From Rhizobium leguminosarum (lineage in GTDB: Bacteria; Pseudomonadota; Alphaproteobacteria; Rhizobiales; Rhizobiaceae), in NCBI RefSeq assembly GCF_004123835.1, contig NZ_MZMU01000002.1:1-64000 (forward strand): a stretch of DNA of 64,000 nucleotides. Reading direction: 5' to 3'. Shown piece by piece: positions 1 to 64,000 of this stretch. A model generated the notes under the pieces. It saw only the letters and a program-made list of their open reading frames with translations. It made no database searches and had not been told where the DNA came from. Every line of letters begins with the position of its first letter. Within the stretch, counting starts at the first letter, position 1. Position numbers and translations under genes: made by a program.

Positions 1-438
1 AGATTGACAAATGGACCAAAATCAAGGTCGTCACCGACAGGGAAATGAGAGCAGACCTTTTGATTCAAATTGGCGGTGCGGGGTATGCGTTAGTTCGACT
101 TGGCGCGATTAGACAACATTAGGCAATAGCACTGCCTTGTTACACACTACCGTCGCATCGCGAGGCTTTGTCTGCTGGAAACACGCACCCAGGCGCTCGT
201 GCGCGGACCGGCGGCCACATTGCTCACCTCTGACTGAAAATTGCCTTGCTGAATTGGTGCTCTTGAAAGGATATGAACTTCTGACCTATCAATCGCTGGC
301 AGAGCTTACCCTAGCCCCACTCGCGATCGTGCCCATGAAAACAGGGGCGACAGAGAATCTAGGCAAACTGTCTTCCAAGCCTTGATCATCAATGCACATG
401 GATCTAATGAGGCGCGTCAGTGGTCCTAGGAGTTTAAA
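1..438. other. No clear gene upstream of rpsU
   Basis: I see no convincing gene here. A frame open from the left edge (bases 3 to 122) begins IDKWTKIKVVT and then loses any recognisable pattern. Its first residues resemble the C-terminal end of tripartite tricarboxylate (Bug/TctC) binding proteins, so it may be the decayed 3' end of such a gene, but this rests on about ten residues. The rest carries no ORF with plausible composition. The rpsU promoter should lie in the second half; the rpsU Shine-Dalgarno (AGGAG, about 427-431) is clear. Confidence 0.3.
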
Positions 439-678
439 ATGCAAGTTCTGGTACGTGACAACAACGTTGAGCAAGCGCTCCGTTTTTTGAAAAAGAAGTT
501 GCAGCGCGAGGGCGTTTTCCGGGAGGCCCGACTTCGGGAGCGTTTTGAAAAGCCCTCCGAAAAACGAGCGCGTGAAAAGGCCGAGGGTATCAGGCGCGTC
601 CGTAAACTCGCTCGAAAAAAGCTTGAGCGGGAAAGTGGTATTTCGGCTCCCAAGAAGGCGAGAGCTTCTGGTCGCTAG
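439..678 (+). CDS. rpsU: 30S ribosomal protein S21
   Basis: Small basic protein of 79 residues that joins the 30S subunit and helps initiation. It opens with the S21 signature [20 protein letters not shown] and continues with [25 protein letters not shown] and an Arg/Lys-rich tail, matching alphaproteobacterial S21 along its length. The start is fixed by an AGGAG element eight bases before the ATG. Rhizobia often carry more than one rpsU copy; this one stands alone with no ribosomal or primase neighbours, so it is probably an accessory paralogue. A short inverted repeat (GACAGA...TCTGTC, about 689-708) follows but lacks a T-run. Confidence 0.95.
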
Positions 679-1270
679 TAGTGATCATGACAGATGTTTC
701 GTCTGTCGAGGATAGGACTTCTCGTGTCTGAGATATCCCTTTCCTGCAGGCCGTGCCGTTAAGTACAGTGTCCAATGGGAAGTTGCTCCCCGCGCCTTGA
801 TAAAGGTGTCAGGGGCGTCTTCGATCAGTTTCAGCTGGAGCGCGATGCGTGGGCCGGCTGGCTGGACTCCTCCGTTCCGGCTCAGTCGCTGATCCGCCCG
901 CTGTCATCCGGCTCTCCGATGGTCGAACAGGTTAGCTGATCGGCGGGGTGGCGGCCCGACGTGGGGCCGTGGCTCTTTGGCAATGCCGCACCTGGTCGGG
1001 CTTCTGCGCTGCTGTACCGGTGGCAAATGCCACCGAGATCGCTGAGATCGTGGATTTGTTGTTGTCGCCGTTCTTCGCTGTCGCAAACGGCGTTCGACTA
1101 CTGGGTATGACGCTTAGTCCCTCGACACCGCTGGCGAAGGAGACGAGCCGCAGCTTGCCTTTTCGCTTTGATCGAACCTCGATCACGGTAGATATAACAA
1201 ATAGCTGAGCGGGGCGGCATGACATAATCGAAGCCCACAGACCGCGAGACAGGCTGACGAGGATTTGAGA
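679..1270. other. Intergenic stretch without supported gene
   Basis: Several overlapping frames are open on both strands, but none has a recognisable domain, a good ribosome-binding site or typical composition. A 54-codon frame at 776-940 (plus) is the least unlikely, but I cannot support it. The final bases hold an ACGAGGA element that serves the next gene. Confidence 0.4.
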
Positions 1271-2077
1271 ATGACATGTTCTATCTGCATGACATGCGGT
1301 ACGCAGTTCAGCGAGAGCCCCCAACCGCCGCCAGCCTGCCCAATCTGTGAAGACGATCGTCAATTCGTGCCCCAAGCGGGCCAAGAGTGGACGGACATTG
1401 CGGCGCTTCGCCAGACGCACAGCGTCATCTGGAATGAGGAAGCGGAAGGCGTTCACAGCCTGCAGATCTCACCTTCCTTCGGAATTGGTCAGCGCGCCTT
1501 TCTCATCGAAGGACCAGACGGCTACATTCTCTGGGACTGCCTCAGCATCATCGACGAGGCCAGCAAAGCCCGAATTGCTGCCTTGGGCGGCCTGAGCGCG
1601 ATCGCAATCTCCCACCCTCATTTCTATTCGTCGATGATCGAGTGGAGCGCAGCCTGCGACAGCGTGCCGATTCATGTCCACGCTGATGACGGCGAATGGG
1701 TGCAAAGATCCACTATGGCCCTACGCCCTTGGACGGGCGAGGCGCTGCAGGTGGGCCAGGCGACCATGATTCGGTGTGGCGGCCATTTCGCCGGCAGCTC
1801 TGTGCTTCATTGTCCCTGGCTGGAAGACGGACGAGGGGCTCTCTTCGTCGGCGACACGATGCAAGTAACGGTGGATCGCAAATGGGTCAGCTTCATGCGC
1901 AGCTATCCGAACCTCATTCCGCTCAACGCGCGTACGGTGAAAGGAATCTCGCAGGCGGTGCGACCATATCGTTTTGAGGCGATTTATGGTGCATTCCCTG
2001 GGAGAACAATCGAAAGTGACGGCAACCGTACCGTGGAGCGGTCCATGGAAAGATATCTAACGGCCATTGATGGCTAG
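1271..2077 (+). CDS. Metallo-beta-lactamase-fold protein with N-terminal zinc ribbon
   Basis: A 268-residue protein. The first 30 residues hold CxxC motifs (CSICMTC, then CPIC) forming a rubredoxin-like zinc ribbon. The rest follows the metallo-beta-lactamase fold: an open strand region RAFLIEGPDGYILWDC, the metal-site variant SHPHFYSSMIEW (His115, His117) in place of HxHxDH, GGHFAGSS, and FVGDTMQV near residue 195. Tyr-Ser replaces the usual Asp-His, so the dinuclear site is altered and hydrolase activity is uncertain; the substrate is unknown. I prefer ATG 1271 over TTG 1265 because GAGGA then sits eight bases upstream. It stands alone. Confidence 0.75.
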   Translation: MTCSICMTCGTQFSESPQPPPACPICEDDRQFVPQAGQEWTDIAALRQTHSVIWNEEAEGVHSLQISPSFGIGQRAFLIEGPDGYILWDCLSIIDEASKARIAALGGLSAIAISHPHFYSSMIEWSAACDSVPIHVHADDGEWVQRSTMALRPWTGEALQVGQATMIRCGGHFAGSSVLHCPWLEDGRGALFVGDTMQVTVDRKWVSFMRSYPNLIPLNARTVKGISQAVRPYRFEAIYGAFPGRTIESDGNRTVERSMERYLTAIDG

Positions 2078-2243
2078 GGATACCCCGATCACTCGCGAAC
2101 AGGCCGCCGTTGCCGCGGCACTAGCGAACCAAGTTACCGATGCGATGAAATAGCATTCGGTTTCGGGGACAACAACCGCCGCCTTGAAACGGATTGAACT
2201 GGCGCGCCATCAAATTGCGCCGTGAACGGGAATCATGACGTGC

Positions 2244-2819
2244 TCAGCGCTCAAACCGCTCCAGCATTATCCTCAATTGCGCATTCTGAAGTTGAAGTTT
2301 GCGAGCCAACTGGTCGCGCAGCAGCCTGATCTCCTCATCGAGGGTTTGTACCTCATCGGAAAAAGTGGGTACGCTTGTTGGAAGCTGCGGAGAGACTTCA
2401 ACTGACTTGACTACGCTGGCTTCTTGGCTGCGTTTTTTCTTGGCGCTCGGTCTCTTCTTGAACGAAGAGAATGTCAGCGCTTCGTGAGTTGGAGTGGTTG
2501 TGAAATCGGCGCCATCGGATAAGGCAGGACCAGCGGCATCCACGAGCCTGGCGCTTTCGAGGTCGATCTTCCCCTGCACACGGCCCCCGTTTGCGGAATC
2601 CTCCGGTACTGGCATTCTCGCATCGGATTGATCGGCAGATTGTGGCTCCGCTTCCACCAGCCGGTCACTAGAAATTTGCGTATTGTCGGTTGCTGCCTGA
2701 ACAGGCTCGGGGCTCACCCCCTCTTCCAATTTCACATCGTCGATGACGCCGTCTTGCTGTTCTTTCGAACCCCGCCGCCTGGACGTCAGTCGCGCAAGAA
2801 ATTTCCAAGGTGACGCCAT
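2244..2819 (-). CDS. SyrB-associated rhizobial protein with C-terminal coiled coil
   Basis: A 191-residue protein with a short basic N-terminus (MASPWKFLARLTSRRR), a long low-complexity acidic middle and a C-terminal amphipathic segment, LDEEIRLLRDQLARKLQLQN, likely a coiled coil. The pattern matches an uncharacterised rhizobial family usually encoded beside SyrB-like regulators, as here: the SyrB-like gene ends 128 bp upstream on the same strand and has a similar C-terminal ENxxLRxLLxxKL...N helix. I infer a DNA-associated or oligomerising accessory role; nothing in the sequence shows a catalytic function. Confidence 0.7.
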   Translation of the reverse strand: MASPWKFLARLTSRRRGSKEQQDGVIDDVKLEEGVSPEPVQAATDNTQISSDRLVEAEPQSADQSDARMPVPEDSANGGRVQGKIDLESARLVDAAGPALSDGADFTTTPTHEALTFSSFKKRPSAKKKRSQEASVVKSVEVSPQLPTSVPTFSDEVQTLDEEIRLLRDQLARKLQLQNAQLRIMLERFER

Positions 2820-2947
2820 TGTTTATACCTCGCGTTCTACCTCGCATGCAGGTTGCGAGCTTGAGCTTTGGCGGCGGGATGACCGCCACCAAATCGCACA
2901 TCTCAAACGAGCACAGAAATGCGGCCAGCGATTGGCCGCGCCTGGGA

Positions 2948-3631
2948 TCAACTGAGGTTGAGCCGCTTACGCAGATCTGCATTTTCGGCACGGAGTTTCG
3001 CCGAGAGCAATTTGCGCAGTCGCTGATTTTCTTCTTCCAACTGCAGAAGATCCGCCATCTCGTCGATTGCAGCAGCCGGTGCTGCAGTCGCTGGCTGCAC
3101 AGCCTTCGGACCGCGTCTCACAGGGGTTTTTTTGGCGCTGACCGCGACCTCAATCGACTTCGGCTTACGTCCTCTCGTCTGCTTGCCGCGCTTGCCAGCT
3201 GTGGTGTTCAAAGCAGCGGCTGGTTCCGCAGCAAGTTCGACTGACGCCGTTTCGGGTGCCGCCTTCTTGGCGCGAGGTTTCCGCTGTTTCTTTGGAGCAT
3301 CTATCCCTGCGACGACAGAAGCCGGCGCGTCATTACTTGTTGTCGTGTCGTTTTCGTCAGCCATGATTGTCTCCTGTGTAGCCGTTGCAGTTGTCGGATG
3401 CCCGATTGACGGTGTCAACAACGGCCCCGTTCGTTTCACTATGGGTAAGGAGACCTCGCTGTCGGATGCTCCGATTTGCTCGTCCCGCGTTAGGAATGGC
3501 ATTGCGTCTTCCTGAACATCTCGAGCAACGGACTTGAGATCCATGTTGCCCCAGATCGAGTTCGAGTTGGGATCGGTTTTTCTCCGCCCGGATTTATACT
3601 CAACAACGAAACTGCGTTGAATCTTTTTCAC
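2948..3631 (-). CDS. SyrB-like transcriptional regulator
   Basis: A 227-residue protein of the SyrB family, named from Sinorhizobium where SyrB affects symbiotic exopolysaccharide/syrM regulation. The N-terminal block has RSFVVEYKSGRR and SIWGNMDLKSVARDVQEDA. A basic Ala/Lys/Arg-rich linker with AT-hook-like stretches (GRKP) follows, and the C-terminal coiled coil ends ENADLRKRLNLS. The conserved N-terminal block begins upstream of the internal ATG at 3364, so I place the start at GTG 3631, preceded by GAGG about eight bases upstream. DNA binding is inferred from family and composition; the target is unknown. Confidence 0.7.
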   Translation of the reverse strand: MKKIQRSFVVEYKSGRRKTDPNSNSIWGNMDLKSVARDVQEDAMPFLTRDEQIGASDSEVSLPIVKRTGPLLTPSIGHPTTATATQETIMADENDTTTSNDAPASVVAGIDAPKKQRKPRAKKAAPETASVELAAEPAAALNTTAGKRGKQTRGRKPKSIEVAVSAKKTPVRRGPKAVQPATAAPAAAIDEMADLLQLEEENQRLRKLLSAKLRAENADLRKRLNLS

Positions 3632-3939
3632 GAAATTTAGCCTCGAAATTTCCGCGGTGATGTAGCAGCGAAGTGTTTCGCATCGCAACAAGCCCTGCTG
3701 ATAGCGATTGCTGCATTGGCGGTCTAGACCCACAGTGCTCTCGGTCGTCACGTGCGTGGGCAGTCTTAGCGGGATCCGCGTTGGTTTCGGACCTAAATTC
3801 ATAGAGTTCGAGAAATCCGCATGGATTCGCAGGATCCTCGTGCCCTTGTTTGAGATGACGATTTGAAGATTTTCAGCGCAGATGCTAACGAGCAATTTGA
3901 TCCCTGCAGGCAGCGCACAGCGAGGCCGTGTATTGAAAA
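3632..3939. other. Intergenic, no supported gene
   Basis: Space between the leftward SyrB-like gene and the rightward Ku remnants. The minus frame stays open upstream of GTG 3631 but has no family resemblance there. I see no RNA gene or repeat. Confidence 0.4.
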
Positions 3940-4170
3940 CAGCGGTCTCGAAGGTTTAGCCACACTCTGCACGGGGTCGGCTTGTTGGCGTATAGCCTCG
4001 AAGCCCAGCGACCTTCTGCAGGCGCTACGCGAAAGCGCCGGCCTGGGGCAAAAGAGGCCCAACCCAAACGTACCGCGGCCAACGCCAACAAGGGTGCGGG
4101 TCGTGAGAAAGCCGCAAAGCCGGTAACGAAGTCCAAGCCCGCCGCGGCGCCGACGCGCCGGGCCGGCTGA
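3940..4170 (+). pseudogene. 3' remnant of a Ku gene (basic C-terminal tail)
   Basis: Two frames together look like the C-terminal end of a bacterial Ku protein. One gives PSDLLQALRESAG, like the Ku C-terminal helix. After a frame change near 4025 the other gives a Lys/Ala/Arg-rich tail (KEAQPKRTAANANKGAGREK and onward) ending at TGA 4168-4170. Fifteen bases later a second, clearly Ku-derived gene begins, matching the tandem ku arrangement known from rhizobia. The core of the protein is missing, so this cannot be functional. Assignment rests on tail composition and context. Confidence 0.45.
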
Positions 4171-4185
4171 TCGGAGGAAGTTGCC

Positions 4186-4547
4186 ATGGCAGTTCAGCTC
4201 TCCTTGGTCACCTGCCCGGTGCAGATGATGCCGGCAACCTCCGAGAACGAGAAGGTCCGTTTCCACACGCTCAATCGCGAGACCCAAAACCGGGTCGTCA
4301 GCCATTATGTGGAGTCCGTCACCGGCAACTGATCAAAAAGCAGACCCAGGACTGGACGCCGAAACTGGTCGTCGACCCGGTGCAGGATCGGCTCATCGAG
4401 ATCATCAACACGAAGAAGAAGGCACTCAAGAAGCCGTCGAAGAGCACGACCAAGGCTCCCGCATCGTCACCGCGACCCAACAACGTCGTCAACATCATGG
4501 ATGCTTTGAAGAAGTCGGTTGCGGCGGAAAACCGGACCAGTAAATGA
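4186..4547 (+). pseudogene. Internally deleted Ku (non-homologous end joining)
   Basis: Bacterial Ku binds DNA ends as a ring-shaped homodimer and recruits LigD. The N-terminal 48 residues are intact (LSLVTCPVQMMPATSENEKV, then RFHTLNRETQNRV) and stop at TGA 4330-4332 just after ESVTGN. The next bases, in a different frame, encode the Ku C-terminus: WTPKLVVDPVQDRLIEIINT, a Lys-rich linker, then NNVVNIMDALKKSVAAENR, ending at TGA 4545-4547. About 150-180 residues of the ring domain are therefore deleted at the junction near 4330. The start ATG 4186 has GGAGG six bases upstream. It overlaps the ligD stub by four bases, as in an ancestral ku-ligD operon. Confidence 0.85.
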
Positions 4548-4774
4548 GCAGACGTGCCAAACCGCTGCTCCAGGACGATCAGGTTGCCAAATCTCAGCCA
4601 CGTCGGCGCCGCGATCCGGCGCAACCGCACCTGCCGTTCGATCCCATGCCCGACCGTGTGGAGCCATGCCTGGCGCTGCTGAAGGCAATAGCGCCCATGG
4701 GGCCGGACTGGGCCTTCGAGGTGAAGTGGGATGGTTACCGCCTCGCGATCCATATCGATACAAAACCGACATAA
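4544..4774 (+). pseudogene. Truncated LigD (ATP-dependent DNA ligase) N-terminus
   Basis: Seventy-six residues survive of a protein normally of about 800. They cover the start of the adenylation domain: VEPCLALLKAIAPMGPDWAF followed by [12 protein letters not shown], where Lys61 in VKWDGYR is the nucleotide-accepting lysine of ligase motif I. The frame stops soon after at TAA 4772-4774, where sequence from a cold-shock gene begins, so nearly all of the ligase, the polymerase and the phosphoesterase modules are absent. The ATG overlaps the ku stop (ATGA). No end-joining activity is possible from this locus. Confidence 0.85.
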
Positions 4775-4874
4775 GGGATTTGGCTTCATCACTCCAAAGA
4801 ATGGAGGAGCGGATGTATTCGTTCACGTGTCTGCTTTGCAGCGAAGAACCGTTCTTGTTACGCCCCCAGAATGA
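4773..4874 (+). pseudogene. Cold-shock protein fragment
   Basis: The frame from 4773 reads [20 protein letters not shown] followed by ALQRR, which contains RNP1 (KGFGFI) and RNP2 (VFVHVS) of the CspA-type cold-shock domain. It then runs into unrelated sequence and stops at 4872-4874. The N-terminal strand (MxxGTVKWFN) and the C-terminal third of the domain are missing. The fragment begins exactly where ligD homology stops, so the two were joined by a deletion or recombination. Confidence 0.75.
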
Positions 4875-4882
4875 GGTCTTCC

Positions 4883-5640
4883 TCAAGCCCCCGCCATTAT
4901 CCCTTTCAGTCGCACCGCAATTGTCGCAATCTCCGGCGGCGAGGCATCGAGCCGCTTGAGCTCCGCGTCGAGCAGTACCGGCACGCTCGCTCCTTCCGGC
5001 AGCGCCGCCAGCGCCACTGCCCGTCGAGCCAATAGGGCTCTTTCCTCCCGCCAAAGAACGACATCGCCAGCAACGGCTTGCCCTTGCGGTCGGCGCCATA
5101 TTGGAACTGCACATACTTGCCGCCCAAGACCGGGCTGATTTGGGCCACTTTGACTTCCCGAAGATCCAGCGTGGTTTCCCGCAGCGCCAACCGGCGACTG
5201 CGATCGCTCCTGACACCCCCCGCGAAGAGGGCAATCCCTGCTGCCGCAATCCCCAGCACAAGGGCGCTGTCCACGAGAGTGCGGTTCCACAGCATGTTTA
5301 GCCCCAGCGACAGCGCCGCTCGGTTGGGCTGCGATGCCGAACGCACCACGTCGACCTCATAGTCGCCGGTGTGGAAATTCACGAACATCAATTCGATATC
5401 GTGCTCCACGCTTTTGCCTTCGATTTCATAGGCGACATGGGCTGAGCAATCGACGAACACCACCCGCCGCGCATGGCATTCCCCATCAGTGATCGTCGCG
5501 TCGGGTACCGCCACCGGATCGCTCCCACCAGCCAGTCATTGACCACGCCCGGCGCCTGCCACACCCCGATGAACCCCGCCACCGCCAGCATCATCAGCCC
5601 CCCGAGATAGGAAAATACCCCCGGCGCGGCCGCTCAAGGC
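4883..5640 (-). pseudogene. Frameshifted membrane protein, function unknown
   Basis: Three minus-strand frames join into one protein. The N-terminal part near 5640-5535 has a hydrophobic helix (YLGGLMMLAVAGFIGVWQAP) followed by GVVNDWLVG. A second part (5515-5035) has ATITDGECHARRVVFVDCSA, a second membrane segment (LVDSALVLGIAAAGIALFAG) and LGGKYVQFQYGADRKGKP. A third part (5030-4883) ends SPPEIATIAVRLKGIMAGA. Frame breaks fall near 5530 and 5025. I do not recognise a characterised family; the layout suggests an inner-membrane protein with a periplasmic domain between two helices. Two breaks argue for genuine decay. Confidence 0.6.
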
Positions 5641-5858
5641 TATCCGAGCTCCCGGGCGACCCATGCGCGAACTCGTCGCTGCCCCCGCTCGGCAGGTTGG
5701 TATCCCGTTCGCCAAGGCTTGCAGATCGCCGGTGAGATCGAAAACGCGACTGCTGTCAGCCACTCGACAGGATACCGCGGTTCGCAGGCGGATCGGCAGC
5801 ATACCATGCGTAAAATTGTACAAGGCGCCTATTCGAACCCTTGAATATTGGATTTTAG

Positions 5859-5885
5859 CCATCCATATACCATCCATATGGATGG
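5859..5885. promoter_or_regulatory. Palindromic operator candidate before the RHH gene
   Basis: A perfect 16-bp palindrome, CCATCCATATGGATGG (5870-5885), ends ten bases before the RHH start. An extra copy of its left half (CCATCCATA, 5859-5867) lies just upstream. Ribbon-helix-helix dimers bind short symmetric or tandem half-sites, and autoregulation is common, so this is a likely binding site of the downstream regulator. That link is inferred. Confidence 0.55.
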
Positions 5886-5894
5886 AGAATGATC

Positions 5895-6314
5895 ATGGCG
5901 GATAGTATACGCAGGCTTGCCGATAAGGGAACTGAATCGGAAAAGATCACAATTAATCTTGGCTATGTCGATCTCGGTCGCATCGACCTCCTCGTTCAGG
6001 AGGGATTCTACTCAAATCGCACGGACTTCATCCGCACGGCGATCCGGAACCAGCTTGGCATTGAAGGCGAGGTAGTAAAGCAATCCATTGTCCGTCACAC
6101 GCTCGAACTCGGACTGCGCGACTACAGCAGTACCGACTTGGAGTCCGTCAAAGCGGCTGGAGAAAGACTGCACATCAAGGTGGTGGGCCTCGTCCGTATC
6201 GCTTCGGACGTAACGCCAGACCTCGCTCTTGCGACAATCGAAACCATCACCGTGCTCGGCGCGCTTCAGGCCAGCGCGGAACTGAAATCCGCGCTCGCAG
6301 AGCGCATCCGATAA
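5895..6314 (+). CDS. CopG/ribbon-helix-helix family regulator
   Basis: A 139-residue protein. Residues about 15-55 (KITINLGYVDLGRIDLLVQE, GFYSNRTDFIRTAIRNQL) fit the ribbon-helix-helix fold: a beta strand with alternating residues, then two helices with the SNRTDFIRxAI turn. The remainder is an uncharacterised C-terminal domain with VGLVRIASDVTPDLALATIE. It probably represses its own operon through the palindrome directly upstream and may respond to a polyester or storage-granule signal, since the next gene 31 bp downstream is a PHB-depolymerase-type esterase. ATG 5895 is preferred to 5889 on spacing to GGAGAA. Confidence 0.8.
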   Translation: MADSIRRLADKGTESEKITINLGYVDLGRIDLLVQEGFYSNRTDFIRTAIRNQLGIEGEVVKQSIVRHTLELGLRDYSSTDLESVKAAGERLHIKVVGLVRIASDVTPDLALATIETITVLGALQASAELKSALAERIR

Positions 6315-6345
6315 GCTGATCGCACCGTCAACAAGGATACTACCC

Positions 6346-7605
6346 ATGAACGATGAATTTGCTGCGGCCATGCGCCGGGCAACGCTCTTCACGCGTGCCT
6401 CGAACCCTTCGGAAGCCACCCGAGTGATCCTGGATACTCTTGCCGGGCGAACAGTCTCAGGCGAACCTGGAACGGCGGTTTCCGACATCATGCCCCCGCC
6501 CGCGAAATCGCGCCCGAAGCCATTTCCGGTAGATCCCCACGCCCAGCTCATAGAGCCTGCGGCAAAACCGGAATCCACTCTTGCCGAGACGGATACTTTT
6601 CAACGATCGCCGCGGGTGCGACGGCCGCTGGGAGACACGCTCAGGATCCTCAGTGAAGGACGCTCGGCGGCCGGGAAGCTCCCATCATTTTCAGGCGGCG
6701 GCCTTCCCGGAATGACACGACGCTCCCTCAAGCCTGTAATCCCGGACGGCGCACAATATCTGGCACGCTCTTTTACGTGTGCCGCTGGCAAGCGAAGCTA
6801 CAAGCTCTACGTTCCGGCCTCTGCTCCAGTCGTGCCGCGAGGCCTCGTCATCATGCTGCATGGTTGCAAGCAGGATCCCGACGACTTCGCGATTGGAACC
6901 GGCATGAACGCCACGGCCGAGGCACACGGCCTGTTAGTGGCCTATCCCGGCCAGACGGGTGCAGACAACACATCATCTTGCTGGAACTGGTTTCGGCCGC
7001 TGGATCAGAGACGCGGCGCTGGCGAGCCTGCGATCATCGCCGGCATTACGGAAGAGATCATTCGCGACTTCGGGCTCGATCGCAGCCGGATCTTCGTTGC
7101 GGGCCTGTCTGCCGGCGGAGCGATGGCGGCGGTGATGGCCGAGGCCTATCCTGATCTCTATGCAGCGGTGGGAATCCATTCCGGGTTGGCTTGCGGATCG
7201 GCCAACGACGTCGTTTCAGCATTCACCGCTATGCGTGGGGAAGGCAGTCTCATCCCTCGGAGAACTCCGAAAGATTTAGACCCGGCATGCCGGGTCCGTA
7301 CGATCGTTTTCCAGGGCGACGCTGACCGGACGGTCCATCGCTCCAACGCCGATCGGATCGTCGCGGCGTCAACCCCATCTGTGCCTGGTGGCGCAGCGAG
7401 CAAGACCGGCCGTTCGGCTGGCGGCCTGACCTATGAAACAACCGTTCTCACGGACGAGAAAGGAAGGCCGGCATTGGAATACTGGCTGGTGAACGGCGCG
7501 GGGCATGCGTGGTCAGGCGGACATGCCGACGGGTCATATACAGATCCTCGAGGGCCGAGCGCCACAACAGAAATGGTCCGCTTCTTCCTCGATCAATGTG
7601 AATGA
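6346..7605 (+). CDS. PHB depolymerase family esterase
   Basis: A 419-residue alpha/beta hydrolase of the LpqC/poly(3-hydroxybutyrate) depolymerase family. Residues 1-130 are a Pro-rich, poorly conserved region without a clear signal peptide. The catalytic domain runs from about 145: LVIMLHGCKQDPDDFAIGTG (oxyanion region), YPGQTGADNTSSCWNWF, the nucleophile elbow GLSAGGAMA with Ser255, and GAGHAWSGG with catalytic His387. Family members cut medium-chain polyesters or feruloyl-type esters. The lack of a visible export signal suggests intracellular polyhydroxyalkanoate turnover. It forms an operon with the upstream RHH regulator. Confidence 0.85.
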   Translation: MNDEFAAAMRRATLFTRASNPSEATRVILDTLAGRTVSGEPGTAVSDIMPPPAKSRPKPFPVDPHAQLIEPAAKPESTLAETDTFQRSPRVRRPLGDTLRILSEGRSAAGKLPSFSGGGLPGMTRRSLKPVIPDGAQYLARSFTCAAGKRSYKLYVPASAPVVPRGLVIMLHGCKQDPDDFAIGTGMNATAEAHGLLVAYPGQTGADNTSSCWNWFRPLDQRRGAGEPAIIAGITEEIIRDFGLDRSRIFVAGLSAGGAMAAVMAEAYPDLYAAVGIHSGLACGSANDVVSAFTAMRGEGSLIPRRTPKDLDPACRVRTIVFQGDADRTVHRSNADRIVAASTPSVPGGAASKTGRSAGGLTYETTVLTDEKGRPALEYWLVNGAGHAWSGGHADGSYTDPRGPSATTEMVRFFLDQCE

Positions 7606-7685
7606 TGATCGACTGGCTGTCACGTGGCCAAGCCCTTTCTCTGATGTCTCAAATTGCCCTCCGTTAGGTTTAGCCGGTAAATACA

Positions 7686-8037
7686 ATGCGATTTTCCGCT
7701 AACGATTTCAGCGAGTGCTGCCGTTTGCCAAAGCGATTGCGCGATCGAACACCCAAGGCGGCCCAGACCGTCACGGACGAGCAATGGTCGGCAGTGCGAC
7801 GCGCCGCCCCGTGAATTGGACAAGGTTCTCGATGGTGGTGGCCCAAAGCAAGAAGCCGTCGTCCGGGCCGCGGCCGAATTACGCCTGACCACCCGCCAAG
7901 TCTACAATCTGCTCGCACGCTATCGCACTGCGTGAACGCTAACGGCGTTGCTGCCGCGCACCCCCGAAACCCGGCGCTCGCGGCTTTCGGCCGAAGTGGA
8001 GGCGATCATCACGCCTCCGCTTCCGAGAGATCCTCTG
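7686..8037 (+). pseudogene. Transposase N-terminal remnant (Mu/TniA-like integrase type)
   Basis: Three pieces, separated by stops near 7811 and 7933, resemble the N-terminal DNA-binding part of rve-type transposases. They read AQTVTDEQWSAVRRAAP, then VVRAAAELRLTTRQVYNLLA followed by RYR, then TLTALLPRTPETRRSRLSAE followed by VEAII. The helix-turn-helix LRLTTRQVYNLLARYR is the most telling. The catalytic DDE domain is absent and no terminal repeats are visible. Confidence 0.55.
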
Positions 8038-8142
8038 GTATTCGATTTAACTGGCGCCGGAATCAGCCTGCAGTCACTGGCTGATTCGCATGCGTATTTT
8101 GATTACGCGAATGACGGATTTGCAGAGCATCTTCATCCTTGA
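8038..8142 (+). pseudogene. Fragment of RTX/hemolysin-type calcium-binding protein
   Basis: The frame reads VFDLTGAGISLQSLADSHAY followed by FDYANDGFAEHLHP and a stop. This matches the motif LDLDGDGIxLxSLxxSxAxFDxDNDGFAE found near the C-terminus of large secreted RTX/hemolysin-type calcium-binding proteins. It is fused in frame to the transposase remnant just upstream and stops after about 35 residues, so it is a scrap left by rearrangement. Confidence 0.5.
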
Positions 8143-8340
8143 ACCCACCCCGCAAACACAAATTTGCGGCGTAACGCCTATTTATGGAACTGTCGGGCCA
8201 TTCGGGACAGAGCGCTGAACGATAGTAGCGTTGACCGCTGGTTCATGAAGCGGTTGAGGCTTCTCATCAAGGCGGATACCTCGTTAAATTCAAAGACGTA
8301 TATTGAGGATAGGACTGAAGGACCTGCAGATTGGATCTCT
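8143..8340. other. No supported gene
   Basis: Short stretch between the RTX scrap and the DUF1127 gene. Frames on both strands are open, but I see no family resemblance and no ribosome-binding site that would justify a call. Confidence 0.35.
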
Positions 8341-8547
8341 CTATGTATTTGTTTCGTCTTTGGGCTCGCCTCGCGATTTTTGTATTTTTTTTTCGTCCCG
8401 TTCTTCAGCCCGTCTTCGAGATATACCGATATCATCGAGGAGCCGTTCATCGAGCTTAGATAACTGGCGATATTCACCTGCGCCATTTCCGCTGAAATTC
8501 TCCGACAGGGTTCGCCAAGCGGTCCTCAATCCAGCGAGAAAGGTCAT
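8341..8547 (-). CDS. DUF1127 small protein
   Basis: A 68-residue protein whose middle, YRQLSKLDERLLDDIGISRR, is the DUF1127 (YjiS-like) signature: an Arg-rich helix that in alphaproteobacteria can bind RNA or proteins in stress and phosphate adaptation. A Lys/Glu-rich tail follows. Its ATG (8547) overlaps the permease stop by four bases, so translation is probably coupled. The in-frame extension to 8670 lies inside the permease gene and is unlikely. DUF1127 genes are known partners of CCUCCUCCC-motif sRNAs in alphaproteobacteria; such an sRNA lies 20 kb away here. Confidence 0.7.
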   Translation of the reverse strand: MTFLAGLRTAWRTLSENFSGNGAGEYRQLSKLDERLLDDIGISRRRAEERDEKKIQKSRGEPKDETNT

Positions 8548-9572
8548 GGAAGGACGGCCCAAACAGCGGCAAAAGCATATCCAATCGCCAGCGAGCCGAT
8601 CACAGCAAGTATCACGAACAGAGCGATGGTCGGAGGGCGGAGAACTGCCACGACAGCCATCACCCCCCACACACTGACTGCGCCGCCGGAAACGAGGAAC
8701 GCCATTGCAGCTCCGGGTGACATGCCCAGATCAAGCAGCCCCCGAACCAGAGGCAGAGCCGCATAGCCATCGAGATACATTGGGGCGCCGACCATTACCG
8801 CAAGCGGGATGGCATAGACGGAATCCTCTCCGACATAAGTTGCCAAGAGATGCGACGGTAGAAGGTCGCGCAGAAGGTATTCCGCCGCAAACGCGAAGGT
8901 CAGGCACAAGGCAATGAGCTTCGTCATGGAAAGGAGGTCGGCGCGGAAGATGCGCATACGAGCAGGATCCCGCCAGATACGGAATGAAAATTCGGTTGAT
9001 GTGCCGATACCGCATTCCCCCGCATCCGCCTTGCGCAAGGAACGCAGCGGATTTTGCACCATCTTTGTCCCGGTCAGAAGCGCGGTTCCAGTTCCCGCGA
9101 AAACGCCGAGGGCGAATGCCGCAACGGCCTTCCCGATCGCGAACGCCGGACCAAGAACTGCCCACGTCACCGCGAACATTGCCGGATCTGTGAGCGGAGA
9201 AGAAAGCCAGAACGCCATGATAGGTGCGAGTGGAACTCCTGAGGCGAGGAACCCGGTCATCAACGGTAGCACCGTTACACCGCACACCGGCGTAACGGCA
9301 CCAACCCCCGACGCGATCACGATCGTTGTTGCCGGGCGTCCCCGGAACCATTGTGCAGTGACCATACCAGCGCCGCTTGCCGCAACCCAAGCAGATAGAA
9401 TGAGGCCGATTGCTATGGTTGGGGCCACATCGACAAAGCTCTCAAGAACGTAACGCGAGGTTTCTTGCGCTTTCTGTGGCCACACGACCGCAACGGCGGC
9501 TGTGAAAACCGCGGCGGTTGACCAAACAAATGGCCTTTGAAGTCTTGGAAGCGCAATAGTCATGGGCATCAT
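8544..9572 (-). CDS. YraQ/UPF0718-type permease
   Basis: A 342-residue inner-membrane protein with about eight to ten hydrophobic segments in two halves separated by a cytoplasmic loop (residues about 175-215). Each half carries the family motif with Pro and small residues: GVGAVTPVCGVTVLPLMTGF and, in the second half, VMVGAPMYLDGYAALPLVRG. These fit the predicted permease family (DUF318) associated with metalloid or thiol-compound transport; the substrate is not shown. The start could be any of three ATGs (9572, 9569, 9563); GAGG near 9577-9574 favours 9563. It is divergent from a LysR gene that probably controls it. Confidence 0.75.
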   Translation of the reverse strand: MMPMTIALPRLQRPFVWSTAAVFTAAVAVVWPQKAQETSRYVLESFVDVAPTIAIGLILSAWVAASGAGMVTAQWFRGRPATTIVIASGVGAVTPVCGVTVLPLMTGFLASGVPLAPIMAFWLSSPLTDPAMFAVTWAVLGPAFAIGKAVAAFALGVFAGTGTALLTGTKMVQNPLRSLRKADAGECGIGTSTEFSFRIWRDPARMRIFRADLLSMTKLIALCLTFAFAAEYLLRDLLPSHLLATYVGEDSVYAIPLAVMVGAPMYLDGYAALPLVRGLLDLGMSPGAAMAFLVSGGAVSVWGVMAVVAVLRPPTIALFVILAVIGSLAIGYAFAAVWAVLP

Positions 9573-9607
9573 CCTCGTTGATGCCTTTTTGTAAACTGCC
9601 AGCTTCC

Positions 9608-9655
9608 ATGAGTGAAACGAATAGTATAAATACTAGGTATGAGTGAAACCAATAG
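9608..9655. promoter_or_regulatory. Direct repeat plus palindrome between permease and LysR
   Basis: A 17-bp element (ATGAGTGAAACGAATAG, 9608-9624) recurs with one change at 9639-9655, where its ATG is the LysR start codon. Between the copies lies the inverted repeat TAGTAT-AA-ATACTA (9622-9635). The region lies between divergent genes and is the natural site for LysR autoregulation. The upstream ATG opens only a short frame that ends in TGA. Confidence 0.5.
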
Positions 9656-10523
9656 ATCCGGCCCGCAGCTCGACAGCGACTTGCTGCGAAGTTTCCTCGC
9701 GGTCGCCAAGGCCGGGAGTGTCAGCGCTGGCGCAAATCGTCTTCTGCGAACGCAATCCGCCATTAGCCTGCAGGTCCAAAAACTTGAAGATATTGTCGGA
9801 CAACAATTGTTCGAGCGCCATGGTCGCGGAGTTTTGTTAACTACGCGCGGTGAACAATTGCTGCCAATTGCGCGCCAGGTCGTTGAGACGTTGGATCAGA
9901 CGGTCCTCTTTATGAGGGAAGCACAGGTCAGAGGTGAAATCCGGCTTGGGATCCCTGAAGAGTATGGCGACACTCTACTGCCATCAATTCTTTCTGGGTT
10001 TTCGGAAGAGCAGCCGGGCGCGCGCATCCTGTTGCGGTGCGGTTCCAGCGTGGAGTTTCCAGCCGCACTTTTACAGGGCGAACTGGATCTCGCCCTCCAT
10101 ACACCAGAGAGCGTCGCAGTGAACGATGTGATCGTCCATCGCGAGGCGGCCATCTGGACCGGCTCGGCCTTTCATGATGTTCAGAGCCGTAGACCGCTGC
10201 CCGTTGCCCTGTTCGACAAGGCCTGCTGGTGGCGCGAACGTTGCCTCGATCTGCTACAGAAAGCCGGATTGGACTATGAGATCGTCTGCACCAGCGAAAG
10301 TGTCGCTGGTGTTCGTGCCGCGATATCGGCGGGAGTCGCAGTCGGCGTCCTCCCGCAAAGCTCGCTAACCGATCGCATTCGGTATTTAGCGGATGCCGGT
10401 TTGCCTCTGCTCGGCGAGACGCCCCTCGTGCTGTCGCGGGCTTCTGGTGCCGAGGCCGTACTGGCCGATAGCTTGACCGCGATCATTGCAAGAACTGTCC
10501 GGACGCTTAAGCCTGCAGCCTAA
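9639..10523 (+). CDS. LysR-family transcriptional regulator
   Basis: A 294-residue LTTR. The N-terminal winged helix-turn-helix spans residues about 8-66: [20 protein letters not shown], then [20 protein letters not shown] and [12 protein letters not shown]. The effector domain follows ([20 protein letters not shown] and onward) and resembles the NodD/AmpR-like class. It is divergent from the YraQ-type permease with a palindrome in between, so regulation of that permease is likely. The 3' end overlaps the ClC remnant on the other strand by four bases. Confidence 0.9.
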
Positions 10524-11290
10524 CCGCAGCTGCAGACTCCTGCGGGTCGTTTGAAGCCGGCGCTCAGCGTTACGATGGTGAACAAGGCCTTCCACGCCCA
10601 ACTCCAGTAATCGACGTGATCGGGACGAAAGAAACCAAGGATCGTTGCGTCGCCCGGATTGGGTGACCAAACACCGAGCCCTAGATACTCGCGGGTACCA
10701 AGCAGATAGACCAGGCTGAGCAAGATGGCGCTGGCGAGAACCGGACGGAGCGGCGCATAGGGCAGGATCACCTTGTACGCTGATGACGCAAGATGAGAGA
10801 GTTCGGCGAAGAAATGCGCGGCAAGACCGAAAGCCACGCCGGCTACGACGACTTTCAGGAGCAGAACCGCATCAAGGTGAAATCCGATCGCCTCGCCGGC
10901 GCCGCCGAGATAGGCAATGGTATAGTGAACATGGCCAATTCCCCAGGCGTGACATGTCCAGTCGGCGACGACAGCCGCCAGCAGCGTTGGCAGAAGAGCC
11001 TCATATTGCATCCGGCCGATGGTGAGCACCTCGAGCGCGAAAATCGCGCCGGCAATCGGCGTGCCAAAAACAGCACCGAACCCGGCCGCAATTCCAGCCA
11101 TCAGCAGAATGCGCACATCACCCGGCGTCAGCCTGAGCATGCGGCCGAACGCGCTCGCGAGACTGCCACCGAGCTGGACAGCCGTTCCCTCGCGACCAGC
11201 TGAGCCGCCAACCAAATGGGTCAGGACGGTTGTGACGAGAATGAAAGGTGCCATGCGGGTGTTAAGGACCGGTTCCTGGACACGACTCTA
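10520..11290 (-). pseudogene. ClC chloride channel fragment, truncated at both ends
   Basis: About 250 residues of a voltage-gated chloride channel family protein: [20 protein letters not shown] (selectivity-filter region), [20 protein letters not shown], and several membrane helices ending [16 protein letters not shown]. ClC proteins normally begin about 120 residues earlier and continue past SAGFKGGE through another half-dozen helices; both parts are missing. Upstream of Met the frame still resembles ClC (VQEPVLNTR), so the 5' break is near 11290. The 3' end was lost where the LysR gene now ends. Confidence 0.8.
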
Positions 11291-11409
11291 CTCCTTCGCG
11301 TGGCTCGCGTTGAGTAGGAGTCATCAGCTTCGTCGGGGAAGCGGTTTGGCGTAATGCCCGGCAGAATCCATTACCGTTGCGCGTTCACTACGTTGCCTGC
11401 ATATCGTCG

Positions 11410-11985
11410 TCAATAGCTATGAGTTGAGAACCCCAGCCAAGGTTCAAGGATCTCGAACGTCTCGTCCATCGGATAAGCGTAGCTCAGGTAGGGGATCGAG
11501 AAATGTCCGAAACGCAGGGAAATCTGCCGTTCGGCCGCCATCTCCCCGGACTTCGCCACGGCAGCATGCGCCTGCTCTTCCAGGCCGACAAGCCGCAGAA
11601 AATGCAGCGCGACGGCTCGTTGCTCTTGGGGCGATCCACGGCGATTCATGCGAAGGCCGAACCGGACGTTTTCCAGGACGCTCAGCCAAGGGAAGAGGTT
11701 TGGCGACTGGAATACATATCCGAGAACCGGATGCTCCGGCACAACAGGCGCACCGTCTATGGTGATATGCCCCGATTGCGGGCGCAGGAAACCGGAAAGA
11801 AGATTGAGGAGCGTTGACTTGCCACAACCGGACGGACCGAGGATCGCCACGAATTCTCCCGGCCGAGCTTTCAGCGAAAACCGTTCGAATACGCCGCGGC
11901 GGCTTTCGGGATAGGTGAAAGCCATGCCGTCCACCGAGAAGGCGGCGCTGGATGAAATCTGCCGTGGTGTAGGTAGAGATGCCAT
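11410..11985 (-). pseudogene. Truncated ABC transporter ATPase (SsuB/TauB type)
   Basis: The first 150 residues match nitrate/sulfonate/taurine-type ABC ATPases: Walker A GPSGCGKST, the Q-loop in VFQSPNLFPWLSVLENVRFG, then LRLVGLEEQAHAAV. At that point the expected LSGGMxQR signature and Walker B are replaced by unrelated residues (RFGHFSIPYLSYAYPMDETF and so on), so the nucleotide site cannot work. The partner permease and binding protein are absent. It is the remnant of an importer lost by deletion. Confidence 0.75.
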
Positions 11986-12023
11986 GTTGCCTGAGGACGA
12001 CCCTGAATTGGAGTTGCCCCAGC

Positions 12024-12043
12024 TTATAATACATTATAATACA
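12024..12043. promoter_or_regulatory. Tandem TTATAATACA repeat
   Basis: Two exact head-to-tail copies of TTATAATACA (12024-12033, 12034-12043) lie between the divergent ABC remnant and the GntR gene. They supply AT-rich -10-like hexamers and could be a tandem operator for the GntR regulator. There is no direct proof. Confidence 0.4.
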
Positions 12044-12141
12044 GGCGATCAACGCGAAGAGTTCCCCTTGTCCGGCGGCTAAAGGGAACGCTATTCCACA
12101 GCTTTGATGCTTCGTGGTCTTTTCGACCCAATGGAAGATAG

Positions 12142-12864
12142 ATGAGTCTGATACGGAACAACCCGGTGGCGATGTACCTGCAGATCGCCGATCGCCTTCG
12201 TGGCGAGATCACCGAAGGCGTCTATGAGCCGTCCGGACGGCTCCCGTCGGAATCGCAGATTGTGGCACGCTTCACGGTCAGTCGCGTCACCGTCCGGCTG
12301 GCGCTCGAACAGCTCGACAAGGACGGGTTGATCGACCGTCGGAAAGGCAAAGGCACTTTCGTAGCGGGCAAGCAGGTGCGCCATCGGATCGATACGCTGC
12401 GTAGCTTTCATGAGTCGCTGAAAGTCCAGGGCTTCGATGCCACGATGCGGATCGTTGAACTGACCGCCATCGAAACACCATCTGCCTTCATCCCGCTATT
12501 CGGAACGAAATGCGCACTTTTAGAGCGGCTTCATGTCGTGAACGATGAACCAATTGCATTGGGCCGAAGCCTGTTGCCGACCTTCATATTGGAGCTTGAG
12601 CGAGAGGTAGCAGAACAACAACCGACTTATGCACTCCTCAAAGACAAAGCCGGCACCGACATTGTCTCCGCCGAGATTGCGATCGGAGCGCGTGCTGTCT
12701 CGCCTCGGATAACATCGCTGACGGGCGCAGCCGAAAATACCGTCCTGCTTGTGCTCGAACGAACCTCCTATTTCGATAACGGCGTCTGCGCCGAAAAGTC
12801 TGAATTCTTTATTCGGCCGGAGCGCTATAAGTTTGTCCTCGGTAATCGAATTCCCGAGCGCTGA
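12142..12864 (+). CDS. GntR-family regulator, HutC/UTRA subfamily
   Basis: A 240-residue repressor. Residues 5-75 form the GntR winged helix: PVAMYLQIADRLRGEITEGV, then LPSESQIVARFTVSRVTVRL and KGKGTFVA. Residues about 90-235 form a UTRA effector domain (LLERLHVVNDEPIALGRSLL, then LVLERTSYFDNGVC). UTRA domains usually bind small catabolites or sugar phosphates. It is divergent from the truncated ABC ATPase, whose intact ancestor was probably its target. Confidence 0.88.
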   Translation: MSLIRNNPVAMYLQIADRLRGEITEGVYEPSGRLPSESQIVARFTVSRVTVRLALEQLDKDGLIDRRKGKGTFVAGKQVRHRIDTLRSFHESLKVQGFDATMRIVELTAIETPSAFIPLFGTKCALLERLHVVNDEPIALGRSLLPTFILELEREVAEQQPTYALLKDKAGTDIVSAEIAIGARAVSPRITSLTGAAENTVLLVLERTSYFDNGVCAEKSEFFIRPERYKFVLGNRIPER

Positions 12865-13021
12865 TTGTTCAAGTACCTGCTCTTGAACGGAATCAAACTG
12901 CCGCATTCTCCATCATCTGCCTTCCCGTGCGTATCGCACAGTGGCATGGCGCTATGCGCCATTAGAATGGACGGCAATCCGCTTACAGTTGCGGGGGCAG
13001 CCACGGTTTTGGTCCCATGCG

Positions 13022-13144
13022 GGTCGTCCGCACCGTGTTCCCTATTATTCCCCTCCATCTCTTGGGGTAGGGGAACCGTCGCGGCCAGTTAATTGAGAAG
13101 CTGACAACGGGTCAAGGCCGGGCTTGGAACCGGTGCGGACGACC
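13022..13144. repeat. 14-bp inverted repeat, arms 95 bp apart
   Basis: GGTCGTCCGCACCG (13022-13035) and its exact reverse complement CGGTGCGGACGACC (13131-13144) flank 95 bp without a gene. The right arm ends at the stop codon of the ABC ATPase gene. The arms could be the ends of a small non-autonomous element or chance palindromic remnants; no target-site duplication is obvious. Bases 12865-13021 hold nothing I can identify. Confidence 0.4.
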
Positions 13145-14569
13145 TCAGATGGCCTTTTCATAAGCGCCTCCCAATTCGATGAGCCGCGTCGAGACCTTTT
13201 CGGCAAGATCGTGGTCATGGGTGACCAGCAGAACCGCAAGGCCGGTCTCCTCGACGATCTCCTGGAGGAACGTGATGACGTCTTGCTGGCTCACTGGGTC
13301 AAGTCGAGAGGTCGCCTCGTCGGCAAAGAGGAAGGCGGGATCAAGCAGAAGCGCCCGCAAAAGTGCAAACCGTTGCAATTCACCGCCGGAAACCTGTCCC
13401 GACAGACGATCGAGCAAGGCGTTTTGCAAACGCAGGCGCCTGCACAGGATTTCGATCTCGGTCCAATCTTTGCCATGCAGGTGAGCAAGATCTTTCAAAC
13501 CCTTACGGATCGTCTGATGTGGAGCGAAGGCAGCCGGTGGGTCCTGGTAAAGCTTCTGGAAACGGAGTGGCGACAGCTCCCCATCTCTCACGACCGCACC
13601 TGCATCGGGTCTGGTCAGGCCAAGCAGAATATTGCCGATTGTCGTCTTGCCGCAGCCGCTCGGGCCGACGATGGACACGATCTCGCCTGCGGCGACTTTA
13701 ATATCGAAGCCGGAAAACAGCACCCTGTCGCCATAACGCTTTTCCAGTCCCTGGGCTGCGACCACGGTCTTGCCAGGCGTCGCTCCTGCCCTCCGCTTCC
13801 ATTGTGAAGGCTCGGCGGCAAGAAGTGACTTCGTATAGGCATGTTCCGGTGCTTCGAGCAGCGCTTCGGCGGGGCCGTACTCGACCAGCCGCCCCTCCAG
13901 CATGACGCCGACCATGCCGCCGAGCGCCCTTGCAACGGCGACATCGTGGGTGATGGCCAGGAGCAATCGTCCCGCCTCCACCTCGTGCCTCAGCCGTGCC
14001 GTCACCGAGTCCCGCAGCGCCGCGTCAAGACCTTTTGTTGGCTCGTCGGCGATCAACAATTCGGTGTCGGCGGCATGGGCCATCGCGATTGCTACGCGCT
14101 GACCCATGCCGCCCGAGATCTGAAACGGATAGAGAGCCTCGGCCGAGGAAAGGGAGACGTCAGCTAAATTTTGCCTGGCGGCCGCCACGCTATCGATGGC
14201 TTTCTTGCCCTTGACGTAGCGATGAACCTCGGCGACCTGCGGGCCGACGCGCATCGTCGGGTCCAGCGCCAGCCATGGCTCCTGCGGCAGGAGGCCGACG
14301 CTTCGGCCCCAGCGTCGGCGCCGCTCTGCGGCCGTTTCCTCAAGGAGATCCAGCCCCTTGAAGAACACGCTCCCCGCGGCGTGCACCCCCGGCGGCAGAT
14401 TGCCCATGATCGCCTGGGCGACCAGGGATTTTCCAGAGCCGCTTTCTCCAAGCAGGGTCAGTGGCCGGCCCTTGCCGAGTGCAAGCGAGACGTTCGAGAC
14501 GATCGGTCCATCAGCCGCGTGGATCGACAGGTCGTTAACCGCAAGATCACTCATCAACTGGATGTTCAT
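13145..14569 (-). CDS. Fused double ABC ATPase of peptide/nickel-type importer
   Basis: A 474-residue protein with two complete nucleotide-binding domains (DppD-DppF fusion). Domain 1: Walker A GESGSGKS near residue 36, signature ISGGMGQR, Walker B LLIADEPT. Domain 2: Walker A GPSGCGKTT near 305, signature VSGGELQRFALLRALLLDPA, then LFADEATSRLD. It energises the two permeases encoded directly upstream. ATG 14569 overlaps the permease stop (ATGA). It is the last gene of a six-gene leftward operon that begins with a COG0523 GTPase, so the cargo is more likely a metal or metal chelate than nutritional peptides. Confidence 0.88.
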   Translation of the reverse strand: MNIQLMSDLAVNDLSIHAADGPIVSNVSLALGKGRPLTLLGESGSGKSLVAQAIMGNLPPGVHAAGSVFFKGLDLLEETAAERRRRWGRSVGLLPQEPWLALDPTMRVGPQVAEVHRYVKGKKAIDSVAAARQNLADVSLSSAEALYPFQISGGMGQRVAIAMAHAADTELLIADEPTKGLDAALRDSVTARLRHEVEAGRLLLAITHDVAVARALGGMVGVMLEGRLVEYGPAEALLEAPEHAYTKSLLAAEPSQWKRRAGATPGKTVVAAQGLEKRYGDRVLFSGFDIKVAAGEIVSIVGPSGCGKTTIGNILLGLTRPDAGAVVRDGELSPLRFQKLYQDPPAAFAPHQTIRKGLKDLAHLHGKDWTEIEILCRRLRLQNALLDRLSGQVSGGELQRFALLRALLLDPAFLFADEATSRLDPVSQQDVITFLQEIVEETGLAVLLVTHDHDLAEKVSTRLIELGGAYEKAI

Positions 14570-15387
14570 GCTCGCTCCCCCTGGGCGAGAAGTTGCAGGC
14601 CAAGAACGAGCAGGAAAATCAGCGCAGCGGGAAGCAGCACGTGCACTGGCGCCTCGGCAAAATAGGGCAGAAGTTCAACGATCATACTGCCGAGTTCAGG
14701 CGTCGGCGGTTGCAGGCCGACACTGATCGCACTCAACGTCGAGACCGCGATAATGGCCGTTGCCATGGCAAACGCGGCAAGGGTCGCGATCATCGGCGCA
14801 ATGACCGGAAGCACATAATGCTCCAGGATGTAGCGCGAGCCGAAACCAAGCATACGCGCCGCCTCGATATGCGGCTGGGACAATATCGTTTTCGTGGTCG
14901 CCTTCGTCACCCGATAGAACTCAACCCAGAGCGTGAGGGCCAGGCCGAGGAAAAGGGGGCCGTAGTTGCCCGGCGAAAAGGCGAGCAACAGCAACACCAG
15001 CATGAGGCCGGGCAATGCCAATACGATGGTTACCACAAATTCGAGCCCGCGTTCTGTCCACCCGCCTCTCCAGGCGGCGATGAGACCAAGCAGCACGCCG
15101 GGTATGGCAGCAGCCAGCATGGTGAGGAAAGCCAGTCCGAACGATAGCCGTGCGCCATGGGCAAGGCGCGCCAGCAGGCTGCGGCCGTAGTGATCGGCGC
15201 CAAGCAGGTAGCCGCCACCGATCGGAGCAAGGCTGGCGCCAAAGTCCTGGGCCGCCGGATCGACCGGGATAACCGCCGGCCCGATGATGGCAAAACCGCT
15301 AAGCAGGATCAGCAGGCTCGCGCCAGCCAAACGCGAGGCTCCGAGGCCTTTCTTCGGCGGCAGGTAGATCTGGTCAATGGTCGTCAT
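14566..15387 (-). CDS. ABC importer permease, DppC/NikC type
   Basis: A 273-residue inner-membrane permease with an N-terminal helix (LLILLSGFAIIGPAVIPVDP) and the binding-protein-dependent transport domain: LGADHYGRSLLARLAHGARL and the EAA-like loop EAARMLGFGSRYILEHYVLP. It pairs with the DppB-type permease. The start at 15387 is set by the four-base overlap with the upstream stop (ATGA); the longer frame to 15417 lies within the preceding gene. Confidence 0.88.
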   Translation of the reverse strand: MTTIDQIYLPPKKGLGASRLAGASLLILLSGFAIIGPAVIPVDPAAQDFGASLAPIGGGYLLGADHYGRSLLARLAHGARLSFGLAFLTMLAAAIPGVLLGLIAAWRGGWTERGLEFVVTIVLALPGLMLVLLLLAFSPGNYGPLFLGLALTLWVEFYRVTKATTKTILSQPHIEAARMLGFGSRYILEHYVLPVIAPMIATLAAFAMATAIIAVSTLSAISVGLQPPTPELGSMIVELLPYFAEAPVHVLLPAALIFLLVLGLQLLAQGERA

Positions 15388-16337
15388 GCATTTTTCCTTA
15401 TACGCGGATCGAGCCAAAGCGTCACAAGGTCGACAATGGCGGCGATGGCGACGAACATCAGGCCCATGGTCAGCGCCGTGCCCTGCACCATCGGCACGTC
15501 CCGCTCGACAATGGCATGCACCAGCGCGTGACCGATGCCGGGATAAGCAAAGAGGGATTCGACGACCACAACCCCTTCGATGAGATAGATCGCCTGCAAC
15601 CCAAGATAGGACACGACCGGAATCGCCGCATTCCTCAGGCCATGGCGCCGCACGACCACGGCCTCCGGAAGCCCCTTGTAGCGGGCGAAGGCAAAGTACG
15701 GCGCGCGCGCCACCACTGCCACCGCGTTGCGGGTGACACGGCTCGACATGGCCGCAAGCCCGAGAGCCAGCGTCAGTGCCGGCAGGAGTATTTCGCGCGG
15801 CGAACCAAAGCCTGCCGGTGGTAGCCAGCCGAGCTGCCGGGAAAATACCAGCATCAGGACAAGCCCCAGGACAAAGGGTGGGATGGCGCGGAAGGTGACC
15901 GCGCCCATGAGACCGACGCGATCAGCAGTTCCACCGGGCTTGAGGCCGCCAAAGAGACCGATGATTGGGCCGATCAGCAGCGACAGCAGGAGGGCCGCCG
16001 CCGCCAACCAGACCGAAGCACCGAGCTGGACCTGCAGTTCATGGGCGACCGCGCGGCCCGTGACCAGCGAATGACCGAGATCGAAGCGTGCGAGACTGCC
16101 GAGCCATTCGATGAACTGCACGGCAATCGGACGGTCGAGCCCAAGTTCAAGGCGCACCTTTTCCGCCGCATCGGCAATTCGCGCGTCCGGCCCATAACGG
16201 CCGGCGGCGATGCGCATGGCTGCATCGCCGGGCAGCACGCGCATCAGGACGAAACATAAGGCTCCGACCACGATGGCAACGATACCGGCCTGCAGGAGGC
16301 GCGTCAGAAGAAAATTCTTCATCGTCATGCCCGTCAT
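15384..16337 (-). CDS. ABC importer permease, DppB/NikB type
   Basis: A 317-residue inner-membrane permease with the DppB N-terminal signature (LTRLLQAGIVAIVVGALCFV, then LMRVLPGDAA), about six helices, and the coupling loop near YFAFARYKGLPEAVVVRRHG. It forms the translocation pore with the DppC-type partner. ATG 16337 overlaps the stop of the binding-protein gene by four bases. Confidence 0.88.
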   Translation of the reverse strand: MTGMTMKNFLLTRLLQAGIVAIVVGALCFVLMRVLPGDAAMRIAAGRYGPDARIADAAEKVRLELGLDRPIAVQFIEWLGSLARFDLGHSLVTGRAVAHELQVQLGASVWLAAAALLLSLLIGPIIGLFGGLKPGGTADRVGLMGAVTFRAIPPFVLGLVLMLVFSRQLGWLPPAGFGSPREILLPALTLALGLAAMSSRVTRNAVAVVARAPYFAFARYKGLPEAVVVRRHGLRNAAIPVVSYLGLQAIYLIEGVVVVESLFAYPGIGHALVHAIVERDVPMVQGTALTMGLMFVAIAAIVDLVTLWLDPRIRKNA

Positions 16338-17854
16338 TCCGCCCACCGAATGGAGGAGAGGCCGTAGTTCACCTCAAGCGGATCGACCTCGACACCAGCG
16401 ATGCGTTTGCTGGACACGATGGCCAGCTCCGACCATGTCACGGGGATGCTTGGCAGTTCCTCTTGCAGGATTTCGATGGCACGTTTCTGGAGGGGCGCGC
16501 GGACGGCGGGATCGCTTGTCGCGGCCAGCTGATCGACGATCGCCTGCATCTCCTTGTTGTCCCAGCCCATCGAGCCCCAGTCGCTTCCGCCCGGGCCGTA
16601 ATCCTGGAGCAGCGTGCCGACCGGATCCGGAACGATCGAATAAAGCCGCGATACCAGACCCATTTCCAGCGTGCCGTCCTGGTGGCGCGCGGGGATTTCA
16701 GAGCTGTTGCCGACGGACACCTTGACGTCGATGCCAACCTGCCGAAGCTGAGCCTGAAGTGCGGTGGCGATCGGCGGCAATTCGGGCCAACTTGCATAGG
16801 TCAGCATCGTCACGCGGAAGCGCTTGCCGTCCTTCTCCAGAATGCCGTCGCTACCCGGCGTCCAGCCTGCTGCCTTGAGCAGTTCCTTCGCTTTTTCGAG
16901 GTCTTTCTCCAAAGGCTGAACATCAGGCGAGTTCCAGCCTTTCATCGCAGGCGGGAAGAGCTGTGTCGCGGCGAGACTGGCATTGCGCAAGATCACCTTG
17001 GTGGTGCCGACACGGTCAATGGCGGCACTGATCGCCTGTCGCTCCTCGACCTGATCGAAAAAGGGCGATGCCGCATTGACCTTCAGAAGCCGAGTGCGCG
17101 GGATCGTAGCGATCTGCACATCCAGCTTTGGATTGGCCTTCAGCCGGTCGACGGAAACAGGAAGCATGGAAAAAACGAGGTCGGCCTCGCCGCTCTCGGC
17201 CATCAAGGCACGGGTTTCCCCTTGACCTACGGCAAGATAATTCACCTCGGAAATGCCGGGTTCGCCGCCCCACCAGGCGCCTGACCCCTCCAGTTCAAGA
17301 CGCGCGGGTGGCGTGAGGGTCTTCACCTTGTAGGGGCCGGTGCCAACGATCCGCGTGACCTTGCCGGCTGCGTCGAAGGATGACGGCGCGAGCACGATGG
17401 TGCTGAAATGCACGAGATAGGCGGGCAATGCCGAGAACGGCTTAGTCAGCCGTATCTGGATATCTTTGCCTTCAACCCCGATTTCGGCGACAGGCGCCTG
17501 CGACAGGACACCGACACCTCCCAGTGCCCGTTGAAGGCTGGCAACCGTGGCTTGCGCCGTTACCGGTGTTCCGTCATGGAAGGCAGCGTTGCCACGCAAT
17601 TTGAACCACCAGACGAGCCCGTCCTGCGAGACCGTCCAGCTTTCGGCGAGACCCGGAACAAGCGCGCCCTCTTTGTCAGTGGTGACGAGCGTCTCAGCGA
17701 CCTCGAGACGGCTGAAGATATAGCCGGTCTGTGCCGGCTCGATGCCGGTGATTTCCCACGGGCCCGCCACCTTCAGGGCTTCGGCCTGTGCAAAGGTTGC
17801 CGGCAACGATGCGCCGAGCATGAGTGTGAGGAAAAGCGCTTTCGCAATGCGCAT
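16334..17854 (-). CDS. Family 5 extracellular solute-binding protein
   Basis: A 506-residue periplasmic protein. The signal peptide spans residues 1-25 (MRIAKALFLTLMLGASLPAT, then FAQAEA). The SBP_bac_5 fold follows: LVPGLAESWTVSQDGLVWWF, FHDGTPVTAQATVASLQRAL, TGPYKV, and a C-terminal LQEELPSIPVTWSELAIV. Family members bind oligopeptides, nickel complexes, opines or metallophores. Genes on either side (COG0523 GTPase, aztABC, zur further on) suggest this one takes up a metal complex under zinc limitation; that is inferred from position. Confidence 0.85.
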   Translation of the reverse strand: MRIAKALFLTLMLGASLPATFAQAEALKVAGPWEITGIEPAQTGYIFSRLEVAETLVTTDKEGALVPGLAESWTVSQDGLVWWFKLRGNAAFHDGTPVTAQATVASLQRALGGVGVLSQAPVAEIGVEGKDIQIRLTKPFSALPAYLVHFSTIVLAPSSFDAAGKVTRIVGTGPYKVKTLTPPARLELEGSGAWWGGEPGISEVNYLAVGQGETRALMAESGEADLVFSMLPVSVDRLKANPKLDVQIATIPRTRLLKVNAASPFFDQVEERQAISAAIDRVGTTKVILRNASLAATQLFPPAMKGWNSPDVQPLEKDLEKAKELLKAAGWTPGSDGILEKDGKRFRVTMLTYASWPELPPIATALQAQLRQVGIDVKVSVGNSSEIPARHQDGTLEMGLVSRLYSIVPDPVGTLLQDYGPGGSDWGSMGWDNKEMQAIVDQLAATSDPAVRAPLQKRAIEILQEELPSIPVTWSELAIVSSKRIAGVEVDPLEVNYGLSSIRWAE

Positions 17855-17869
17855 GGAATTTTCTCCGTT

Positions 17870-18175
17870 TCAATTTGATAATCTTGAAAAATCAGTGGGA
17901 TTGGAGGCAGCGGAAAACGCATGGGCTACGTCGTCCTCCGTCACGTCCGTCATTGGTTTGTGAACCGAGGCTTGGACCGTCTCTGTGCCCTGCATCACCA
18001 GGATCACGGTCTCTTTCGGAGGACAGCCGGGGACGTGGCAGGCAAGCTCGCTGACCGAAACAACAGCGTCGTCCGGTAACAAGAGCAGCTTGCGCGCCCA
18101 AAATTTGATCGCGCGAGCACTGGTGACGACCGACGGCCCATTGCGTTCCAGTGGATTGACGAAGGCCTCGCTCAT
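17870..18175 (-). CDS. Small conserved protein with CxxPGC motif
   Basis: A 101-residue protein that I do not recognise by name. It has a conserved-looking centre, VSELACHVPGCPPKETVILV, with Cys-His-x-x-x-Cys spacing that could hold a metal. It is encoded between a COG0523 GTPase (four-base ATGA overlap) and the binding protein of the ABC importer, so a role as a metal-handling accessory is plausible. The start at 18175 is set by the overlap. Confidence 0.65.
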   Translation of the reverse strand: MSEAFVNPLERNGPSVVTSARAIKFWARKLLLLPDDAVVSVSELACHVPGCPPKETVILVMQGTETVQASVHKPMTDVTEDDVAHAFSAASNPTDFSRLSN

Positions 18176-19299
18176 GCCGCATCTCGCTTTCTTCTCGCCG
18201 AGCGCGGAGCCAGTACCTCGAAGAGATCCCGGATGGGTTTGACCGGCATGTCCTGGCCGATGAGGACCACGCGGCTGCGATGATCTTCGTCCGGCCAATG
18301 TTCGAGGCGCTGAAGCGGATAGAGCCGGTGTTGCACTGCGTGGGCGACCAGCGGGCGGGCCGGGTCGTCGGTGAGCGCGAACAGGCCCTTCAGGCGCAGA
18401 AGACCGGAGCCGATGTTTGTCGTCACGATATGCAGGAAGGTCTCGACGGCCTGGGGCGAGAGTGGAACATCGTGGCTCAGGCTGATCGCCTCGATCTCAT
18501 CCCCATGCCGGTTGGGGTCGTGGGCATGATCGCCGTGAGCGCCGAGCCTTTCCATCGCAAGCCAGCCAGGGACGTCCTCCACCTTGCCAGTGACGGAGTA
18601 GGCGCCGTCACCGAATAGCCCGGACAGATTGAAATCCTGTCGATGGCGATCATGGTAGACTGCCGCAGGATTGAGAGCCCTCAGCTCATTTGGCCAGTCG
18701 TGAGCCGTATCTGTGATATCTGTCTTGGTCAGGACCACATGATCGGCAAAGGCGAGCTGTTTCCAGCCTTCCATGAAGCTATTGAGGGTTGCGCGTCCAT
18801 CAAGCACATCGAAGGCTGTCACGACGCGGGCGAGATGAAAATGCCGCGCGACCACATGATCTCTCAGGCCCATGGCGGGTGACCCGCCGGGAATGATGCT
18901 GTTGATGATCGGCGCAGGATCGGCCAGTCCCGTTGTCTCGATCACCACCCGTGAGATGGGCGGTATGTCGCCGCGAAGCCGCGCCTCGTGAAGCTCCGAA
19001 AGGGAACTTCTGATGTCGCTTGTCGCCGTGCAGCAGATGCAGCCGGTGGTCGTCCGGAAATAGGTTTCGGAGCCCTTGCGGACGAGATCGTGATCGATCG
19101 CAACGGTTCCGAACTCGTTGACGATGACGGCCGTCCCGTGCATGACCGGATCGGCCAGGATGTCGTTCAGCAGCGTTGTCTTGCCCGAGCCAAGGAAGCC
19201 GGTCAGAAGCGTGACCGGCACGGAGTCGTATAGCCGTCTCACGTCATCCTCCGTGTTATTGGGTGGGTTGCGCCACCGCTTGAACATGCCGCCAATCAT
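18172..19299 (-). CDS. COG0523 (CobW/ZNG-type) G3E GTPase
   Basis: A 375-residue P-loop GTPase of the metal-chaperone family: Walker A GFLGSGKT (34-41), VNEFGTVAIDHD switch region, the metal-binding CICC (87-90), and the base motif LTKTD near 193. The C-terminal CobW_C domain follows, with a short His-containing stretch (HGDHAHDPNRHGDE). Such proteins deliver zinc or related metals to client enzymes under shortage. It heads the leftward operon with the CxxPGC protein and the ABC importer, and lies 71 bp downstream of aztC on the same strand. An alternative start is 19287. Confidence 0.88.
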   Translation of the reverse strand: MIGGMFKRWRNPPNNTEDDVRRLYDSVPVTLLTGFLGSGKTTLLNDILADPVMHGTAVIVNEFGTVAIDHDLVRKGSETYFRTTTGCICCTATSDIRSSLSELHEARLRGDIPPISRVVIETTGLADPAPIINSIIPGGSPAMGLRDHVVARHFHLARVVTAFDVLDGRATLNSFMEGWKQLAFADHVVLTKTDITDTAHDWPNELRALNPAAVYHDRHRQDFNLSGLFGDGAYSVTGKVEDVPGWLAMERLGAHGDHAHDPNRHGDEIEAISLSHDVPLSPQAVETFLHIVTTNIGSGLLRLKGLFALTDDPARPLVAHAVQHRLYPLQRLEHWPDEDHRSRVVLIGQDMPVKPIRDLFEVLAPRSARRKRDAA

Positions 19300-19370
19300 G
19301 CTGCAAGGGATCCACTTCGTTTAAATCCGGATAAGAGGCTTGCTCGGCATGAGCCGGGCAAGCCATGCGA

Positions 19371-20354
19371 TCAGCTTCCGAGGATCGCGGCCTTCAGCGT
19401 GTTCACGTTGTAACGGAACATATCGATATAGGTAGATGCGGGGCCGTCGTTCTTGGACAAGGCGTCCGAGTACAGCGTGCCACCGATCTTGATGCCGGTT
19501 TCTTTCGAGATCTGCTCGATGACCCGCGGATTGGTGATGTTCTCGAGGAAGATTGCCGAAGCCTTGTCGTGCTTCACCTGATCGATCAACTTCGCCACGT
19601 CCGCTGCAGAGGCTTCCGCTTCGGTCGAGATGCCCTCAGGCGCGATGAACTTGAGGCCGTATTCATGCTCGAAATAGCCAAAGGCGTCATGGGACGTGAT
19701 CACCGTGCGCTTTTCAGTCGGAATGGATTCGATTGCGGCCTTCACCTCGGTCTCGAGCTTGCCGAGCTTCGCAACATAGGCCTCGGAATTGGCCGTGTAT
19801 GTCGCGCACCCCGCCTTGTCGGCTTGGCAGAAGGCATCGGCGATATTCTTCGCGTAGATTTCGGCATTGTGGATCGACTGCCAGGCATGCGGATCGAACT
19901 CGCCATGGTGATGATGACCCTCGTGCCCATGATCGTGAGCCTCTTTCTCGTGATCATGTCCAGCTTCGGCCTTCTCCTCGGCCTCGTGACCATGCTCCTC
20001 TTCAGCGTTCTTGAGCGGCTCGATCCCCTTGGTCACTTCGACCACCGAGGCTTTCGTGCCGCTGGCTTCGATCAAGCGCGACATGAAGCCCTCGAACTGA
20101 AGGCCATTGACGAGAACGACATCGGCTCCTTCCAGAGAAGCAGCATCCGCCGGCCGCGGTTCATAGACATGCGCGTCGCCGTCGGGTCCGACCAAGGTGG
20201 AGATTTCCACCCGATCGCCGCCAACGTTTTTGGCGAAGTCGGCGATGATCGAAAAGCTGGCGACCACCTTCAGTTCGGCTGCTGATGCGCTGGAGGCAAA
20301 GCCGCCAAGCGTGATGAGGCTGGCAAAGGTGGCAAAGCGTAGGGTGTTGAACAT
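19371..20354 (-). CDS. aztC: Zinc ABC transporter binding protein (AztC/ZnuA type)
   Basis: A 327-residue periplasmic zinc-binding protein (cluster A-I). Signal peptide residues 1-26 end SSASA. Zinc ligands are expected in DAHVYEP (about His60), FDPHAWQS, TSHDAFGYF and a C-terminal Asp. Between the first two lies a long His/Asp/Glu-rich loop (HGHEAEEKAEAGHDHEKEAH, then DHGHEGHHHHGE), typical of high-affinity zinc scavengers. I use the azt name because aztD is encoded in the divergent arm and the order A-B-C matches; ZnuA is the alternative name. Confidence 0.85.
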   Translation of the reverse strand: MFNTLRFATFASLITLGGFASSASAAELKVVASFSIIADFAKNVGGDRVEISTLVGPDGDAHVYEPRPADAASLEGADVVLVNGLQFEGFMSRLIEASGTKASVVEVTKGIEPLKNAEEEHGHEAEEKAEAGHDHEKEAHDHGHEGHHHHGEFDPHAWQSIHNAEIYAKNIADAFCQADKAGCATYTANSEAYVAKLGKLETEVKAAIESIPTEKRTVITSHDAFGYFEHEYGLKFIAPEGISTEAEASAADVAKLIDQVKHDKASAIFLENITNPRVIEQISKETGIKIGGTLYSDALSKNDGPASTYIDMFRYNVNTLKAAILGS

Positions 20355-20373
20355 AGAAATCTCCTTGGGTTGA

Positions 20374-21240
20374 TCAGGCTGTTCTGTGGCGGCGGGACGT
20401 CAGGACGCTCGGAAGCATTCCTCGCGTCCCGACCAGGGCCGACACGGCGTAGATGATGCCCGCAGTCAGAATGATGGCGGGACCGGACGGCAAAGACGCG
20501 TGATAGGACAGCAGCAATCCACTGACCGAAGAGATGGCCGCGATGATGATCGCAATGGCGCACATTGCGCGAACCTCGTTGGTCCAGAAGCGGGATGCGG
20601 CGGCCGGCAGCATCATCAGGCCCACAGATAGCAGCGTGCCGAGCGCCTGGAACCCGCCAACGAGGTTGAGGACGACCAGCGTCAGGAAGATGAGGTGAAC
20701 TGGCGTTCCGATACGGCTGACGGAGCGAAGAAATAGCGGGTCAAGACATTCAGCGACGAGCGCGCGCCAGAAGACCGCCAGCGCCACAAATGTGATGACG
20801 GCGACGCCGACAATCAGCGTGAGTGCGGCATCATTGAGAGCCAGCACCGAACCGAAGAGGACGTGCATGAGATCGACGCTCGATCCCTTCCACGACACCA
20901 GCAGAACCCCGACCGCAAGCGAGATCAGGTAAAAGGCGGCGAGCGAAGCGTCCTCCTTCTGGACGGTGAAGCGCGAGACAATGCCTGAGCCGAGCGCTAC
21001 CAGCAGTCCGACGACCAGACCGCCGATCGTCATCGGGACGATCTGAAGCCCGAACAGCACAAAACCTACGGCCGCACCCGGAAGAATGGCATGCGCCATC
21101 GCATCCCCGGTCAGGCTCATGCGCCGCAACATCAGAAAGACGCCGACCGGCGCACAGCTGATGGACAACACGAGCGATCCGAAGAGCGCGCGCTGCATGA
21201 AGCCATAGCGCAGGAACGGGCCGATCAGATCCTCATACAT
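20374..21240 (-). CDS. aztB: Zinc ABC transporter permease (AztB/ZnuB type)
   Basis: A 288-residue inner-membrane permease of the ABC-3 family with eight or nine hydrophobic helices: RYGFMQRALFGSLVLSISCA, the MSLTGDAMAHAILPGAAVGF loop that meets the ATPase, and VVLNLVGGFQALGTLLSVGL. It forms the zinc channel with the ATPase encoded upstream; the two genes overlap by eight bases. ATG 21240 is preferred because family homology starts at YEDLIGPF and the longer frame runs through the ATPase gene. Confidence 0.87.
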   Translation of the reverse strand: MYEDLIGPFLRYGFMQRALFGSLVLSISCAPVGVFLMLRRMSLTGDAMAHAILPGAAVGFVLFGLQIVPMTIGGLVVGLLVALGSGIVSRFTVQKEDASLAAFYLISLAVGVLLVSWKGSSVDLMHVLFGSVLALNDAALTLIVGVAVITFVALAVFWRALVAECLDPLFLRSVSRIGTPVHLIFLTLVVLNLVGGFQALGTLLSVGLMMLPAAASRFWTNEVRAMCAIAIIIAAISSVSGLLLSYHASLPSGPAIILTAGIIYAVSALVGTRGMLPSVLTSRRHRTA

Positions 21241-22042
21241 GGCCGGCAACCTTGTGATGGTGTGGGAGGTGAGTGTGATGTTCGTGGCCTTGAGTGTGGC
21301 GCCCCTGCCCTGCATCATCCTCGCACCAGCCGGCCTGTTCGTCCCAGGCCTCCTGAAAGCTGCGCGCCTTGCGCAAGTTCTCAAAGGTCATGACATCAGA
21401 GGTGGCACCCCAAGCCACCGGTTTGCGAGCCATCAGCAGCGTCTCGGGAAAATGTTCGCGCACCAGCGCGTGGTCATGCAGCACGCACAGAACCGTGCGA
21501 CCCTCCGCCACCCAGCCTTTTATAACGAGAATGAGGTCAGCAATGGTGCGTGCATCGACCGCGTTGAACGGTTCGTCCAGCAGGATCAGATCGGCATCCT
21601 GAAGCATGGTGCGCGCAAAAAGCGCCCGCTGCATCTGCCCGCCAGACAGGCTGTCGAGGGGGCGTTTCTCAAAACCAGTCAATCCAACCGCGTTCAGGCA
21701 CGTGGAAAGCCTGATCTTGTCGGCGACCGTGAGGCGCCCAAGCAAGCCGCGCTTCTGCCAGTGACCGAGCGACACGAGATCGATCACGCGGGCCGGAAAC
21801 GTCCGGTCGAGTTCAGATTGCTGTGCCAGGTAGGCCAGGCGCCGGAAGCCTGGAACGCAGGCACCGCTGATCGGCTTCAAGATCCCGGCGATGCCTTTCA
21901 GCAAGGTGGATTTGCCCGACCCGTTGGCGCCAACGATTGCGGTGAGCGAGCCCACCTGAACCTCTCCGCTCAGGTGATGAACGGCGGCGTGGCCCTGGTA
22001 GCCAAGCGTAAGGTTCCTGAATTCCAGACAAGTGTTGTTCAT
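21233..22042 (-). CDS. aztA: Zinc ABC transporter ATPase (AztA/ZnuC type)
   Basis: A 269-residue ATPase: Walker A GANGSGKST, Q-loop in LAYLAQQSELDRTFPARVID, signature LSGGQMQRALFARTMLQDAD, Walker B LILLDEPFNAVDA and H-loop LHDH. The C-terminus is rich in His (GRHTQGHEHHTHLPHHHKVA), as in several zinc-uptake ATPases. It is the first gene of the leftward zinc operon; its start is about 35 bp from the left operator half-site. ATG 22042 was chosen because homology begins at LEFRNLTLGYQG. Confidence 0.87.
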   Translation of the reverse strand: MNNTCLEFRNLTLGYQGHAAVHHLSGEVQVGSLTAIVGANGSGKSTLLKGIAGILKPISGACVPGFRRLAYLAQQSELDRTFPARVIDLVSLGHWQKRGLLGRLTVADKIRLSTCLNAVGLTGFEKRPLDSLSGGQMQRALFARTMLQDADLILLDEPFNAVDARTIADLILVIKGWVAEGRTVLCVLHDHALVREHFPETLLMARKPVAWGATSDVMTFENLRKARSFQEAWDEQAGWCEDDAGQGRHTQGHEHHTHLPHHHKVAGHV

Positions 22043-22074
22043 CGCGTCCTCGGGGATTGACAGCGACTGGATAT

Positions 22075-22120
22075 GTAATGTTATTACGTTCGTCAATCGA
22101 AAACGTAACGTAATAACATT
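22075..22120. promoter_or_regulatory. Probable bidirectional Zur operator
   Basis: AATGTTATTACGTT (22077-22090) and its exact reverse complement AACGTAATAACATT (22107-22120) are separated by 16 bp. The left arm also sits in the quasi-palindrome GTAAT-GTT-ATTAC. The AT-rich ATGTTAT/ATAACAT halves resemble alphaproteobacterial Zur boxes. The site lies between divergent aztA and the COG0523 GTPase gene, and zur itself is encoded 2.4 kb away, so both arms are probably repressed by zinc-loaded Zur. Confidence 0.75.
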
Positions 22121-22176
22121 TGCACAAACCGAACCGCGGCAGCCGCTGCCTCACGCTCGTCGTTCAGGAGGACACC

Positions 22177-23163
22177 ATGTCTCAGATCGAACCCACGCCC
22201 GTCACGGTGCTGACCGGATATCTCGGTGCCGGGAAAACCACGCTTCTCAACCGCATTCTCACCCAGCCGCACGGCAAGAAATTTGCCGTCATCGTCAACG
22301 AGTTCGGCGAGGTCGGCATCGACAACGACCTGATCGTCGAGTCGGACGAGGACGTGTTCGAGATGAATAATGGCTGCATCTGCTGCACTGTGCGAGGAGA
22401 CTTGATCCGCATCATTGAAGGTCTGATGCGTCGGCCCGGCCGCTTCGACGGCATCCTCATCGAGACGACGGGCCTCGCCGATCCGGCTCCGGTGGCACAG
22501 ACCTTCTTCGTCGACGAGGATGTCAGATCGAAAACCCGGCTGGATTCGATCATCACCGTTGTCGACGCCAAGCATCTACTTGGCGAGATCGACCGCGCCC
22601 ATGAGGCGCAGGAACAGCTCGCCTTTGCCGATACGATCATCCTCAACAAGATTGATCTCGTCGATGACGACGACATCGCTGCCGTGGAGCAGCGCATCCG
22701 GCGGATCAATCCCACCGCCAGCATCATCAGATCGACCCGTTGCGATATCGATATCGCCAGCCTTCTGGATCGAAAGGCGTTCGACCTCGATCACATTCTG
22801 GAGGTCGAGCCGGACTTCCTCGACGAGACCCACGAGCACGAGCATGACGATCATGTCACCAGCTTCTCGCTGGTCGAGCGGGAAGCCATGGATCCGGGCA
22901 AGTTCCTCAACTGGCTGCAGACGACGGTGCAGGCATTCGGCATGGATATGCTGCGAATGAAGGGGATCATCTCGTTTGCCGGTGACGACGACCGCTTCGT
23001 CGTCCAGGCCGTGCACATGCTGCTGGAAGGCGATCACCAGCGCCCCTGGAAGGAAACCGAAGATCGGGTGACCCGACTGGTGTTCATCGGCCGCGATCTG
23101 CCCAAGGACGTCATCAGCGACGGTTTTGCAAAATGCCGTGCGGTTCGACAGGCCGCAGAATAG
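22177..23163 (+). CDS. COG0523 G3E GTPase, Zur-regulon type
   Basis: A 328-residue metal-chaperone GTPase: Walker A GYLGAGKT (14-21), [15 protein letters not shown] (67-70), the [11 protein letters not shown] segment and the base motif [11 protein letters not shown]. The C-terminal domain contains an acidic/His stretch ([11 protein letters not shown]), a likely zinc site, and the CobW_C pattern [20 protein letters not shown]. It sits directly behind the divergent operator and is followed by aztD (45 bp), so it should rise on zinc starvation and hand zinc to priority enzymes. Start 22177 has GGAGGA upstream. Confidence 0.9.
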
Positions 23164-23205
23164 CCCACCGCGCGGAACAAATCACAACATGAAGGAAGGA
23201 ACCCG

Positions 23206-24441
23206 ATGAGACTGTCTCTCACCCGAAACCGCTTGCTGGCCGCCGTAGCAGCGAGCCTGGCGTTCGCTGCATCCGGCGCATTCGCCGAGGATCACGAGAC
23301 CAAGGAGGCCTGGCGCCTATTCGTGGCCGACCATACAAACCCGGTCGTCCGCGTCATCAACTTCGAAGACGGCAAGGAACTTGGGCGTTACGACGTCAAG
23401 GGATATGCATCGCTGACGGCGAGTGCCTCCGGTCAGACGGTGTTTGCGGCCCAGACGGAAGCGGATGTCATTCATGCGTTCAAGACCGGCATCAAATTTT
23501 CCGACCATGGAGAACACCGCGATCTCGAAGTGTCCGGGCCGGCACTTCTGCCTGTGACATTCGAGGGCAAGCGCCCGGGCCATGTCGTGCCGCATGATGA
23601 CCATGTCGTCCTGTTCTACGACCGCTCCGACAAGGCCGAAATCGTCGATGAAGCCGACATCCTCGACGGAAAAGTGGAGAAGCGGATCGTCGATACGATC
23701 AAGCCACATCACGGCGTGGCGGTGACGATGGGCCGCTACGTGCTCGTCTCGGCCCCGAACACGAAGATCGAAACGAAGTCAGATGAATTGCCGCCGCGCA
23801 TTGGTCTTCGCGTCGTCGATGAAAAGGGCAGCCAGGTTGGCGAGATGGCCAAGTGCACCGACCTTCATGGGGAAGCCACATCGGCCCGCCTCGTTGCCTT
23901 CGGCTGCAAGGAAGGCGTTCTTGTTGCCCGCCCGGGCGGACTTGACGGGCCGAAGCTCACGATGCTGCCATATCCCGCCGATTTCCCGAAGGCCTATACC
24001 GGCACGCTTCTTGGCGGCAAGGCGATGCAGTTCTTCCTCGGCAACTATGGCGATGACAAGCTCGTGCTGATCGATGCGGATGCCGAACAGCCTTACAAAC
24101 TGATCGAGCTGCCGACCCGCCGCGTCGATTTCCAGCTCGATCCGGCAGAACCGCGGAACGCCTACATCCTGACCGAAGACGGTGACCTGCATGTTCTTGA
24201 TGTCATCAAGGGCGAGATCGTCCGCAAGGCCAAGGTTACCGAGCCCTACAGCAAGGATGGCCACTGGCGCGATCCGCGCCCGCGCCTCGCTGTTGCCGAT
24301 GGCCACGTCGCCATCACCGATCCCCGCCATTCTCTCGTTCGCGTCGTCGATTCGGACACGCTGAAAGAAACGCGCACCATCGCGGTCGAAGGCCAGCCCT
24401 TCTCGATCGTTGCCGTCGGCGGTTCGGGCGCTTCGCACTGA
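23206..24441 (+). CDS. aztD: Periplasmic zinc metallochaperone AztD
   Basis: A 411-residue exported protein. The signal peptide spans residues 1-27 (LLAAVAASLAFAASGAFA). The mature part has repeated beta-propeller-like blades: WRLFVADHTNPVVRVINFED, RYVLVSAPN, FFLGNYGDDKLVLIDAD, and RPRLAVADGHVAITDPRHSL. His-rich motifs (PGHVVPHDDH, IKPHHGVAV) are candidate zinc sites. AztD proteins store zinc in the periplasm and pass it to AztC; finding the gene opposite aztABC at a shared operator supports the name. GAAGGAA precedes the ATG. Confidence 0.85.
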   Translation: MRLSLTRNRLLAAVAASLAFAASGAFAEDHETKEAWRLFVADHTNPVVRVINFEDGKELGRYDVKGYASLTASASGQTVFAAQTEADVIHAFKTGIKFSDHGEHRDLEVSGPALLPVTFEGKRPGHVVPHDDHVVLFYDRSDKAEIVDEADILDGKVEKRIVDTIKPHHGVAVTMGRYVLVSAPNTKIETKSDELPPRIGLRVVDEKGSQVGEMAKCTDLHGEATSARLVAFGCKEGVLVARPGGLDGPKLTMLPYPADFPKAYTGTLLGGKAMQFFLGNYGDDKLVLIDADAEQPYKLIELPTRRVDFQLDPAEPRNAYILTEDGDLHVLDVIKGEIVRKAKVTEPYSKDGHWRDPRPRLAVADGHVAITDPRHSLVRVVDSDTLKETRTIAVEGQPFSIVAVGGSGASH

Positions 24442-24516
24442 TGCGATGAAACCTCTGTCCGGAACTGCAGCGTCGTTCCGGACAGACCCTCAGCACGGCA
24501 CGTCCCGGAGATCAGC

Positions 24517-24930
24517 ATGTTGCAGGCAGCCCATTCCAACGATGTAAAGTTGACGAGGAACCAGAGCCTCGTGCTCTCCGTGCTGCAATCGTCCGAGCAG
24601 CCGCTCAGCGCCTATACCATTTTGGACCGTCTGCGGGATGACGGCTTGAGGGCACCGCTTCAGATCTATCGCGCGCTCGACAAGCTGATGGAGGTTGGCC
24701 GCATCCACCGGCTGGAAAGCATGAACGCTTTCGTCGTCTGTTGTCATTCAAAGCATGGGCAGATCCATCCACGGATCACCGCATTCGAGATCTGCGAAGC
24801 CTGTGGGAAGGTCAACGAATTCCACGATGCGAAGATCGAGGATGCGCTTGGAAGGCGCGCCAAGGGTAGCGGCTTCAAGATCCGCTCCACCACGATCGAA
24901 GTCCACGGACTCTGCGGCGAATGCCACTGA
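24517..24930 (+). CDS. zur: Zinc uptake regulator Zur (Fur family)
   Basis: A 137-residue Fur-family repressor. The winged helix occupies residues about 10-80 ([20 protein letters not shown], then [20 protein letters not shown]). The dimer/metal part has HGQIHPR, then two CxxC pairs (Cys93/Cys96 and Cys133/Cys136) for the structural zinc, and His residues of the regulatory site ([10 protein letters not shown]). The [20 protein letters not shown] segment is Zur-like rather than Fur-like. It lies between aztD and a second COG0523 gene, inside the locus it probably controls. Confidence 0.9.
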
Positions 24931-25006
24931 GCTTGAGCCACTGAGCGCGGAACGGCCACCGCGCGTTGCCTGCGCACGCTACTTTATATTTTATAGGATT
25001 CTCGCT

Positions 25007-26209
25007 ATGAAAAAGCTCCCTGTCACCGTCCTCTCCGGCTTCCTCGGCGCCGGCAAGACGACCTTGCTCAACCATATTCTCACCAACCGCGACGGCATGC
25101 GCGTTGCCCTGATCGTCAACGACATGAGCGAGGTCAATATCGACGCCGCGCTCGTCCGCGACGGCGGAGCCAATCTATCGCGCACCCAGGAACAACTGGT
25201 CGAAATGACCAATGGCTGCATCTGTTGCACGCTGCGTGACGACCTGCTGCAGGAAGTGCGGGCATTGGCCGAGCAGGATCGCTTCGACCACCTGCTGATC
25301 GAATCCACCGGCATCTCCGAGCCACTCCCCGTCGCCGCGACCTTCGACTTCCGCGACGAGAACGGCCAAAGCCTTGCCGATGTCGCCAGGCTCGACACGA
25401 TGGTGACGGTCGTTGATGCAGCCAACCTTTTGCAGGACTACAGTTCCTCGGACTTCCTGGCAGACCGCGGCGAGACGGCAGGCGACGGAGATAGCCGCAC
25501 ACTGGTCGACCTTCTGGTCGAACAGATCGAGTTCGCCGATGTCGTGATCCTCAACAAGATCAACACGGCGACGCCGCAACAGCGCGATGCCGCCCGCAAG
25601 ATTATCGTCGGCCTGAACCCGGACGCCAGGCTCATCGAGGCCGATTTCGGCAAGGTCGACTTGAAGGAGGTTTTGGGTACCGGTCGCTTCGATTTCGCCA
25701 AGGCCGAGACGCATCCGCTTTGGTACAAGGAGTTGCACGGCTTCAAGGACCATATTCCCGAAACGGAGGAATACGGTATCCGCTCCTTCGTCTACCGCGC
25801 GAAGAAGCCATTCGATCCGACAAAGTTCCAGGCATTCATTGATAGATCGTGGCCGGGCGTGGTTCGTGCCAAGGGCTTCTTCTGGTTGGCCACTCGCCCG
25901 CATCATGTCGGCGAGATCAGCCAGGCCGGCTCGCTTGTCCGAACCGGCAAGATGGGCCTCTGGTGGACCTCCGTTCCGAAAGATCAATGGCCGCGCGATC
26001 CTGGTTTCCTCAACATGATGAAACCCTATCTCGACCCGGTCTGGGGAGACCGCCGACAGGAAATCGTCTTCATCGGCGCCGATCCGATGGACGAAGCGAA
26101 GATTAAGGCCGAACTCGATACCTGCCTGATCGACTGCCCGGTCTTTGCCCCGGATCTCTGGCGCAACTTGCCGGACCCGTTCCCAAGCTGGGATCGCAAG
26201 GCTGCTTGA
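25007..26209 (+). CDS. COG0523 G3E GTPase (ZigA-like)
   Basis: A 400-residue metal-chaperone GTPase of the longer YjiA/ZigA class: Walker A GFLGAGKT (11-18), [18 protein letters not shown] (71-74), [15 protein letters not shown], base motif [11 protein letters not shown], then an extended CobW_C domain ([20 protein letters not shown] and a C-terminal FPSWDRKAA). Start 25007 is where family homology begins ([13 protein letters not shown]); the longer frame runs back through zur. The AT-rich stretch before it (TACTTTATATTTTATAGG) may hold a separate promoter. It is the third COG0523 gene within 8 kb. Confidence 0.88.
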
Positions 26210-26213
26210 GAAC

Positions 26214-26227
26214 TGCCGATCGGCAGA
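26214..26227. terminator. Hairpin after the COG0523 gene
   Basis: CTGCCGATCGGCAG, a perfect 14-bp palindrome, starts five bases after the stop codon. It can fold into a short hairpin but has no following T-run, so its role as a terminator is uncertain. Confidence 0.3.
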
Positions 26228-26365
26228 TTGCCAGGCGTCGAGCCCTTGATCGTTGGGCCAGGAGGCTCGACCGGTCGAGCTTCCGCTTCGCTTCCATAGA
26301 GCAGGCGCCCGTTACCAAGATCGGGGGGCTCGGCTTCAGCCCCTCGCGATACCAACCAAGGTGCC

Positions 26366-26686
26366 TCATCGACCGGCGTGGCGGGTATTGCGCACATCCA
26401 TGAGTGCGGTAACGAATGCCCTGACGAGGCTCGCCTTCTGCATATCCGGTCGAAACAACAGATAGCTCTTGAAATAGACAGAGGGCTCGAACGGCCGAAA
26501 AATCAGGCCGCGCTGGGCGAAGCCATCGACAGCGAGTGGATTGACGATCGCCAATCCGACTCCCTCAAGCGCGAGTGCGCAGGCCGTGATGGCGAAAGGG
26601 GTTTCGATCACAAGGTTGGGCCTCATTGTGGGGTCGAGGGTATCGTCCCTTTTTTGACCGCCCTGACTTATCCACTTCTTACCCAT
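26366..26686 (-). pseudogene. LysR effector-domain fragment
   Basis: The frame encodes the C-terminal part of a LysR-family regulator: LVIETPFAITACALALEGVG, then LAIVNPLAVDGFAQRGLIFR, FEPSVYFKSYLLFRPDMQKA and a final amphipathic helix. The DNA-binding domain and the first effector subdomain (about 190 residues) are missing, and the first 15 residues (MGKKWISQGGQ) look unrelated, so the 5' part was removed by rearrangement. Confidence 0.65.
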
Positions 26687-26728
26687 ATTGCTCTGACAGG
26701 CGGCATTCGCGGTCTGTTCCCCCGGCCT

Positions 26729-28051
26729 TCAGCGCCAAAATCTCCTGGCATCGAGAACGTCGTCCAACGCGTCCTGGGCCGAACGGATCAGCTTCGCCTT
26801 ATCGGCATGAACGATCAGCTCATCCGCTCCGGCGAGACTACGCAAACCTTGCCCCTCCAAGACCTCTGGGCCGGTCGCCAAATCATTCAGAGCACCGAGC
26901 TCATCCTGCAGCGCCTCCATAGCGCCGACGAAACGCTTGTACCGCCGCACGCCCCGCTTGTCAGGGAACAGAGAGCGGAAAAATTCGGCTGCATAGCGAA
27001 GTTTCTTCGCATCCTTGCGAGCCTCATGACGATGCTCATCATCCACCCCAGACAGATTTTGACCGTGCCTCTTGAGTTTCCTACGCGCTTTGTCGAGCGC
27101 CTCGCCGGCAAATGCGATGGCTGGTCGCTCGCGCACGTCGCTCGTTGCGGCATGGATCAAATAGTCGCCACAGTGAAGCCACTCGTTAAAATCTAGCATG
27201 AGCGCCCGGGCCCGAGAGCTGTCGAGCGCCTCGATGACATTGCCATATGCGGCGGCTCTTTTTTCCGTCAGTCTGTCGCGTAGTTCGCCTGCCTTGGCTT
27301 TCGGCAGAAGGACGTCGAGATTGTGCGCTTCCCCGAGAATGCCAGCCAGCCACCGGAACTCGGCTGAGAGTCTCTTCGCCTCGTCATCCTGCAGCATCGG
27401 CTTGAACAGGGTGATGGCCGAGCGGAGCCGCCGGAGCGCGACACGAGCCTGGTGCAGCGATTCCTCATTTTTCCTGCTGCGCAGGATCGTCTCATTCAAA
27501 CGAAACTGTCGGAAGCACGAAAGGGCGACCGCTTTGAAAGCCTGTAAGGCTGTCTCCCCACGATCCAACTCGATCGGCTCAGCTTTTACGACCGTGTGCT
27601 CGGCCTCAAGCAGGCGAAACCCTCTCTCAGCCTTGGAAAGGACCCCGAACCGGACCTGCACGATTTCTTCGATTTTTCGGGCCAGGGAGAAAAGATCCGC
27701 CAATTTGCCGTTCTTGAGTTCCAGTTCAAGCTCGAGGATAGGTCCCTCTCGGTCGATAGACCGTACCGATCCCCGGTCGAGCGCGACCTCGATGTTGGAA
27801 CCGTTCTCCGGGACGTTCCAGATCCGCCGTTCGTTGACGACCTCGAACTTCGGCCGAACATCCTTTGCCTGATCGCCGAACTCGTTGATCAAAGGGCTTG
27901 TAAGGTCGATCACCGGGCTGTCTCCGGTGACAGGGGTCTCCCATTCGCTCCGCGCGAAGATCGAAGCGCTCGGACCTGTCGCCTTAACAGTTTGTGTCCT
28001 CGCATTGCCGACCTTGCGGATTCGGAGCGTGAAGCCTTCCGCGCGCGCCTG
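26729..28051 (-). pseudogene. 5'-truncated CYTH-CHAD domain protein
   Basis: The C-terminal 270 residues form an intact CHAD domain (helical, polyphosphate-binding): RLNETILRSRKNEESLHQAR, then VALRRLRSAITLFKPM, and later HEARKDAKKLRYAAEFF. Before it lies most of a CYTH triphosphatase domain: FTLRIRKVGNARTQTVKATG, FARSEWETPVTGD, NIEVALDRGSV and ELELELKNG. The N-terminal strand with the catalytic ExExK motif is missing. At about 28051 the frame breaks and a different frame encodes an unrelated N-terminus (MARISLVEPEDVG). A shorter product from GTG/ATG near 27913 could still make CHAD but not an active triphosphatase. Confidence 0.7.
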
Positions 28052-28199
28052 GACGACTGACGGGAAACTCCGTCATCCGTCCCACAAAGGCTTGCGCGAA
28101 CGCCAGGACAACGCCGACGTCTTCCGGCTCGACTAGCGAAATCCGCGCCATGCGCTAGATTGTCGTCCATTCGAGCTCGAGCGGAGTAGACGGCCTACT

Positions 28200-28936
28200 A
28201 TGTGCAATCTTTATCGCATGGAAGACAAGGATTGGGTCGCCAAATGGGCCCAGGACGCCGAAAGCCTGATCAACCTGATGCCCGCCTACCAGATGAACCC
28301 CGATCAGATGGGGCCGATCGTCCGCAACACCGCCGATGGAAAAACACAACTGGTCCATGCGCGCTGGGGACTGCCCTCGCCGCGCTTCGCCCTTGAGAAG
28401 GCGGCCAAAGCCAAGGCCGAGAAGCTTGCGGCCAAGGGCAAGGCTTTTGATTTCGAAGAACTGATCCGGATGGAGGCCGACCGCGGCACGACCAACGTGC
28501 GCAAGCTTAATTTTCCGCACTGGAAGCGATGGTTCGGCGTCGAAAACAGGTCCCGGTCACCAGTTTCGCCGAGCCGGATCCGGCCAGCCAGCAGCAAGGC
28601 GGCAACGTGCCGAACGCCTGGTTCGTCCGTGACGCAACCAAACCGCTGATGTTCTTTGCCGGTCTCCATGTGCGGCAATGGCAGAGTGTCCGAAAGGTCA
28701 GGGACGGCCTGACCACCGACGATCTTTATGGGTTTTTGACCACGGATCCCAACGACCTGGTGAAGCCGATCCATGACAGGGCAATGCCTGTCCTGTTGCT
28801 GACGAAGGAAGAGGCCGACACCTGGATGCGGGCGCCCTGGGAAGAGGCCAAGGAGCTACGGATCCACGATCGTCTCGAAATCCGGAGAGCCGGTGGAACA
28901 GGGCAGTCTGCTTTAAGGCCTGAACTCAGAGCTTGA
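28200..28936 (+). pseudogene. SRAP (YedK/HMCES-type) protein with frameshift
   Basis: SRAP proteins crosslink abasic sites in single-stranded DNA through Cys2. The N-terminal frame keeps MCNLYRM (Cys2), the VRNTADGKTQLVHARWGLPS segment and TNVRKLNFPHWKRWFGVENR. At about 28550 the expected CLVPVTSF continues in another frame as PVTSFAEPDPASQQQGGNVP, then PLMFFAGLHVRQW, IHDRAMPVLL and a stop at 28936. A loss of a few bases at the junction explains the shift. It is broken unless the assembly is wrong at this point. Confidence 0.8.
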
Positions 28937-28947
28937 ATATATCGGAA

Positions 28948-29176
28948 AACGAAAAAGCCTGCCGCGGGAGGAGGTGCGGCAGGCTTTTCCAAAAGATTGA
29001 ACAACGGCTGGGAGGAGGAGTGCCGCTGTTCCGTCAGGCTCCCCGTGGGAGGAGAGTGGGTCGCCTGAAACACGAAGCTCTGCGGGAGGAGGTGCATTGC
29101 TTCGTTGACCTGAAGATATCAGAGGCTGCCCCGACCGCCAGCGCTCAGATCGCAGTGCAGCCATGCGCTTGCTGCA
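28948..29176 (-). ncRNA. Four-hairpin CCUCCUCCC-motif sRNA (CcsR/cuckoo type)
   Basis: On the minus strand four successive hairpins each present CTCCTCCC in the loop: H1 at 29104-29073 (stem CGAAGC/GCTTCG), H2 at 29067-29035 (CAGGC/GCCTG), H3 at 29030-29000 (AACAGCGGC/GCCGTTGTT), and H4 at 28988-28952. H4 has a long stem (AAAGCCTGCCGC/GCGGCAGGCTTT) followed by a T-run, so it is also an intrinsic terminator. A candidate promoter lies upstream: -35 TTGCGG (29210-29205), 18-bp spacer, -10 TATATT (29186-29181). The loop motif is complementary to Shine-Dalgarno sequences and defines the CcsR family of alphaproteobacterial stress sRNAs. Ends are estimates. Confidence 0.65.
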
Positions 29177-29195
29177 ATGCAATATAGACCCTGTG

Positions 29196-29533
29196 CTATT
29201 TCGACCGCAACGGTCGAGACGCGGCTTTCGTCGTGCTGGGCTCGAAGCCGAGAACGAATTCGATCACCTTGGTGGAGGACATTTCGCACGGCCTCAGTGT
29301 CGGCCCAGGTCCAGCCAATCGATAGAGGTTGAAGCTGACGATATCGCTTCCGCTAAGCTCCTCGCCATAAGCCAGGTCCGTTTGCCATCCTGCGACCGCT
29401 TGACGGTCACGCCCCATGGCCGGCCGCTAAAATATCCGTCGACATAACCGTCCGGCAATTTCGCAAGGGCGTCTTCAAACATCGCCTCGGTTGATGGAGG
29501 TGTTTTACCGCCGCCGGTTATGGTGCCAGGCAT
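29196..29533 (-). pseudogene. Frameshifted rhizobial hypothetical protein
   Basis: Two frames combine into one short conserved-looking protein. The first gives FEDALAKLPDGYVDGYFSGR, then PWGVTVKRSQDGKRTWLMA. After a shift near 29355 the second gives ELSGSDIVSFNLYRLAG followed by LRPCEMSSTKVIEFVLGFEP. This resembles a small rhizobial protein of unknown function. No domain or catalytic motif is apparent. Confidence 0.5.
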
Positions 29534-29653
29534 TCATCGCAGATCCCGCAGCCATCGTAGCCCACTTCTTCCGTTCAAAATGCATGCCCGTCGAAGCCTG
29601 TGACGCAGTGGCTATCAGAATTTTGAGGAAAAGCTATCATCTGATCTTCACCG

Positions 29654-30750
29654 TCAACCGGCTGGCTTCCGAGACGTCGTGTCCAGCAAAGCACCTGTGG
29701 CGGCACTTGCATAGGTGGGAACCGCGAGAACAAAGTTGCTGTTGAGAAACTGGTCAGCACCTCCGAACTCCGGCAATAGTCGCAGGTCTTCGTCTTTGAT
29801 TGCAGCGCGGATCGCATCAAAAATCTTCACAGAGTCGACGAAACGATAGGGGCGGTCCTTTAGAGAACCTATTACGGGAGCAATCGCGCCGGGGATGCCC
29901 CTGGAGATTTGTAGTTCCGCTACGAAGCGACAAGCTTCCACCAGAGCGGATTCCCGCTCGCGCCAAGTACGCGCGGCCAGAACCTGCTCAAGTAATGGAG
30001 CGAGATCGGATGCGCAGGCAAGTCGCGAGAAGGCCGTACCGAACCACTTGGGATAAGGCGCATAGCGGCGTTCGATCAGCATGGCGAGCCGCATGATGTT
30101 TCCGACCATCCGCGTCGCGATAACGCGCGAGCCGAGTTCGTCGCCAACGTCCCCTGCCCTGCCGACATAAGCCCGTTCCTCTGCGATACGGCCCCACTGG
30201 GCGGCTAACTTGTAGAGCCATATATCGCGAGGGAAGTAGGCAAGCCGGGCACGAAGCGCACTCAATTCGCCGGCATCGTCGTGGAAAACCGCCCCGGCGG
30301 TCACCGCCAACAACGTCTGCTCCGAGTAAGATAGCCAGTCCCGCGCGGTAAGCTCCGTGGGAAAAGCCTTCCTAGAAAACGATCGCACCAAGCAGCAATC
30401 GTGTAGACTTCAACGCCGTGATCGGAGCCAAGCATACCCTCTTCAGAGTCCCTGGGTGGACGAACATTGGTCGGGTAGTGGACCGCCCATCCTTCAAAGG
30501 TGGCTGGCAAAACATTGTCGAGAATGTCCATGATTTGCACGGCCGCCGCGGGAAACCGCTCTTCAGGGAGGATAACCTGCAAACAGGGGCCATAATCGTG
30601 ATCGGCCGAAATTTCAGTATCATAGCCTAGCACCTCGGAGCCAAGACCGATCCGACATGCCGTATAGGACAGATCAGGAAAATGTTCTTTCAGAATGGGC
30701 TCAACAAGGTTTTCATAGAACCGTTGCGACAAACCAAGTCCACGGGACAT
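29654..30750 (-). pseudogene. DUF4037 protein with frameshift
   Basis: DUF4037 proteins look like nucleotidyltransferase-fold enzymes. The N-terminal frame (start 30750) reads GLGLSQRFYENLVEPILKEH and contains GLGSEVLGYDTEISADHDYG, where G-S-E...D-x-D is the nucleotidyltransferase-like site, and stops matching after AAWCDRFLG. The C-terminal frame resumes with KAFPTELTARDWLSYSEQTL and continues through YFPRDIWLYKLAAQWGRIAE and VIATRMVGNIMRLAMLIERR to 29654. The break is near 30375. Single-frame loss suggests recent inactivation. Confidence 0.7.
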
Positions 30751-30761
30751 GCGCTTCACAC

Positions 30762-31199
30762 TCACGCGGCGACTGAGAGAGACGCGGCCTTCCGCTCCAC
30801 AAGTGCCCAAATGTGGCCGAAGGGATCATAAACCGATGACACTCGCCGACCGAACACGTCCGTCTGTGGTCTGTCCCGGATTACTGCCCCGGCCGTAATG
30901 GCCCGCTCTACAGCGCCATCGATATCGCCAACATTTATGCGAAAAACAGTACTGACAGCTCCAGGCTCTTTCGGAAAAAACGGGCCGCCGTAGGAGGGGT
31001 GTTGTTCGCGCTTCGGGTTGGACCCCGCCACTGAAACAGGCATCGTTCCAAACCGCATTTCGACGGCCATCACGACGCCGTCCGAGCTGAAGGTATCAAC
31101 CTGCTGCGCACCAAAGGCCGCTGCATAGAAATCTGCTGCATCCTGCTCCCGTCCATGCTCAACGAGCAAAGAAAATTCGATGCTGATATCGTCGGCCAT
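30762..31199 (-). CDS. VOC/PhnB-like glyoxalase-fold protein
   Basis: A 145-residue protein of the vicinal-oxygen-chelate superfamily with paired beta-alpha-beta-beta-beta units: FYAAAFGAQQVDTFSSDGVV, then FRINVGDIDGAVERAITAGA and SVYDPFGHIWALVERK. The final segment is the usual PhnB-like ending with Asp-Pro-Phe-Gly-His. The activity is unknown; members include resistance proteins and isomerases. Start ATG 31199 follows a GGAGAG element; the longer frame is not supported. Confidence 0.8.
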   Translation of the reverse strand: MADDISIEFSLLVEHGREQDAADFYAAAFGAQQVDTFSSDGVVMAVEMRFGTMPVSVAGSNPKREQHPSYGGPFFPKEPGAVSTVFRINVGDIDGAVERAITAGAVIRDRPQTDVFGRRVSSVYDPFGHIWALVERKAASLSVAA

Positions 31200-31251
31200 C
31201 CTTAAATCCTCTCTCCATCCGCCTGACTCACTCACCTAGGATACCTCAAAA

Positions 31252-31701
31252 TTAGCCGAAGGCATGGCGTGGCATTTTGTAGACGGCTTGAATGAAGCCA
31301 TCCGCGTCGGGCTCAGGCAACAACGCAAACCCGCAGTGCCTGCAGCATGCGAGGCTGGCCGCATTGTCGGGCTCTATGCGTCCCTCCAGGATTGGATAGG
31401 CTTGCCCTGGGCCTGACAAGAAGGCGGAAAGTACCGCCGCTCCAAATCCCCGGCCCCTCAGATCGGGACACACGGCCAGATCAAGGTAGCCGCGCTCCGC
31501 CCCATCCCGGTCAACCTGTACCTCGCCAATCAACTGGTCACCCTGCATGGCGACCCAGCAGCGAGCGGGGTCTCCATTTGTTACATAGGCGAACCATTCA
31601 TCTGTTGGGAACGACAGCCGACGCGATAGCTCAGCATCCTCGAACCAGGCGCGCAGTGTGGGAAGGTCTCCAATCATGAGCGGGCGAAAACTGATCTGCA
31701 T
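31252..31701 (-). CDS. GNAT-family N-acetyltransferase
   Basis: A 149-residue acetyltransferase. It begins ISFRPLMIGDLPTLRAWFED, carries LDLAVCPDLRGRGFGAAVLS with the acetyl-CoA pyrophosphate loop RGRGFG, and ends with the GNAT C-terminal pattern RIEPDNAASLACCRHCGFAL. The layout resembles AacA4/RimJ-like aminoglycoside or protein acetyltransferases; the substrate cannot be told. The start at 31701 coincides with the beginning of homology; ATGs further up are weakly supported. Confidence 0.8.
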   Translation of the reverse strand: MQISFRPLMIGDLPTLRAWFEDAELSRRLSFPTDEWFAYVTNGDPARCWVAMQGDQLIGEVQVDRDGAERGYLDLAVCPDLRGRGFGAAVLSAFLSGPGQAYPILEGRIEPDNAASLACCRHCGFALLPEPDADGFIQAVYKMPRHAFG

Positions 31702-31878
31702 ACCTGCTCCTAGGATTGCCTGCCGAAAGTTCATTCTACTGAGCGGCAAGGCCGGCTGGCGTGCGGGGTTCGTGATCCTACTCAAACCTCTCCCCGGGGT
31801 GGCCGATGCGCCGCGAGGAGCCGTGTCGCCGTGAAATTGAGTTGACGGGCGGCCTGCGCGGCCTCTCGCCTCGCGCGA

Positions 31879-32781
31879 TCAAGGTTTCGCGAGCCCAGTG
31901 CCTTCAGCGATCTTCTGAAACATCGCTATCGCGTGCGGCATCGCTTTGGCCGTCGTCCAGCAGGAAACCGTAACAGTTCCCCGCGGCCTGACCATTGTTG
32001 CCTGATACTGTCTTCGCTCGGATAATTGCCGATCGAAGAAACTCGGAGTGGTGATGGTGGCGATCCCTCTCACACCATCGTGGTCAAAAACTGTGGTGCT
32101 TTCGACCTTCCCGAAAAGGGACGGGTCCCGCCTCGCCGCCGCGGTGATTTTCTTGAGGATGACATCATCGGCATTCAGTTGACTTTGCGTCATGTCGCGT
32201 TCTGAGGGGCGAGCATCGAAGCCGATGGTGCAGATCGTTCCATTCGCCTCGGTCGATGAGGGTTCATTGGTCCTGCTCCTGACGTCGATGTAAATCTCCG
32301 TGTCATTTGAGCGCCGGGTCTGAGATATTTCAAAGGGTTGAGGCAGCTTCAGCCTGAACCCCAAGGCCTGATAGACCGTCTCGCCCTCGCTCGTGGTATC
32401 AGGTCGCGGTCGTTCCCCCAGGTCGATTTCGATCGAAAGGATAAGCTCCTCCTGTTTCCCCTTCATATCGCGGGAGAACGGCGGCAGACGACCGGTGCGT
32501 TTTACCATCCGAAGCGCGGCCTCATCGATCGACTTATGGCCGGATGACCGGATGACCGTCACTTTTGCGATCGTGCCGTTCCTGCGCACGATAAGCTTCA
32601 GTTCAGGATGCCGGGTGCCCGTCAAACCGGAACCGACTGCGACCGCAAGATTCTCGACAAGCCGCTTTTTGACTTCGGAAGCCCACTCCGTTTTCGTGGC
32701 GGGCCGCTTCTCGTCAGCGCGGAGTATGGATGCCATACCGAAAACGCTCAGAAACAAGCAGCCGAAAAGGATCCATCTCAT
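31879..32781 (-). CDS. Exported protein with TonB C-terminal-like domain
   Basis: A 300-residue protein with a signal peptide (residues 1-22, LFGCLFLSVFGMASILRA). Residues about 30-125 match the TonB family C-terminal domain: KLIVRRNGTIAKVTVIRSSG, then HKSIDEAALRMVKRTGRLPP and a final beta strand LILSIEIDLGE. There is no N-terminal transmembrane anchor with a Pro-rich spacer, so it is not a classical TonB; such TonB-C proteins occur as periplasmic orphans in rhizobia. The C-terminal half has no recognisable domain. Confidence 0.7.
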   Translation of the reverse strand: MRWILFGCLFLSVFGMASILRADEKRPATKTEWASEVKKRLVENLAVAVGSGLTGTRHPELKLIVRRNGTIAKVTVIRSSGHKSIDEAALRMVKRTGRLPPFSRDMKGKQEELILSIEIDLGERPRPDTTSEGETVYQALGFRLKLPQPFEISQTRRSNDTEIYIDVRSRTNEPSSTEANGTICTIGFDARPSERDMTQSQLNADDVILKKITAAARRDPSLFGKVESTTVFDHDGVRGIATITTPSFFDRQLSERRQYQATMVRPRGTVTVSCWTTAKAMPHAIAMFQKIAEGTGLAKP

Positions 32782-32925
32782 CGTATTAGCCTTGCCTTTT
32801 AAGGTGGTCGGCAGACAGCGGTGACGATTTTAAGGTTGGCGTATCCTAGGACATACGCAAGATCTTGCCCTGCTTGGAGGACCGCCTTAAAGCGGGCAGC
32901 AACCCGGACCGCCGGGCAAATGACC
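32782..32925. other. No supported gene
   Basis: Intergenic stretch; I see no terminator, RNA gene or repeat. Confidence 0.3.
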
Positions 32926-33318
32926 TTACCAACCGTCGCCGCGCTCAATCGCCTCGATGAACTCCTCGAAAGAGCGGCCGAGAACACGCACTTCATTCAG
33001 CCAGTTTCCGGCAAAGACGAAGGGAATGGAAATATAGTCGCCCTTGACGAAGCCATAGGCGGTCGGGCCGCCATTCGAACCGATCAGCAGTTGGTCGTCG
33101 CGGAATTCGAAGATCTCGTAGCCGTCAGCCCCAGAGAGTTCCGCCGCACTCCACAGGACCAGATAACCTTGGCCGACCTCGCCGTTGAAGCCGTTGGAGG
33201 CGGCAAGGAGGGCCTTGGTCTCCGCCGGCAGGATAATCTTCAGTTTCGCCTCGCAGGCCGCGATTTCAGCCGGGCTTGCGCCCGGCAACTGGCAGCCATC
33301 TTCAAATTTCTCCAGCAT
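32926..33318 (-). CDS. SMI1/KNR4 family protein
   Basis: A 130-residue protein with the SMI1/KNR4 (SUKH) fold: IAACEAKLKIILPAETKALL, then AASNGFNGEVGQGYLVLWSA, YEIFEFRDDQLLIGSNGG and FEEFIEAIERGDGW. SUKH proteins often act as immunity proteins against polymorphic toxins but also occur without toxins. The start 33318 overlaps the preceding stop by one base (TGATG), so the two genes are coupled. No toxin-like nuclease gene is adjacent. Confidence 0.75.
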   Translation of the reverse strand: MLEKFEDGCQLPGASPAEIAACEAKLKIILPAETKALLAASNGFNGEVGQGYLVLWSAAELSGADGYEIFEFRDDQLLIGSNGGPTAYGFVKGDYISIPFVFAGNWLNEVRVLGRSFEEFIEAIERGDGW

Positions 33319-34634
33319 CAGCAGGCCCATTCGAGCTTCATCTCCTTGAGGTCGATCTGGGCGACACCGTCGCCGAAATTGAAGCCGCCGAAGATCTCCG
33401 AGATCTCGATGTAGAAGGGCGAGAAATCGGGATAACCCTGCATGGGAAACATCGTGCCGCCGAGATGGGCGTGCCAGTCCTGAAAGCGCTCCAGCCCCAA
33501 TGCCTGGCCCTCTTCCGAATAGGCGGCGATATAGCCGCTGAACTCGTTTTCGTGCCTGAACTCGCGCGCCGGCTTGCCGACATTCGGGTCGCCCTCGCGC
33601 AAGGTGATCTCGATCGGCCAACCGTAGTCGAGTGCTTCTGTTCCCGGCAGGTTCTTCCAGCCCCTCGCAGGCCGGGCTGCTGCCAGAAGTTCCTTGACGG
33701 CCAGTCCGCCGGGCGAAAAGACGCTTTTCGCCTGCTGCTCGGCCGCCGTTCTCGGTAGGTTGAATTCGCCGAAATAATCGAGCGGCGATTTCGAGAGCCA
33801 GCCGGGAACAGGAGCGCCCTCGATGGCCGGCGGTGCGCCGAGCGGTGCTGCAAACTCCTCTTCCGTCAGCCAGAAGAGAACGTAGTCGTTGTCCATGAAT
33901 TCCATGTCGAAGCGGCGCGGATCGACCCGGCGCGCGCCTCCGGTGTCCACATTCCTGCTTGCCGGCGGCGTTTCCCATTGTTCGTCGACAAAGAGCGAGA
34001 TCGCCACATACTCATCGCCGAGCGTGCGGTATTGCGGCGGCAGTTTCACCGTGAAGGCGTGGCGAAGCGGCATTCCGTTGGTAGTGCTGACCGGCCATCT
34101 CCCGGCATCGATGCCTGGCGGGCGGCCGTAGCACCAGCCGCTATCGGGACGGCGGGCGAGATCGACAGGATCGATCATCGTCAGGTCATAGGCCTCGGTG
34201 AGGGTGGGATCGGTATATTTATAGGGCCGCTCCGGATAGACCGCCCTCGGATCCGTCAGACTGATGATCCTGACGACATCCTCCCTGATGCCGACGCCGA
34301 GCGTGAGCGTTTCCGACAGGTCCGTCTTCAGCATGGTCCAGCCATATTTCTCCCGCTCGTCCGAGATGCGCTCGACACTGGGATAAAGCCGATACAGCTC
34401 TTCGGCCGGCATTCCCATTCTGACGCCATGGATAGGGGGAAGTTCGAAGGGGGCGCGAAAATGAACCTCGCCGAGCCTGCCATCGGCGGTAATGCGCGTG
34501 CCGAATTCCTCGATATGCAGATGGCCTTCCGCCTGTAGGCTCGGCTCCTTCCAGTTCGTCCCCAAAGCCGCCTTCAGCTCCTCCACAGATACACCCGGCT
34601 GCATCGGAGCCAATCTCGCATTGTCTATCGGCAT
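33318..34634 (-). CDS. Uncharacterised protein paired with SMI1/KNR4 gene
   Basis: A 438-residue soluble protein that I do not recognise. The N-terminal third has LRIT-like strands (LHIEEFGTRITADGRLGEVH); the C-terminal half contains SPFYIEISEIFGGFNFGDGV followed by AQIDLKEMKLEWAC, which recalls the YwqG/DUF1963 ending but too weakly to assign. There is no signal peptide or membrane helix. It is translationally coupled to the SMI1/KNR4 gene, so the two likely act together. Start 34634 follows a GAGAGGA element; the longer frame lacks support. Confidence 0.6.
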   Translation of the reverse strand: MPIDNARLAPMQPGVSVEELKAALGTNWKEPSLQAEGHLHIEEFGTRITADGRLGEVHFRAPFELPPIHGVRMGMPAEELYRLYPSVERISDEREKYGWTMLKTDLSETLTLGVGIREDVVRIISLTDPRAVYPERPYKYTDPTLTEAYDLTMIDPVDLARRPDSGWCYGRPPGIDAGRWPVSTTNGMPLRHAFTVKLPPQYRTLGDEYVAISLFVDEQWETPPASRNVDTGGARRVDPRRFDMEFMDNDYVLFWLTEEEFAAPLGAPPAIEGAPVPGWLSKSPLDYFGEFNLPRTAAEQQAKSVFSPGGLAVKELLAAARPARGWKNLPGTEALDYGWPIEITLREGDPNVGKPAREFRHENEFSGYIAAYSEEGQALGLERFQDWHAHLGGTMFPMQGYPDFSPFYIEISEIFGGFNFGDGVAQIDLKEMKLEWAC

Positions 34635-34742
34635 GCGCGTCCTCTCTCGCTGACCGTCCCGCGCAAGAGATAGGACGGGTTGGAGACAGGGCAATGACGT
34701 AGCGGGAGGTTGGAGGCTCAGCGTGGCCGGGAAGGCGCCCAA

Positions 34743-35200
34743 TCGTTCACGGCGAAGGACCCCGCATTCTTACGATGGAGTGCAAAGCGACACTTACCTA
34801 CCTTGCCTACGTTGCAATCGACAGCGAACAGGGTCTTAGACGTGCGTCTGTCGGCGGGAGCGCGACGTAAATGCCGACGGAGCCGCGGACTTTATCCCAT
34901 AAACTCGCCCGAGGGCGTGCGGGAAGATCGTCTTGCAGGCCCCTTTCGGCATTTAAGCTGCGGCTCCTGACTGTCCCTTCTGAACTACCAGTTACGGTCC
35001 AGTAGTTGTAGATTTTGAGAATGTCGCCATTTTCTCAACCGCTGGCATCTGAAACACATTGACATGATTATTTTAGTCGTATTATCTCCCCTCTAGGGTG
35101 CACTCCACAGAGAGAGCAACCGCCTATAGGCATATGTTTAAGTCATTGGAGAATGACGCCGATGGCCGCGTGGCCAACGGCCCATGCTGGGAGATCCAAC
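34743..35200. other. Upstream region of the biosynthetic operon
   Basis: Some 460 bp without a supported gene. The last 150 bp are markedly AT-richer than the surroundings and hold the likely operon promoter. No operator palindrome or riboswitch is evident to me. Confidence 0.4.
35059..35087 (+). promoter_or_regulatory. Candidate sigma-70 promoter of the scaffold-peptide operon
   Basis: A perfect -35 hexamer TTGACA (35059-35064) is followed after 17 bp by TTATCT (35082-35087), or after 15 bp by TATTAT (35080-35085). It lies about 115 bp upstream of the precursor-peptide ATG and is the best promoter-like element before the operon. Transcription start is not known. Confidence 0.45.
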
Positions 35201-35389
35201 ATGCCCGACAATAAGGCATTCGAAACGCCCGAACAGGTTGCGACCACCGCGACCGAAGGCACAGAAATGGCACAGTCAAAGACTGACAAGGCGGATGCTG
35301 ACGCCTTGGAAGCCGCACTCGCCGATCTCGACGATCTCGATTTTGACCTTGAGGATCTTGAGGACAAAATCGCACCCCTTGCGTTGTGA
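35201..35389 (+). CDS. Acidic 62-residue precursor/scaffold peptide
   Basis: First gene of the biosynthetic operon. The peptide begins MPDNKAFETPEQVATT and ends DFDLEDLEDKIAPLAL; the second half is very acidic (DADALEAALADLDDLDFDLE) and probably helical. Ser and Thr occur only up to residue 28 and there is no Cys, so the last 34 residues contain nothing a Ser/Thr dehydratase could act on. That fits a scaffold (pearlin-type) peptide extended at its C-terminus better than a lanthipeptide precursor. It has a GGGAGA ribosome-binding site about eight bases before ATG 35201. No double-Gly cleavage site is visible. Role inferred from context. Confidence 0.75.
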   Translation: MPDNKAFETPEQVATTATEGTEMAQSKTDKADADALEAALADLDDLDFDLEDLEDKIAPLAL

Positions 35390-35428
35390 GCGGATTTCTG
35401 GCGCGCGAGTAGCGCGGGTTCCATTCCG

Positions 35429-36073
35429 GTGCGAAGCGCCGAGCTAGCAAGGACAGTTCCATTGCAAATTGTCATCATCGCCGGGAGCCAGCGCCCCGGC
35501 TCACAGAGTCGTCGGCTCGCCGAACAGATACAGGGGCGGTCTGCGTCGAGGCGACCCGACGTCGAAGCTCGAATAGTATCGCTCGTCGACGCGAAGGTGC
35601 CGATGTGGGATCCCGAATTCATGAGCGACTCCGATCTCTGGCGGGATTCATTCGGGGGAATCGAGCGTAAGTTCCGGTCGGCCTCCGGCTTCATCTTCGT
35701 GGTCCCAGAATATGGCGGCATGGCACCGCCGATCCTTAAGAATCTCTTCCTACTCGACCGGAACCACATCTTCGCTCACAAACCTGCGCTCATCGTTGCC
35801 ATTTCCGAGGGGCTTGGGGGAGCTTACCCGATCGCAGAGCTGCGGATGTCGAGTTATAAGAACACACGCATCTGCTGGATTCCGCACCACGTGATCGTGC
35901 GGCGCGTCAGTCAGTTCACCGCCGCGACCGACGAAGCCCCTAAGGCGAATTTGCCGCAGGCCTGGACCCGCATCGATCATGCCTGCGACGTCCTGTTTGC
36001 CTATTCGACCGCCCTGCAGGGCATGCGAAGCAGCGCTAATGTCGATCTTTCCCTTTTTCCGAACGGTATGTGA
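35429..36073 (+). CDS. NADPH-dependent FMN reductase-like flavodoxin-fold protein
   Basis: A 214-residue protein of the NADPH-dependent FMN reductase family: LQIVIIAGSQRPGSQSRRLA, where GSxRxxSxSR is the FMN phosphate loop, and GFIFVVPEYGGMAPPILKNL with PEYGG contacting the flavin ring. It could supply reduced flavin or act directly on a peptide-bound residue; flavin oxidoreductases are part of known scaffold-peptide pathways. The start appears to be GTG 35429 without a strong ribosome-binding site; a later start is possible since homology begins near residue 12. Confidence 0.8.
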   Translation: MRSAELARTVPLQIVIIAGSQRPGSQSRRLAEQIQGRSASRRPDVEARIVSLVDAKVPMWDPEFMSDSDLWRDSFGGIERKFRSASGFIFVVPEYGGMAPPILKNLFLLDRNHIFAHKPALIVAISEGLGGAYPIAELRMSSYKNTRICWIPHHVIVRRVSQFTAATDEAPKANLPQAWTRIDHACDVLFAYSTALQGMRSSANVDLSLFPNGM

Positions 36074-36104
36074 CAGGGCAATGATGTCCGAGGAGTGAAC
36101 ACGC

Positions 36105-37931
36105 ATGTTGGCTGCGTCTACCAAACCCATCGCCTCGGAAGCGGTATTGTCTGCCTCGGCGAAGAAAGCTGCGCCAATAGCGGAGCTGCATTGGGACCTG
36201 ACCAACATTCATCCTGACGTCACCGCGCCGAGTTTCACGGCAGCCCTGATACGGGTTCACGCCGAAGTTAGGGAGCTCGTCGGACGGGCTGCCATCGTGG
36301 CGGAAACCGAGTCCGGGGAGCTTCCAGCCGCTATTTGCACCTTTGATCGAGCATGGTGTGAGTGCCGCGATACGATCCAAGAGCTTTATGTCTTCTGCGA
36401 CGCGCTGCGGATTTGCGGTGACGACAGACGCGTGGTGGCGCGGGCGCGGAAATCCACAATCAGCCTAGCCGTTCTCAATCAGCGTGCACCACGACCAATC
36501 CTCACTCGGCTCTCTGAAGAAACAGCGCAACTCCGCGATACCGTTCTTAATCACCTGCCCTCCGTTGCCGGTCGGAATCGCTTCGCGGGCTGGATTGTGG
36601 AGGCGCTGGCACCTCCACAATTCGACGGTACAACGGAAGACGACGGCCAATTCCAGCGGGCATACACGACACTCCTCGACGACCTGACCATTGAGGTCGT
36701 CAATGCCGAAGGGCAGCTAGTCGGTACTCTGCCTGCGCGTCTCGCCAATCGTACTCTTTGGAGCGCAGAACCGGAGAACCGCCAGACGCTTGCGCACGCA
36801 ATCCAGGCTGCTTGGGCTCCTCATCAGGAACTCGTTTCAGCGGTGCTTCACCGCAAGGCACGGCCGAGCTTAGGCGCACATGCGTTCGCCGACGCACTCC
36901 GGGAGGATGGACTCTCACCACAAACTGCGCATGCCGTGATGGAGGTTCTTGGCGAGGGACGCGAAACTGGACAAGGCGGGCTTGCAGTGCAAGCAGGCTT
37001 GGCTGGAAAGAAATCCCTCGCGCTCTGGGACATCGCCGCCTTCCATCCACCTGCGGGGCGGATTGCTCTCGATAAAGCAATTGAAGACGTCTCGCGTGCC
37101 TTCGAGACGATTGATCCGGACATGCGCGCCTTCTTCGAGACAGCTGTCACACGTGGCTGGATCGACGCTCGACCCTCTGCACCGGGGCGAGTCACGACCG
37201 ATCTTCAAACTGCAATATCGCGCAGGGGCCAGCCGCTCGTTTTCATCAACTACGACGATTTGCCGCGCAACGCGATCCGGCTCGCTCACGAATGCGCGCA
37301 CGCCTATCATTTTCACGCCGTGCGCGCGATGCCGGCCGAGCGACACGCAATCGCCTCCCCCCTAGCGGAAACGGTCAGTGCCATCGCCGAGCAGGCGCTT
37401 CGCGACGTCTGGGCCAAAGACGGAAAGCAAGATGTCGTCGCGGCCCACCGCTTCGCCTGGACAGAGGCAGAAAGTCTGGCCACCAATCTTATTCAGCTAC
37501 CCATGAATGCGGCATTAGAGCTTAGCCTCGCACGTGCTCAGACGGCGCCGGCGCCAAGGGAACTTCAGAAGATTGCTCACGATTTGGCTCGCTTTTGGCA
37601 AGGCGGGGCGATCCGGCCCTGGGACGATCTCGCGTGGAGCTGTGCGCCGATCCTCTCCACCGCAAGGAGATTTCACGGAATGCCGTACGTGATAGGCTTC
37701 CTCACTGCGCAGCCGTTGCTGAGCGCGCGCGATACAGACGCCAACAGCTTTCCCAAACGCTTTCAAACCCTACTGTCGGACATGGCGACCGCAAGCACAG
37801 AGGACGTTCTTGGCGACGTCCTTAGTGGCCCGGCACACGCTCCCGAGCAATGGCGCGCCGCATTGGCCCACGCACAGCACCGCCTCGAACGGCTGAAGGC
37901 CTACATCGCTGGTAGAGGGCTTGCCGGATGA
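36105..37931 (+). CDS. M3-family-like metallopeptidase
   Basis: A 608-residue protein with an M3 (oligoendopeptidase F/thimet) type active site: HECAH at 395-399 with a Glu 23 residues later in ETVSAIAEQ, and a largely helical N-terminal half. M3 enzymes cut short peptides inside a deep channel. Its place right after the precursor and FMN-reductase genes suggests that it trims the leader or releases the finished product from the scaffold peptide. AGGAG precedes ATG 36105, and the stop overlaps the next ATG by four bases. Confidence 0.8.
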   Translation: MLAASTKPIASEAVLSASAKKAAPIAELHWDLTNIHPDVTAPSFTAALIRVHAEVRELVGRAAIVAETESGELPAAICTFDRAWCECRDTIQELYVFCDALRICGDDRRVVARARKSTISLAVLNQRAPRPILTRLSEETAQLRDTVLNHLPSVAGRNRFAGWIVEALAPPQFDGTTEDDGQFQRAYTTLLDDLTIEVVNAEGQLVGTLPARLANRTLWSAEPENRQTLAHAIQAAWAPHQELVSAVLHRKARPSLGAHAFADALREDGLSPQTAHAVMEVLGEGRETGQGGLAVQAGLAGKKSLALWDIAAFHPPAGRIALDKAIEDVSRAFETIDPDMRAFFETAVTRGWIDARPSAPGRVTTDLQTAISRRGQPLVFINYDDLPRNAIRLAHECAHAYHFHAVRAMPAERHAIASPLAETVSAIAEQALRDVWAKDGKQDVVAAHRFAWTEAESLATNLIQLPMNAALELSLARAQTAPAPRELQKIAHDLARFWQGGAIRPWDDLAWSCAPILSTARRFHGMPYVIGFLTAQPLLSARDTDANSFPKRFQTLLSDMATASTEDVLGDVLSGPAHAPEQWRAALAHAQHRLERLKAYIAGRGLAG

Positions 37932-40201
37932 CGCTAGACAAAAGCATGATGGCACCAGCACTTCCCGCAAACGAATACGTGGCGTCGTTTCTACGGCATT
38001 TCAGTATACGCAGCGCTGGTTTTTCGCTTGGTCTCCTTGATCCAATGCGCAGCACGAAGACCATTTCGCTTCTGAGTGAGAGCGCTGACCAATCCGAAAT
38101 AGAGCGTGCGTATGAGGTTGAGAGTACTCGCGGGCGCGAAGCACTCGCGGCGCTTCTTGAACGCGAGGACATTCAACAGGCGATATTCATATCAAGCCCA
38201 CAAGCCTATCAAAACGCATTGCGCAAGGCACGCCGGGCTCTCTCGGAGGGCCGCACCGACGCGGATTCTCGCCGCGCGCTGCGGGCGATCTTCACCTATG
38301 TCCAGAGACTCGTTTCCAAGAACGAGACGACCAGCTATTTTGGCCCAATGAACTACGGGGACGTCGATCACGCGTGGCCTGGCCGTCTCGACTATGCCGA
38401 GGAGATCGCAAGCAATGCAGCCGGCGGCGGGGAGGCACTCGTTACGGCGCGCCAAGTCTTCCTGAGCTACTGGGCCCTCGCAGCAATCGCTAAAGCACTG
38501 TCCCACGACCCAGACATAGCCGCTGTTCTGCCGGTGACGACGCACCCCCTCCTGGTACGCAATGGCGAGAAAGTTGGCATTTCCGGTGGCCGATCCTTTC
38601 CGCTCAGCCCTCCACTCCGCGCGGTATTTGACGCAGTCGACGGAAAAAGCCCACAGGCTGCACTCGTCGCGCGGCTCGGCCCCGGCGTGGGTAAACTGAT
38701 CAGCCAACTGATAGCAGCGGGATTGCTCGTGAGGGAACTTGCCGTTTCTTCGTCGTCCGCCGAAGCACTTCTCGACCTACGCACGCGACTGGCTGCGCTT
38801 CCAGAAAGTTCAGGCAGAATGGTGTGGCTCGGCCGCCTTGATGATTGGGATGCATGGACCCGCACGATGAGAGATGCACTGTTTGAACAGCGTCGCTTGT
38901 TGATTGATGAAGGGGAAACGCGTTTCACAGCTCAGACGGGGCTCCCCGCTCGGCGAGGCTCGGGTGAACTCTACGAGGATCGCTCGATCTATTACGAGGA
39001 AACGCGGGGCTCACTCGCGCGGATGCGGATTGGCCGGCCGTTACACGACGAACTCTCCGCCCGGCTTGCTCCCGCGTTGGCACTCGCCGCAGTAGAGGGA
39101 CTTCAACGCTGGCGCGCGCTCGGACGAAATGCCAATGCAATTCTAGAACGTGCCGTTCCCGATGGAACGCGGCTTAGTTTCGTCGCGTTTGTAGAGGCAA
39201 TGCGCTCAGCCGGGCTTACCCTACTACCACCCACGCCGCCTTCGCCCGCGGCCGTAAAGCTCAAAGAGATCGTTGCGAACGCCGGGGCAGCACCAGGGGC
39301 GGAGGTGCATGTCGATCCCGCCGAACTCGATCTGCCGCACTTACGTCGCGGCGCCTACGGTCTCGCTGACATCTTCCTGGACGCTTCTTGCCCGGAGGAT
39401 GTCGAGCACGGCCACTACCGGGTCGTATTGCGGAAGATTCACCACGCGCTACCAATTCCAAGTTGGCTCACGACAATGCACCCGGATCCTGGCGCCGTTG
39501 AGTGCGACACGAGACGGTGGCTCAACGAGGCCGGCTACTCGCGGTTGATTGCCCTTGAGGTTCGCAGGCGAAACAAAGGTTTCTACGCCTTCCCCGGACG
39601 CCGCGCAGTCTATTCCGAGCAGGTCGTTGACCCCGCCATTCAGACGGTGTCGGCGTCTCGTCTTGAGATTGAGCGGGACGAGGATGGCGGTGTGGCACTC
39701 TTCGTCTCCGGAGAATCGGAGCCCGTGGCGCTATACCTGACGCTTGCAGACCACCTGGGTTTTGCCCCTTTCGCCGCGCTCACGACACCTTGGTTCGTCT
39801 TGCCAACCGTCGAGTTGGACACCTTCACGCCGCGCATCGTGCTCGGAGGGGCCGTCATTCAGCGAGCCCGCTGGCGCACAGGTGCCGCGGTGGCATATGC
39901 GGCCTGCGAAGGGCGTGGTCCGTTGCGGTTCGCCCGAACGCTAGCCTTCCGGCGCCAGCTCGGCCTTCCCGAACGCGTCTTCGTGCGCACGTCCGTCGAC
40001 CGCAAACCTGTTTTTATCGACTTTGCGATCGAGCTTTGTCTCGATCTCGTCGTGTCGATGGCCCAGCGATCTGACGAACTCCTCATCGAAGAAATGCTAC
40101 CGGGGCGCGACCAACTTTTCCTTCATCAGAAGCTCGGCGGCTTTACCAGCGAGCTGAGAATCGGCGTAGCGCTGACGCCAGTGCCGGAGATCAACGTATG
40201 A
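37928..40201 (+). CDS. LanB-like tRNA-dependent enzyme 1 (glutamylation-type domain only)
   Basis: A 757-residue member of the lantibiotic dehydratase N-terminal family. Key motifs: IRSAGFSLGLLDP near residue 28, SKNETTSYFGPMNYG with Lys131, YEDRSIYYEETRG near 355, DTFTPRIVLGGAVIQRARWR near 635, and the closing LPERVFVRTSVDRKPVFIDF with EMLPGRDQLF and SELRIGV. Full LanB enzymes carry about 300 further residues for glutamate elimination; this protein ends right after the glutamylation domain, the architecture of split dehydratases and of peptide aminoacyl-tRNA ligases. With a Ser/Thr-free peptide tail, I favour amino-acid addition. It is coupled (ATGA) to both neighbours. Confidence 0.85.
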   Translation: MTLDKSMMAPALPANEYVASFLRHFSIRSAGFSLGLLDPMRSTKTISLLSESADQSEIERAYEVESTRGREALAALLEREDIQQAIFISSPQAYQNALRKARRALSEGRTDADSRRALRAIFTYVQRLVSKNETTSYFGPMNYGDVDHAWPGRLDYAEEIASNAAGGGEALVTARQVFLSYWALAAIAKALSHDPDIAAVLPVTTHPLLVRNGEKVGISGGRSFPLSPPLRAVFDAVDGKSPQAALVARLGPGVGKLISQLIAAGLLVRELAVSSSSAEALLDLRTRLAALPESSGRMVWLGRLDDWDAWTRTMRDALFEQRRLLIDEGETRFTAQTGLPARRGSGELYEDRSIYYEETRGSLARMRIGRPLHDELSARLAPALALAAVEGLQRWRALGRNANAILERAVPDGTRLSFVAFVEAMRSAGLTLLPPTPPSPAAVKLKEIVANAGAAPGAEVHVDPAELDLPHLRRGAYGLADIFLDASCPEDVEHGHYRVVLRKIHHALPIPSWLTTMHPDPGAVECDTRRWLNEAGYSRLIALEVRRRNKGFYAFPGRRAVYSEQVVDPAIQTVSASRLEIERDEDGGVALFVSGESEPVALYLTLADHLGFAPFAALTTPWFVLPTVELDTFTPRIVLGGAVIQRARWRTGAAVAYAACEGRGPLRFARTLAFRRQLGLPERVFVRTSVDRKPVFIDFAIELCLDLVVSMAQRSDELLIEEMLPGRDQLFLHQKLGGFTSELRIGVALTPVPEINV

Positions 40202-41907
40202 ATGCCGACACGCAAAGGCAGCAAATGGCAACTCCCCTGATGGACCCTCTGGAGCGGGCTCTTGAGGGGCGACCCTTGGTTCTCTTGGTGGGAGCCGACC
40301 CGTGGCGTCTGCCGTGGCTCGAAGCATTTGCTGCCCGTCAGCGTGAATCGGGCGATATGGTAGCTCTTTGGGACGCCGCAGGCGACCCCCTACGCCCGCA
40401 CAGCGCCCTTGCCAGTCTCGTTGCACCCTTTCAGTCCACAGTCGCGCTTGAAGCGCCAGAACTACTCATCGGCTTCGGTCCCGAGCTTGCGGCGTTGGCT
40501 GGCGACGATGGGCCACTTTCGCGCATCGCGCTGCCGGCCTCTGAAAGACGGCTTTCGCGCGAAAGTGAGTTCAATTTCCGCATCCTGGAGGCCTCAGTTC
40601 GATTCCTCCGCACATGTCTGGCGCAACTGCCTAGTGCCTCGGGACGCAAGCTTCTGGTTGTCGCTCCCGCAATCGATCGGCTCGATAGGCTCACCTTGCT
40701 CGCTCTCGATCAGCTTCGTAGAAGTGAGGGACGGTCCGTTACCATCGTCATCGGCCTGTCTAACGAGGCGTATAGAACGCTTGCTGACGACGACGAGCCC
40801 GAACGGCATCTTCTTGGGGTTGAGAAAGAACGCCGCCGTTTCCTTCGCGATTTTATCCGGACCACCGATCCCGAGGTGGTCAAAGGCCCCTCTGAGTGGG
40901 ATGCGCCGCAGGCGGCAATTCTGGCCGAGTTCCCCAATCTGCCCGATGAGCCCGGGGCGATCCTCCGCGCCATCCAGGCCGGGCAGCTCGACGTTGCGCT
41001 CGCCTCCCTGACCCGTCCGTGCAGCCGACTGTCTCGAGCCGAACGAAGTCGCTTGCTTGGCCTCACGCACGCCTATCTTGGCAATTTCGCGCTCGCGCTT
41101 GATGTCTATGAGCAGGCACGAGTAGAAGCGGAGGATCCGATATCGCGTGCCAGGGCGAGCGTCTATGTCGCGCTCCTCCTGAACAAACGCCTCAGCGAAC
41201 TCGACCGGGCGCAGGCCGTGATCGAAACGGCGATGGGAGAAATTTCCGGTCTCATTGATGGCAATGCGCGCCTCGAGCGAGCTTGGCTTTTCAACGTCCA
41301 CGCACTTGTTCATTTCCGTCGCCGTGAAAACGACGCAGCTTTCGAAAAATGCCGCGAAGGCCTAGCAGAGGTAAAAACCGTTGCCGGCAGTGATGCGATG
41401 CACCTCAAGGTGAACCTGATCAACAACATGAGTACGCTTCGCGAAGTGTCTGGCGACCCAGAGGGCGCGCTGCTGATCTGGCAGCGTTTCCAAAAGCTCA
41501 GCGGCGCCGGTGATCCACTGTTTCGCAAGGTGTTTCTGTTCCGTAATGCCGCCCTCTTGGATGCATGCGGGCGTCCAGCGGACGCCTATGAGGCGATGCT
41601 AGATTGCTGGCGTGAAACAGAAACTCTCTCCGATGTGTTCCATCAGGCATATGTAGGCTACGATTTGGGGGTCCTGGCAGCGCGCCTCGGCCAGCTTCAG
41701 AGAGCCGAGCGTTGGTTCGAGCGGGCCGGTGAGGCTGCCGTAGCTTGTCGCAACAGCGACGCCGCCGCGCGCGCCAAACATGCCGCGGCTCTCGTCGCGG
41801 ACGCTCCCAATGGCATCGCCACCACAAACCTCGGTTTGACCGGTAGCAAGCTTGGGCGACCCTTCCACCTCATTCACATCCCGCCAATCACGGGGGCATC
41901 GCAATGA
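40198..41907 (+). CDS. TPR protein with degenerate ATPase-like N-terminus (1)
   Basis: A 569-residue protein. The first 230 residues resemble a STAND/AAA ATPase that has lost its P-loop: RPLVLLVGADPWRLPWLEAF where the loop should be, and KLLVVAPAIDRLDRLTLLAL in place of Walker B. From about 270 the sequence is helical with TPR-like repeats (AYLGNFALALDVYEQARVEA, then ARLGQLQRAERWFERAGEAA). The C-terminal tail, GSKLGRPFHLIHIPPI, is shared with the second TPR protein of the operon (TRLNQPFHQINLY). It may hold the carrier peptide or the LanB-like enzymes together; this is inference. Starts overlap (ATGA) on both sides. Confidence 0.65.
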   Translation: MNADTQRQQMATPLMDPLERALEGRPLVLLVGADPWRLPWLEAFAARQRESGDMVALWDAAGDPLRPHSALASLVAPFQSTVALEAPELLIGFGPELAALAGDDGPLSRIALPASERRLSRESEFNFRILEASVRFLRTCLAQLPSASGRKLLVVAPAIDRLDRLTLLALDQLRRSEGRSVTIVIGLSNEAYRTLADDDEPERHLLGVEKERRRFLRDFIRTTDPEVVKGPSEWDAPQAAILAEFPNLPDEPGAILRAIQAGQLDVALASLTRPCSRLSRAERSRLLGLTHAYLGNFALALDVYEQARVEAEDPISRARASVYVALLLNKRLSELDRAQAVIETAMGEISGLIDGNARLERAWLFNVHALVHFRRRENDAAFEKCREGLAEVKTVAGSDAMHLKVNLINNMSTLREVSGDPEGALLIWQRFQKLSGAGDPLFRKVFLFRNAALLDACGRPADAYEAMLDCWRETETLSDVFHQAYVGYDLGVLAARLGQLQRAERWFERAGEAAVACRNSDAAARAKHAAALVADAPNGIATTNLGLTGSKLGRPFHLIHIPPITGASQ

Positions 41908-44360
41908 GCAGTGTATCCTGGCAAATCCTTCCTGATCTCGTTGTCCGTCATGCAGGTTTCCCTCTGAACTTGCTTGAAATGCTGCGGCTGCCGGCCGTCG
42001 CCGCCGCGCTCGATCGGCTGGCCGATCTCGAAGAAGCCTTGGAAAGCCTGCGCACAAATTTGCTTGCTGGCCCCTTTCCGGAGGCCGTGAGTGCGACTGC
42101 TCGAGGGGACCCGATGCGACGGATTCTGTCTAAGCTTCGCTCACGGGTGGGTCGCAATAGTGATCTCGCGGGGCTGCGTGACACACGCCGGACCCTGTCG
42201 ATTGAGTTTGGTCAAGGCGAACTCGGGCGCGGGCTTGACGAGATCGCCGCACTGGCGGAGACGGTCGCGTCGGTCGAAGCTGAAGTGCGGACGCTTTATG
42301 GGCAAGAGCGGGTGAATGTGACGGCAGCGCTCCGTCGCCTTTATGCCGAGGATCCTTGGCTGGAGGAAGCGATCCGCGTCTCCAATCCGGACTTCCATGA
42401 TAGTGCATTTCAGTCGTTCACACGCGGGGCAATAAATGTTCGACGGGCACAAGAGCGTCGGTTCGCCACCTATCTTCATCGGTTTTGCGCCAAGAATGAT
42501 ACCGCCAGTTTCTTTGGGCCAATGGGCTACGGTTCGCTATTTGACACGGCGATAGACGACGCGACGACAGCCAAGGCGCCGGGCAAACATAACGGCCGGA
42601 AGGTCTATCTTGCCTTTTGGGCAGTGCAGGAACTGGCGCGTCTGATCGCGGCAAATCCGCGGCTGCGCCCACATCTTATCGTGCGCGTTCATCCTCTTTT
42701 GCACATTGACGGTGAGCGTGCCGTTCTGGGCGGAAAGGAACTGCCTCTTCCAGCAGAGGCGAGGCATCTCCTTCAACGCGCTTGTACATCGGTAACTTGC
42801 GTATCCGAGGCCGCGACGACGCCCCTGGAGATGCGCCTCTTCGACAGACTTGTGGCGCGCAAGCTTGCCACGCTCGAAATACCTATTCCTTCGACTGTCC
42901 TCGACCCGCTCGCTTACCTCCGCCGTTTCGTGACAAATGCCCTAGGCCCGGCGGCGCATGAGGTGCTCCTGATTGTTGACCGTATCGAAGATGCGCTCGC
43001 CGGCATGGCTGCGGGCACGTTTGCAATGCGGGTGGCTGCGGCCGTACGGCTTGAGCAGGCGGTTGGCGAAATCGGACTTCCAACCCGACGTTCTGCCGGG
43101 GCAACATATGCGGACCGAACCCTCAGCTATGAAGAATGCGATGGCGGTGCCAACATCCTCCGGCTCTCTCCGGCAGCCTCGAAACGAGTGCTGACGCGCC
43201 TACAGCCGGTGCTCGATCTGATGGGAGCCTACGGATTGAGGCGCGCGCGCGACGTGCGCGCTACGTGCGTGAGCGCCTTCAGACTGCTGGCGGACGGGCG
43301 GAGTGCCATACCGTATGTCGAGTTCATCGATGGCCTCCACCGGCTCGACACTGACGGGAGACTCGAAAAGAGTGGCCGCGCGGCCGAGTTCCAGGAGAAG
43401 CTCGAGAACCTAGCGGCGATGCGCGTCTGCGATGGCGCCGTACGCATGGATGTCTCGGATGTCGCAGCTCTCGTCGGTGAGGATGACGGCTGCGGACTTT
43501 ACACCTCGCCGGATCTGCTATTTGCCGCACGTGATTTGCGGGCCATTGCAGAAGGAGAAGCAACGCTCGTTCTGGGGGAAACGCATCAGTTCGTCGCCTG
43601 TTGGGGCTCACAGATGATGTTCCATCCTCGCGCGGAGGACGCGCGCCAGCGAACAGTTGCGATGCTGGAGGGCATCGGCATCGGCACGCGTCTAGCGACA
43701 ATCCTGCACACGCGCGTGCACAAGGGGCTGGTCCATGAGAGCTTCCCCGGCACGTTCGTTGAAGTGTCGGGCGACGCAGGACCAGGCGCACGACGCATTG
43801 CGTTGCGTGACCTGAACGTCGCTATGCTTGGAGGAACACTGTCAATCGTGGATCGGACCTCGGGTACCGCGTTCGCCCTTTATCACAGTGGCGACGACAA
43901 GGCTCACATATGGGCCTTCGCCCCACCACGCGTCAGCCCGGCGCCCATCAGACTTGGCACCTTCACACCGAGGATCCATGTAGGAGACGTCGTTTATCAG
44001 AGGGCGCGCTGGGAGCTTGACGAAACAACCATCGCAACGCTTGACGCACGCCACGACGAGCTGACGGCAATGCGCGACTTGCGACGGATCGCACGAGAGC
44101 GTGGTATGCCCAAACGAACTTTTGTGCGCGTACCGAGCGAAAAGAAGCCACTGTTTCTCGATCTTGACAGCCCGAACGCGTGCGCCGTCGTTCACGAACT
44201 TCTTCGCGCCAATGGCCGCGGCTCGTGCAGCGAAATGCTTCCGGACTCCGACGGTTTGTGGTTGCGCGATGGACAAGATGACGGCTATTGCATCGAGTTG
44301 CGAACGACCTGCTTCCGTCCCGGCCCCGCAACATACCTTCCGGAAGACGAGCATGGTTGA
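41904..44360 (+). CDS. LanB-like tRNA-dependent enzyme 2 (glutamylation-type domain only)
   Basis: An 818-residue LanB-family protein without an elimination domain. Motifs: VVRHAGFPLNLLEMLR near residue 15, CAKNDTASFFGPMGYG with Lys197, TYADRTLSYEECDGG near 400, VLGETHQFVACWG near 555, GTFTPRIHVGDVVYQRARWE near 685, and the end MPKRTFVRVPSEKKPLFLDL with EMLPDSDGLWL and IELRTTCF. It keeps every family motif in good form, so it is probably active. Substrate amino acid and tRNA cannot be read from sequence. ATG 41904 overlaps the TPR stop. Confidence 0.85.
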   Translation: MSSVSWQILPDLVVRHAGFPLNLLEMLRLPAVAAALDRLADLEEALESLRTNLLAGPFPEAVSATARGDPMRRILSKLRSRVGRNSDLAGLRDTRRTLSIEFGQGELGRGLDEIAALAETVASVEAEVRTLYGQERVNVTAALRRLYAEDPWLEEAIRVSNPDFHDSAFQSFTRGAINVRRAQERRFATYLHRFCAKNDTASFFGPMGYGSLFDTAIDDATTAKAPGKHNGRKVYLAFWAVQELARLIAANPRLRPHLIVRVHPLLHIDGERAVLGGKELPLPAEARHLLQRACTSVTCVSEAATTPLEMRLFDRLVARKLATLEIPIPSTVLDPLAYLRRFVTNALGPAAHEVLLIVDRIEDALAGMAAGTFAMRVAAAVRLEQAVGEIGLPTRRSAGATYADRTLSYEECDGGANILRLSPAASKRVLTRLQPVLDLMGAYGLRRARDVRATCVSAFRLLADGRSAIPYVEFIDGLHRLDTDGRLEKSGRAAEFQEKLENLAAMRVCDGAVRMDVSDVAALVGEDDGCGLYTSPDLLFAARDLRAIAEGEATLVLGETHQFVACWGSQMMFHPRAEDARQRTVAMLEGIGIGTRLATILHTRVHKGLVHESFPGTFVEVSGDAGPGARRIALRDLNVAMLGGTLSIVDRTSGTAFALYHSGDDKAHIWAFAPPRVSPAPIRLGTFTPRIHVGDVVYQRARWELDETTIATLDARHDELTAMRDLRRIARERGMPKRTFVRVPSEKKPLFLDLDSPNACAVVHELLRANGRGSCSEMLPDSDGLWLRDGQDDGYCIELRTTCFRPGPATYLPEDEHG

Positions 44361-46794
44361 GCCGGAACGCAATTCAGCATTGTCGGCCATGCCGATCCTG
44401 CCAAGCGCGCTTCTTCTGCGCGATTTCGTCGTACGCTCGTCCGGGCTGCCTTTCTCGCTGCTGGAGGCGTTGGCGCTGAATGCCAAGGCATGCGTTTCGC
44501 TCGACGCAGCTACCAAAGCCCGCATCGCCCTCGCCGCCGCTGCCAATTCACTTCGAAGCGTACTTCGACCGCTTGAATCGCAACTCATCACACGATCTGC
44601 CGCGCGGCGGCTTCGCGCCCGCGCAAAAGCGGGTGTAGCCCTCGATCAGGACGCCCGCGCCACAATAGAAGACAGCGCAGACGCGCCAATGCGCGCAGCA
44701 CTTTGCGAGTATGACGCGGCGCTCGTGACGGTCGCCGCGGCGGAGAGAATAGCCCGCGAGGCTTTCGATCAAGGGTTGCTACGCACTCGAACGGCGCTTG
44801 CCGAGTCAGTCAATGACGAGCGCTTTCAGGAGGCGTTGCACAACTCAAACGCCACGTTGAGCGAAAACGGCTCCCTCGCGCCGGGCAAACCAGATGTTAC
44901 ACGGAACAGCCGGACACGCCGGCGAGAACGCACGGCGACCCTCTATTTACAACGGTTTGCTGCCAAGAACGAAACAAATGCCCGCTTCGGACCCGTGAAT
45001 GATGGTGTCATCCTTTGTACTCTTCCGCAGATCGGGCTCGCGCTATTTCCAGCCTCGCCCCCAGTGCGCAAGGGCTATGTGGCCCATTGGCTCATCGATG
45101 AAATCGTTCGATCAATCGAGGCTGACCCGGATTTGCAGCCACTCCTACCGCTCGTGGGTGGGGGCTTACGCCGCAACGATCCGCTGCGGATCCTGGAAGG
45201 ACAATCGCGCGACATGGCGAGCGAACGCGTCCTCGACCACGCAGCGAGTTCGGGACGACTGAGAGCCAGCCTTCGCGTTCCCAGCAACGTTGTCGATCAG
45301 CTGGACTGGCTATCCGTAAAGATCGCTTCGCTGCGCGTTACCAGCCAAGGACAGCGCAGTGCGCAGGCGGGTTGGCTGGCGATTCTTGCCGGCTTCGACG
45401 CCGACAGGCGCGCCTTCGCAAAGGACGGCCGCGAAGCGAAGACCGAAGCGCTCGCCTCGGCTGAAGAGCGCTATCGCTCCTTCTCATCCGGCGAGCTTCG
45501 CCGTCACGCCGGGCGTATGTTCCGGACACGAACGCTACTTTACGAAGAATGCCATGGCGGTGGCCGTGTGGACCTCGAGGAGGCCACGCTCTATCGGTGC
45601 AAGGACGATCTAGCCGCCCTCATACTTGCCAGCCGCGTTGACGACCACCTCCGTCGCGACAAGGCGATGACCACCGCCATCAAGGCTTATGATTCGGCCT
45701 TTGAGGCGACGCCGCGGGTGCGCTTTGACAAGTTCATCGCTCTGCTCGCATCAACGCCCGCACAGCCGGTGCTGGATTCCGACGAGATCGCGTTCCGCCG
45801 CGGCTGGGCAGACGTGCTTGCACGCGCCGGAGCGGATGACGCTTGGGATACTGAGGCTCTCGAAAGCCTTGCTGGCGGTCGCTCACTTGTGCCGTATTTT
45901 GATCTCTCACCGGATCTTTTGGCGTCTGCAAATGCGACTGAGCCTGGAGAGGTCACTTGGACCCTCGGCGAATTGCATCACGGTGTCACAATGGACGGAT
46001 GGATGCTCGACGCGTCGCCGCGGGGGCTCGAGGTATCGGCGTCTATCGCCGCTTTGAAAGCGGCTCAAACCAAGGCCGCGGCCGCGCAGGTACGGTTTGC
46101 GAACCTAGTGCTCGCACGCCACATGAAAGCAGCGCCGCAGATCTATTCCGGTCTGGTGATCGAACTTTCCGGTCGGGTGGAGGGCGCGTCGGCGCATGCC
46201 CTGGGTCTCGCCGACCTGGTCGTCGAGCGGCAGCCAAGGCGCTTGGTACTTCGTGTGGCGGGCGACACAGATCCACGCCCGCTCGTTTTCCACGCACCGG
46301 CCTTTGGCTTTTCCCCGGACGCCTACCGCGCCTTCGAACTGTTCTCGGCCCCGGTCCTCCGCCTACCCGATTTGATCGAACCTTCGGCGCTCGTCGACTC
46401 GACCGTTTTCGCGGCGCGTGTCCGACAACGCCTCGGACGGCGCCGCTTCACGATCTACCGCGAGCGCTGGCGCCTAAACGCGCACCGCCTCGTCGCGATT
46501 GCGCAGCTGTCGACTACCGAAGCAAGGTATGTGGAGTTCCGGCGACAGGCGCGTCAAGTCGGGCTGCCTCGATACGCTTTCCTGCGCAGCAGCGGTGAGC
46601 CGAAACCGGTTCTTCTCGACATCGATAGCCCACTCCTTGTCGAGGCCGCGCTCGGACTGATCAAACCGTCGGATACCGTCACAATCGAGGAGATGCTACC
46701 AAATGCCGACGAGCTTTGGCTTGACGGCAGCCACGACGGCAGGCGAACAAGCGAATTTCGGTTCCTCATTGTGGGAGGCGCCAATGGCTCGTGA
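44353..46794 (+). CDS. LanB-like tRNA-dependent enzyme 3, divergent motifs
   Basis: An 813-residue LanB-family protein without an elimination domain. It has VVRSSGLPFSLLEALA near residue 22, AAKNETNARFGPVNDG with Lys205 (TxxFFGPxxYG in relatives), MFRTRTLLYEECHGGG where relatives show YADRxxxYEExxG, and the usual end LPRYAFLRSSGEPKPVLLDI with EEMLPNADELWL and SEFRFLIV. It is the most divergent of the first four copies, so it may use a different tRNA or play a structural role. The start 44353 is set by an eight-base overlap with the previous gene and by where homology begins; the frame extends further up but lies within that gene. Confidence 0.82.
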   Translation: MVEPERNSALSAMPILPSALLLRDFVVRSSGLPFSLLEALALNAKACVSLDAATKARIALAAAANSLRSVLRPLESQLITRSAARRLRARAKAGVALDQDARATIEDSADAPMRAALCEYDAALVTVAAAERIAREAFDQGLLRTRTALAESVNDERFQEALHNSNATLSENGSLAPGKPDVTRNSRTRRRERTATLYLQRFAAKNETNARFGPVNDGVILCTLPQIGLALFPASPPVRKGYVAHWLIDEIVRSIEADPDLQPLLPLVGGGLRRNDPLRILEGQSRDMASERVLDHAASSGRLRASLRVPSNVVDQLDWLSVKIASLRVTSQGQRSAQAGWLAILAGFDADRRAFAKDGREAKTEALASAEERYRSFSSGELRRHAGRMFRTRTLLYEECHGGGRVDLEEATLYRCKDDLAALILASRVDDHLRRDKAMTTAIKAYDSAFEATPRVRFDKFIALLASTPAQPVLDSDEIAFRRGWADVLARAGADDAWDTEALESLAGGRSLVPYFDLSPDLLASANATEPGEVTWTLGELHHGVTMDGWMLDASPRGLEVSASIAALKAAQTKAAAAQVRFANLVLARHMKAAPQIYSGLVIELSGRVEGASAHALGLADLVVERQPRRLVLRVAGDTDPRPLVFHAPAFGFSPDAYRAFELFSAPVLRLPDLIEPSALVDSTVFAARVRQRLGRRRFTIYRERWRLNAHRLVAIAQLSTTEARYVEFRRQARQVGLPRYAFLRSSGEPKPVLLDIDSPLLVEAALGLIKPSDTVTIEEMLPNADELWLDGSHDGRRTSEFRFLIVGGANGS

Positions 46795-49264
46795 GTGGCG
46801 CCTCGCGCCCCGTTTTCTTCTGCGCTCGGCCGGTTTCCCGCTCGATTTTCTCCGCTCGCTCATCTGTGAGCGGGCCGCCAAGGCGACGGATGACGCCCTG
46901 AATGAGGAGGATGCGACCGCAGCGCTCGGCCGGTTGCTCGCGGAGCGTTGGAGCGCAAATTGGCCGAAGCCAGAGGGTCTGCGACTGAAGACGTTCCGTG
47001 ACCGCATTCAGCGAGGCGGACTATTTAACGCAACGGAATTGCAAGCCGCTGATACGGTCTCCGCGCTAGGCGAGGCGCTGCAGGCATGGAATGGAGCCGT
47101 CTCGCGCCGCGACGAGGCGCTCAGGCTTATGGCGGAGACCGTGTCGTCCGACCTGATGCTCGCCCGCAATGCGCTTTTAGGGCATGTCGTCAACCAAAGA
47201 GTGCGTGAGGCTATTTTCCTTTCGAGTCCGTCAATGTATGCGCATGTGTTGCGCGAAGGGCAGGTCGGATCTGGCGTCCGCAACTCACGCGCCAAACGTG
47301 ACGAGCGACAGCTGGTGCAATATCTGCAGCGGCTATGCGCAAAGAATGAGACCACGAGCTTCTTTGGTCCTATCAACTACGGCCGGGTAGCCGATGAGAA
47401 TCGGTACTTTGATCCAACATTTTCGAAGCTGCCGGTGACGCTGCCTGAGCGTGGCGCGGTCCCCAGCATGCGCCGGACTTTCGTGGCGTATTGGGCGGTT
47501 CGAGCGATCGTCGAACTAGTGGAACGGATTACTCTGGTTCGAGCTGCCTGTCCGCCGCGTCTTGACTACACCTGCGCGCTTGAGCCCGGATCCCTGTATC
47601 TTAGCGCGTTCAACCGTTCGGTTCTCCTCACCCGGGAGCAGGAGGTGCTGATCGCGCGTTTCGATGACCATCGAAGCCTGGAGCAATGCGCGCGCGATTG
47701 TGGCCTTTCGGTCGAAGAGGCCGAAACGGTGCTCGGCGCGCTCTCGGCCAGGGGGCTCGTTCGTGTAGCCATACCGCTTTCGGCAACCGATCCGGATCCG
47801 TTAGTGACCCTTTTGGACTTTCTCAACAGCCTTGGGCCGGACACCGAGCTTGAGCGCATCAGGGTGGCGTTGAAAGAAATTGCCACGTTGCGCGAGCACT
47901 TCTCACCCGCGTCCGTTGAGGAAAAGGCGGAGCTCCTTGCGCGAGTCGGCACGATCTTTACCGAGCTAACCGGCGGTGCGCAAAAGCGTGGAGGCGGGGC
48001 GATCTATGCCGATCGGCTCCTCCTCTACGAGGAGTGCCGTGGTGATCTCGGCGAGGTCGAACTCGATGCAGCCTTTGCGGCAAGTGTGACCCGCGACCTT
48101 GAGCCGTGGCTTGATCTTTGGACCCAGATCGCAGTCGAGCAACGGGCGGCAATCGAGCCGCTCGGATTCGAACTCTGGGAGTGCGTCTTTGGTGACAACG
48201 CGGAACCGATTTCGCTCGCGCGCTTCCTGCGAGAAGTAGCGGGTCACCCTGAATACGCGAAATTCGAGCGCCGTGCTGCTGAAGCGGCAATTGAAGCGAG
48301 AGACCGCGTTCTCGCCGGGATTTTGGTTGACGTCCGGCAGGCCGGCGAAACATCTATCGTGGAAATTGATGTAAGGTGCCTCGCCGACGGCAGCGGCCGG
48401 GCTGTTCGGGAAACCGAAGCCCCGCTTCTCGTCTCACCCGATCTGATGCTGGTTCGCGGCGACGGCGGCAAGTTCACCATTGTTCTTGGCGAGGCCCATG
48501 ACACAGTCATGGTTTGGGGGTGGGCACTCGGCTTCCATCCCCGTTCCGATGAGATAGCACAGGAAATGTGGGATTTCCTTGCGCAGCACGTCGATCGAAA
48601 CTGCTCGAACGTCCTCTCAGCCAATCGTGTGAAGATCGTTCCCTTCGAATATCCGGGCACCAGCATTCTGATGCGCGCGCCGTCGCGCGAGGGACGTAAC
48701 CAGCTCTTGCCGATTGCGCACGTCGAGGTTCGGCGGGGAGACTTCCGCCTGTCTCTGCACGCGCGTGGCGTGGACGACGAATTGCGGCTGTATAACGGCG
48801 AGCTCAAGACGCTCATTCATGCCTTGTTTTCACTTCCACAGGTCGTCCCTCCGACGATTGAAACAGGCATACGAACGCCCCGCATCGTTAGCGGAGATCT
48901 GGTGATCCAGCGCGCGCGCTGGCGCCTCGACCGCACCGCGTTTGGCCTTTCGCCGGCCTACGGGGCCGACCTTGCCAAGCTCGCGCTTGATGCGCGGCGA
49001 GCCCGCACACGTCACGGAATGCCGGAGCAGGTGTTCATGCGCCCCCCAAGCGAGGGCAAACCCGTGATGATCGACTTCCGCAGTCTTCACGCTCTCGAAA
49101 TGCTCGATGCGCTCATGCCGGACAAGGAGGAGACGATTTTCACTGAAATGCTTCCCGACGTCGATGGCCTGTGGCTCGAGGGACCGGGTGGCGCGCTTCA
49201 TACCTGTGAGCTCCGCTGCACGTTCGCCGCGGTCCAAAATCGGATTCATAGAGAGGCAATATGA
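46784..49264 (+). CDS. LanB-like tRNA-dependent enzyme 4 (glutamylation-type domain only)
   Basis: An 826-residue LanB-family protein without an elimination domain. Motifs: FLLRSAGFPLDFLRSL near residue 12, CAKNETTSFFGPINYG with Lys187 (the best match to the canonical motif), IYADRLLLYEECRGD near 410, VLGEAHDTVMVWG near 570, TGIRTPRIVSGDLVIQRARW near 690, and the end MPEQVFMRPPSEGKPVMIDF with EMLPDVDGLWL and CELRCTF. The strong conservation suggests an active enzyme. It overlaps enzyme 3 by 11 bases and the following TPR gene by four. Confidence 0.85.
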   Translation: MAREWRLAPRFLLRSAGFPLDFLRSLICERAAKATDDALNEEDATAALGRLLAERWSANWPKPEGLRLKTFRDRIQRGGLFNATELQAADTVSALGEALQAWNGAVSRRDEALRLMAETVSSDLMLARNALLGHVVNQRVREAIFLSSPSMYAHVLREGQVGSGVRNSRAKRDERQLVQYLQRLCAKNETTSFFGPINYGRVADENRYFDPTFSKLPVTLPERGAVPSMRRTFVAYWAVRAIVELVERITLVRAACPPRLDYTCALEPGSLYLSAFNRSVLLTREQEVLIARFDDHRSLEQCARDCGLSVEEAETVLGALSARGLVRVAIPLSATDPDPLVTLLDFLNSLGPDTELERIRVALKEIATLREHFSPASVEEKAELLARVGTIFTELTGGAQKRGGGAIYADRLLLYEECRGDLGEVELDAAFAASVTRDLEPWLDLWTQIAVEQRAAIEPLGFELWECVFGDNAEPISLARFLREVAGHPEYAKFERRAAEAAIEARDRVLAGILVDVRQAGETSIVEIDVRCLADGSGRAVRETEAPLLVSPDLMLVRGDGGKFTIVLGEAHDTVMVWGWALGFHPRSDEIAQEMWDFLAQHVDRNCSNVLSANRVKIVPFEYPGTSILMRAPSREGRNQLLPIAHVEVRRGDFRLSLHARGVDDELRLYNGELKTLIHALFSLPQVVPPTIETGIRTPRIVSGDLVIQRARWRLDRTAFGLSPAYGADLAKLALDARRARTRHGMPEQVFMRPPSEGKPVMIDFRSLHALEMLDALMPDKEETIFTEMLPDVDGLWLEGPGGALHTCELRCTFAAVQNRIHREAI

Positions 49265-51066
49265 CGCAGTCTCAAGTTGTTAATGACAACGTCGCTTGGA
49301 TTGAGACCACCGCAACCGCCCACGCCGCCGAGGCAGCCGCCATGGCGCGCGGCCTAAGGTTCAATTCGGTTGTGCGCATAGAACCGGATCCGAAGGACAC
49401 GTTGATTGGCTTCTCTGCCGTGCGCCCCGCCGTTTCGCAAGCCATCGTTGACCTCGAAGCAAACGGGCATATCGCATTGCTCACAACTCTTGCAACCGAG
49501 CTTGTCTGGCTTTTCCCTTCCCTGCGCGGACGTGTCTGGACGGCGAACGCGCTCGATCTTGAGGCGATTGCGCTGCCGCCGTCGCGCAGACGGCTACATA
49601 AGGAATCAGAAGCTGTCCAACGGGTAGTCATTTCGCTGGTCCGGCTTCTGCGTGCGTGGCGCGCAGAAGCCGGCGGCAAGACACTTCTCCACTTTTATCG
49701 ACTGCAAGAGATGGATGAGCATTCGGCTCGGCTTCTTCGGCGTATGGTCGAGGCTCTCCCCGGCTCCGATCTTGCCATTCTCGCCTCGCTTGGCGGCGCG
49801 CCCAGCGAGGCGGCGCCCGCTGTCGAGGGCGCACTGCGTGAACACATTGATGTCGGCGCATTTCGATCACGTATGCTGGCCCGGCTGCGTAAGCTCATAC
49901 GCCCCGAGATCTTGCAGTCGCCTGCAAATCCCAACGGCACACATGATGTGCCGGTATTGCGGGGCTTGCCAGACGCCTTCGAGATCGCAACTGCAGAGGC
50001 CCGTGCACGGGCCGCATTCTCCGCGGCCCTCTTGTCAGGAGGTGATGGTACCCACGTTGGTCGACTTGCGGCCCAGGCAGTGGCTGCAAGTGTCTTCACC
50101 CTTAACTTGCCACTGGCGATCGCAACCGTCGCGGAGCTTGGCGATAAATTCTCGCATATCGCAGCTGCCGATCGCCATGAGATCGCACTTCAGGTCGGTT
50201 TTGCGCATGCGTTTTCGACATCATTTGAATCCGCCCGCCAGGCGCTGGAAGTGAGCGCAGAATTTGCGGAAACAACCGAGCAGCGGGCCGCCACGCACTT
50301 TTATCTCGCATTGGTCCATATTAAGCGGCTCGGCAACCCGGTCGAAGGGCGCCAGCATGTCGACGTAGCACTTGATCTCCTTGAAGCGGCAGGTGATGCC
50401 GCTCATGACAACGAAATCGCCTGGCTTTACAATCTCAAGGCGTTGTCGTTTGTCGAAGAGAAAAATCTTGCAGCCGCTGGCCGCTGCCTGCATCTCGCGG
50501 TAACTCGCAACGCGCGCCCAGCTCGATCTTCGGATCAAGTGCATCTCAAGCTCAATCTACTCAACAACATCACTTTGCTCGAGGAGATCAGCGGACGGTA
50601 TGATCAGGCAATCGCTCGCTACGCGATGCTCGAGCCATTGATGCGCACTGCATCCCCAAGCGCTGCCAAGCATTGGCATTATCGGCTGGGGGCTCTTATG
50701 GTCCGTTGCGGGCGCCGGGAGGAAGGCATTGTCCACCTCGAGGCAGCTCATGCAAGCGCCGAGAGAGATGAAGACCTTTATTACTGCGATCGGATCGCAG
50801 CGGATATTGCTGCTGTGCAAGAGGCCTGTGGCGACCGCACGAATGCCACGCTTTGGTATCGCCGTGCCGCAGCGATTGAGCGCGAGATCGGAAACGCCAC
50901 TGGTCTTGATCATGTTAACGCCGCTCTTGCACGCATGGCGCTTCTTCCGGCAATGGATGACGGCAAGATCGAGGACGATAGGCGCGCCGCTCCGGAGTCT
51001 TTTCGCCCGCTCTCTGCGATTAAGACCCGATTGAACCAACCATTTCACCAAATCAACCTTTACTGA
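49261..51066 (+). CDS. TPR protein with degenerate ATPase-like N-terminus (2)
   Basis: A 601-residue relative of the first TPR protein in this operon. The N-terminal 220 residues again resemble a P-loop-less STAND module (PSRRRLHKESEAVQRVVISL, KTLLHFYRLQEMDEHSARLL where Walker B would be). Residues about 265-560 are helical with TPR-like units (HFYLALVHIKRLGNPVEGRQ, MVRCGRREEGIVHLEAAHAS). It ends TRLNQPFHQINLY, the same PFHxI tail as its relative. Two diverged copies beside five LanB-like genes suggest each serves a subset of the enzymes. No catalytic motif is visible. Confidence 0.65.
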   Translation: MTQSQVVNDNVAWIETTATAHAAEAAAMARGLRFNSVVRIEPDPKDTLIGFSAVRPAVSQAIVDLEANGHIALLTTLATELVWLFPSLRGRVWTANALDLEAIALPPSRRRLHKESEAVQRVVISLVRLLRAWRAEAGGKTLLHFYRLQEMDEHSARLLRRMVEALPGSDLAILASLGGAPSEAAPAVEGALREHIDVGAFRSRMLARLRKLIRPEILQSPANPNGTHDVPVLRGLPDAFEIATAEARARAAFSAALLSGGDGTHVGRLAAQAVAASVFTLNLPLAIATVAELGDKFSHIAAADRHEIALQVGFAHAFSTSFESARQALEVSAEFAETTEQRAATHFYLALVHIKRLGNPVEGRQHVDVALDLLEAAGDAAHDNEIAWLYNLKALSFVEEKNLAAAGRCLHLAVTRNARPARSSDQVHLKLNLLNNITLLEEISGRYDQAIARYAMLEPLMRTASPSAAKHWHYRLGALMVRCGRREEGIVHLEAAHASAERDEDLYYCDRIAADIAAVQEACGDRTNATLWYRRAAAIEREIGNATGLDHVNAALARMALLPAMDDGKIEDDRRAAPESFRPLSAIKTRLNQPFHQINLY

Positions 51067-51081
51067 AACGGGAGCGCTCAG

Positions 51082-52260
51082 ATGGCAGGATCCAGTCAAA
51101 TCAGCGCGGTTGACGTGCTCATTGTCGGTGGAGGGATTGTGGGCTCGGCCTGTGCCGCTCTGACGTCAAGGGCCGGTGCCAGCGTCACGTTGATCGAGAC
51201 GAACAGCGAACTCGGGCTTGGCGCGAGCGCGGCCAAGTCTGGCCTCCTGACGACGGCGGCTGATGGCCGATCTGGTTCAGCCTACGCACGCTTTTCGGCG
51301 TTGGCCCTCGAGCGCCTTCGCGCGATCATCCCGATCCTCGAGACCGAGACCGGCGCAAGCGCGCAGGTTATTCGCAGTCGGCACCTACGGATTGCCGCCG
51401 GTACGGATGAAGAGACCCTGCTTGATAGCTATCTTGGGGCCAGCGACCTTCGCCAACCCGATGAGATGATGGTGGACGGAGAGGCGTTGCGCGCCAACCG
51501 ACCGTGGCTTTCAAGAAAAGTTACAAGGGGCATTATAGGCGGCCACGCACATCATCTCCAGCCAAGCAGTTTTCTAAAAATCCTTGCTTGCGCCTGCCGA
51601 CAAGCCGGAGTGACAATTGAAACCGGCGTGAAGGTGGCCTCGCTTAAGCGCCGTAATAGTCGCATCGTCGGCGTTCGGCTTGCGGACGGACGCGTCGTGC
51701 GCGCCGGCACGACAGTGCTTGCCGCCGGATTCGAGAGCGCCGCACTTTTAACCTCGATCGGTCAAGCAATACGCCTGCTTCCGGTTCGCGGTCAGATGGC
51801 CATCGTCCAAGGCCTGGAGGAAATCGATATTCTCGAAGACGTGATCAGTACCGGCCGCGGCTACATCGTGCCAAAGCCAGGCGGGCTAATCGTGATTGGA
51901 GCGACGCACGAGCGCGATAACAATAAGCCGATACTAACGCTTGGCGGCATGGGCACACTCGCTCGCATCGCATCGGTAGTGCCCGCACTGACCCGGCTGC
52001 CGATCGTCGGGACGTTCACGGGCATCCGGCCGATGTCTCCGGACGGTTTGCCTCTGATCGGGCCGGTCCCCGATACACAAGGGCTTTTGGTCGCAACGGG
52101 GCATGGTAGCCACGGCGTCCTGCTTTCGGTCGCCACGGGCGAAGCGATCCGCGACATGGCGGCCGGGTATTCGGTCACGACCGACCTCGCCACCTTCGAC
52201 CCGCGGCGCTGGGTAGGACGTGAACACCATGCTGCGATCCAGGTTGAAGGAGCACTTTGA
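51082..52260 (+). CDS. DadA-like FAD-dependent oxidoreductase
   Basis: A 392-residue member of the FAD-dependent amino-acid/glycine oxidase (DAO) superfamily. The N-terminal dinucleotide fold reads VDVLIVGGGIVGSACAALTS (GxGxxG) with Glu in VTLIETN binding ribose. Later blocks include HLQPSSFLKILACACRQAGV, the second FAD contact VLAAGFESAALL, VRGQMAIVQ, and the closing FTGIRPMSPDGLPLIGPVPD with ATGHGSHGVLLS. Family members oxidise amines or amino acids, so a peptide-bound or released amino acid is a plausible substrate. It follows the TPR gene by 15 bp and overlaps the next gene by four bases. Confidence 0.85.
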   Translation: MAGSSQISAVDVLIVGGGIVGSACAALTSRAGASVTLIETNSELGLGASAAKSGLLTTAADGRSGSAYARFSALALERLRAIIPILETETGASAQVIRSRHLRIAAGTDEETLLDSYLGASDLRQPDEMMVDGEALRANRPWLSRKVTRGIIGGHAHHLQPSSFLKILACACRQAGVTIETGVKVASLKRRNSRIVGVRLADGRVVRAGTTVLAAGFESAALLTSIGQAIRLLPVRGQMAIVQGLEEIDILEDVISTGRGYIVPKPGGLIVIGATHERDNNKPILTLGGMGTLARIASVVPALTRLPIVGTFTGIRPMSPDGLPLIGPVPDTQGLLVATGHGSHGVLLSVATGEAIRDMAAGYSVTTDLATFDPRRWVGREHHAAIQVEGAL

Positions 52261-54212
52261 TGAAGGCATTGTTCCTCGTTCCTCCTTTGACCGACCCAAC
52301 CCGGCTGCCTGAGCCGCTCCTGCGGGCCGCCGCAATGGTGCTCGCAACAGGTGGCGATATTTTCGATGCGAACCGCGCCGCCTACAGAACGTTCATAACG
52401 AATAATCACCTCATGGCGCGCCAACGCATTCTCAAGTCACGCTTGCCAGGGGACGGTCATGGTTTGATTTCCACCGCAGAGGAATTCTACGACTACTATC
52501 GTTTGCTCAAGTCGAGGCTCCACACCGACGATGGCGCGTGGAACGACCCAGATGCCATATTGCAAGATCTTGCCGACCCACGCCTCAATTTCGCAAAGCG
52601 CGACGCCTTGCGTCAGGACGTGGAACGCGCGCTTGATGCTGCAATCGCTCCATACCGGGCGAATATTCGGCTCAATGATTTGACGGCTATTCACACGACT
52701 GAGTCTAGCGCCGAGTTGGCTGCTGCAGCGCAGCTTGGCGAGGAGAACCCATTCTGCGGATTTTGGAACGCCTGCCTTTCGGACGAACCGCGCATGCGCA
52801 TGCCGCTATGGTTGGTCTGGCTGGACCGAGATCAGCAACTGATCCCGCTTGCGACGCTTCTCGCAATAGTGGCCGGGCGTTCCGCACCGCAGATTAGACT
52901 CGTCGGACCGTTTACCGAAAATCTCTCTCTTTGCGCAACAACGTGGTTGACCGCCTGCGTCGCGGGCGCACACCGTACCATGGATGAGGCGTTCGACGCG
53001 GTAGGCATCGACGGTCCTCCCACGGATGCAGGTGCGATCGCTGACGCCCTTCGTATCCTTGCGCCGGGACGCGCCTCAGAGCAAGTGACCTTGGAGCTTG
53101 ACCCAAATGAGTGCGGTAGGCTCGAAACGCTGACACATGCTTGTTCATCGAGCTTGCGGCTACACGTAGACAAGCCACTATCGATCGAGGCGCTTCAATC
53201 GCTTGCGGCACGCATTCCTGTACCCCGAAAATGGTCAGCCTCCTTACGTTTCGGAGAAGTTCCCAACGCCGAAACACTCGTCGCCCTCTCTTCCAGGGGC
53301 ATGCATTCGTTGCATTTCGAGGTGAAGGGCTTCGCGGGCTATGTCGACGAAGAAGCGGCGCGTGTCGGGATCGAGCGTGCTTTCGCCCACACTCGCGAGG
53401 CTGGGATGACTGTCCTTGCCTCGCTTGTCTACGGCTTTCCCCACGACAGTCCAGAAGCTTTTGAGCGCTTCCTGTCGTTCCTCTCAGGTCGTCTTGATGC
53501 GGTTGATCGCCTTGTGAGATTCAGACTTTTCCAGGTCCACAGTGGTTCACCGCAGGAACGCCTGCCAGGGGAGCATGGCATCGTTGAAGTTGTCGCACCT
53601 GATCCCAACCATGATCTCGCGAGAACGCGCGGTTACATCACTCGGTCCGGATTTGATAGCCGGCTGTTTGGCGCACAGGCCGCGCGAGCAATTGCTGCGC
53701 TCGCTGCGCCGAGCCCGCACTTTCCGGCAACGCCTCTGGCTATGGATTCGAGCGATTTCGGGGACGCCGGGCTAGAACACCCTATTCCTTCCCGAACCCG
53801 GTCTATGCTTCCTGTACCGGGCCGGGCCGATGTGGTGCGTCTCGATCCGGACGTCGTACTCGTGTCCGCGAATTATGCCTTTCGCGCACTCGACGCCCAG
53901 TTCCGTGGCTGGCTTCCCCGTCCTGGACTCCCGCTGCCGCTTCCACTCGCTGAACTGCAGTCTCTGTCTCTCTTGCGCAACCGTCGCACCGGCGCCGTCA
54001 CCGGCATCGGAGAGAGCGGACGTCGCCTCCTTGAGGCTTTGCGCGAGCAATGCACGGTGGATGAACTTGCGCGCGAAACCGCAACCGATCCAGCTGTTCT
54101 ATGCGTTGCGCTTGGGCGACTCTTGGCGGCGGATCTTATTCAGACCATGCCCAGTTCGGCTGCCTCTCCGCAGATCGAAGATGCCCCAACGACGAAGGAT
54201 CTTGCGCAATGA
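52257..54212 (+). CDS. Radical-SAM-like protein lacking the cluster cysteines
   Basis: A 651-residue protein shaped like RiPP-maturation B12-binding radical SAM enzymes. The N-terminus MKALFLVPPLTDPTRLPEPL with LRAAAMVLATGGDIFD recalls the cobalamin-binding half, and the middle has barrel strands (ASLRFGEVPNAETLVALSSR, then IERAFAHTREAGMTVLASLV and YGFPHDSPEAFERFLSFLSG). Where CxxxCxxC should stand there is only NPFCGFWNACLSDE, and no other such motif exists, so a [4Fe-4S] radical mechanism is unlikely. The C-terminal 150 residues contain a PqqD-like winged-helix-type segment (LREQCTVDELARETATDPAV). I infer a pseudoenzyme or peptide-binding role. Starts overlap (ATGA). Confidence 0.6.
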   Translation: MMKALFLVPPLTDPTRLPEPLLRAAAMVLATGGDIFDANRAAYRTFITNNHLMARQRILKSRLPGDGHGLISTAEEFYDYYRLLKSRLHTDDGAWNDPDAILQDLADPRLNFAKRDALRQDVERALDAAIAPYRANIRLNDLTAIHTTESSAELAAAAQLGEENPFCGFWNACLSDEPRMRMPLWLVWLDRDQQLIPLATLLAIVAGRSAPQIRLVGPFTENLSLCATTWLTACVAGAHRTMDEAFDAVGIDGPPTDAGAIADALRILAPGRASEQVTLELDPNECGRLETLTHACSSSLRLHVDKPLSIEALQSLAARIPVPRKWSASLRFGEVPNAETLVALSSRGMHSLHFEVKGFAGYVDEEAARVGIERAFAHTREAGMTVLASLVYGFPHDSPEAFERFLSFLSGRLDAVDRLVRFRLFQVHSGSPQERLPGEHGIVEVVAPDPNHDLARTRGYITRSGFDSRLFGAQAARAIAALAAPSPHFPATPLAMDSSDFGDAGLEHPIPSRTRSMLPVPGRADVVRLDPDVVLVSANYAFRALDAQFRGWLPRPGLPLPLPLAELQSLSLLRNRRTGAVTGIGESGRRLLEALREQCTVDELARETATDPAVLCVALGRLLAADLIQTMPSSAASPQIEDAPTTKDLAQ

Positions 54213-55480
54213 AGAACTACTACTTGCTGCTCGCCAATCGAGACTTCGTTAAGATCTGGATCGCGCAGGTATTCGCAGTCCTCGGCGACGCTTTTTACCG
54301 TGTTATGTTTCTTTGGATGGCCTATGAGCTGTCACGCTCGACAGTCATCGCCGGACTGGTGGTCTTTGCCGGCACCATCCCCTACCTTTTTTTTGGATTG
54401 CCGGGGGGAGTCTATGCGGACCGATGGGATCGCAAGCGCACGATGATCATCGCCGAGATACTGCGGACCGCCGTCGTGCTGATCATACCTTTGTCTTACG
54501 CCTTCGGCGCGTTGCAGATTTGGATCATAGCGGTTGTCGCGTTCGCACTCGCCTCGATCCGCTGCTTCTACCATCCTGCGATGAAGTCGACGGTAACGAG
54601 TATCTTGCGCGATGAAGAGCGGTCGGCCGGCGTGTCGTTGATGGAGGCCACAACGCGCTCGATGCAAGTATTCGGCATGGCCGCAGGCGGCTTCCTTATT
54701 GCCGCAACCCAAGCGGAGACTGTCACGCTTGTCTCAGCTGCACTATTCCTCGCCTCCATCATTGCCGTCGCACTCTTGGAAGTGCCAGCTCGGCGGCGGC
54801 ACAGAGCCGAACGAAGCCTGTTCGGCGAGGTCGCCGGCAGTTTCGCCTATCTCGCGAAGCGTCCACAACTCCTGTGGGCAATCATCCTCTTCTGTGCGGG
54901 CCTGCTTGTCGTCGTTGGGCTGGAAAAGGTGGCTATGCCCGTGGTCGCCGATCATGTCTGGGGGCGTGGTGCTGACGGCTTCGGCCTGATCCTCGCAGTG
55001 TTCAGCCTCGGCAGCATCGCAGGATCGCTCATCCTCGGACGCGGCGAGTTGCGAAGCCTGCCACCGCTGATGGCAGGAGGTTGGGCGCTTTGGGGTGTCG
55101 CTTACGCGCTGATGGCCTCGTCCCCCTACCCGCTTGCACTCGTGTTTGCCGCGTTCGCCGGGCTTGCCGATGCAATGGTCACCGTGCCGATGGTGCTGAT
55201 GATTCAGACGCGGGTCGACGACGAGCACATCGGAAAGATCTTCAGCATCTGGTCGACGGCTTCGTTCATCGGGGAGTCGGGCAGCGCACTCATGGTCGGC
55301 TTCCTCGTGCAGTCGCTCGGGGCGGTCCTAGCCTTCCAGATGGGTGGATTCGGCCTGGTGTTGGTGGCGTTGATCGGTTGGTATTACGTGCGGGACCGGG
55401 CTGGGTCAGGATCTCAGACCGATCTGCGACCCGACGAGGCGGCCGACCCCGTTCCCGTTCACAACACAGGAGAGATCTGA
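54209..55480 (+). CDS. MFS exporter
   Basis: A 423-residue major-facilitator transporter with 12 hydrophobic helices. The first reads YYLLLANRDFVKIWIAQVFA, and GLPGGVYADRWDRKRTMIIA is the conserved loop between helices 2 and 3. The pattern matches the MFS_3/enterobactin-exporter-like group. As the only transporter of the operon it probably exports the product or gives self-protection. ATG 54209 overlaps the preceding stop by four bases; its stop overlaps the oxygenase start by one base. Confidence 0.85.
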   Translation: MKNYYLLLANRDFVKIWIAQVFAVLGDAFYRVMFLWMAYELSRSTVIAGLVVFAGTIPYLFFGLPGGVYADRWDRKRTMIIAEILRTAVVLIIPLSYAFGALQIWIIAVVAFALASIRCFYHPAMKSTVTSILRDEERSAGVSLMEATTRSMQVFGMAAGGFLIAATQAETVTLVSAALFLASIIAVALLEVPARRRHRAERSLFGEVAGSFAYLAKRPQLLWAIILFCAGLLVVVGLEKVAMPVVADHVWGRGADGFGLILAVFSLGSIAGSLILGRGELRSLPPLMAGGWALWGVAYALMASSPYPLALVFAAFAGLADAMVTVPMVLMIQTRVDDEHIGKIFSIWSTASFIGESGSALMVGFLVQSLGAVLAFQMGGFGLVLVALIGWYYVRDRAGSGSQTDLRPDEAADPVPVHNTGEI

Positions 55481-56250
55481 TGGATCAAGATTTTTCAGCT
55501 CATATGCGCCGGTTCGCAGATCTGTGTGCTGGCCGTGTCCCCTACCTCCACGTGAGAGGGTTTCTCGATCAAACGGTCGCCAGCAACCTTGCGGATCAGG
55601 TTTCCACACAAGAGCCGCTCGCAGAATATCGAACGGTTCCCGGCATGGGTAAGATCGGATTCGCACTCGCAGAGGTAACAGACAAAGAAACGCTCACCGA
55701 GTACCTTCGGTGGGGTCAGCGGTTCGACAAGACAATGGACGGCCTGCTTTCGCCCGACCCTTTCCAAAAGATCAACGCGCTGATCGAGCGTTTGTGGCCG
55801 GCCGGCCTGACTCGCGCGAGCCTTCGCGGCCATGCTTTTCCTACTGGTATCGCGCGCCGTCACCAAAGCGGTTGGCACGGCGAGAGCGTCCACATTGACT
55901 GCCCGCCAGCACTGATCATTGATCAGGCGGGCCAGGCCGACGTGCTGCAGTTGGGAGTTGTATGCTACGCGTCGGCTTGCGAGGTTGGCGGCTCGCTTCA
56001 CATCTGGAGCGAGCTTGTGCTCGACGAGAACGCCTACCGGACCCGCTGCAATGCAGCAGGGGTCGAACGCCTCGATGCGTACCACCTCGGAGAACCTTCT
56101 GTTAGGATCGAGCCGCAGCCCGGTGATTTGGTGATCTTTCGCACAGCCCACCCGCACGCGGTCACCACAATCGAAAAGGGGCGCAGAGTGAGCTTCGGCT
56201 TCTTTCTCGGAGCCACAGGGCCCGATCAGCCATTACTTGCCTGGGCATAG
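55480..56250 (+). CDS. 2OG-Fe(II)-type oxygenase-like protein
   Basis: A 256-residue protein with a double-stranded beta-helix signature: HGESVHIDCPPALI gives the His-x-Asp pair, and the later PQPGDLVIFRTAHPHAVTTI with EKGRRVSFGFFLG supplies the distal His and the Arg that binds 2-oxoglutarate. It probably hydroxylates or otherwise oxidises a residue on the scaffold peptide or the released product. The start 55480 is fixed by the TGATG overlap with the exporter gene. Confidence 0.75.
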   Translation: MDQDFSAHMRRFADLCAGRVPYLHVRGFLDQTVASNLADQVSTQEPLAEYRTVPGMGKIGFALAEVTDKETLTEYLRWGQRFDKTMDGLLSPDPFQKINALIERLWPAGLTRASLRGHAFPTGIARRHQSGWHGESVHIDCPPALIIDQAGQADVLQLGVVCYASACEVGGSLHIWSELVLDENAYRTRCNAAGVERLDAYHLGEPSVRIEPQPGDLVIFRTAHPHAVTTIEKGRRVSFGFFLGATGPDQPLLAWA

Positions 56251-56261
56251 GGGGCAGCGTC

Positions 56262-58694
56262 GTGACCGCAACAGTAATCATCGATCCGGACCTTTCCGAT
56301 CAAATGCGTGGCGCGCCGCCTGCCTCTCTTACGGGCGAGCGGCACACCACCATCGGACGCTTTGCATGGCGGCTCTTGCCGGACGTACAACTACGCTCGC
56401 CTGGATTTCCCATCTGCCTTCTGCCGTCACACGACGACAACGCACTGCAACGTGCCTGGCAGGAAGAGTGCGACACAAGCGATGTTGTTGCCAGCATGCG
56501 AGGCGCGATTACCGAGCGCACGAGCCAGTTGGTTACAGCTTTGACGGCATCCGGGCGCACAGTGGAGCGGAACAGGTTAGCGAAGGCGCGAAGGCGCGTT
56601 ATCGCTGGCCATGCTCTCACGCCGGTCGATGGAGCGGTCCTGCACGCGCTTGGTTTAGATATGGAGGAGGAGGCTTGGAACGACGCGGTCGGTCGAATGC
56701 GCTCCGCTCAACATGGGCTCGACCATGCGCTGGAGCTAGCATTCGACGGAGGCATTCGTTCGTTATCGGAAGCTGTCAGGCGTAGCCGGCTCGAAGAGGC
56801 TCTGTTTATCTCCAACCCCGCTTTTCACGCGTGTCTTTTTCGTCCCAATGGCCCCCTTTCACGGTTTGGGCGTCGTGATATCCGTGAGCTGTTGACACTC
56901 TCGCGCTATCTTCGCCGGTTTTGCACACGAAATGAGACCGTTTCGTTCTTCGGCCCAGTGACAATCGCACGCCTAGATCCTAATGAGCGCCGCGCGCTGT
57001 TGGTCGGGGAACCGGCCGATATGCGGACATCGATAGATTGCAGCACTTGGGTGGCGCAGAGCCTCCAAGAGCGCGCACGCCGGCGCCTTCCTCCGCTTGA
57101 GCGCAGCGCACGACGCGACCCACTTTGGCGCCGCGATGGCGATATTCTCGTTCGGCAGTTGGACAACAAGCGACTTGCACCGGGGCCCGACGGAATTGCC
57201 CTTTGGCAATCGCTGGGCGATCTCCAATGCTTGATGGACTGCGGCGGTGCATTAGGTTTCGGCGAGGCGACGCTTCGCGCCGCGCTTGGGGCAATCGCGC
57301 CCGCATTGCGGTGGGGGCCAGAGCTGCCGTCGACCGAATTGTTCGTTCTCCAACGCCTCGCTAAAGAAATTGATGATGAACCTACGCGGACGCTCGCCGC
57401 GCTGGGTCGCCGTCTGGAAGTCGAGTCTTGGCCAACCATCGGCCAAACTTACCGGGAAGCCGAGCAGTTGATCGAAGCGCTCGGTATCACCGTCACCCGG
57501 CGTGACGGTAGCCATTATGCTGACCGCACATTGTTCAACGCTGAGTGCGCTGGTCCTTATATGAACCGCGTCACAATCGGAGCGGGACCGCTCGCTCGAC
57601 TACAGGAGGGACTCTCAGGCATCCTGCCTTTGTGCCTACTCGACGGTCTTTTGCGGCGGGCGGACGCTCGCGCTGCGCTGCGCGCACGCCTTGACGGGCG
57701 AAGCCGTCCACTCCTGGAGATGCTTGTCGATGACCAGGACAACGTTTCGCCTCGATCCGAAGCATTGTCGAGCGCCATGTCAGATCTCGTTGCCGCAGCG
57801 CCATGTGTCAATGGCGTTGTGCGCCTCGATCCGGCTGACTTGCAGCCGATCTTAGCACATTTCCACGCAATGCTCTCTGCCGAGGATGGCTCGCCGGAAA
57901 TCTGCCTCCCTGGTATAGATGTCCTAGCAGCTGGCACCGACCTTGAGAGCGCGCAGTGGGTACTTGGCGAGATCCATGATGACTCATCTTCAATCTTCGG
58001 CGGCTCTCTGACGCGGGTCCTCGATAACCCACAGACGCTTTACGGGACATTTTGCGCCGAGCTTGAGCGCGAATTCGACGTCTCTAATATGGCAACGGTC
58101 CTTTCCCGACGGCGTCACAAGGCTGTCACGCCAGAGATGCCAGGGCTGTCGATCGAATTTACCGGACGCTCGGAAAAGCCGTCTGAACTCCGAGCGCCGA
58201 TTTCCGAAGTGACGATTGACGCTGGGGGCACCGCCCTGACTTACGAAGGGCGCAATTATCATCTTTGGCCAGGCGATCTTTCTGGCGTGGTGCACGTTGC
58301 CCTTGCCTTGCCAACCGTTAAGGGCGTCCGTATCGATTTGGGCGACGCAACTCCACGTATTGTCATAGGAGACATGGTCTTCCAGCGCGCAAGGTGGCGG
58401 GTAGAGGGCGTAAGCCGCGTTCCGCTAGACCAAGCTTGGCGCTGGGCGCGTAGCCTGCGCGAGGATCGTGGTTTACCGCGCAGGGTGTTCGTCCGTCACC
58501 ATGCTGAGCCCAAGCCCATCTTTGTCGATCTCGATGACCCCGTACATATCGCCGATCTTACTCGGATCGGACCGGGACTGCTAAGTATAACCGAAGCTTT
58601 ACCGGATGTTGGTGAGCTCTGGTGGGCACCAAACGAGCAACCTCAATCGAGCGAACTGCGTATTGGCTGTCTGATGTGTTTTTCGACAGAATGA
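56262..58694 (+). CDS. LanB-like tRNA-dependent enzyme 5 (glutamylation-type domain only)
   Basis: An 810-residue LanB-family protein without an elimination domain; last gene of the operon. Motifs: VQLRSPGFPICLLPSH near residue 45, CTRNETVSFFGPVTIA with Arg223 in place of Lys, HYADRTLFNAECAGP near 420, VLGEIHDDSS near 565, DLGDATPRIVIGDMVFQRAR near 690, and the end LPRRVFVRHHAEPKPIFVDL with EALPDVGELWW (EMLP in relatives) and SELRIGCL. The KNET-to-RNET and EMLP-to-EALP changes set it apart from its relatives. The start is GTG 56262, 11 bp after the oxygenase stop. Confidence 0.82.
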   Translation: MTATVIIDPDLSDQMRGAPPASLTGERHTTIGRFAWRLLPDVQLRSPGFPICLLPSHDDNALQRAWQEECDTSDVVASMRGAITERTSQLVTALTASGRTVERNRLAKARRRVIAGHALTPVDGAVLHALGLDMEEEAWNDAVGRMRSAQHGLDHALELAFDGGIRSLSEAVRRSRLEEALFISNPAFHACLFRPNGPLSRFGRRDIRELLTLSRYLRRFCTRNETVSFFGPVTIARLDPNERRALLVGEPADMRTSIDCSTWVAQSLQERARRRLPPLERSARRDPLWRRDGDILVRQLDNKRLAPGPDGIALWQSLGDLQCLMDCGGALGFGEATLRAALGAIAPALRWGPELPSTELFVLQRLAKEIDDEPTRTLAALGRRLEVESWPTIGQTYREAEQLIEALGITVTRRDGSHYADRTLFNAECAGPYMNRVTIGAGPLARLQEGLSGILPLCLLDGLLRRADARAALRARLDGRSRPLLEMLVDDQDNVSPRSEALSSAMSDLVAAAPCVNGVVRLDPADLQPILAHFHAMLSAEDGSPEICLPGIDVLAAGTDLESAQWVLGEIHDDSSSIFGGSLTRVLDNPQTLYGTFCAELEREFDVSNMATVLSRRRHKAVTPEMPGLSIEFTGRSEKPSELRAPISEVTIDAGGTALTYEGRNYHLWPGDLSGVVHVALALPTVKGVRIDLGDATPRIVIGDMVFQRARWRVEGVSRVPLDQAWRWARSLREDRGLPRRVFVRHHAEPKPIFVDLDDPVHIADLTRIGPGLLSITEALPDVGELWWAPNEQPQSSELRIGCLMCFSTE

Positions 58695-58834
58695 CGACTA
58701 GCGAATTGGCCAATCATATTGCGGCGATTGATCGATGGTAGTTCCTTCGCCCTACGGTTCGTCCCGTCTGCTATTAAGCGTCGCAGCGAGCCTTTATATA
58801 CATTAGTTTTTCCCTTATTCATGCCCAAAATATA

Positions 58835-58888
58835 TATGCACCACGCATAGACATCAAGCCATCTTCATGTTTATATGCGTCGCACATA
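58835..58888. promoter_or_regulatory. Twin MarR-type operators before DUF417 gene 1
   Basis: TATGCACCACGCATA (58835-58849) and TATGCGTCGCACATA (58874-58888) fit a TATGC-N5-GCATA consensus. The same pair (with the block AAAATATATATGC, then CCACGCATAGACATCAAG) occurs upstream of the second DUF417 gene at 62.1 kb, where it lies between that gene and a divergent marR. They are probably sites for that MarR protein. Bases 58695-58834 hold no supported gene. Confidence 0.65.
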
Positions 58889-58928
58889 CAAATCCTCGTA
58901 GGGTTTATCCATGAAAGGATCGTTTCAA

Positions 58929-59447
58929 ATGTCTACCGTTCACACCCCTCCCGCTGCCGCAGCTTATCTGAATGCTCGGCCAGCAGATCGCCTTACACTC
59001 ACTGCTGGCCGCGTCATTTCCCTAACCGGCGTTGTCTTGCCTCTTCTCCTCATCGGCATTCTGAAGTTTACCCAAGTGGAAATCGACGGGCTCAAGCCAC
59101 TGATCAACGGCACACCCTGGCTGGCATGGCTTTACTCGGTCTTTGGATTCGCCGGTACCAGCTATCTGCTCGGTGTCGTCGAACTCTTCACAGCAGCTCT
59201 GTTCATCACGTCCTTCTGGTCGGTTCGCGCCGGGATTGCTGCCGGGGCCCTCGGGGCGCTGACGTTTGCAACGACTGCTTCGACGTTGTTCGCCTTGCCG
59301 ATCTGGGAAGCTGCCTCGGGTGGCGCCCCGTACCTTAACTTCGTCGGATCATTCTTGATCAAGGACGTTGCCCTTCTTGGGATCAGTCTTGCTGTGCTGG
59401 GCGAAAGCATGATCAAGAACCGCACCGCGATGAGCTTGCATGCGTAA
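58929..59447 (+). CDS. DUF417 membrane protein (RclC/YkgB-like) 1
   Basis: A 172-residue inner-membrane protein with four hydrophobic helices: VISLTGVVLPLLLIGILKFT near residue 30, then YLLGVVELFTAALFITSFWS, AALGALTFATTAS-like and a final KDVALLGISLAVLGES. DUF417 includes RclC of the Escherichia coli reactive-chlorine operon. It is about 60 percent similar by eye to the second copy at 62.2 kb. Start 58929 has AAAGGA ten bases upstream; the preceding in-frame ATG (58911) lacks one. Control by MarR through the twin operators is likely. Confidence 0.8.
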   Translation: MSTVHTPPAAAAYLNARPADRLTLTAGRVISLTGVVLPLLLIGILKFTQVEIDGLKPLINGTPWLAWLYSVFGFAGTSYLLGVVELFTAALFITSFWSVRAGIAAGALGALTFATTASTLFALPIWEAASGGAPYLNFVGSFLIKDVALLGISLAVLGESMIKNRTAMSLHA

Positions 59448-59668
59448 ATCGCAAAAGCCGATGCGTGAACCGGATTAGATGTCGCGAACGACGGAGGGCT
59501 AAATTCCGCTGTATATTGACAACGAAGAGTGGTGTGTTCTGCTGAAGTCGTGCGTTGCCGATCCTCACCGGCATCGGCCACTTAAACAAAGTCCGAGCAC
59601 CCTGATTTCGTGTTGCGTACCCAATGGTCGCTGACAGCGGTCGAGGCAAACCCTATCGAGGACGAAGC
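59448..59668. other. No supported gene
   Basis: Intergenic stretch between DUF417 gene 1 and the PaiB-like gene; I see no operator repeat like those at the DUF417 promoters and no RNA gene. Confidence 0.3.
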
Positions 59669-60367
59669 ATGCATTACGCTGAATATAAACACACCGATCC
59701 GGCTCTCGTCCATGCTCTGGTGGATACTTTTCCGTTCGCGGCCATTTCGGTCAACGGATCCAAAGGACCGCGCATTGCCCATGCCCCCCTTACTTTTCGA
59801 AACGGTAAAACTCCGGTCGGCGCGCTTGAATTTCATCTGGCGAGAGCCAACCCCATCGCTGGCGACATGAACATCGGTGTCCCTGCCACTATTTTGGTCC
59901 AAGGTCCTGGTGCCGCGATCTCGCCGAGCTGGTTTACCTCCAGCTTTCCGCAACCTGACTCCGATCGAAGCAGGACCGCACCGACTTACAACTACGTCAG
60001 CCTGATCATGAACGGCCGACTGGAGTTTATGGATGACGTAGCGCTGCAGGCGCAAATCAAAGATCTGGTCTTGGCCAGTGAACCAGAAAACGGCTGGCGC
60101 ACTGAGGAGTTGGCACCCGACCTCTGGCAGGGCTGGCGCAAGCTCATACAGGGGTATCGGCTGGAGATCGAGAGCTTTGATCTCACAGCCAAGCTCAGTC
60201 ACGGTGACGTACCGGAAGACCGGTCGGGCGTCGTCGCAGGCTTGCTGGAACGCGGTATTCTCGCCGACGTGAGCATGGCGCATCTCGTAGGAGGGTATGA
60301 CGGCAATTCAGGGCCACTGCCATCCCTTTTCCGGGCGTTGAAACATGGCGTTGGCACTTCGAATTAA
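59669..60367 (+). CDS. PaiB-like FMN-binding protein
   Basis: A 232-residue protein of the PaiB family (FMN-binding split-barrel). The N-terminus HYAEYKHTDPALVHALVDTF with FAAISVNG, the segment IAHAPLTFRN and HLARANPIAGDM, the PHAYISPxWY-type motif here as AAISPSWFTS, and PTYNYVSLIMNGRLEF are family landmarks. In Bacillus PaiB is linked to protease and sporulation control, but many homologues bind heme or flavin and lack regulatory evidence. Homology begins at ATG 59669, so the longer frame is not used. Confidence 0.8.
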   Translation: MHYAEYKHTDPALVHALVDTFPFAAISVNGSKGPRIAHAPLTFRNGKTPVGALEFHLARANPIAGDMNIGVPATILVQGPGAAISPSWFTSSFPQPDSDRSRTAPTYNYVSLIMNGRLEFMDDVALQAQIKDLVLASEPENGWRTEELAPDLWQGWRKLIQGYRLEIESFDLTAKLSHGDVPEDRSGVVAGLLERGILADVSMAHLVGGYDGNSGPLPSLFRALKHGVGTSN

Positions 60368-60399
60368 AGCGGCTGTTGCAGCTTGAGACCCGACTTGCG

Positions 60400-61389
60400 T
60401 CAAAATCCGACAGCGTGACCGCCAGCTTTCGTCTTGTCGGACGGCCCTGAAACTCTATTCCCGGCCGTCAAGGATCGCGCCGACATTTCGCGCCAGACTG
60501 CTTCAGAGCGCTTGGCTAGATCTCTGTTGGCGCGGAAAACCCTAACTTCGAGATTGACGTCCAGGGGCTCCGGTCCAGCCCGGACCAGCTTGCTATTCAG
60601 GATGTCGTTATGTGTCATGCTCAAAGGCAGCCATGCCACTCCCATCCCCAGAAGAGTCATCGAGCGCAGACCGTCGGCGTGCGCATTCTCGAAGATCAGG
60701 CGTAGTCGGGAGAGGGACCCATCCCGCCCGATGACACCGTCGACGGCCCGGCCTAGAGTGCACACCGTCTCGTACCCTAGATAAGGCACCTCGGTTTCGC
60801 TGCCGCTAGTCAGGCGATGGCGTGGCTCGCCTACCCTGTCTGGAACCGATAACGGAACGAGTCTATCTCTCCCCACAAGTATCGAATCGCATCTCGAAAG
60901 AGGGAGGGAGTCATCCGTGTTATTCAGATCACTTCGAGCATCGATAAAGCATACGACGAAATCTACGTCGCCGTTTTCAAGGGCGTCGCAACAGAAGCCG
61001 AGGCTATCGGATCGAACGTTGAGGGGAAGTGATCCGACCTGACGTTGAATGACAGGTAGCCATTTCGGGAAGAATGTGACTGAAAGGACATGCGGCGCGG
61101 CGAACCGTACGGCTGTCAGCCTTTTGTCGGCTTCGTCGCGTATCGCCTTGCGGGTTCCGTTCAACCGCCCAACGACATCGCCTGATATCGCCAGCAGTTC
61201 TTCGCCGGCCTTCGTCAGATAGATCGGATTCTTGCTTCTGTCGATGAGCAACGCGCCGGCCCATCGTTCGAGAGATTGTAGCCTGCGGCTTAGCCCAGAT
61301 TGTGTAACGTTACGTTTTTCCGCTGCCTTGGTGAGATTGCGGTATTCCGCGATTGCCGCTAGGTCTTCTAGCCATCTGATATCGAGCAT
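60400..61389 (-). CDS. LysR-family transcriptional regulator
   Basis: A 329-residue LTTR. The DNA-binding domain spans residues about 3-62: WLEDLAAIAEYRNLTKAAEK, then RNVTQSGLSRRLQSLERWAG and the DRSKNPIYLTKAG wing. The effector domain follows (VRFAAPHVLSVTFFPKWLPV, then FENAHADGLRSMTLLGMGVA). It converges with the PaiB-like gene and is separated from the leftward marR by 167 bp. Neither gene orientation nor a palindrome identifies its target. Confidence 0.88.
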   Translation of the reverse strand: MLDIRWLEDLAAIAEYRNLTKAAEKRNVTQSGLSRRLQSLERWAGALLIDRSKNPIYLTKAGEELLAISGDVVGRLNGTRKAIRDEADKRLTAVRFAAPHVLSVTFFPKWLPVIQRQVGSLPLNVRSDSLGFCCDALENGDVDFVVCFIDARSDLNNTDDSLPLSRCDSILVGRDRLVPLSVPDRVGEPRHRLTSGSETEVPYLGYETVCTLGRAVDGVIGRDGSLSRLRLIFENAHADGLRSMTLLGMGVAWLPLSMTHNDILNSKLVRAGPEPLDVNLEVRVFRANRDLAKRSEAVWREMSARSLTAGNRVSGPSDKTKAGGHAVGF

Positions 61390-61556
61390 TTATGCCTCCG
61401 TTGGCTTTAGACTACGCGGTGCATACGATTGTTACTCATGCGAATATCGCAGTCTGCGATGCTGCATCCGCATGTTGCGCAACCAGTTCTCGACTTCACA
61501 ACTGTCACAGGAGCAATTAGTTTATTTTTGGCAATCGCTTAGGCTCAGCGCTCAGG

Positions 61557-62069
61557 TTACGCTTTATCTTGGAGAGCACATGCTACCGGGCAGTCTGGGC
61601 AAGCACTGAGGTCGCACAAGCGACAGACCGAATAAGCATGGTCAAGATCTTCGACGAAATTCGACAGAAGCTTCTCGGTGAGCAGCCGGTACGTCTCTCT
61701 TTCAGCGGGATCCAAGCCCTGTAAAGCTTTAGCTATAAGCTCGAAGCGAGAAGACAGGATTGCGTCACATCTTGTGTCACCCGCTTCCGTTAGATGTAGT
61801 GCGACAGCTCGCCGATCGGTCGCGCTCGGTCGTCTTACGACCAAGTCATCGGTCACAAGCCGATCAATGAGGCGGACCGTGGCGGAGTGGGAAAGTCCCA
61901 AAGCGCGCCGCATCTGCTCGATAGGCATCCCCGGCTCATGCCGTAGAAGAGCGATTGCCGCCGCGGCCTGCCCTTTCTCCGGAGCCTGGTTTTCTGTGTC
62001 TCTTAGAACGGCGTCTGCCAGGCCTAGAACCATTGCGCCGATTACGTTCTCTGTCTTTTTCTCATCCAT
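61557..62069 (-). CDS. MarR-family regulator with C-terminal Cys cluster
   Basis: A 170-residue repressor. The winged helix occupies residues about 35-115: IEQMRRALGLSHSATVRLID, then RLVTDDLVVRRPSATDRRAV. The C-terminus ends with five closely spaced cysteines, CRLCDLSACPDCPVACAL, able to form disulfides or bind a metal or cluster, so the protein may sense oxidants or thiol stress. It is divergent from DUF417 gene 2, with two TATGC-N5-GCATA sites between. Start ATG 62069 (MDEKKTENVIG) is where the family begins and lies next to the operator; longer frames cross it. Confidence 0.85.
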   Translation of the reverse strand: MDEKKTENVIGAMVLGLADAVLRDTENQAPEKGQAAAAIALLRHEPGMPIEQMRRALGLSHSATVRLIDRLVTDDLVVRRPSATDRRAVALHLTEAGDTRCDAILSSRFELIAKALQGLDPAERETYRLLTEKLLSNFVEDLDHAYSVCRLCDLSACPDCPVACALQDKA

Positions 62070-62081
62070 TGCGAAAATATA

Positions 62082-62131
62082 TATGCGCCACGCATAGACA
62101 TCAAGTGAAAATAATATATGCTCTGTGCATA
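62082..62131. promoter_or_regulatory. Twin MarR-type operators between marR and DUF417 gene 2
   Basis: TATGCGCCACGCATA (62082-62096), a near-perfect palindrome, and TATGCTCTGTGCATA (62117-62131) match the pair upstream of DUF417 gene 1. They cover the space from 13 bp before the marR ATG to 24 bp before the DUF417 ATG, so one repressor could control both directions. Confidence 0.7.
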
Positions 62132-62154
62132 CAAATCGCAAAAAGGAGAAAGAA

Positions 62155-62676
62155 ATGACACAGAACATCACATCCGTCGCCGATCGCGCTATCACAGGCC
62201 TGGATCGCATTGCACCCGCCGCCACGATAACGAAGATTGGCCGTGGCGTCGCACTCGCGGGGGTGGTCTTGCCACTTCTGCTGATCGGCCTTCTCAAATT
62301 CACCCAGATTGAAGTCGATGCGCTCAAGCCTCTCATCACAAATACCCCATGGCTGTCATGGCTCTATCCCGCCTTCGGAGAAGTCGGCGCTACGGCCCTT
62401 CTGGGTACTGCAGAAATCTTCACTGCAATCCTCCTGATCGCATCGCCCTGGTCGGCACGCGCCGGGGTACTCGGTGGTGCGATTGGCTCGCTCACGTTTC
62501 TCACCACGGTTTCGGTGATGTTCGCGCTACCGATCTGGTACGCCGAACTTGGCGGCTTCCCCTGGATCAATCCTGTTGGCCAGTTCCTGCTCAAAGACGT
62601 GTCGCTTCTTGGCGTAAGCATCGTCATTTTTGGCGAAAGTCTCACACGTGCCAAGGCCCAGATTTCCCACGCCTGA
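62155..62676 (+). CDS. DUF417 membrane protein (RclC/YkgB-like) 2
   Basis: A 173-residue inner-membrane protein, close relative of the copy at 58.9 kb: GRGVALAGVVLPLLLIGLLK with FTQIEVDALKPLITNTPWLS, then TAEIFTAILLIASPWSARAG and KDVSLLGVSIVIFGESLTRA. It has four predicted helices. The strong AAAAGGAGAAAG ribosome-binding site fixes ATG 62155. A role in tolerance of reactive chlorine or similar oxidants is inferred from RclC and from the Cys-rich MarR next door. Confidence 0.82.
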   Translation: MTQNITSVADRAITGLDRIAPAATITKIGRGVALAGVVLPLLLIGLLKFTQIEVDALKPLITNTPWLSWLYPAFGEVGATALLGTAEIFTAILLIASPWSARAGVLGGAIGSLTFLTTVSVMFALPIWYAELGGFPWINPVGQFLLKDVSLLGVSIVIFGESLTRAKAQISHA

Positions 62677-62704
62677 TCGATCGCGACTATCAAGCAATGG
62701 GTTC

Positions 62705-62963
62705 GTGACCCACGTCCTGAACCACACAAAGGAACTCTGTCCTTGTTGTAAAGCGGCCAAAGCGCTGCTGCGTCAGAAGGGCGTGAGTTGATCGAGACTT
62801 CCAGAAATCAGGTCTTGCGAAAGTAGATGATCGATCGCTCCGAGCGCACAACCGTGCCTCAAACTTCCTCGGCAAAGAACACGTCGGAGGCCATGACGAT
62901 CACCTCTCCCTGGACAGACGGGGACTGCTGGACGAAACGCTTGGTCTTCTTTCATCGCTCTAG
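62705..62963 (+). pseudogene. Glutaredoxin remnant with multiple frame breaks
   Basis: Three frames read in order recover a glutaredoxin: HTKELCPCCKAAKALLRQKG (active site CPCC, usually CPYC), then MIDRSERTTVPQ after an in-frame stop, then NFLGKEHVGGHDDHLSLDRR followed by GLLDETLGLL. These correspond to the redox helix, the cis-Pro TVPQ loop and the GG-D glutathione site. At least two frame changes and two internal stops show it is decayed. It lay in the same redox-themed neighbourhood as the DUF417 and OsmC genes. Confidence 0.75.
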
Positions 62964-63028
62964 AACGCCTCACGGGGCTGGGTAAATCACATGCCCCGAA
63001 TAGCCTGATTTATCTAAGGATAACCAGA

Positions 63029-64000
63029 ATGAAAACCGAGAAACTGGAATTCGTTGGGCACGCAGGCGGCGTACTTGCCGCCCGGCTCGACATGCCGGAC
63101 GGAGACATCCGCGGCTATGCTCTTTTCGCCCACTGCTTCACCTGCTCGAAGGATTTGATGGCTGTACGCCGGATATCCGCCGGCCTTGCACGGCACGGAA
63201 TCGCTCTCATGCGGTTCGATTTTACAGGTCTTGGGGCCTCGGATGGTGAGTTCGCGTCAACGAACTTCTCATCCAATATCGAGGACCTTAAGCGAGCTGC
63301 AGCCCACCTGGCTGAGGTCCGCGAGGCGCCCCGCCTGATCATCGGTCACTCGCTTGGAGGCGCCGCAGTTTTGGCTGCAGCATCCTCTATCCCGAGTATT
63401 GAGGCTGTAGTGACCATCGGCGCTCCGGCAGACGTCGCTCACGTGTTGCACAATTTCGGAGCGGACCTGGCGGAGATCGAGGGAAAAGGCGAAGCGACAG
63501 TTTCGTTGCATGGACGCGAATTCACGATCGAAAGGCAGTTTATAGAGGATGCCAGGACCGCCAATTTATCCATGCGGATCGCGGCTCTCCGCAAGCCGCT
63601 TCTTATCCTGCATGCGCCGCTCGACAACACCGTCGGAATTGAAAACGCCGCGTTGATTTTTGCGGCAGCGAAACACCCCAAAAGCTTCGTCTCCCTCGAC
63701 GGTGCGGATCATCTTCTGACCCGCGCCCAGGATGCCGAGTATGCCGCCAGCGTGATTGCGGGCTGGTCATCGCGCTACATCGGCAGCGCGGCAAAGGATC
63801 CAAGCACGCGTGATTCCGGTCCGATCCTCGTCACCGAAACCGGGCATGGTCGATACCAGCAGAGGGTGGACGCTCATGGGCATCGGCTGATGGCCGACGA
63901 ACCTAGCGGCGACGGTGGCACGGACACCGGACCCACCCCTTACGATTTTCTCGCCATCGCGCTTGGCGCATGTACTTCGATGACGTTGCGAATGTACGCG
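63029..64000 (+). CDS. Alpha/beta hydrolase-OsmC fusion protein (partial)
   Basis: A frame open to the right edge, 324 residues so far. Residues 1-255 are an alpha/beta hydrolase: FAHCFTCSKDLMAVRRISAG, FDFTGLGASDGEFAST, the nucleophile elbow IGHSLGGAAV, and a late Asp/His pair (HAPLDNTVGI, DGADHLLTRA). From about 275 an OsmC domain begins (GRYQQRVDAHGHRLMADEPS, then PTPYDFLAIALGACTSMTLR), whose first redox Cys lies in GACTS; the second Cys is beyond the window. OsmC domains reduce organic hydroperoxides. The start has AAGGA upstream; it lies 66 bp after the glutaredoxin remnant. Confidence 0.88.
   Translation, partial: MKTEKLEFVGHAGGVLAARLDMPDGDIRGYALFAHCFTCSKDLMAVRRISAGLARHGIALMRFDFTGLGASDGEFASTNFSSNIEDLKRAAAHLAEVREAPRLIIGHSLGGAAVLAAASSIPSIEAVVTIGAPADVAHVLHNFGADLAEIEGKGEATVSLHGREFTIERQFIEDARTANLSMRIAALRKPLLILHAPLDNTVGIENAALIFAAAKHPKSFVSLDGADHLLTRAQDAEYAASVIAGWSSRYIGSAAKDPSTRDSGPILVTETGHGRYQQRVDAHGHRLMADEPSGDGGTDTGPTPYDFLAIALGACTSMTLRMYA

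Follow-up and report, generated by a model that had tools for sequence, protein, structure and literature searches.

Peptide aminoacyl-tRNA ligases (PEARLs) that act on a carrier peptide have been described in several biosynthetic systems. The tmo and tgl pathways (3-thiahomoleucine and 3-thiaglutamate), of which tmo is also alphaproteobacterial and comes from Tistrella mobilis (PMC9303977), share this feature with the locus analysed here but differ from it by a Cys-adding PEARL and sulfur chemistry. The ammosamide, ammosester and lymphostin (amm, ame and lym) clusters have in common with it the scaffold family, PEARL clades that occupy the Leu, Trp, Gly and Arg positions and, by prediction, a TPR hydroxylase, a glycine oxidase and an Amm10-like protein. 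The bha cluster of Bacillus halodurans C-125 likewise resembles our locus, by its published description, in having a scaffold one Ala short of PLALA, Ala-, Trp- and Gly-type PEARLs, a TPR flavoenzyme, a glycine oxidase and a quinone reductase. However, bha contains PEARLs numbered to BhaB7, a methyltransferase and further TPR proteins (PMC11117183), whereas our locus encodes five PEARLs, one of them in an Arg-type clade, and also has genes for an M3 peptidase and for a 2OG enzyme.

The window is a 64,000-nucleotide stretch of a Rhizobium leguminosarum contig, in which 14 same-strand genes span 23.5 kb (35201..58694, +). The sequence-only reading had seen here a one-direction operon of 14 genes with a short peptide and five LanB-family proteins, and this gene run was confirmed. 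We consider it very probable, from gene content and homology, that the operon encodes a scaffold of the ammosamide/lymphostin family and five PEARL-type proteins which would use charged tRNAs to extend the scaffold at its C-terminus with amino acids, and so make a small molecule that is likely a Trp-derived aminoquinone (pyrroloiminoquinone-like). The PEARL chemistry of the earlier, generic pearlin-like assignment stands, and it is narrowed to an ammosamide/bha-type (pyrroloiminoquinone-family) cluster. For comparison, 27 distinct scaffold-bearing clusters were collected, 19 of them viewed over extended stretches and 8 only within fetched loci. Close in layout is that of Pseudovibrio exalbescens, which keeps the same order of scaffold, FMN reductase, M3 peptidase, B1, TPR1, B2, B3, B4, TPR2, oxidase and Amm10-like gene, but lacks B5 and the 2OG enzyme and has its MFS gene placed before M3. 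The cluster would extend ammosamide-type alkaloid chemistry into a rhizobial background.

The scaffold (carrier) peptide (35201..35389, +) is 62 aa long and ends in LEDLEDKIAPLAL, a tail nearly the same as the published BhaA tail and like those of other relatives. It passes the NCBIfam model NF033737 (Amm_Lyn_leader, the ammosamide/lymphostin RiPP family) with 37.5 bits for a cut-off of 30, while the TmoA model gave E 0.03, below cut-off. The encoded tail is PLAL, a single Ala short of the PLALA common in many relatives. Indeed, the scaffolds of Streptomyces uncialis and Salinispora encode PLALA plus a follower, and these clusters, unlike that of the window, have a TldD-like gene, no B3-clade PEARL and no M3 or 2OG match.

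The five PEARL proteins were placed in two trees. B1 (37928..40201, +) belongs to a Gly-type clade (AmmB3 position; starred support of 100, and 1.0), B2 (41904..44360, +) to a Leu-type clade (AmmB1 position; 93 and 0.989), B3 (44353..46794, +) to a tail clade found with short tails (starred 99, and 0.992), B4 (46784..49264, +) to the Trp-type clade of AmmB2 (starred 96, and 0.985) and B5 (56262..58694, +) to an Arg-type clade (AmmB4 position; starred 100, and 1.0). The support of 93 for the B2 clade lies under the star threshold, and the reading frame of B4 is already open from 46703. In these trees B1, B2, B4 and B5 share clades with PEARLs of the S. uncialis ame cluster at the Gly, Leu, Trp and Arg positions, these positions being taken from gene order except for AmmB2. 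Amino-acid assignments accordingly mean clade membership, in trees built without Bha or Amm PEARL sequences and after one Rhodococcus fragment of <250 aa was dropped from the rows. In the alignment, with residue numbering as published for TglB and BhaBC-Trp, the equivalents of R10, Y205, R208, D542, a conserved His, R715, F755, E801 and R803 are kept in 5/5 window PEARLs; D542, E801 and R803 among them belong to the ATP site. The Glu564 site is Lys in B1, and Lys or Arg throughout the B1 clade; according to published work, TglB does not require this residue (PMC11117183). An HDD insert is present in 7/7 rows of the B5 clade, and letters occupy both insert columns in 1/70 other rows. The determinant of PEARL amino-acid specificity is still open in the literature, where Glu581 of AmmB4 is the proposed Arg contact.

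Two genes encode TPR proteins, and both BhaC1 and AmmC1 have been published as TPR flavoenzymes. TPR1 (40198..41907, +) is by sequence grouping a BhaC1/AmmC1-family protein of a second type (tail SKLGRPFHLIH), with K330, N410 and K551 at the presumed AmmC1 Lys/Asn/Lys sites. TPR2 (49261..51066, +), a predicted AmmC1-like flavin-dependent Trp hydroxylase, groups with the AmmC1-type rows (83/85, not starred) and carries K355, N436 and R590, the Lys and Asn positions being kept and one Lys occurring as Arg. Both are probably flavin-dependent Trp hydroxylases of BhaC1 type. The FAD-dependent enzyme (51082..52260, +; PF01266, E 2.5e-59) is glycine-oxidase-like, scores 198.6 bits against ThiO, below cut-off, and is probably a glycine oxidase releasing an aromatic amine, in the role presumed for BhaG/Amm14. 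The NADPH-dependent FMN reductase (35429..36073, +; PF03358, E 6.4e-19) has a 40% identical counterpart in Pseudovibrio and likely switches between quinone and hydroquinone, the presumed BhaH/Amm17 role; its start codon is uncertain. Judged by sequence and clade, the set of Trp-type PEARL, TPR Trp hydroxylase, Gly PEARL and glycine oxidase is complete in the operon.

The amm pathway uses TldD/E plus an M20 dipeptidase, and a TldD-like gene occurs in 17/19 clusters. The other 2/19, namely those of the window and Pseudovibrio, contain instead an M3-type metallopeptidase, which is the likely release protease and in the window (36105..37931, +; TIGR02290, E 6.8e-45, below cut-off) has an HExxH motif; no TldD/E match was obtained within these two clusters. 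Two TldD/PmbA genes lie elsewhere in the host genome and could release the product instead. Since M3 is shared with Pseudovibrio, which is without B5, a residue added by B5 is probably not a strict requirement for release by M3. Further downstream are an MFS transporter and likely exporter (54209..55480, +; PF07690, E 3.2e-34) and a WelO5/2OG-Fe(II)-type enzyme (55480..56250, +; PF22814, 32.8 bits, cut-off 27), a counterpart of which was sought in the other 18 clusters with no match. Although Pfam places the latter in the WelO5 family, it carries HxD, and a halogenase function was rejected. Known Fe/2OG halogenases carry HxG. Given the different likely release protease and the extra oxygenase in a rhizobial background, the predicted product is probably new.

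The protein at 52260..54212 (+) had been described as radical-SAM-shaped. Its fold match, to cobalamin-radical-SAM-like proteins, bears out this likeness, but the [4Fe-4S] cysteine motif is absent: no C-x(2-4)-C-x2-C was found in it, and no invariant Cys across five aligned sequences. Radical SAM catalysis is for this reason judged unlikely. Both the TsrM/AprD4-like fold and the missing motif agree with the published description of Amm10, which also includes an RRE-like C-terminus; for the latter, the window protein gives weak winged-helix Pfam matches only. Furthermore, hhalign against the Amm10-position protein of Kitasatospora returned a probability of 76.8 (E 2.1e-5, 179 columns).

From the genes, families, active-site residues, clades and tail and co-occurrence patterns, all directly observed, we infer the substrates, their order and the product as follows. 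B3 would add Ala to turn PLAL into PLALA, and B4 would then add Trp, the indole of which may be hydroxylated by TPR2, perhaps with TPR1, using flavin. The FMN reductase would interconvert the quinone and its hydroquinone. B1 would attach Gly to the quinone, and loss of glyoxylate through the FAD oxidase would leave an amine. A second nitrogen may be donated by B2 (Leu-type by clade), and B5 may mark the chain for release with a C-terminal Arg or some other residue there, after which the M3 peptidase would free the product. Finally, oxidation of the product by the 2OG enzyme may precede or follow its release, and the MFS protein would serve as exporter. The earlier idea that several residues are added one after another can be refined, as some PEARLs probably lengthen the chain and others are probably only nitrogen donors or release markers.

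The LanB glutamylation domain is common to PEARLs and to the split glutamylating dehydratases of lanthipeptide or thiopeptide pathways, so that the five proteins could be read as the latter; moreover, their best solved-structure match by far is TbtB (6ec7/6ec8, E 1e-29), itself a split LanB. However, split LanBs have Tyr and Leu in place of the Asp542 and Arg803 of PEARLs (TglB numbering; PMC11117183), and equivalents of both PEARL residues are present in 5/5 window proteins. All five have the glutamylation-type domain without an elimination domain, and an elimination-domain partner, named in the sequence-only reading as a finding that would speak against PEARLs, was looked for with 0 PF14028 matches in the host genome. 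The scaffold is, as had been claimed, free of Ser, Thr and Cys in its last 20 residues. A dehydratase function was hence rejected on the kept Asp542/Arg803 and the lack of PF14028, and we regard it as scarcely credible; these residues, the scaffold family match and the lack of an elimination-domain protein in the genome support the PEARL route proposed earlier. A pearlin cluster whose scaffold carries other amino acid chemistry, towards a product other than a Trp quinone, would fit a gene content unlike that of amm and bha (M3 and 2OG genes present, TldD/E missing), and each PEARL substrate is a prediction. Nevertheless, it is improbable in view of the Trp-clade PEARL found in 19/19 clusters, of the TPR hydroxylase homologues and of the pairing of a Gly-type (B1-clade) PEARL with a glycine-oxidase-like gene, both present in 17/19 clusters and both absent in the other 2.

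Within the predicted Trp-quinone pathway, the assignment of B3 draws on the scaffold tails. Among the clusters viewed over extended stretches, those whose tail is PLA, PLAL or PLALA have as many tail-clade PEARLs as missing tail residues in 17/17 cases, the 8 clusters seen only as fetched loci also agree, and the B3 clade occurs only with tails shorter than PLALA; for these reasons B3 is probably an Ala-adder. The count is broken by two PLG-type clusters, from Saccharothrix (PLGL) and Actinoplanes flavus (PLG). Together with the relatedness of the clusters, some being near-duplicates, these exceptions would suit a reading by shared ancestry only, in which short tails and the B3, X and Y PEARLs are co-inherited without a functional link and the residue added by B3 is not Ala. 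Such an origin is possible but rather unlikely, given that PLA tails occur with different PEARL pairs, B3+X in Anoxybacillus and X+Y in three actinobacteria, and that addition of Ala by a PEARL is published for BhaA, whose tail lacks one Ala of PLALA. As clusters with tails one or two residues shorter than PLALA have, the PLG types apart, just that many additional PEARLs, tail length may read out PEARL number and specificity. We hold the chances to be even that ribosome-encoded and PEARL-added residues are interchangeable in one tail (three tail clades, with B3 for Ala and X for Leu) and that in this alphaproteobacterial version M3 release and 2OG oxidation lead to a new alkaloid. If so, tail length would give the number of PEARL-added residues and the responsible clade, and specificities could be proposed from genomes alone.

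Some features of the cluster set bear on these counts. Twelve further loci (myxobacterial and other clusters), in which a loose pattern recognised no scaffold, were for that reason left out of the tail table. Around the Firmicutes clusters, 2/39 and 10/398 genomes matched, the matches beyond the two known clusters being partial or weak, and Bacillus halodurans did not occur by name among 24 proteins from the profile search. The placement of the Paenibacillus member in the B3 clade is unsure because of its long branch, and three PEARLs only were seen in the Lentzea cluster. Among the 8 locus-only clusters, five (four from Salinispora, one from another Pseudovibrio strain) share 92-97% identity with clusters that the count includes in any case, and three are more distant (Actinokineospora, Streptomyces MJM8645 and Streptomyces I05A-00742). 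The last of these lies on two contigs; its Y PEARL appears split between two ORFs, and another of its PEARLs falls in none of the named classes.

The 14 genes at window positions 35201-58694, on the forward strand, are all co-directional and overlap by 1-11 nt at 9 of their 13 junctions, in agreement with the single-direction run with mostly overlapping starts described in the sequence-only reading. They encode, in order, a scaffold (carrier) peptide, an FMN reductase, an M3-type peptidase, the putative peptide aminoacyl-tRNA ligase (PEARL) B1, the TPR protein TPR1, PEARLs B2, B3 and B4, TPR2, an FAD (DAO) oxidase, an Amm10-like protein, an MFS transporter, a WelO5/2OG enzyme and PEARL B5. The 62-aa scaffold, with acidic residues at 18 positions and basic ones at 4, reaches 37.5 bits against NCBIfam Amm_Lyn_leader, above the 30-bit cut-off. 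Its last 20 residues hold no Ser, Thr or Cys, as had been noted from the sequence. Its tail, LEDLEDKIAPLAL, can be set against the BhaA-Ala tag of Bacillus halodurans, LEEIEDKVAPLALA (PMC11962472), whose final Ala is reported to be added by the PEARL BhaB1 (PMC9850906).

The five LanB-like proteins could be either PEARLs or split LanB dehydratases, which carry Tyr and Leu in place of the PEARL residues Asp542 and Arg803 of TglB (PMC11117183). In an alignment of 78 rows, both equivalents are kept in all five window proteins, as are the tRNA-site Arg and Tyr; Arg803 is absent from two rows, both of them gaps. Furthermore, the elimination domain PF14028 has no match in the host genome. On these grounds the dehydratase reading was rejected; the five are predicted from their sequences to act as PEARLs, and the earlier proposal of a PEARL route without elimination partner is supported.

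Phylogenies including S. uncialis PEARLs, a kind of comparison proposed in that reading, were built from 78 rows (IQ-TREE, quick method) and 99 rows (FastTree). Four window proteins each share a clade with one PEARL of the ammosester producer S. uncialis DCA2648 (PMC8210675): B1 with that at the AmmB3 (Gly) position (100, starred, and 1.0 respectively), B2 at the AmmB1 (Leu) position (93 and 0.989), B4 with AmmB2 (Trp; 96, starred, and 0.985) and B5 at the AmmB4 (Arg) position (100, starred, and 1.0). Amm8, 9, 11 and 18 are LanB-like and Amm9 is AmmB2 (PMC8210675), while the other three matches are presumed from gene order; the amino acids assigned follow published work on the amm enzymes (PMC12424672). 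At the TglB Glu564 site, Lys or Arg replaces the acidic residue in 15/15 rows of the Gly-type clade, including B1 (window 37928-40201), and in 0/62 other rows having a letter there, which might serve as a sequence marker of PEARLs that add Gly. An Anoxybacillus PEARL gene broken across two reading frames (L017:2604-5203) was kept as pieces.

B3 belongs to a clade of six (0.992, FastTree) from the window, Pseudovibrio, Paenibacillus (a long branch), Anoxybacillus, A. flavus and Saccharothrix, and clades X and Y behave as this one does toward scaffold tails. Tails were read from the encoded scaffolds of 19 clusters with extended stretches. All ten clusters with PLALA scaffolds, with or without a follower (residues encoded after PLALA), are without any B3, X or Y PEARL, the three with PLAL carry one, B3, and the four with PLA carry two, B3 and X once and X and Y three times. 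Three tail-clade PEARLs are present in each of the two deviating clusters, Saccharothrix (PLGL) and A. flavus (PLG); the count is obeyed by 17/19 clusters and by 17/17 with PLA-type tails. It also holds in 8/8 further clusters, with PEARLs classed by best hit within the retrieved loci only (best-hit and tree labels agree for 97/100 sequences): another Pseudovibrio strain (PLAL) with B3 alone, six PLALA clusters in which no B3, X or Y was seen, and Streptomyces I05A-00742 (PLA) with both X and Y. Given that the 27 clusters, with five Salinispora and two Pseudovibrio strains, are not independent, the count is given without a p-value; five of the eight are 92-97% identical to clusters counted before.

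The Actinoplanes flavus (L087/L088) and Saccharothrix (L089/L090) loci, where all three tail clades are present and the Gly-clade PEARL and glycine-oxidase match are both absent, probably make a different product. Followers are encoded in L036, L042 and other amm/lym-type loci, several containing Trp (for example SNEAIQWRR and LAETRSW). The actinobacterial clusters of Kitasatospora (L014), A. siamensis (L102/L103) and S. xanthophaeus (L104/L105) each have seven PEARLs, three of them extra. The Paenibacillus cluster also has seven, of which the first, fifth and seventh belong to the B3, Gly and Trp clades; compared by numbering, these would match the published Ala, Gly and Trp PEARLs BhaB1, BhaB5 and BhaB7 if bha numbering follows gene order.

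Among the tailoring enzymes, TPR1, TPR2 and the S. uncialis homologue form one family, and BhaC1 and AmmC1 are described as TPR-containing FMN-dependent Trp trihydroxylases. By our own mapping (offsets 14, 14 and 16), the counterparts of AmmC1 Lys350/Asn432/Lys602 are K330/N410/K551 for TPR1 and K355/N436/R590 for TPR2. TPR2 is placed among AmmC1-type rows (83/85, not starred) and TPR1 pairs with Pseudovibrio (100/99, starred); in Anoxybacillus and Paenibacillus, second TPR proteins also carry the TPR1 tail motif, and the tree gives these no firm branching. A glycine-oxidase-like gene and a Gly-clade PEARL occur together in 17/19 clusters and are missing together from the other two, which fits their published coupling.

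A TldD-like gene is found in 17/19 clusters and, at E<=1e-3 within the retrieved stretches, in neither the window nor the Pseudovibrio cluster, which share an M3-type peptidase (29% identity; HExxH motif in the window protein); the host genome has two PmbA/TldD genes outside the cluster. Unlike the Pseudovibrio cluster, the window encodes a 2OG enzyme, with an HxD motif, that has no match in the retrieved stretches of the other 18 clusters at the same threshold.

In a literature search whose coverage excludes the PEARL papers published in Science (2019) and Nature Chemistry (2022), no ammosamide/bha-type cluster from Alphaproteobacteria, no M3 release and no tail rule were found in the sources covered; tmo is reported as an alphaproteobacterial pearlin pathway of another kind (PMC9303977). 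Already known are the scaffold principle, the clade chemistry and the missing Ala of BhaA; as far as seen, the novelty lies in the host group, the combination of enzymes and the tail-to-PEARL count.

Within the genus, B2 is matched in 1/148 genomes, that one being the host, and in a family sample in 2/199, the second being a weak 83-residue match only. A plasmid of Rhizobium leguminosarum, typed as conjugative, matches the right flank (59500-64000) at 90.8% identity over 93%. Given these counts and this plasmid-like flank, the operon is rare in its genus and was probably acquired. The left flank (12000-35100) matches 1181 plasmid records, 492 of them Klebsiella, and also contains a match to a rhizobial zinc-transport (azt) region.

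On a Streptomyces sp. CL7 plasmid (L015:9494-17094), two LanB-like proteins adjoin an adenylation-domain protein, a PLP enzyme and an acyl carrier protein, which suggests that they are used on a carrier protein.
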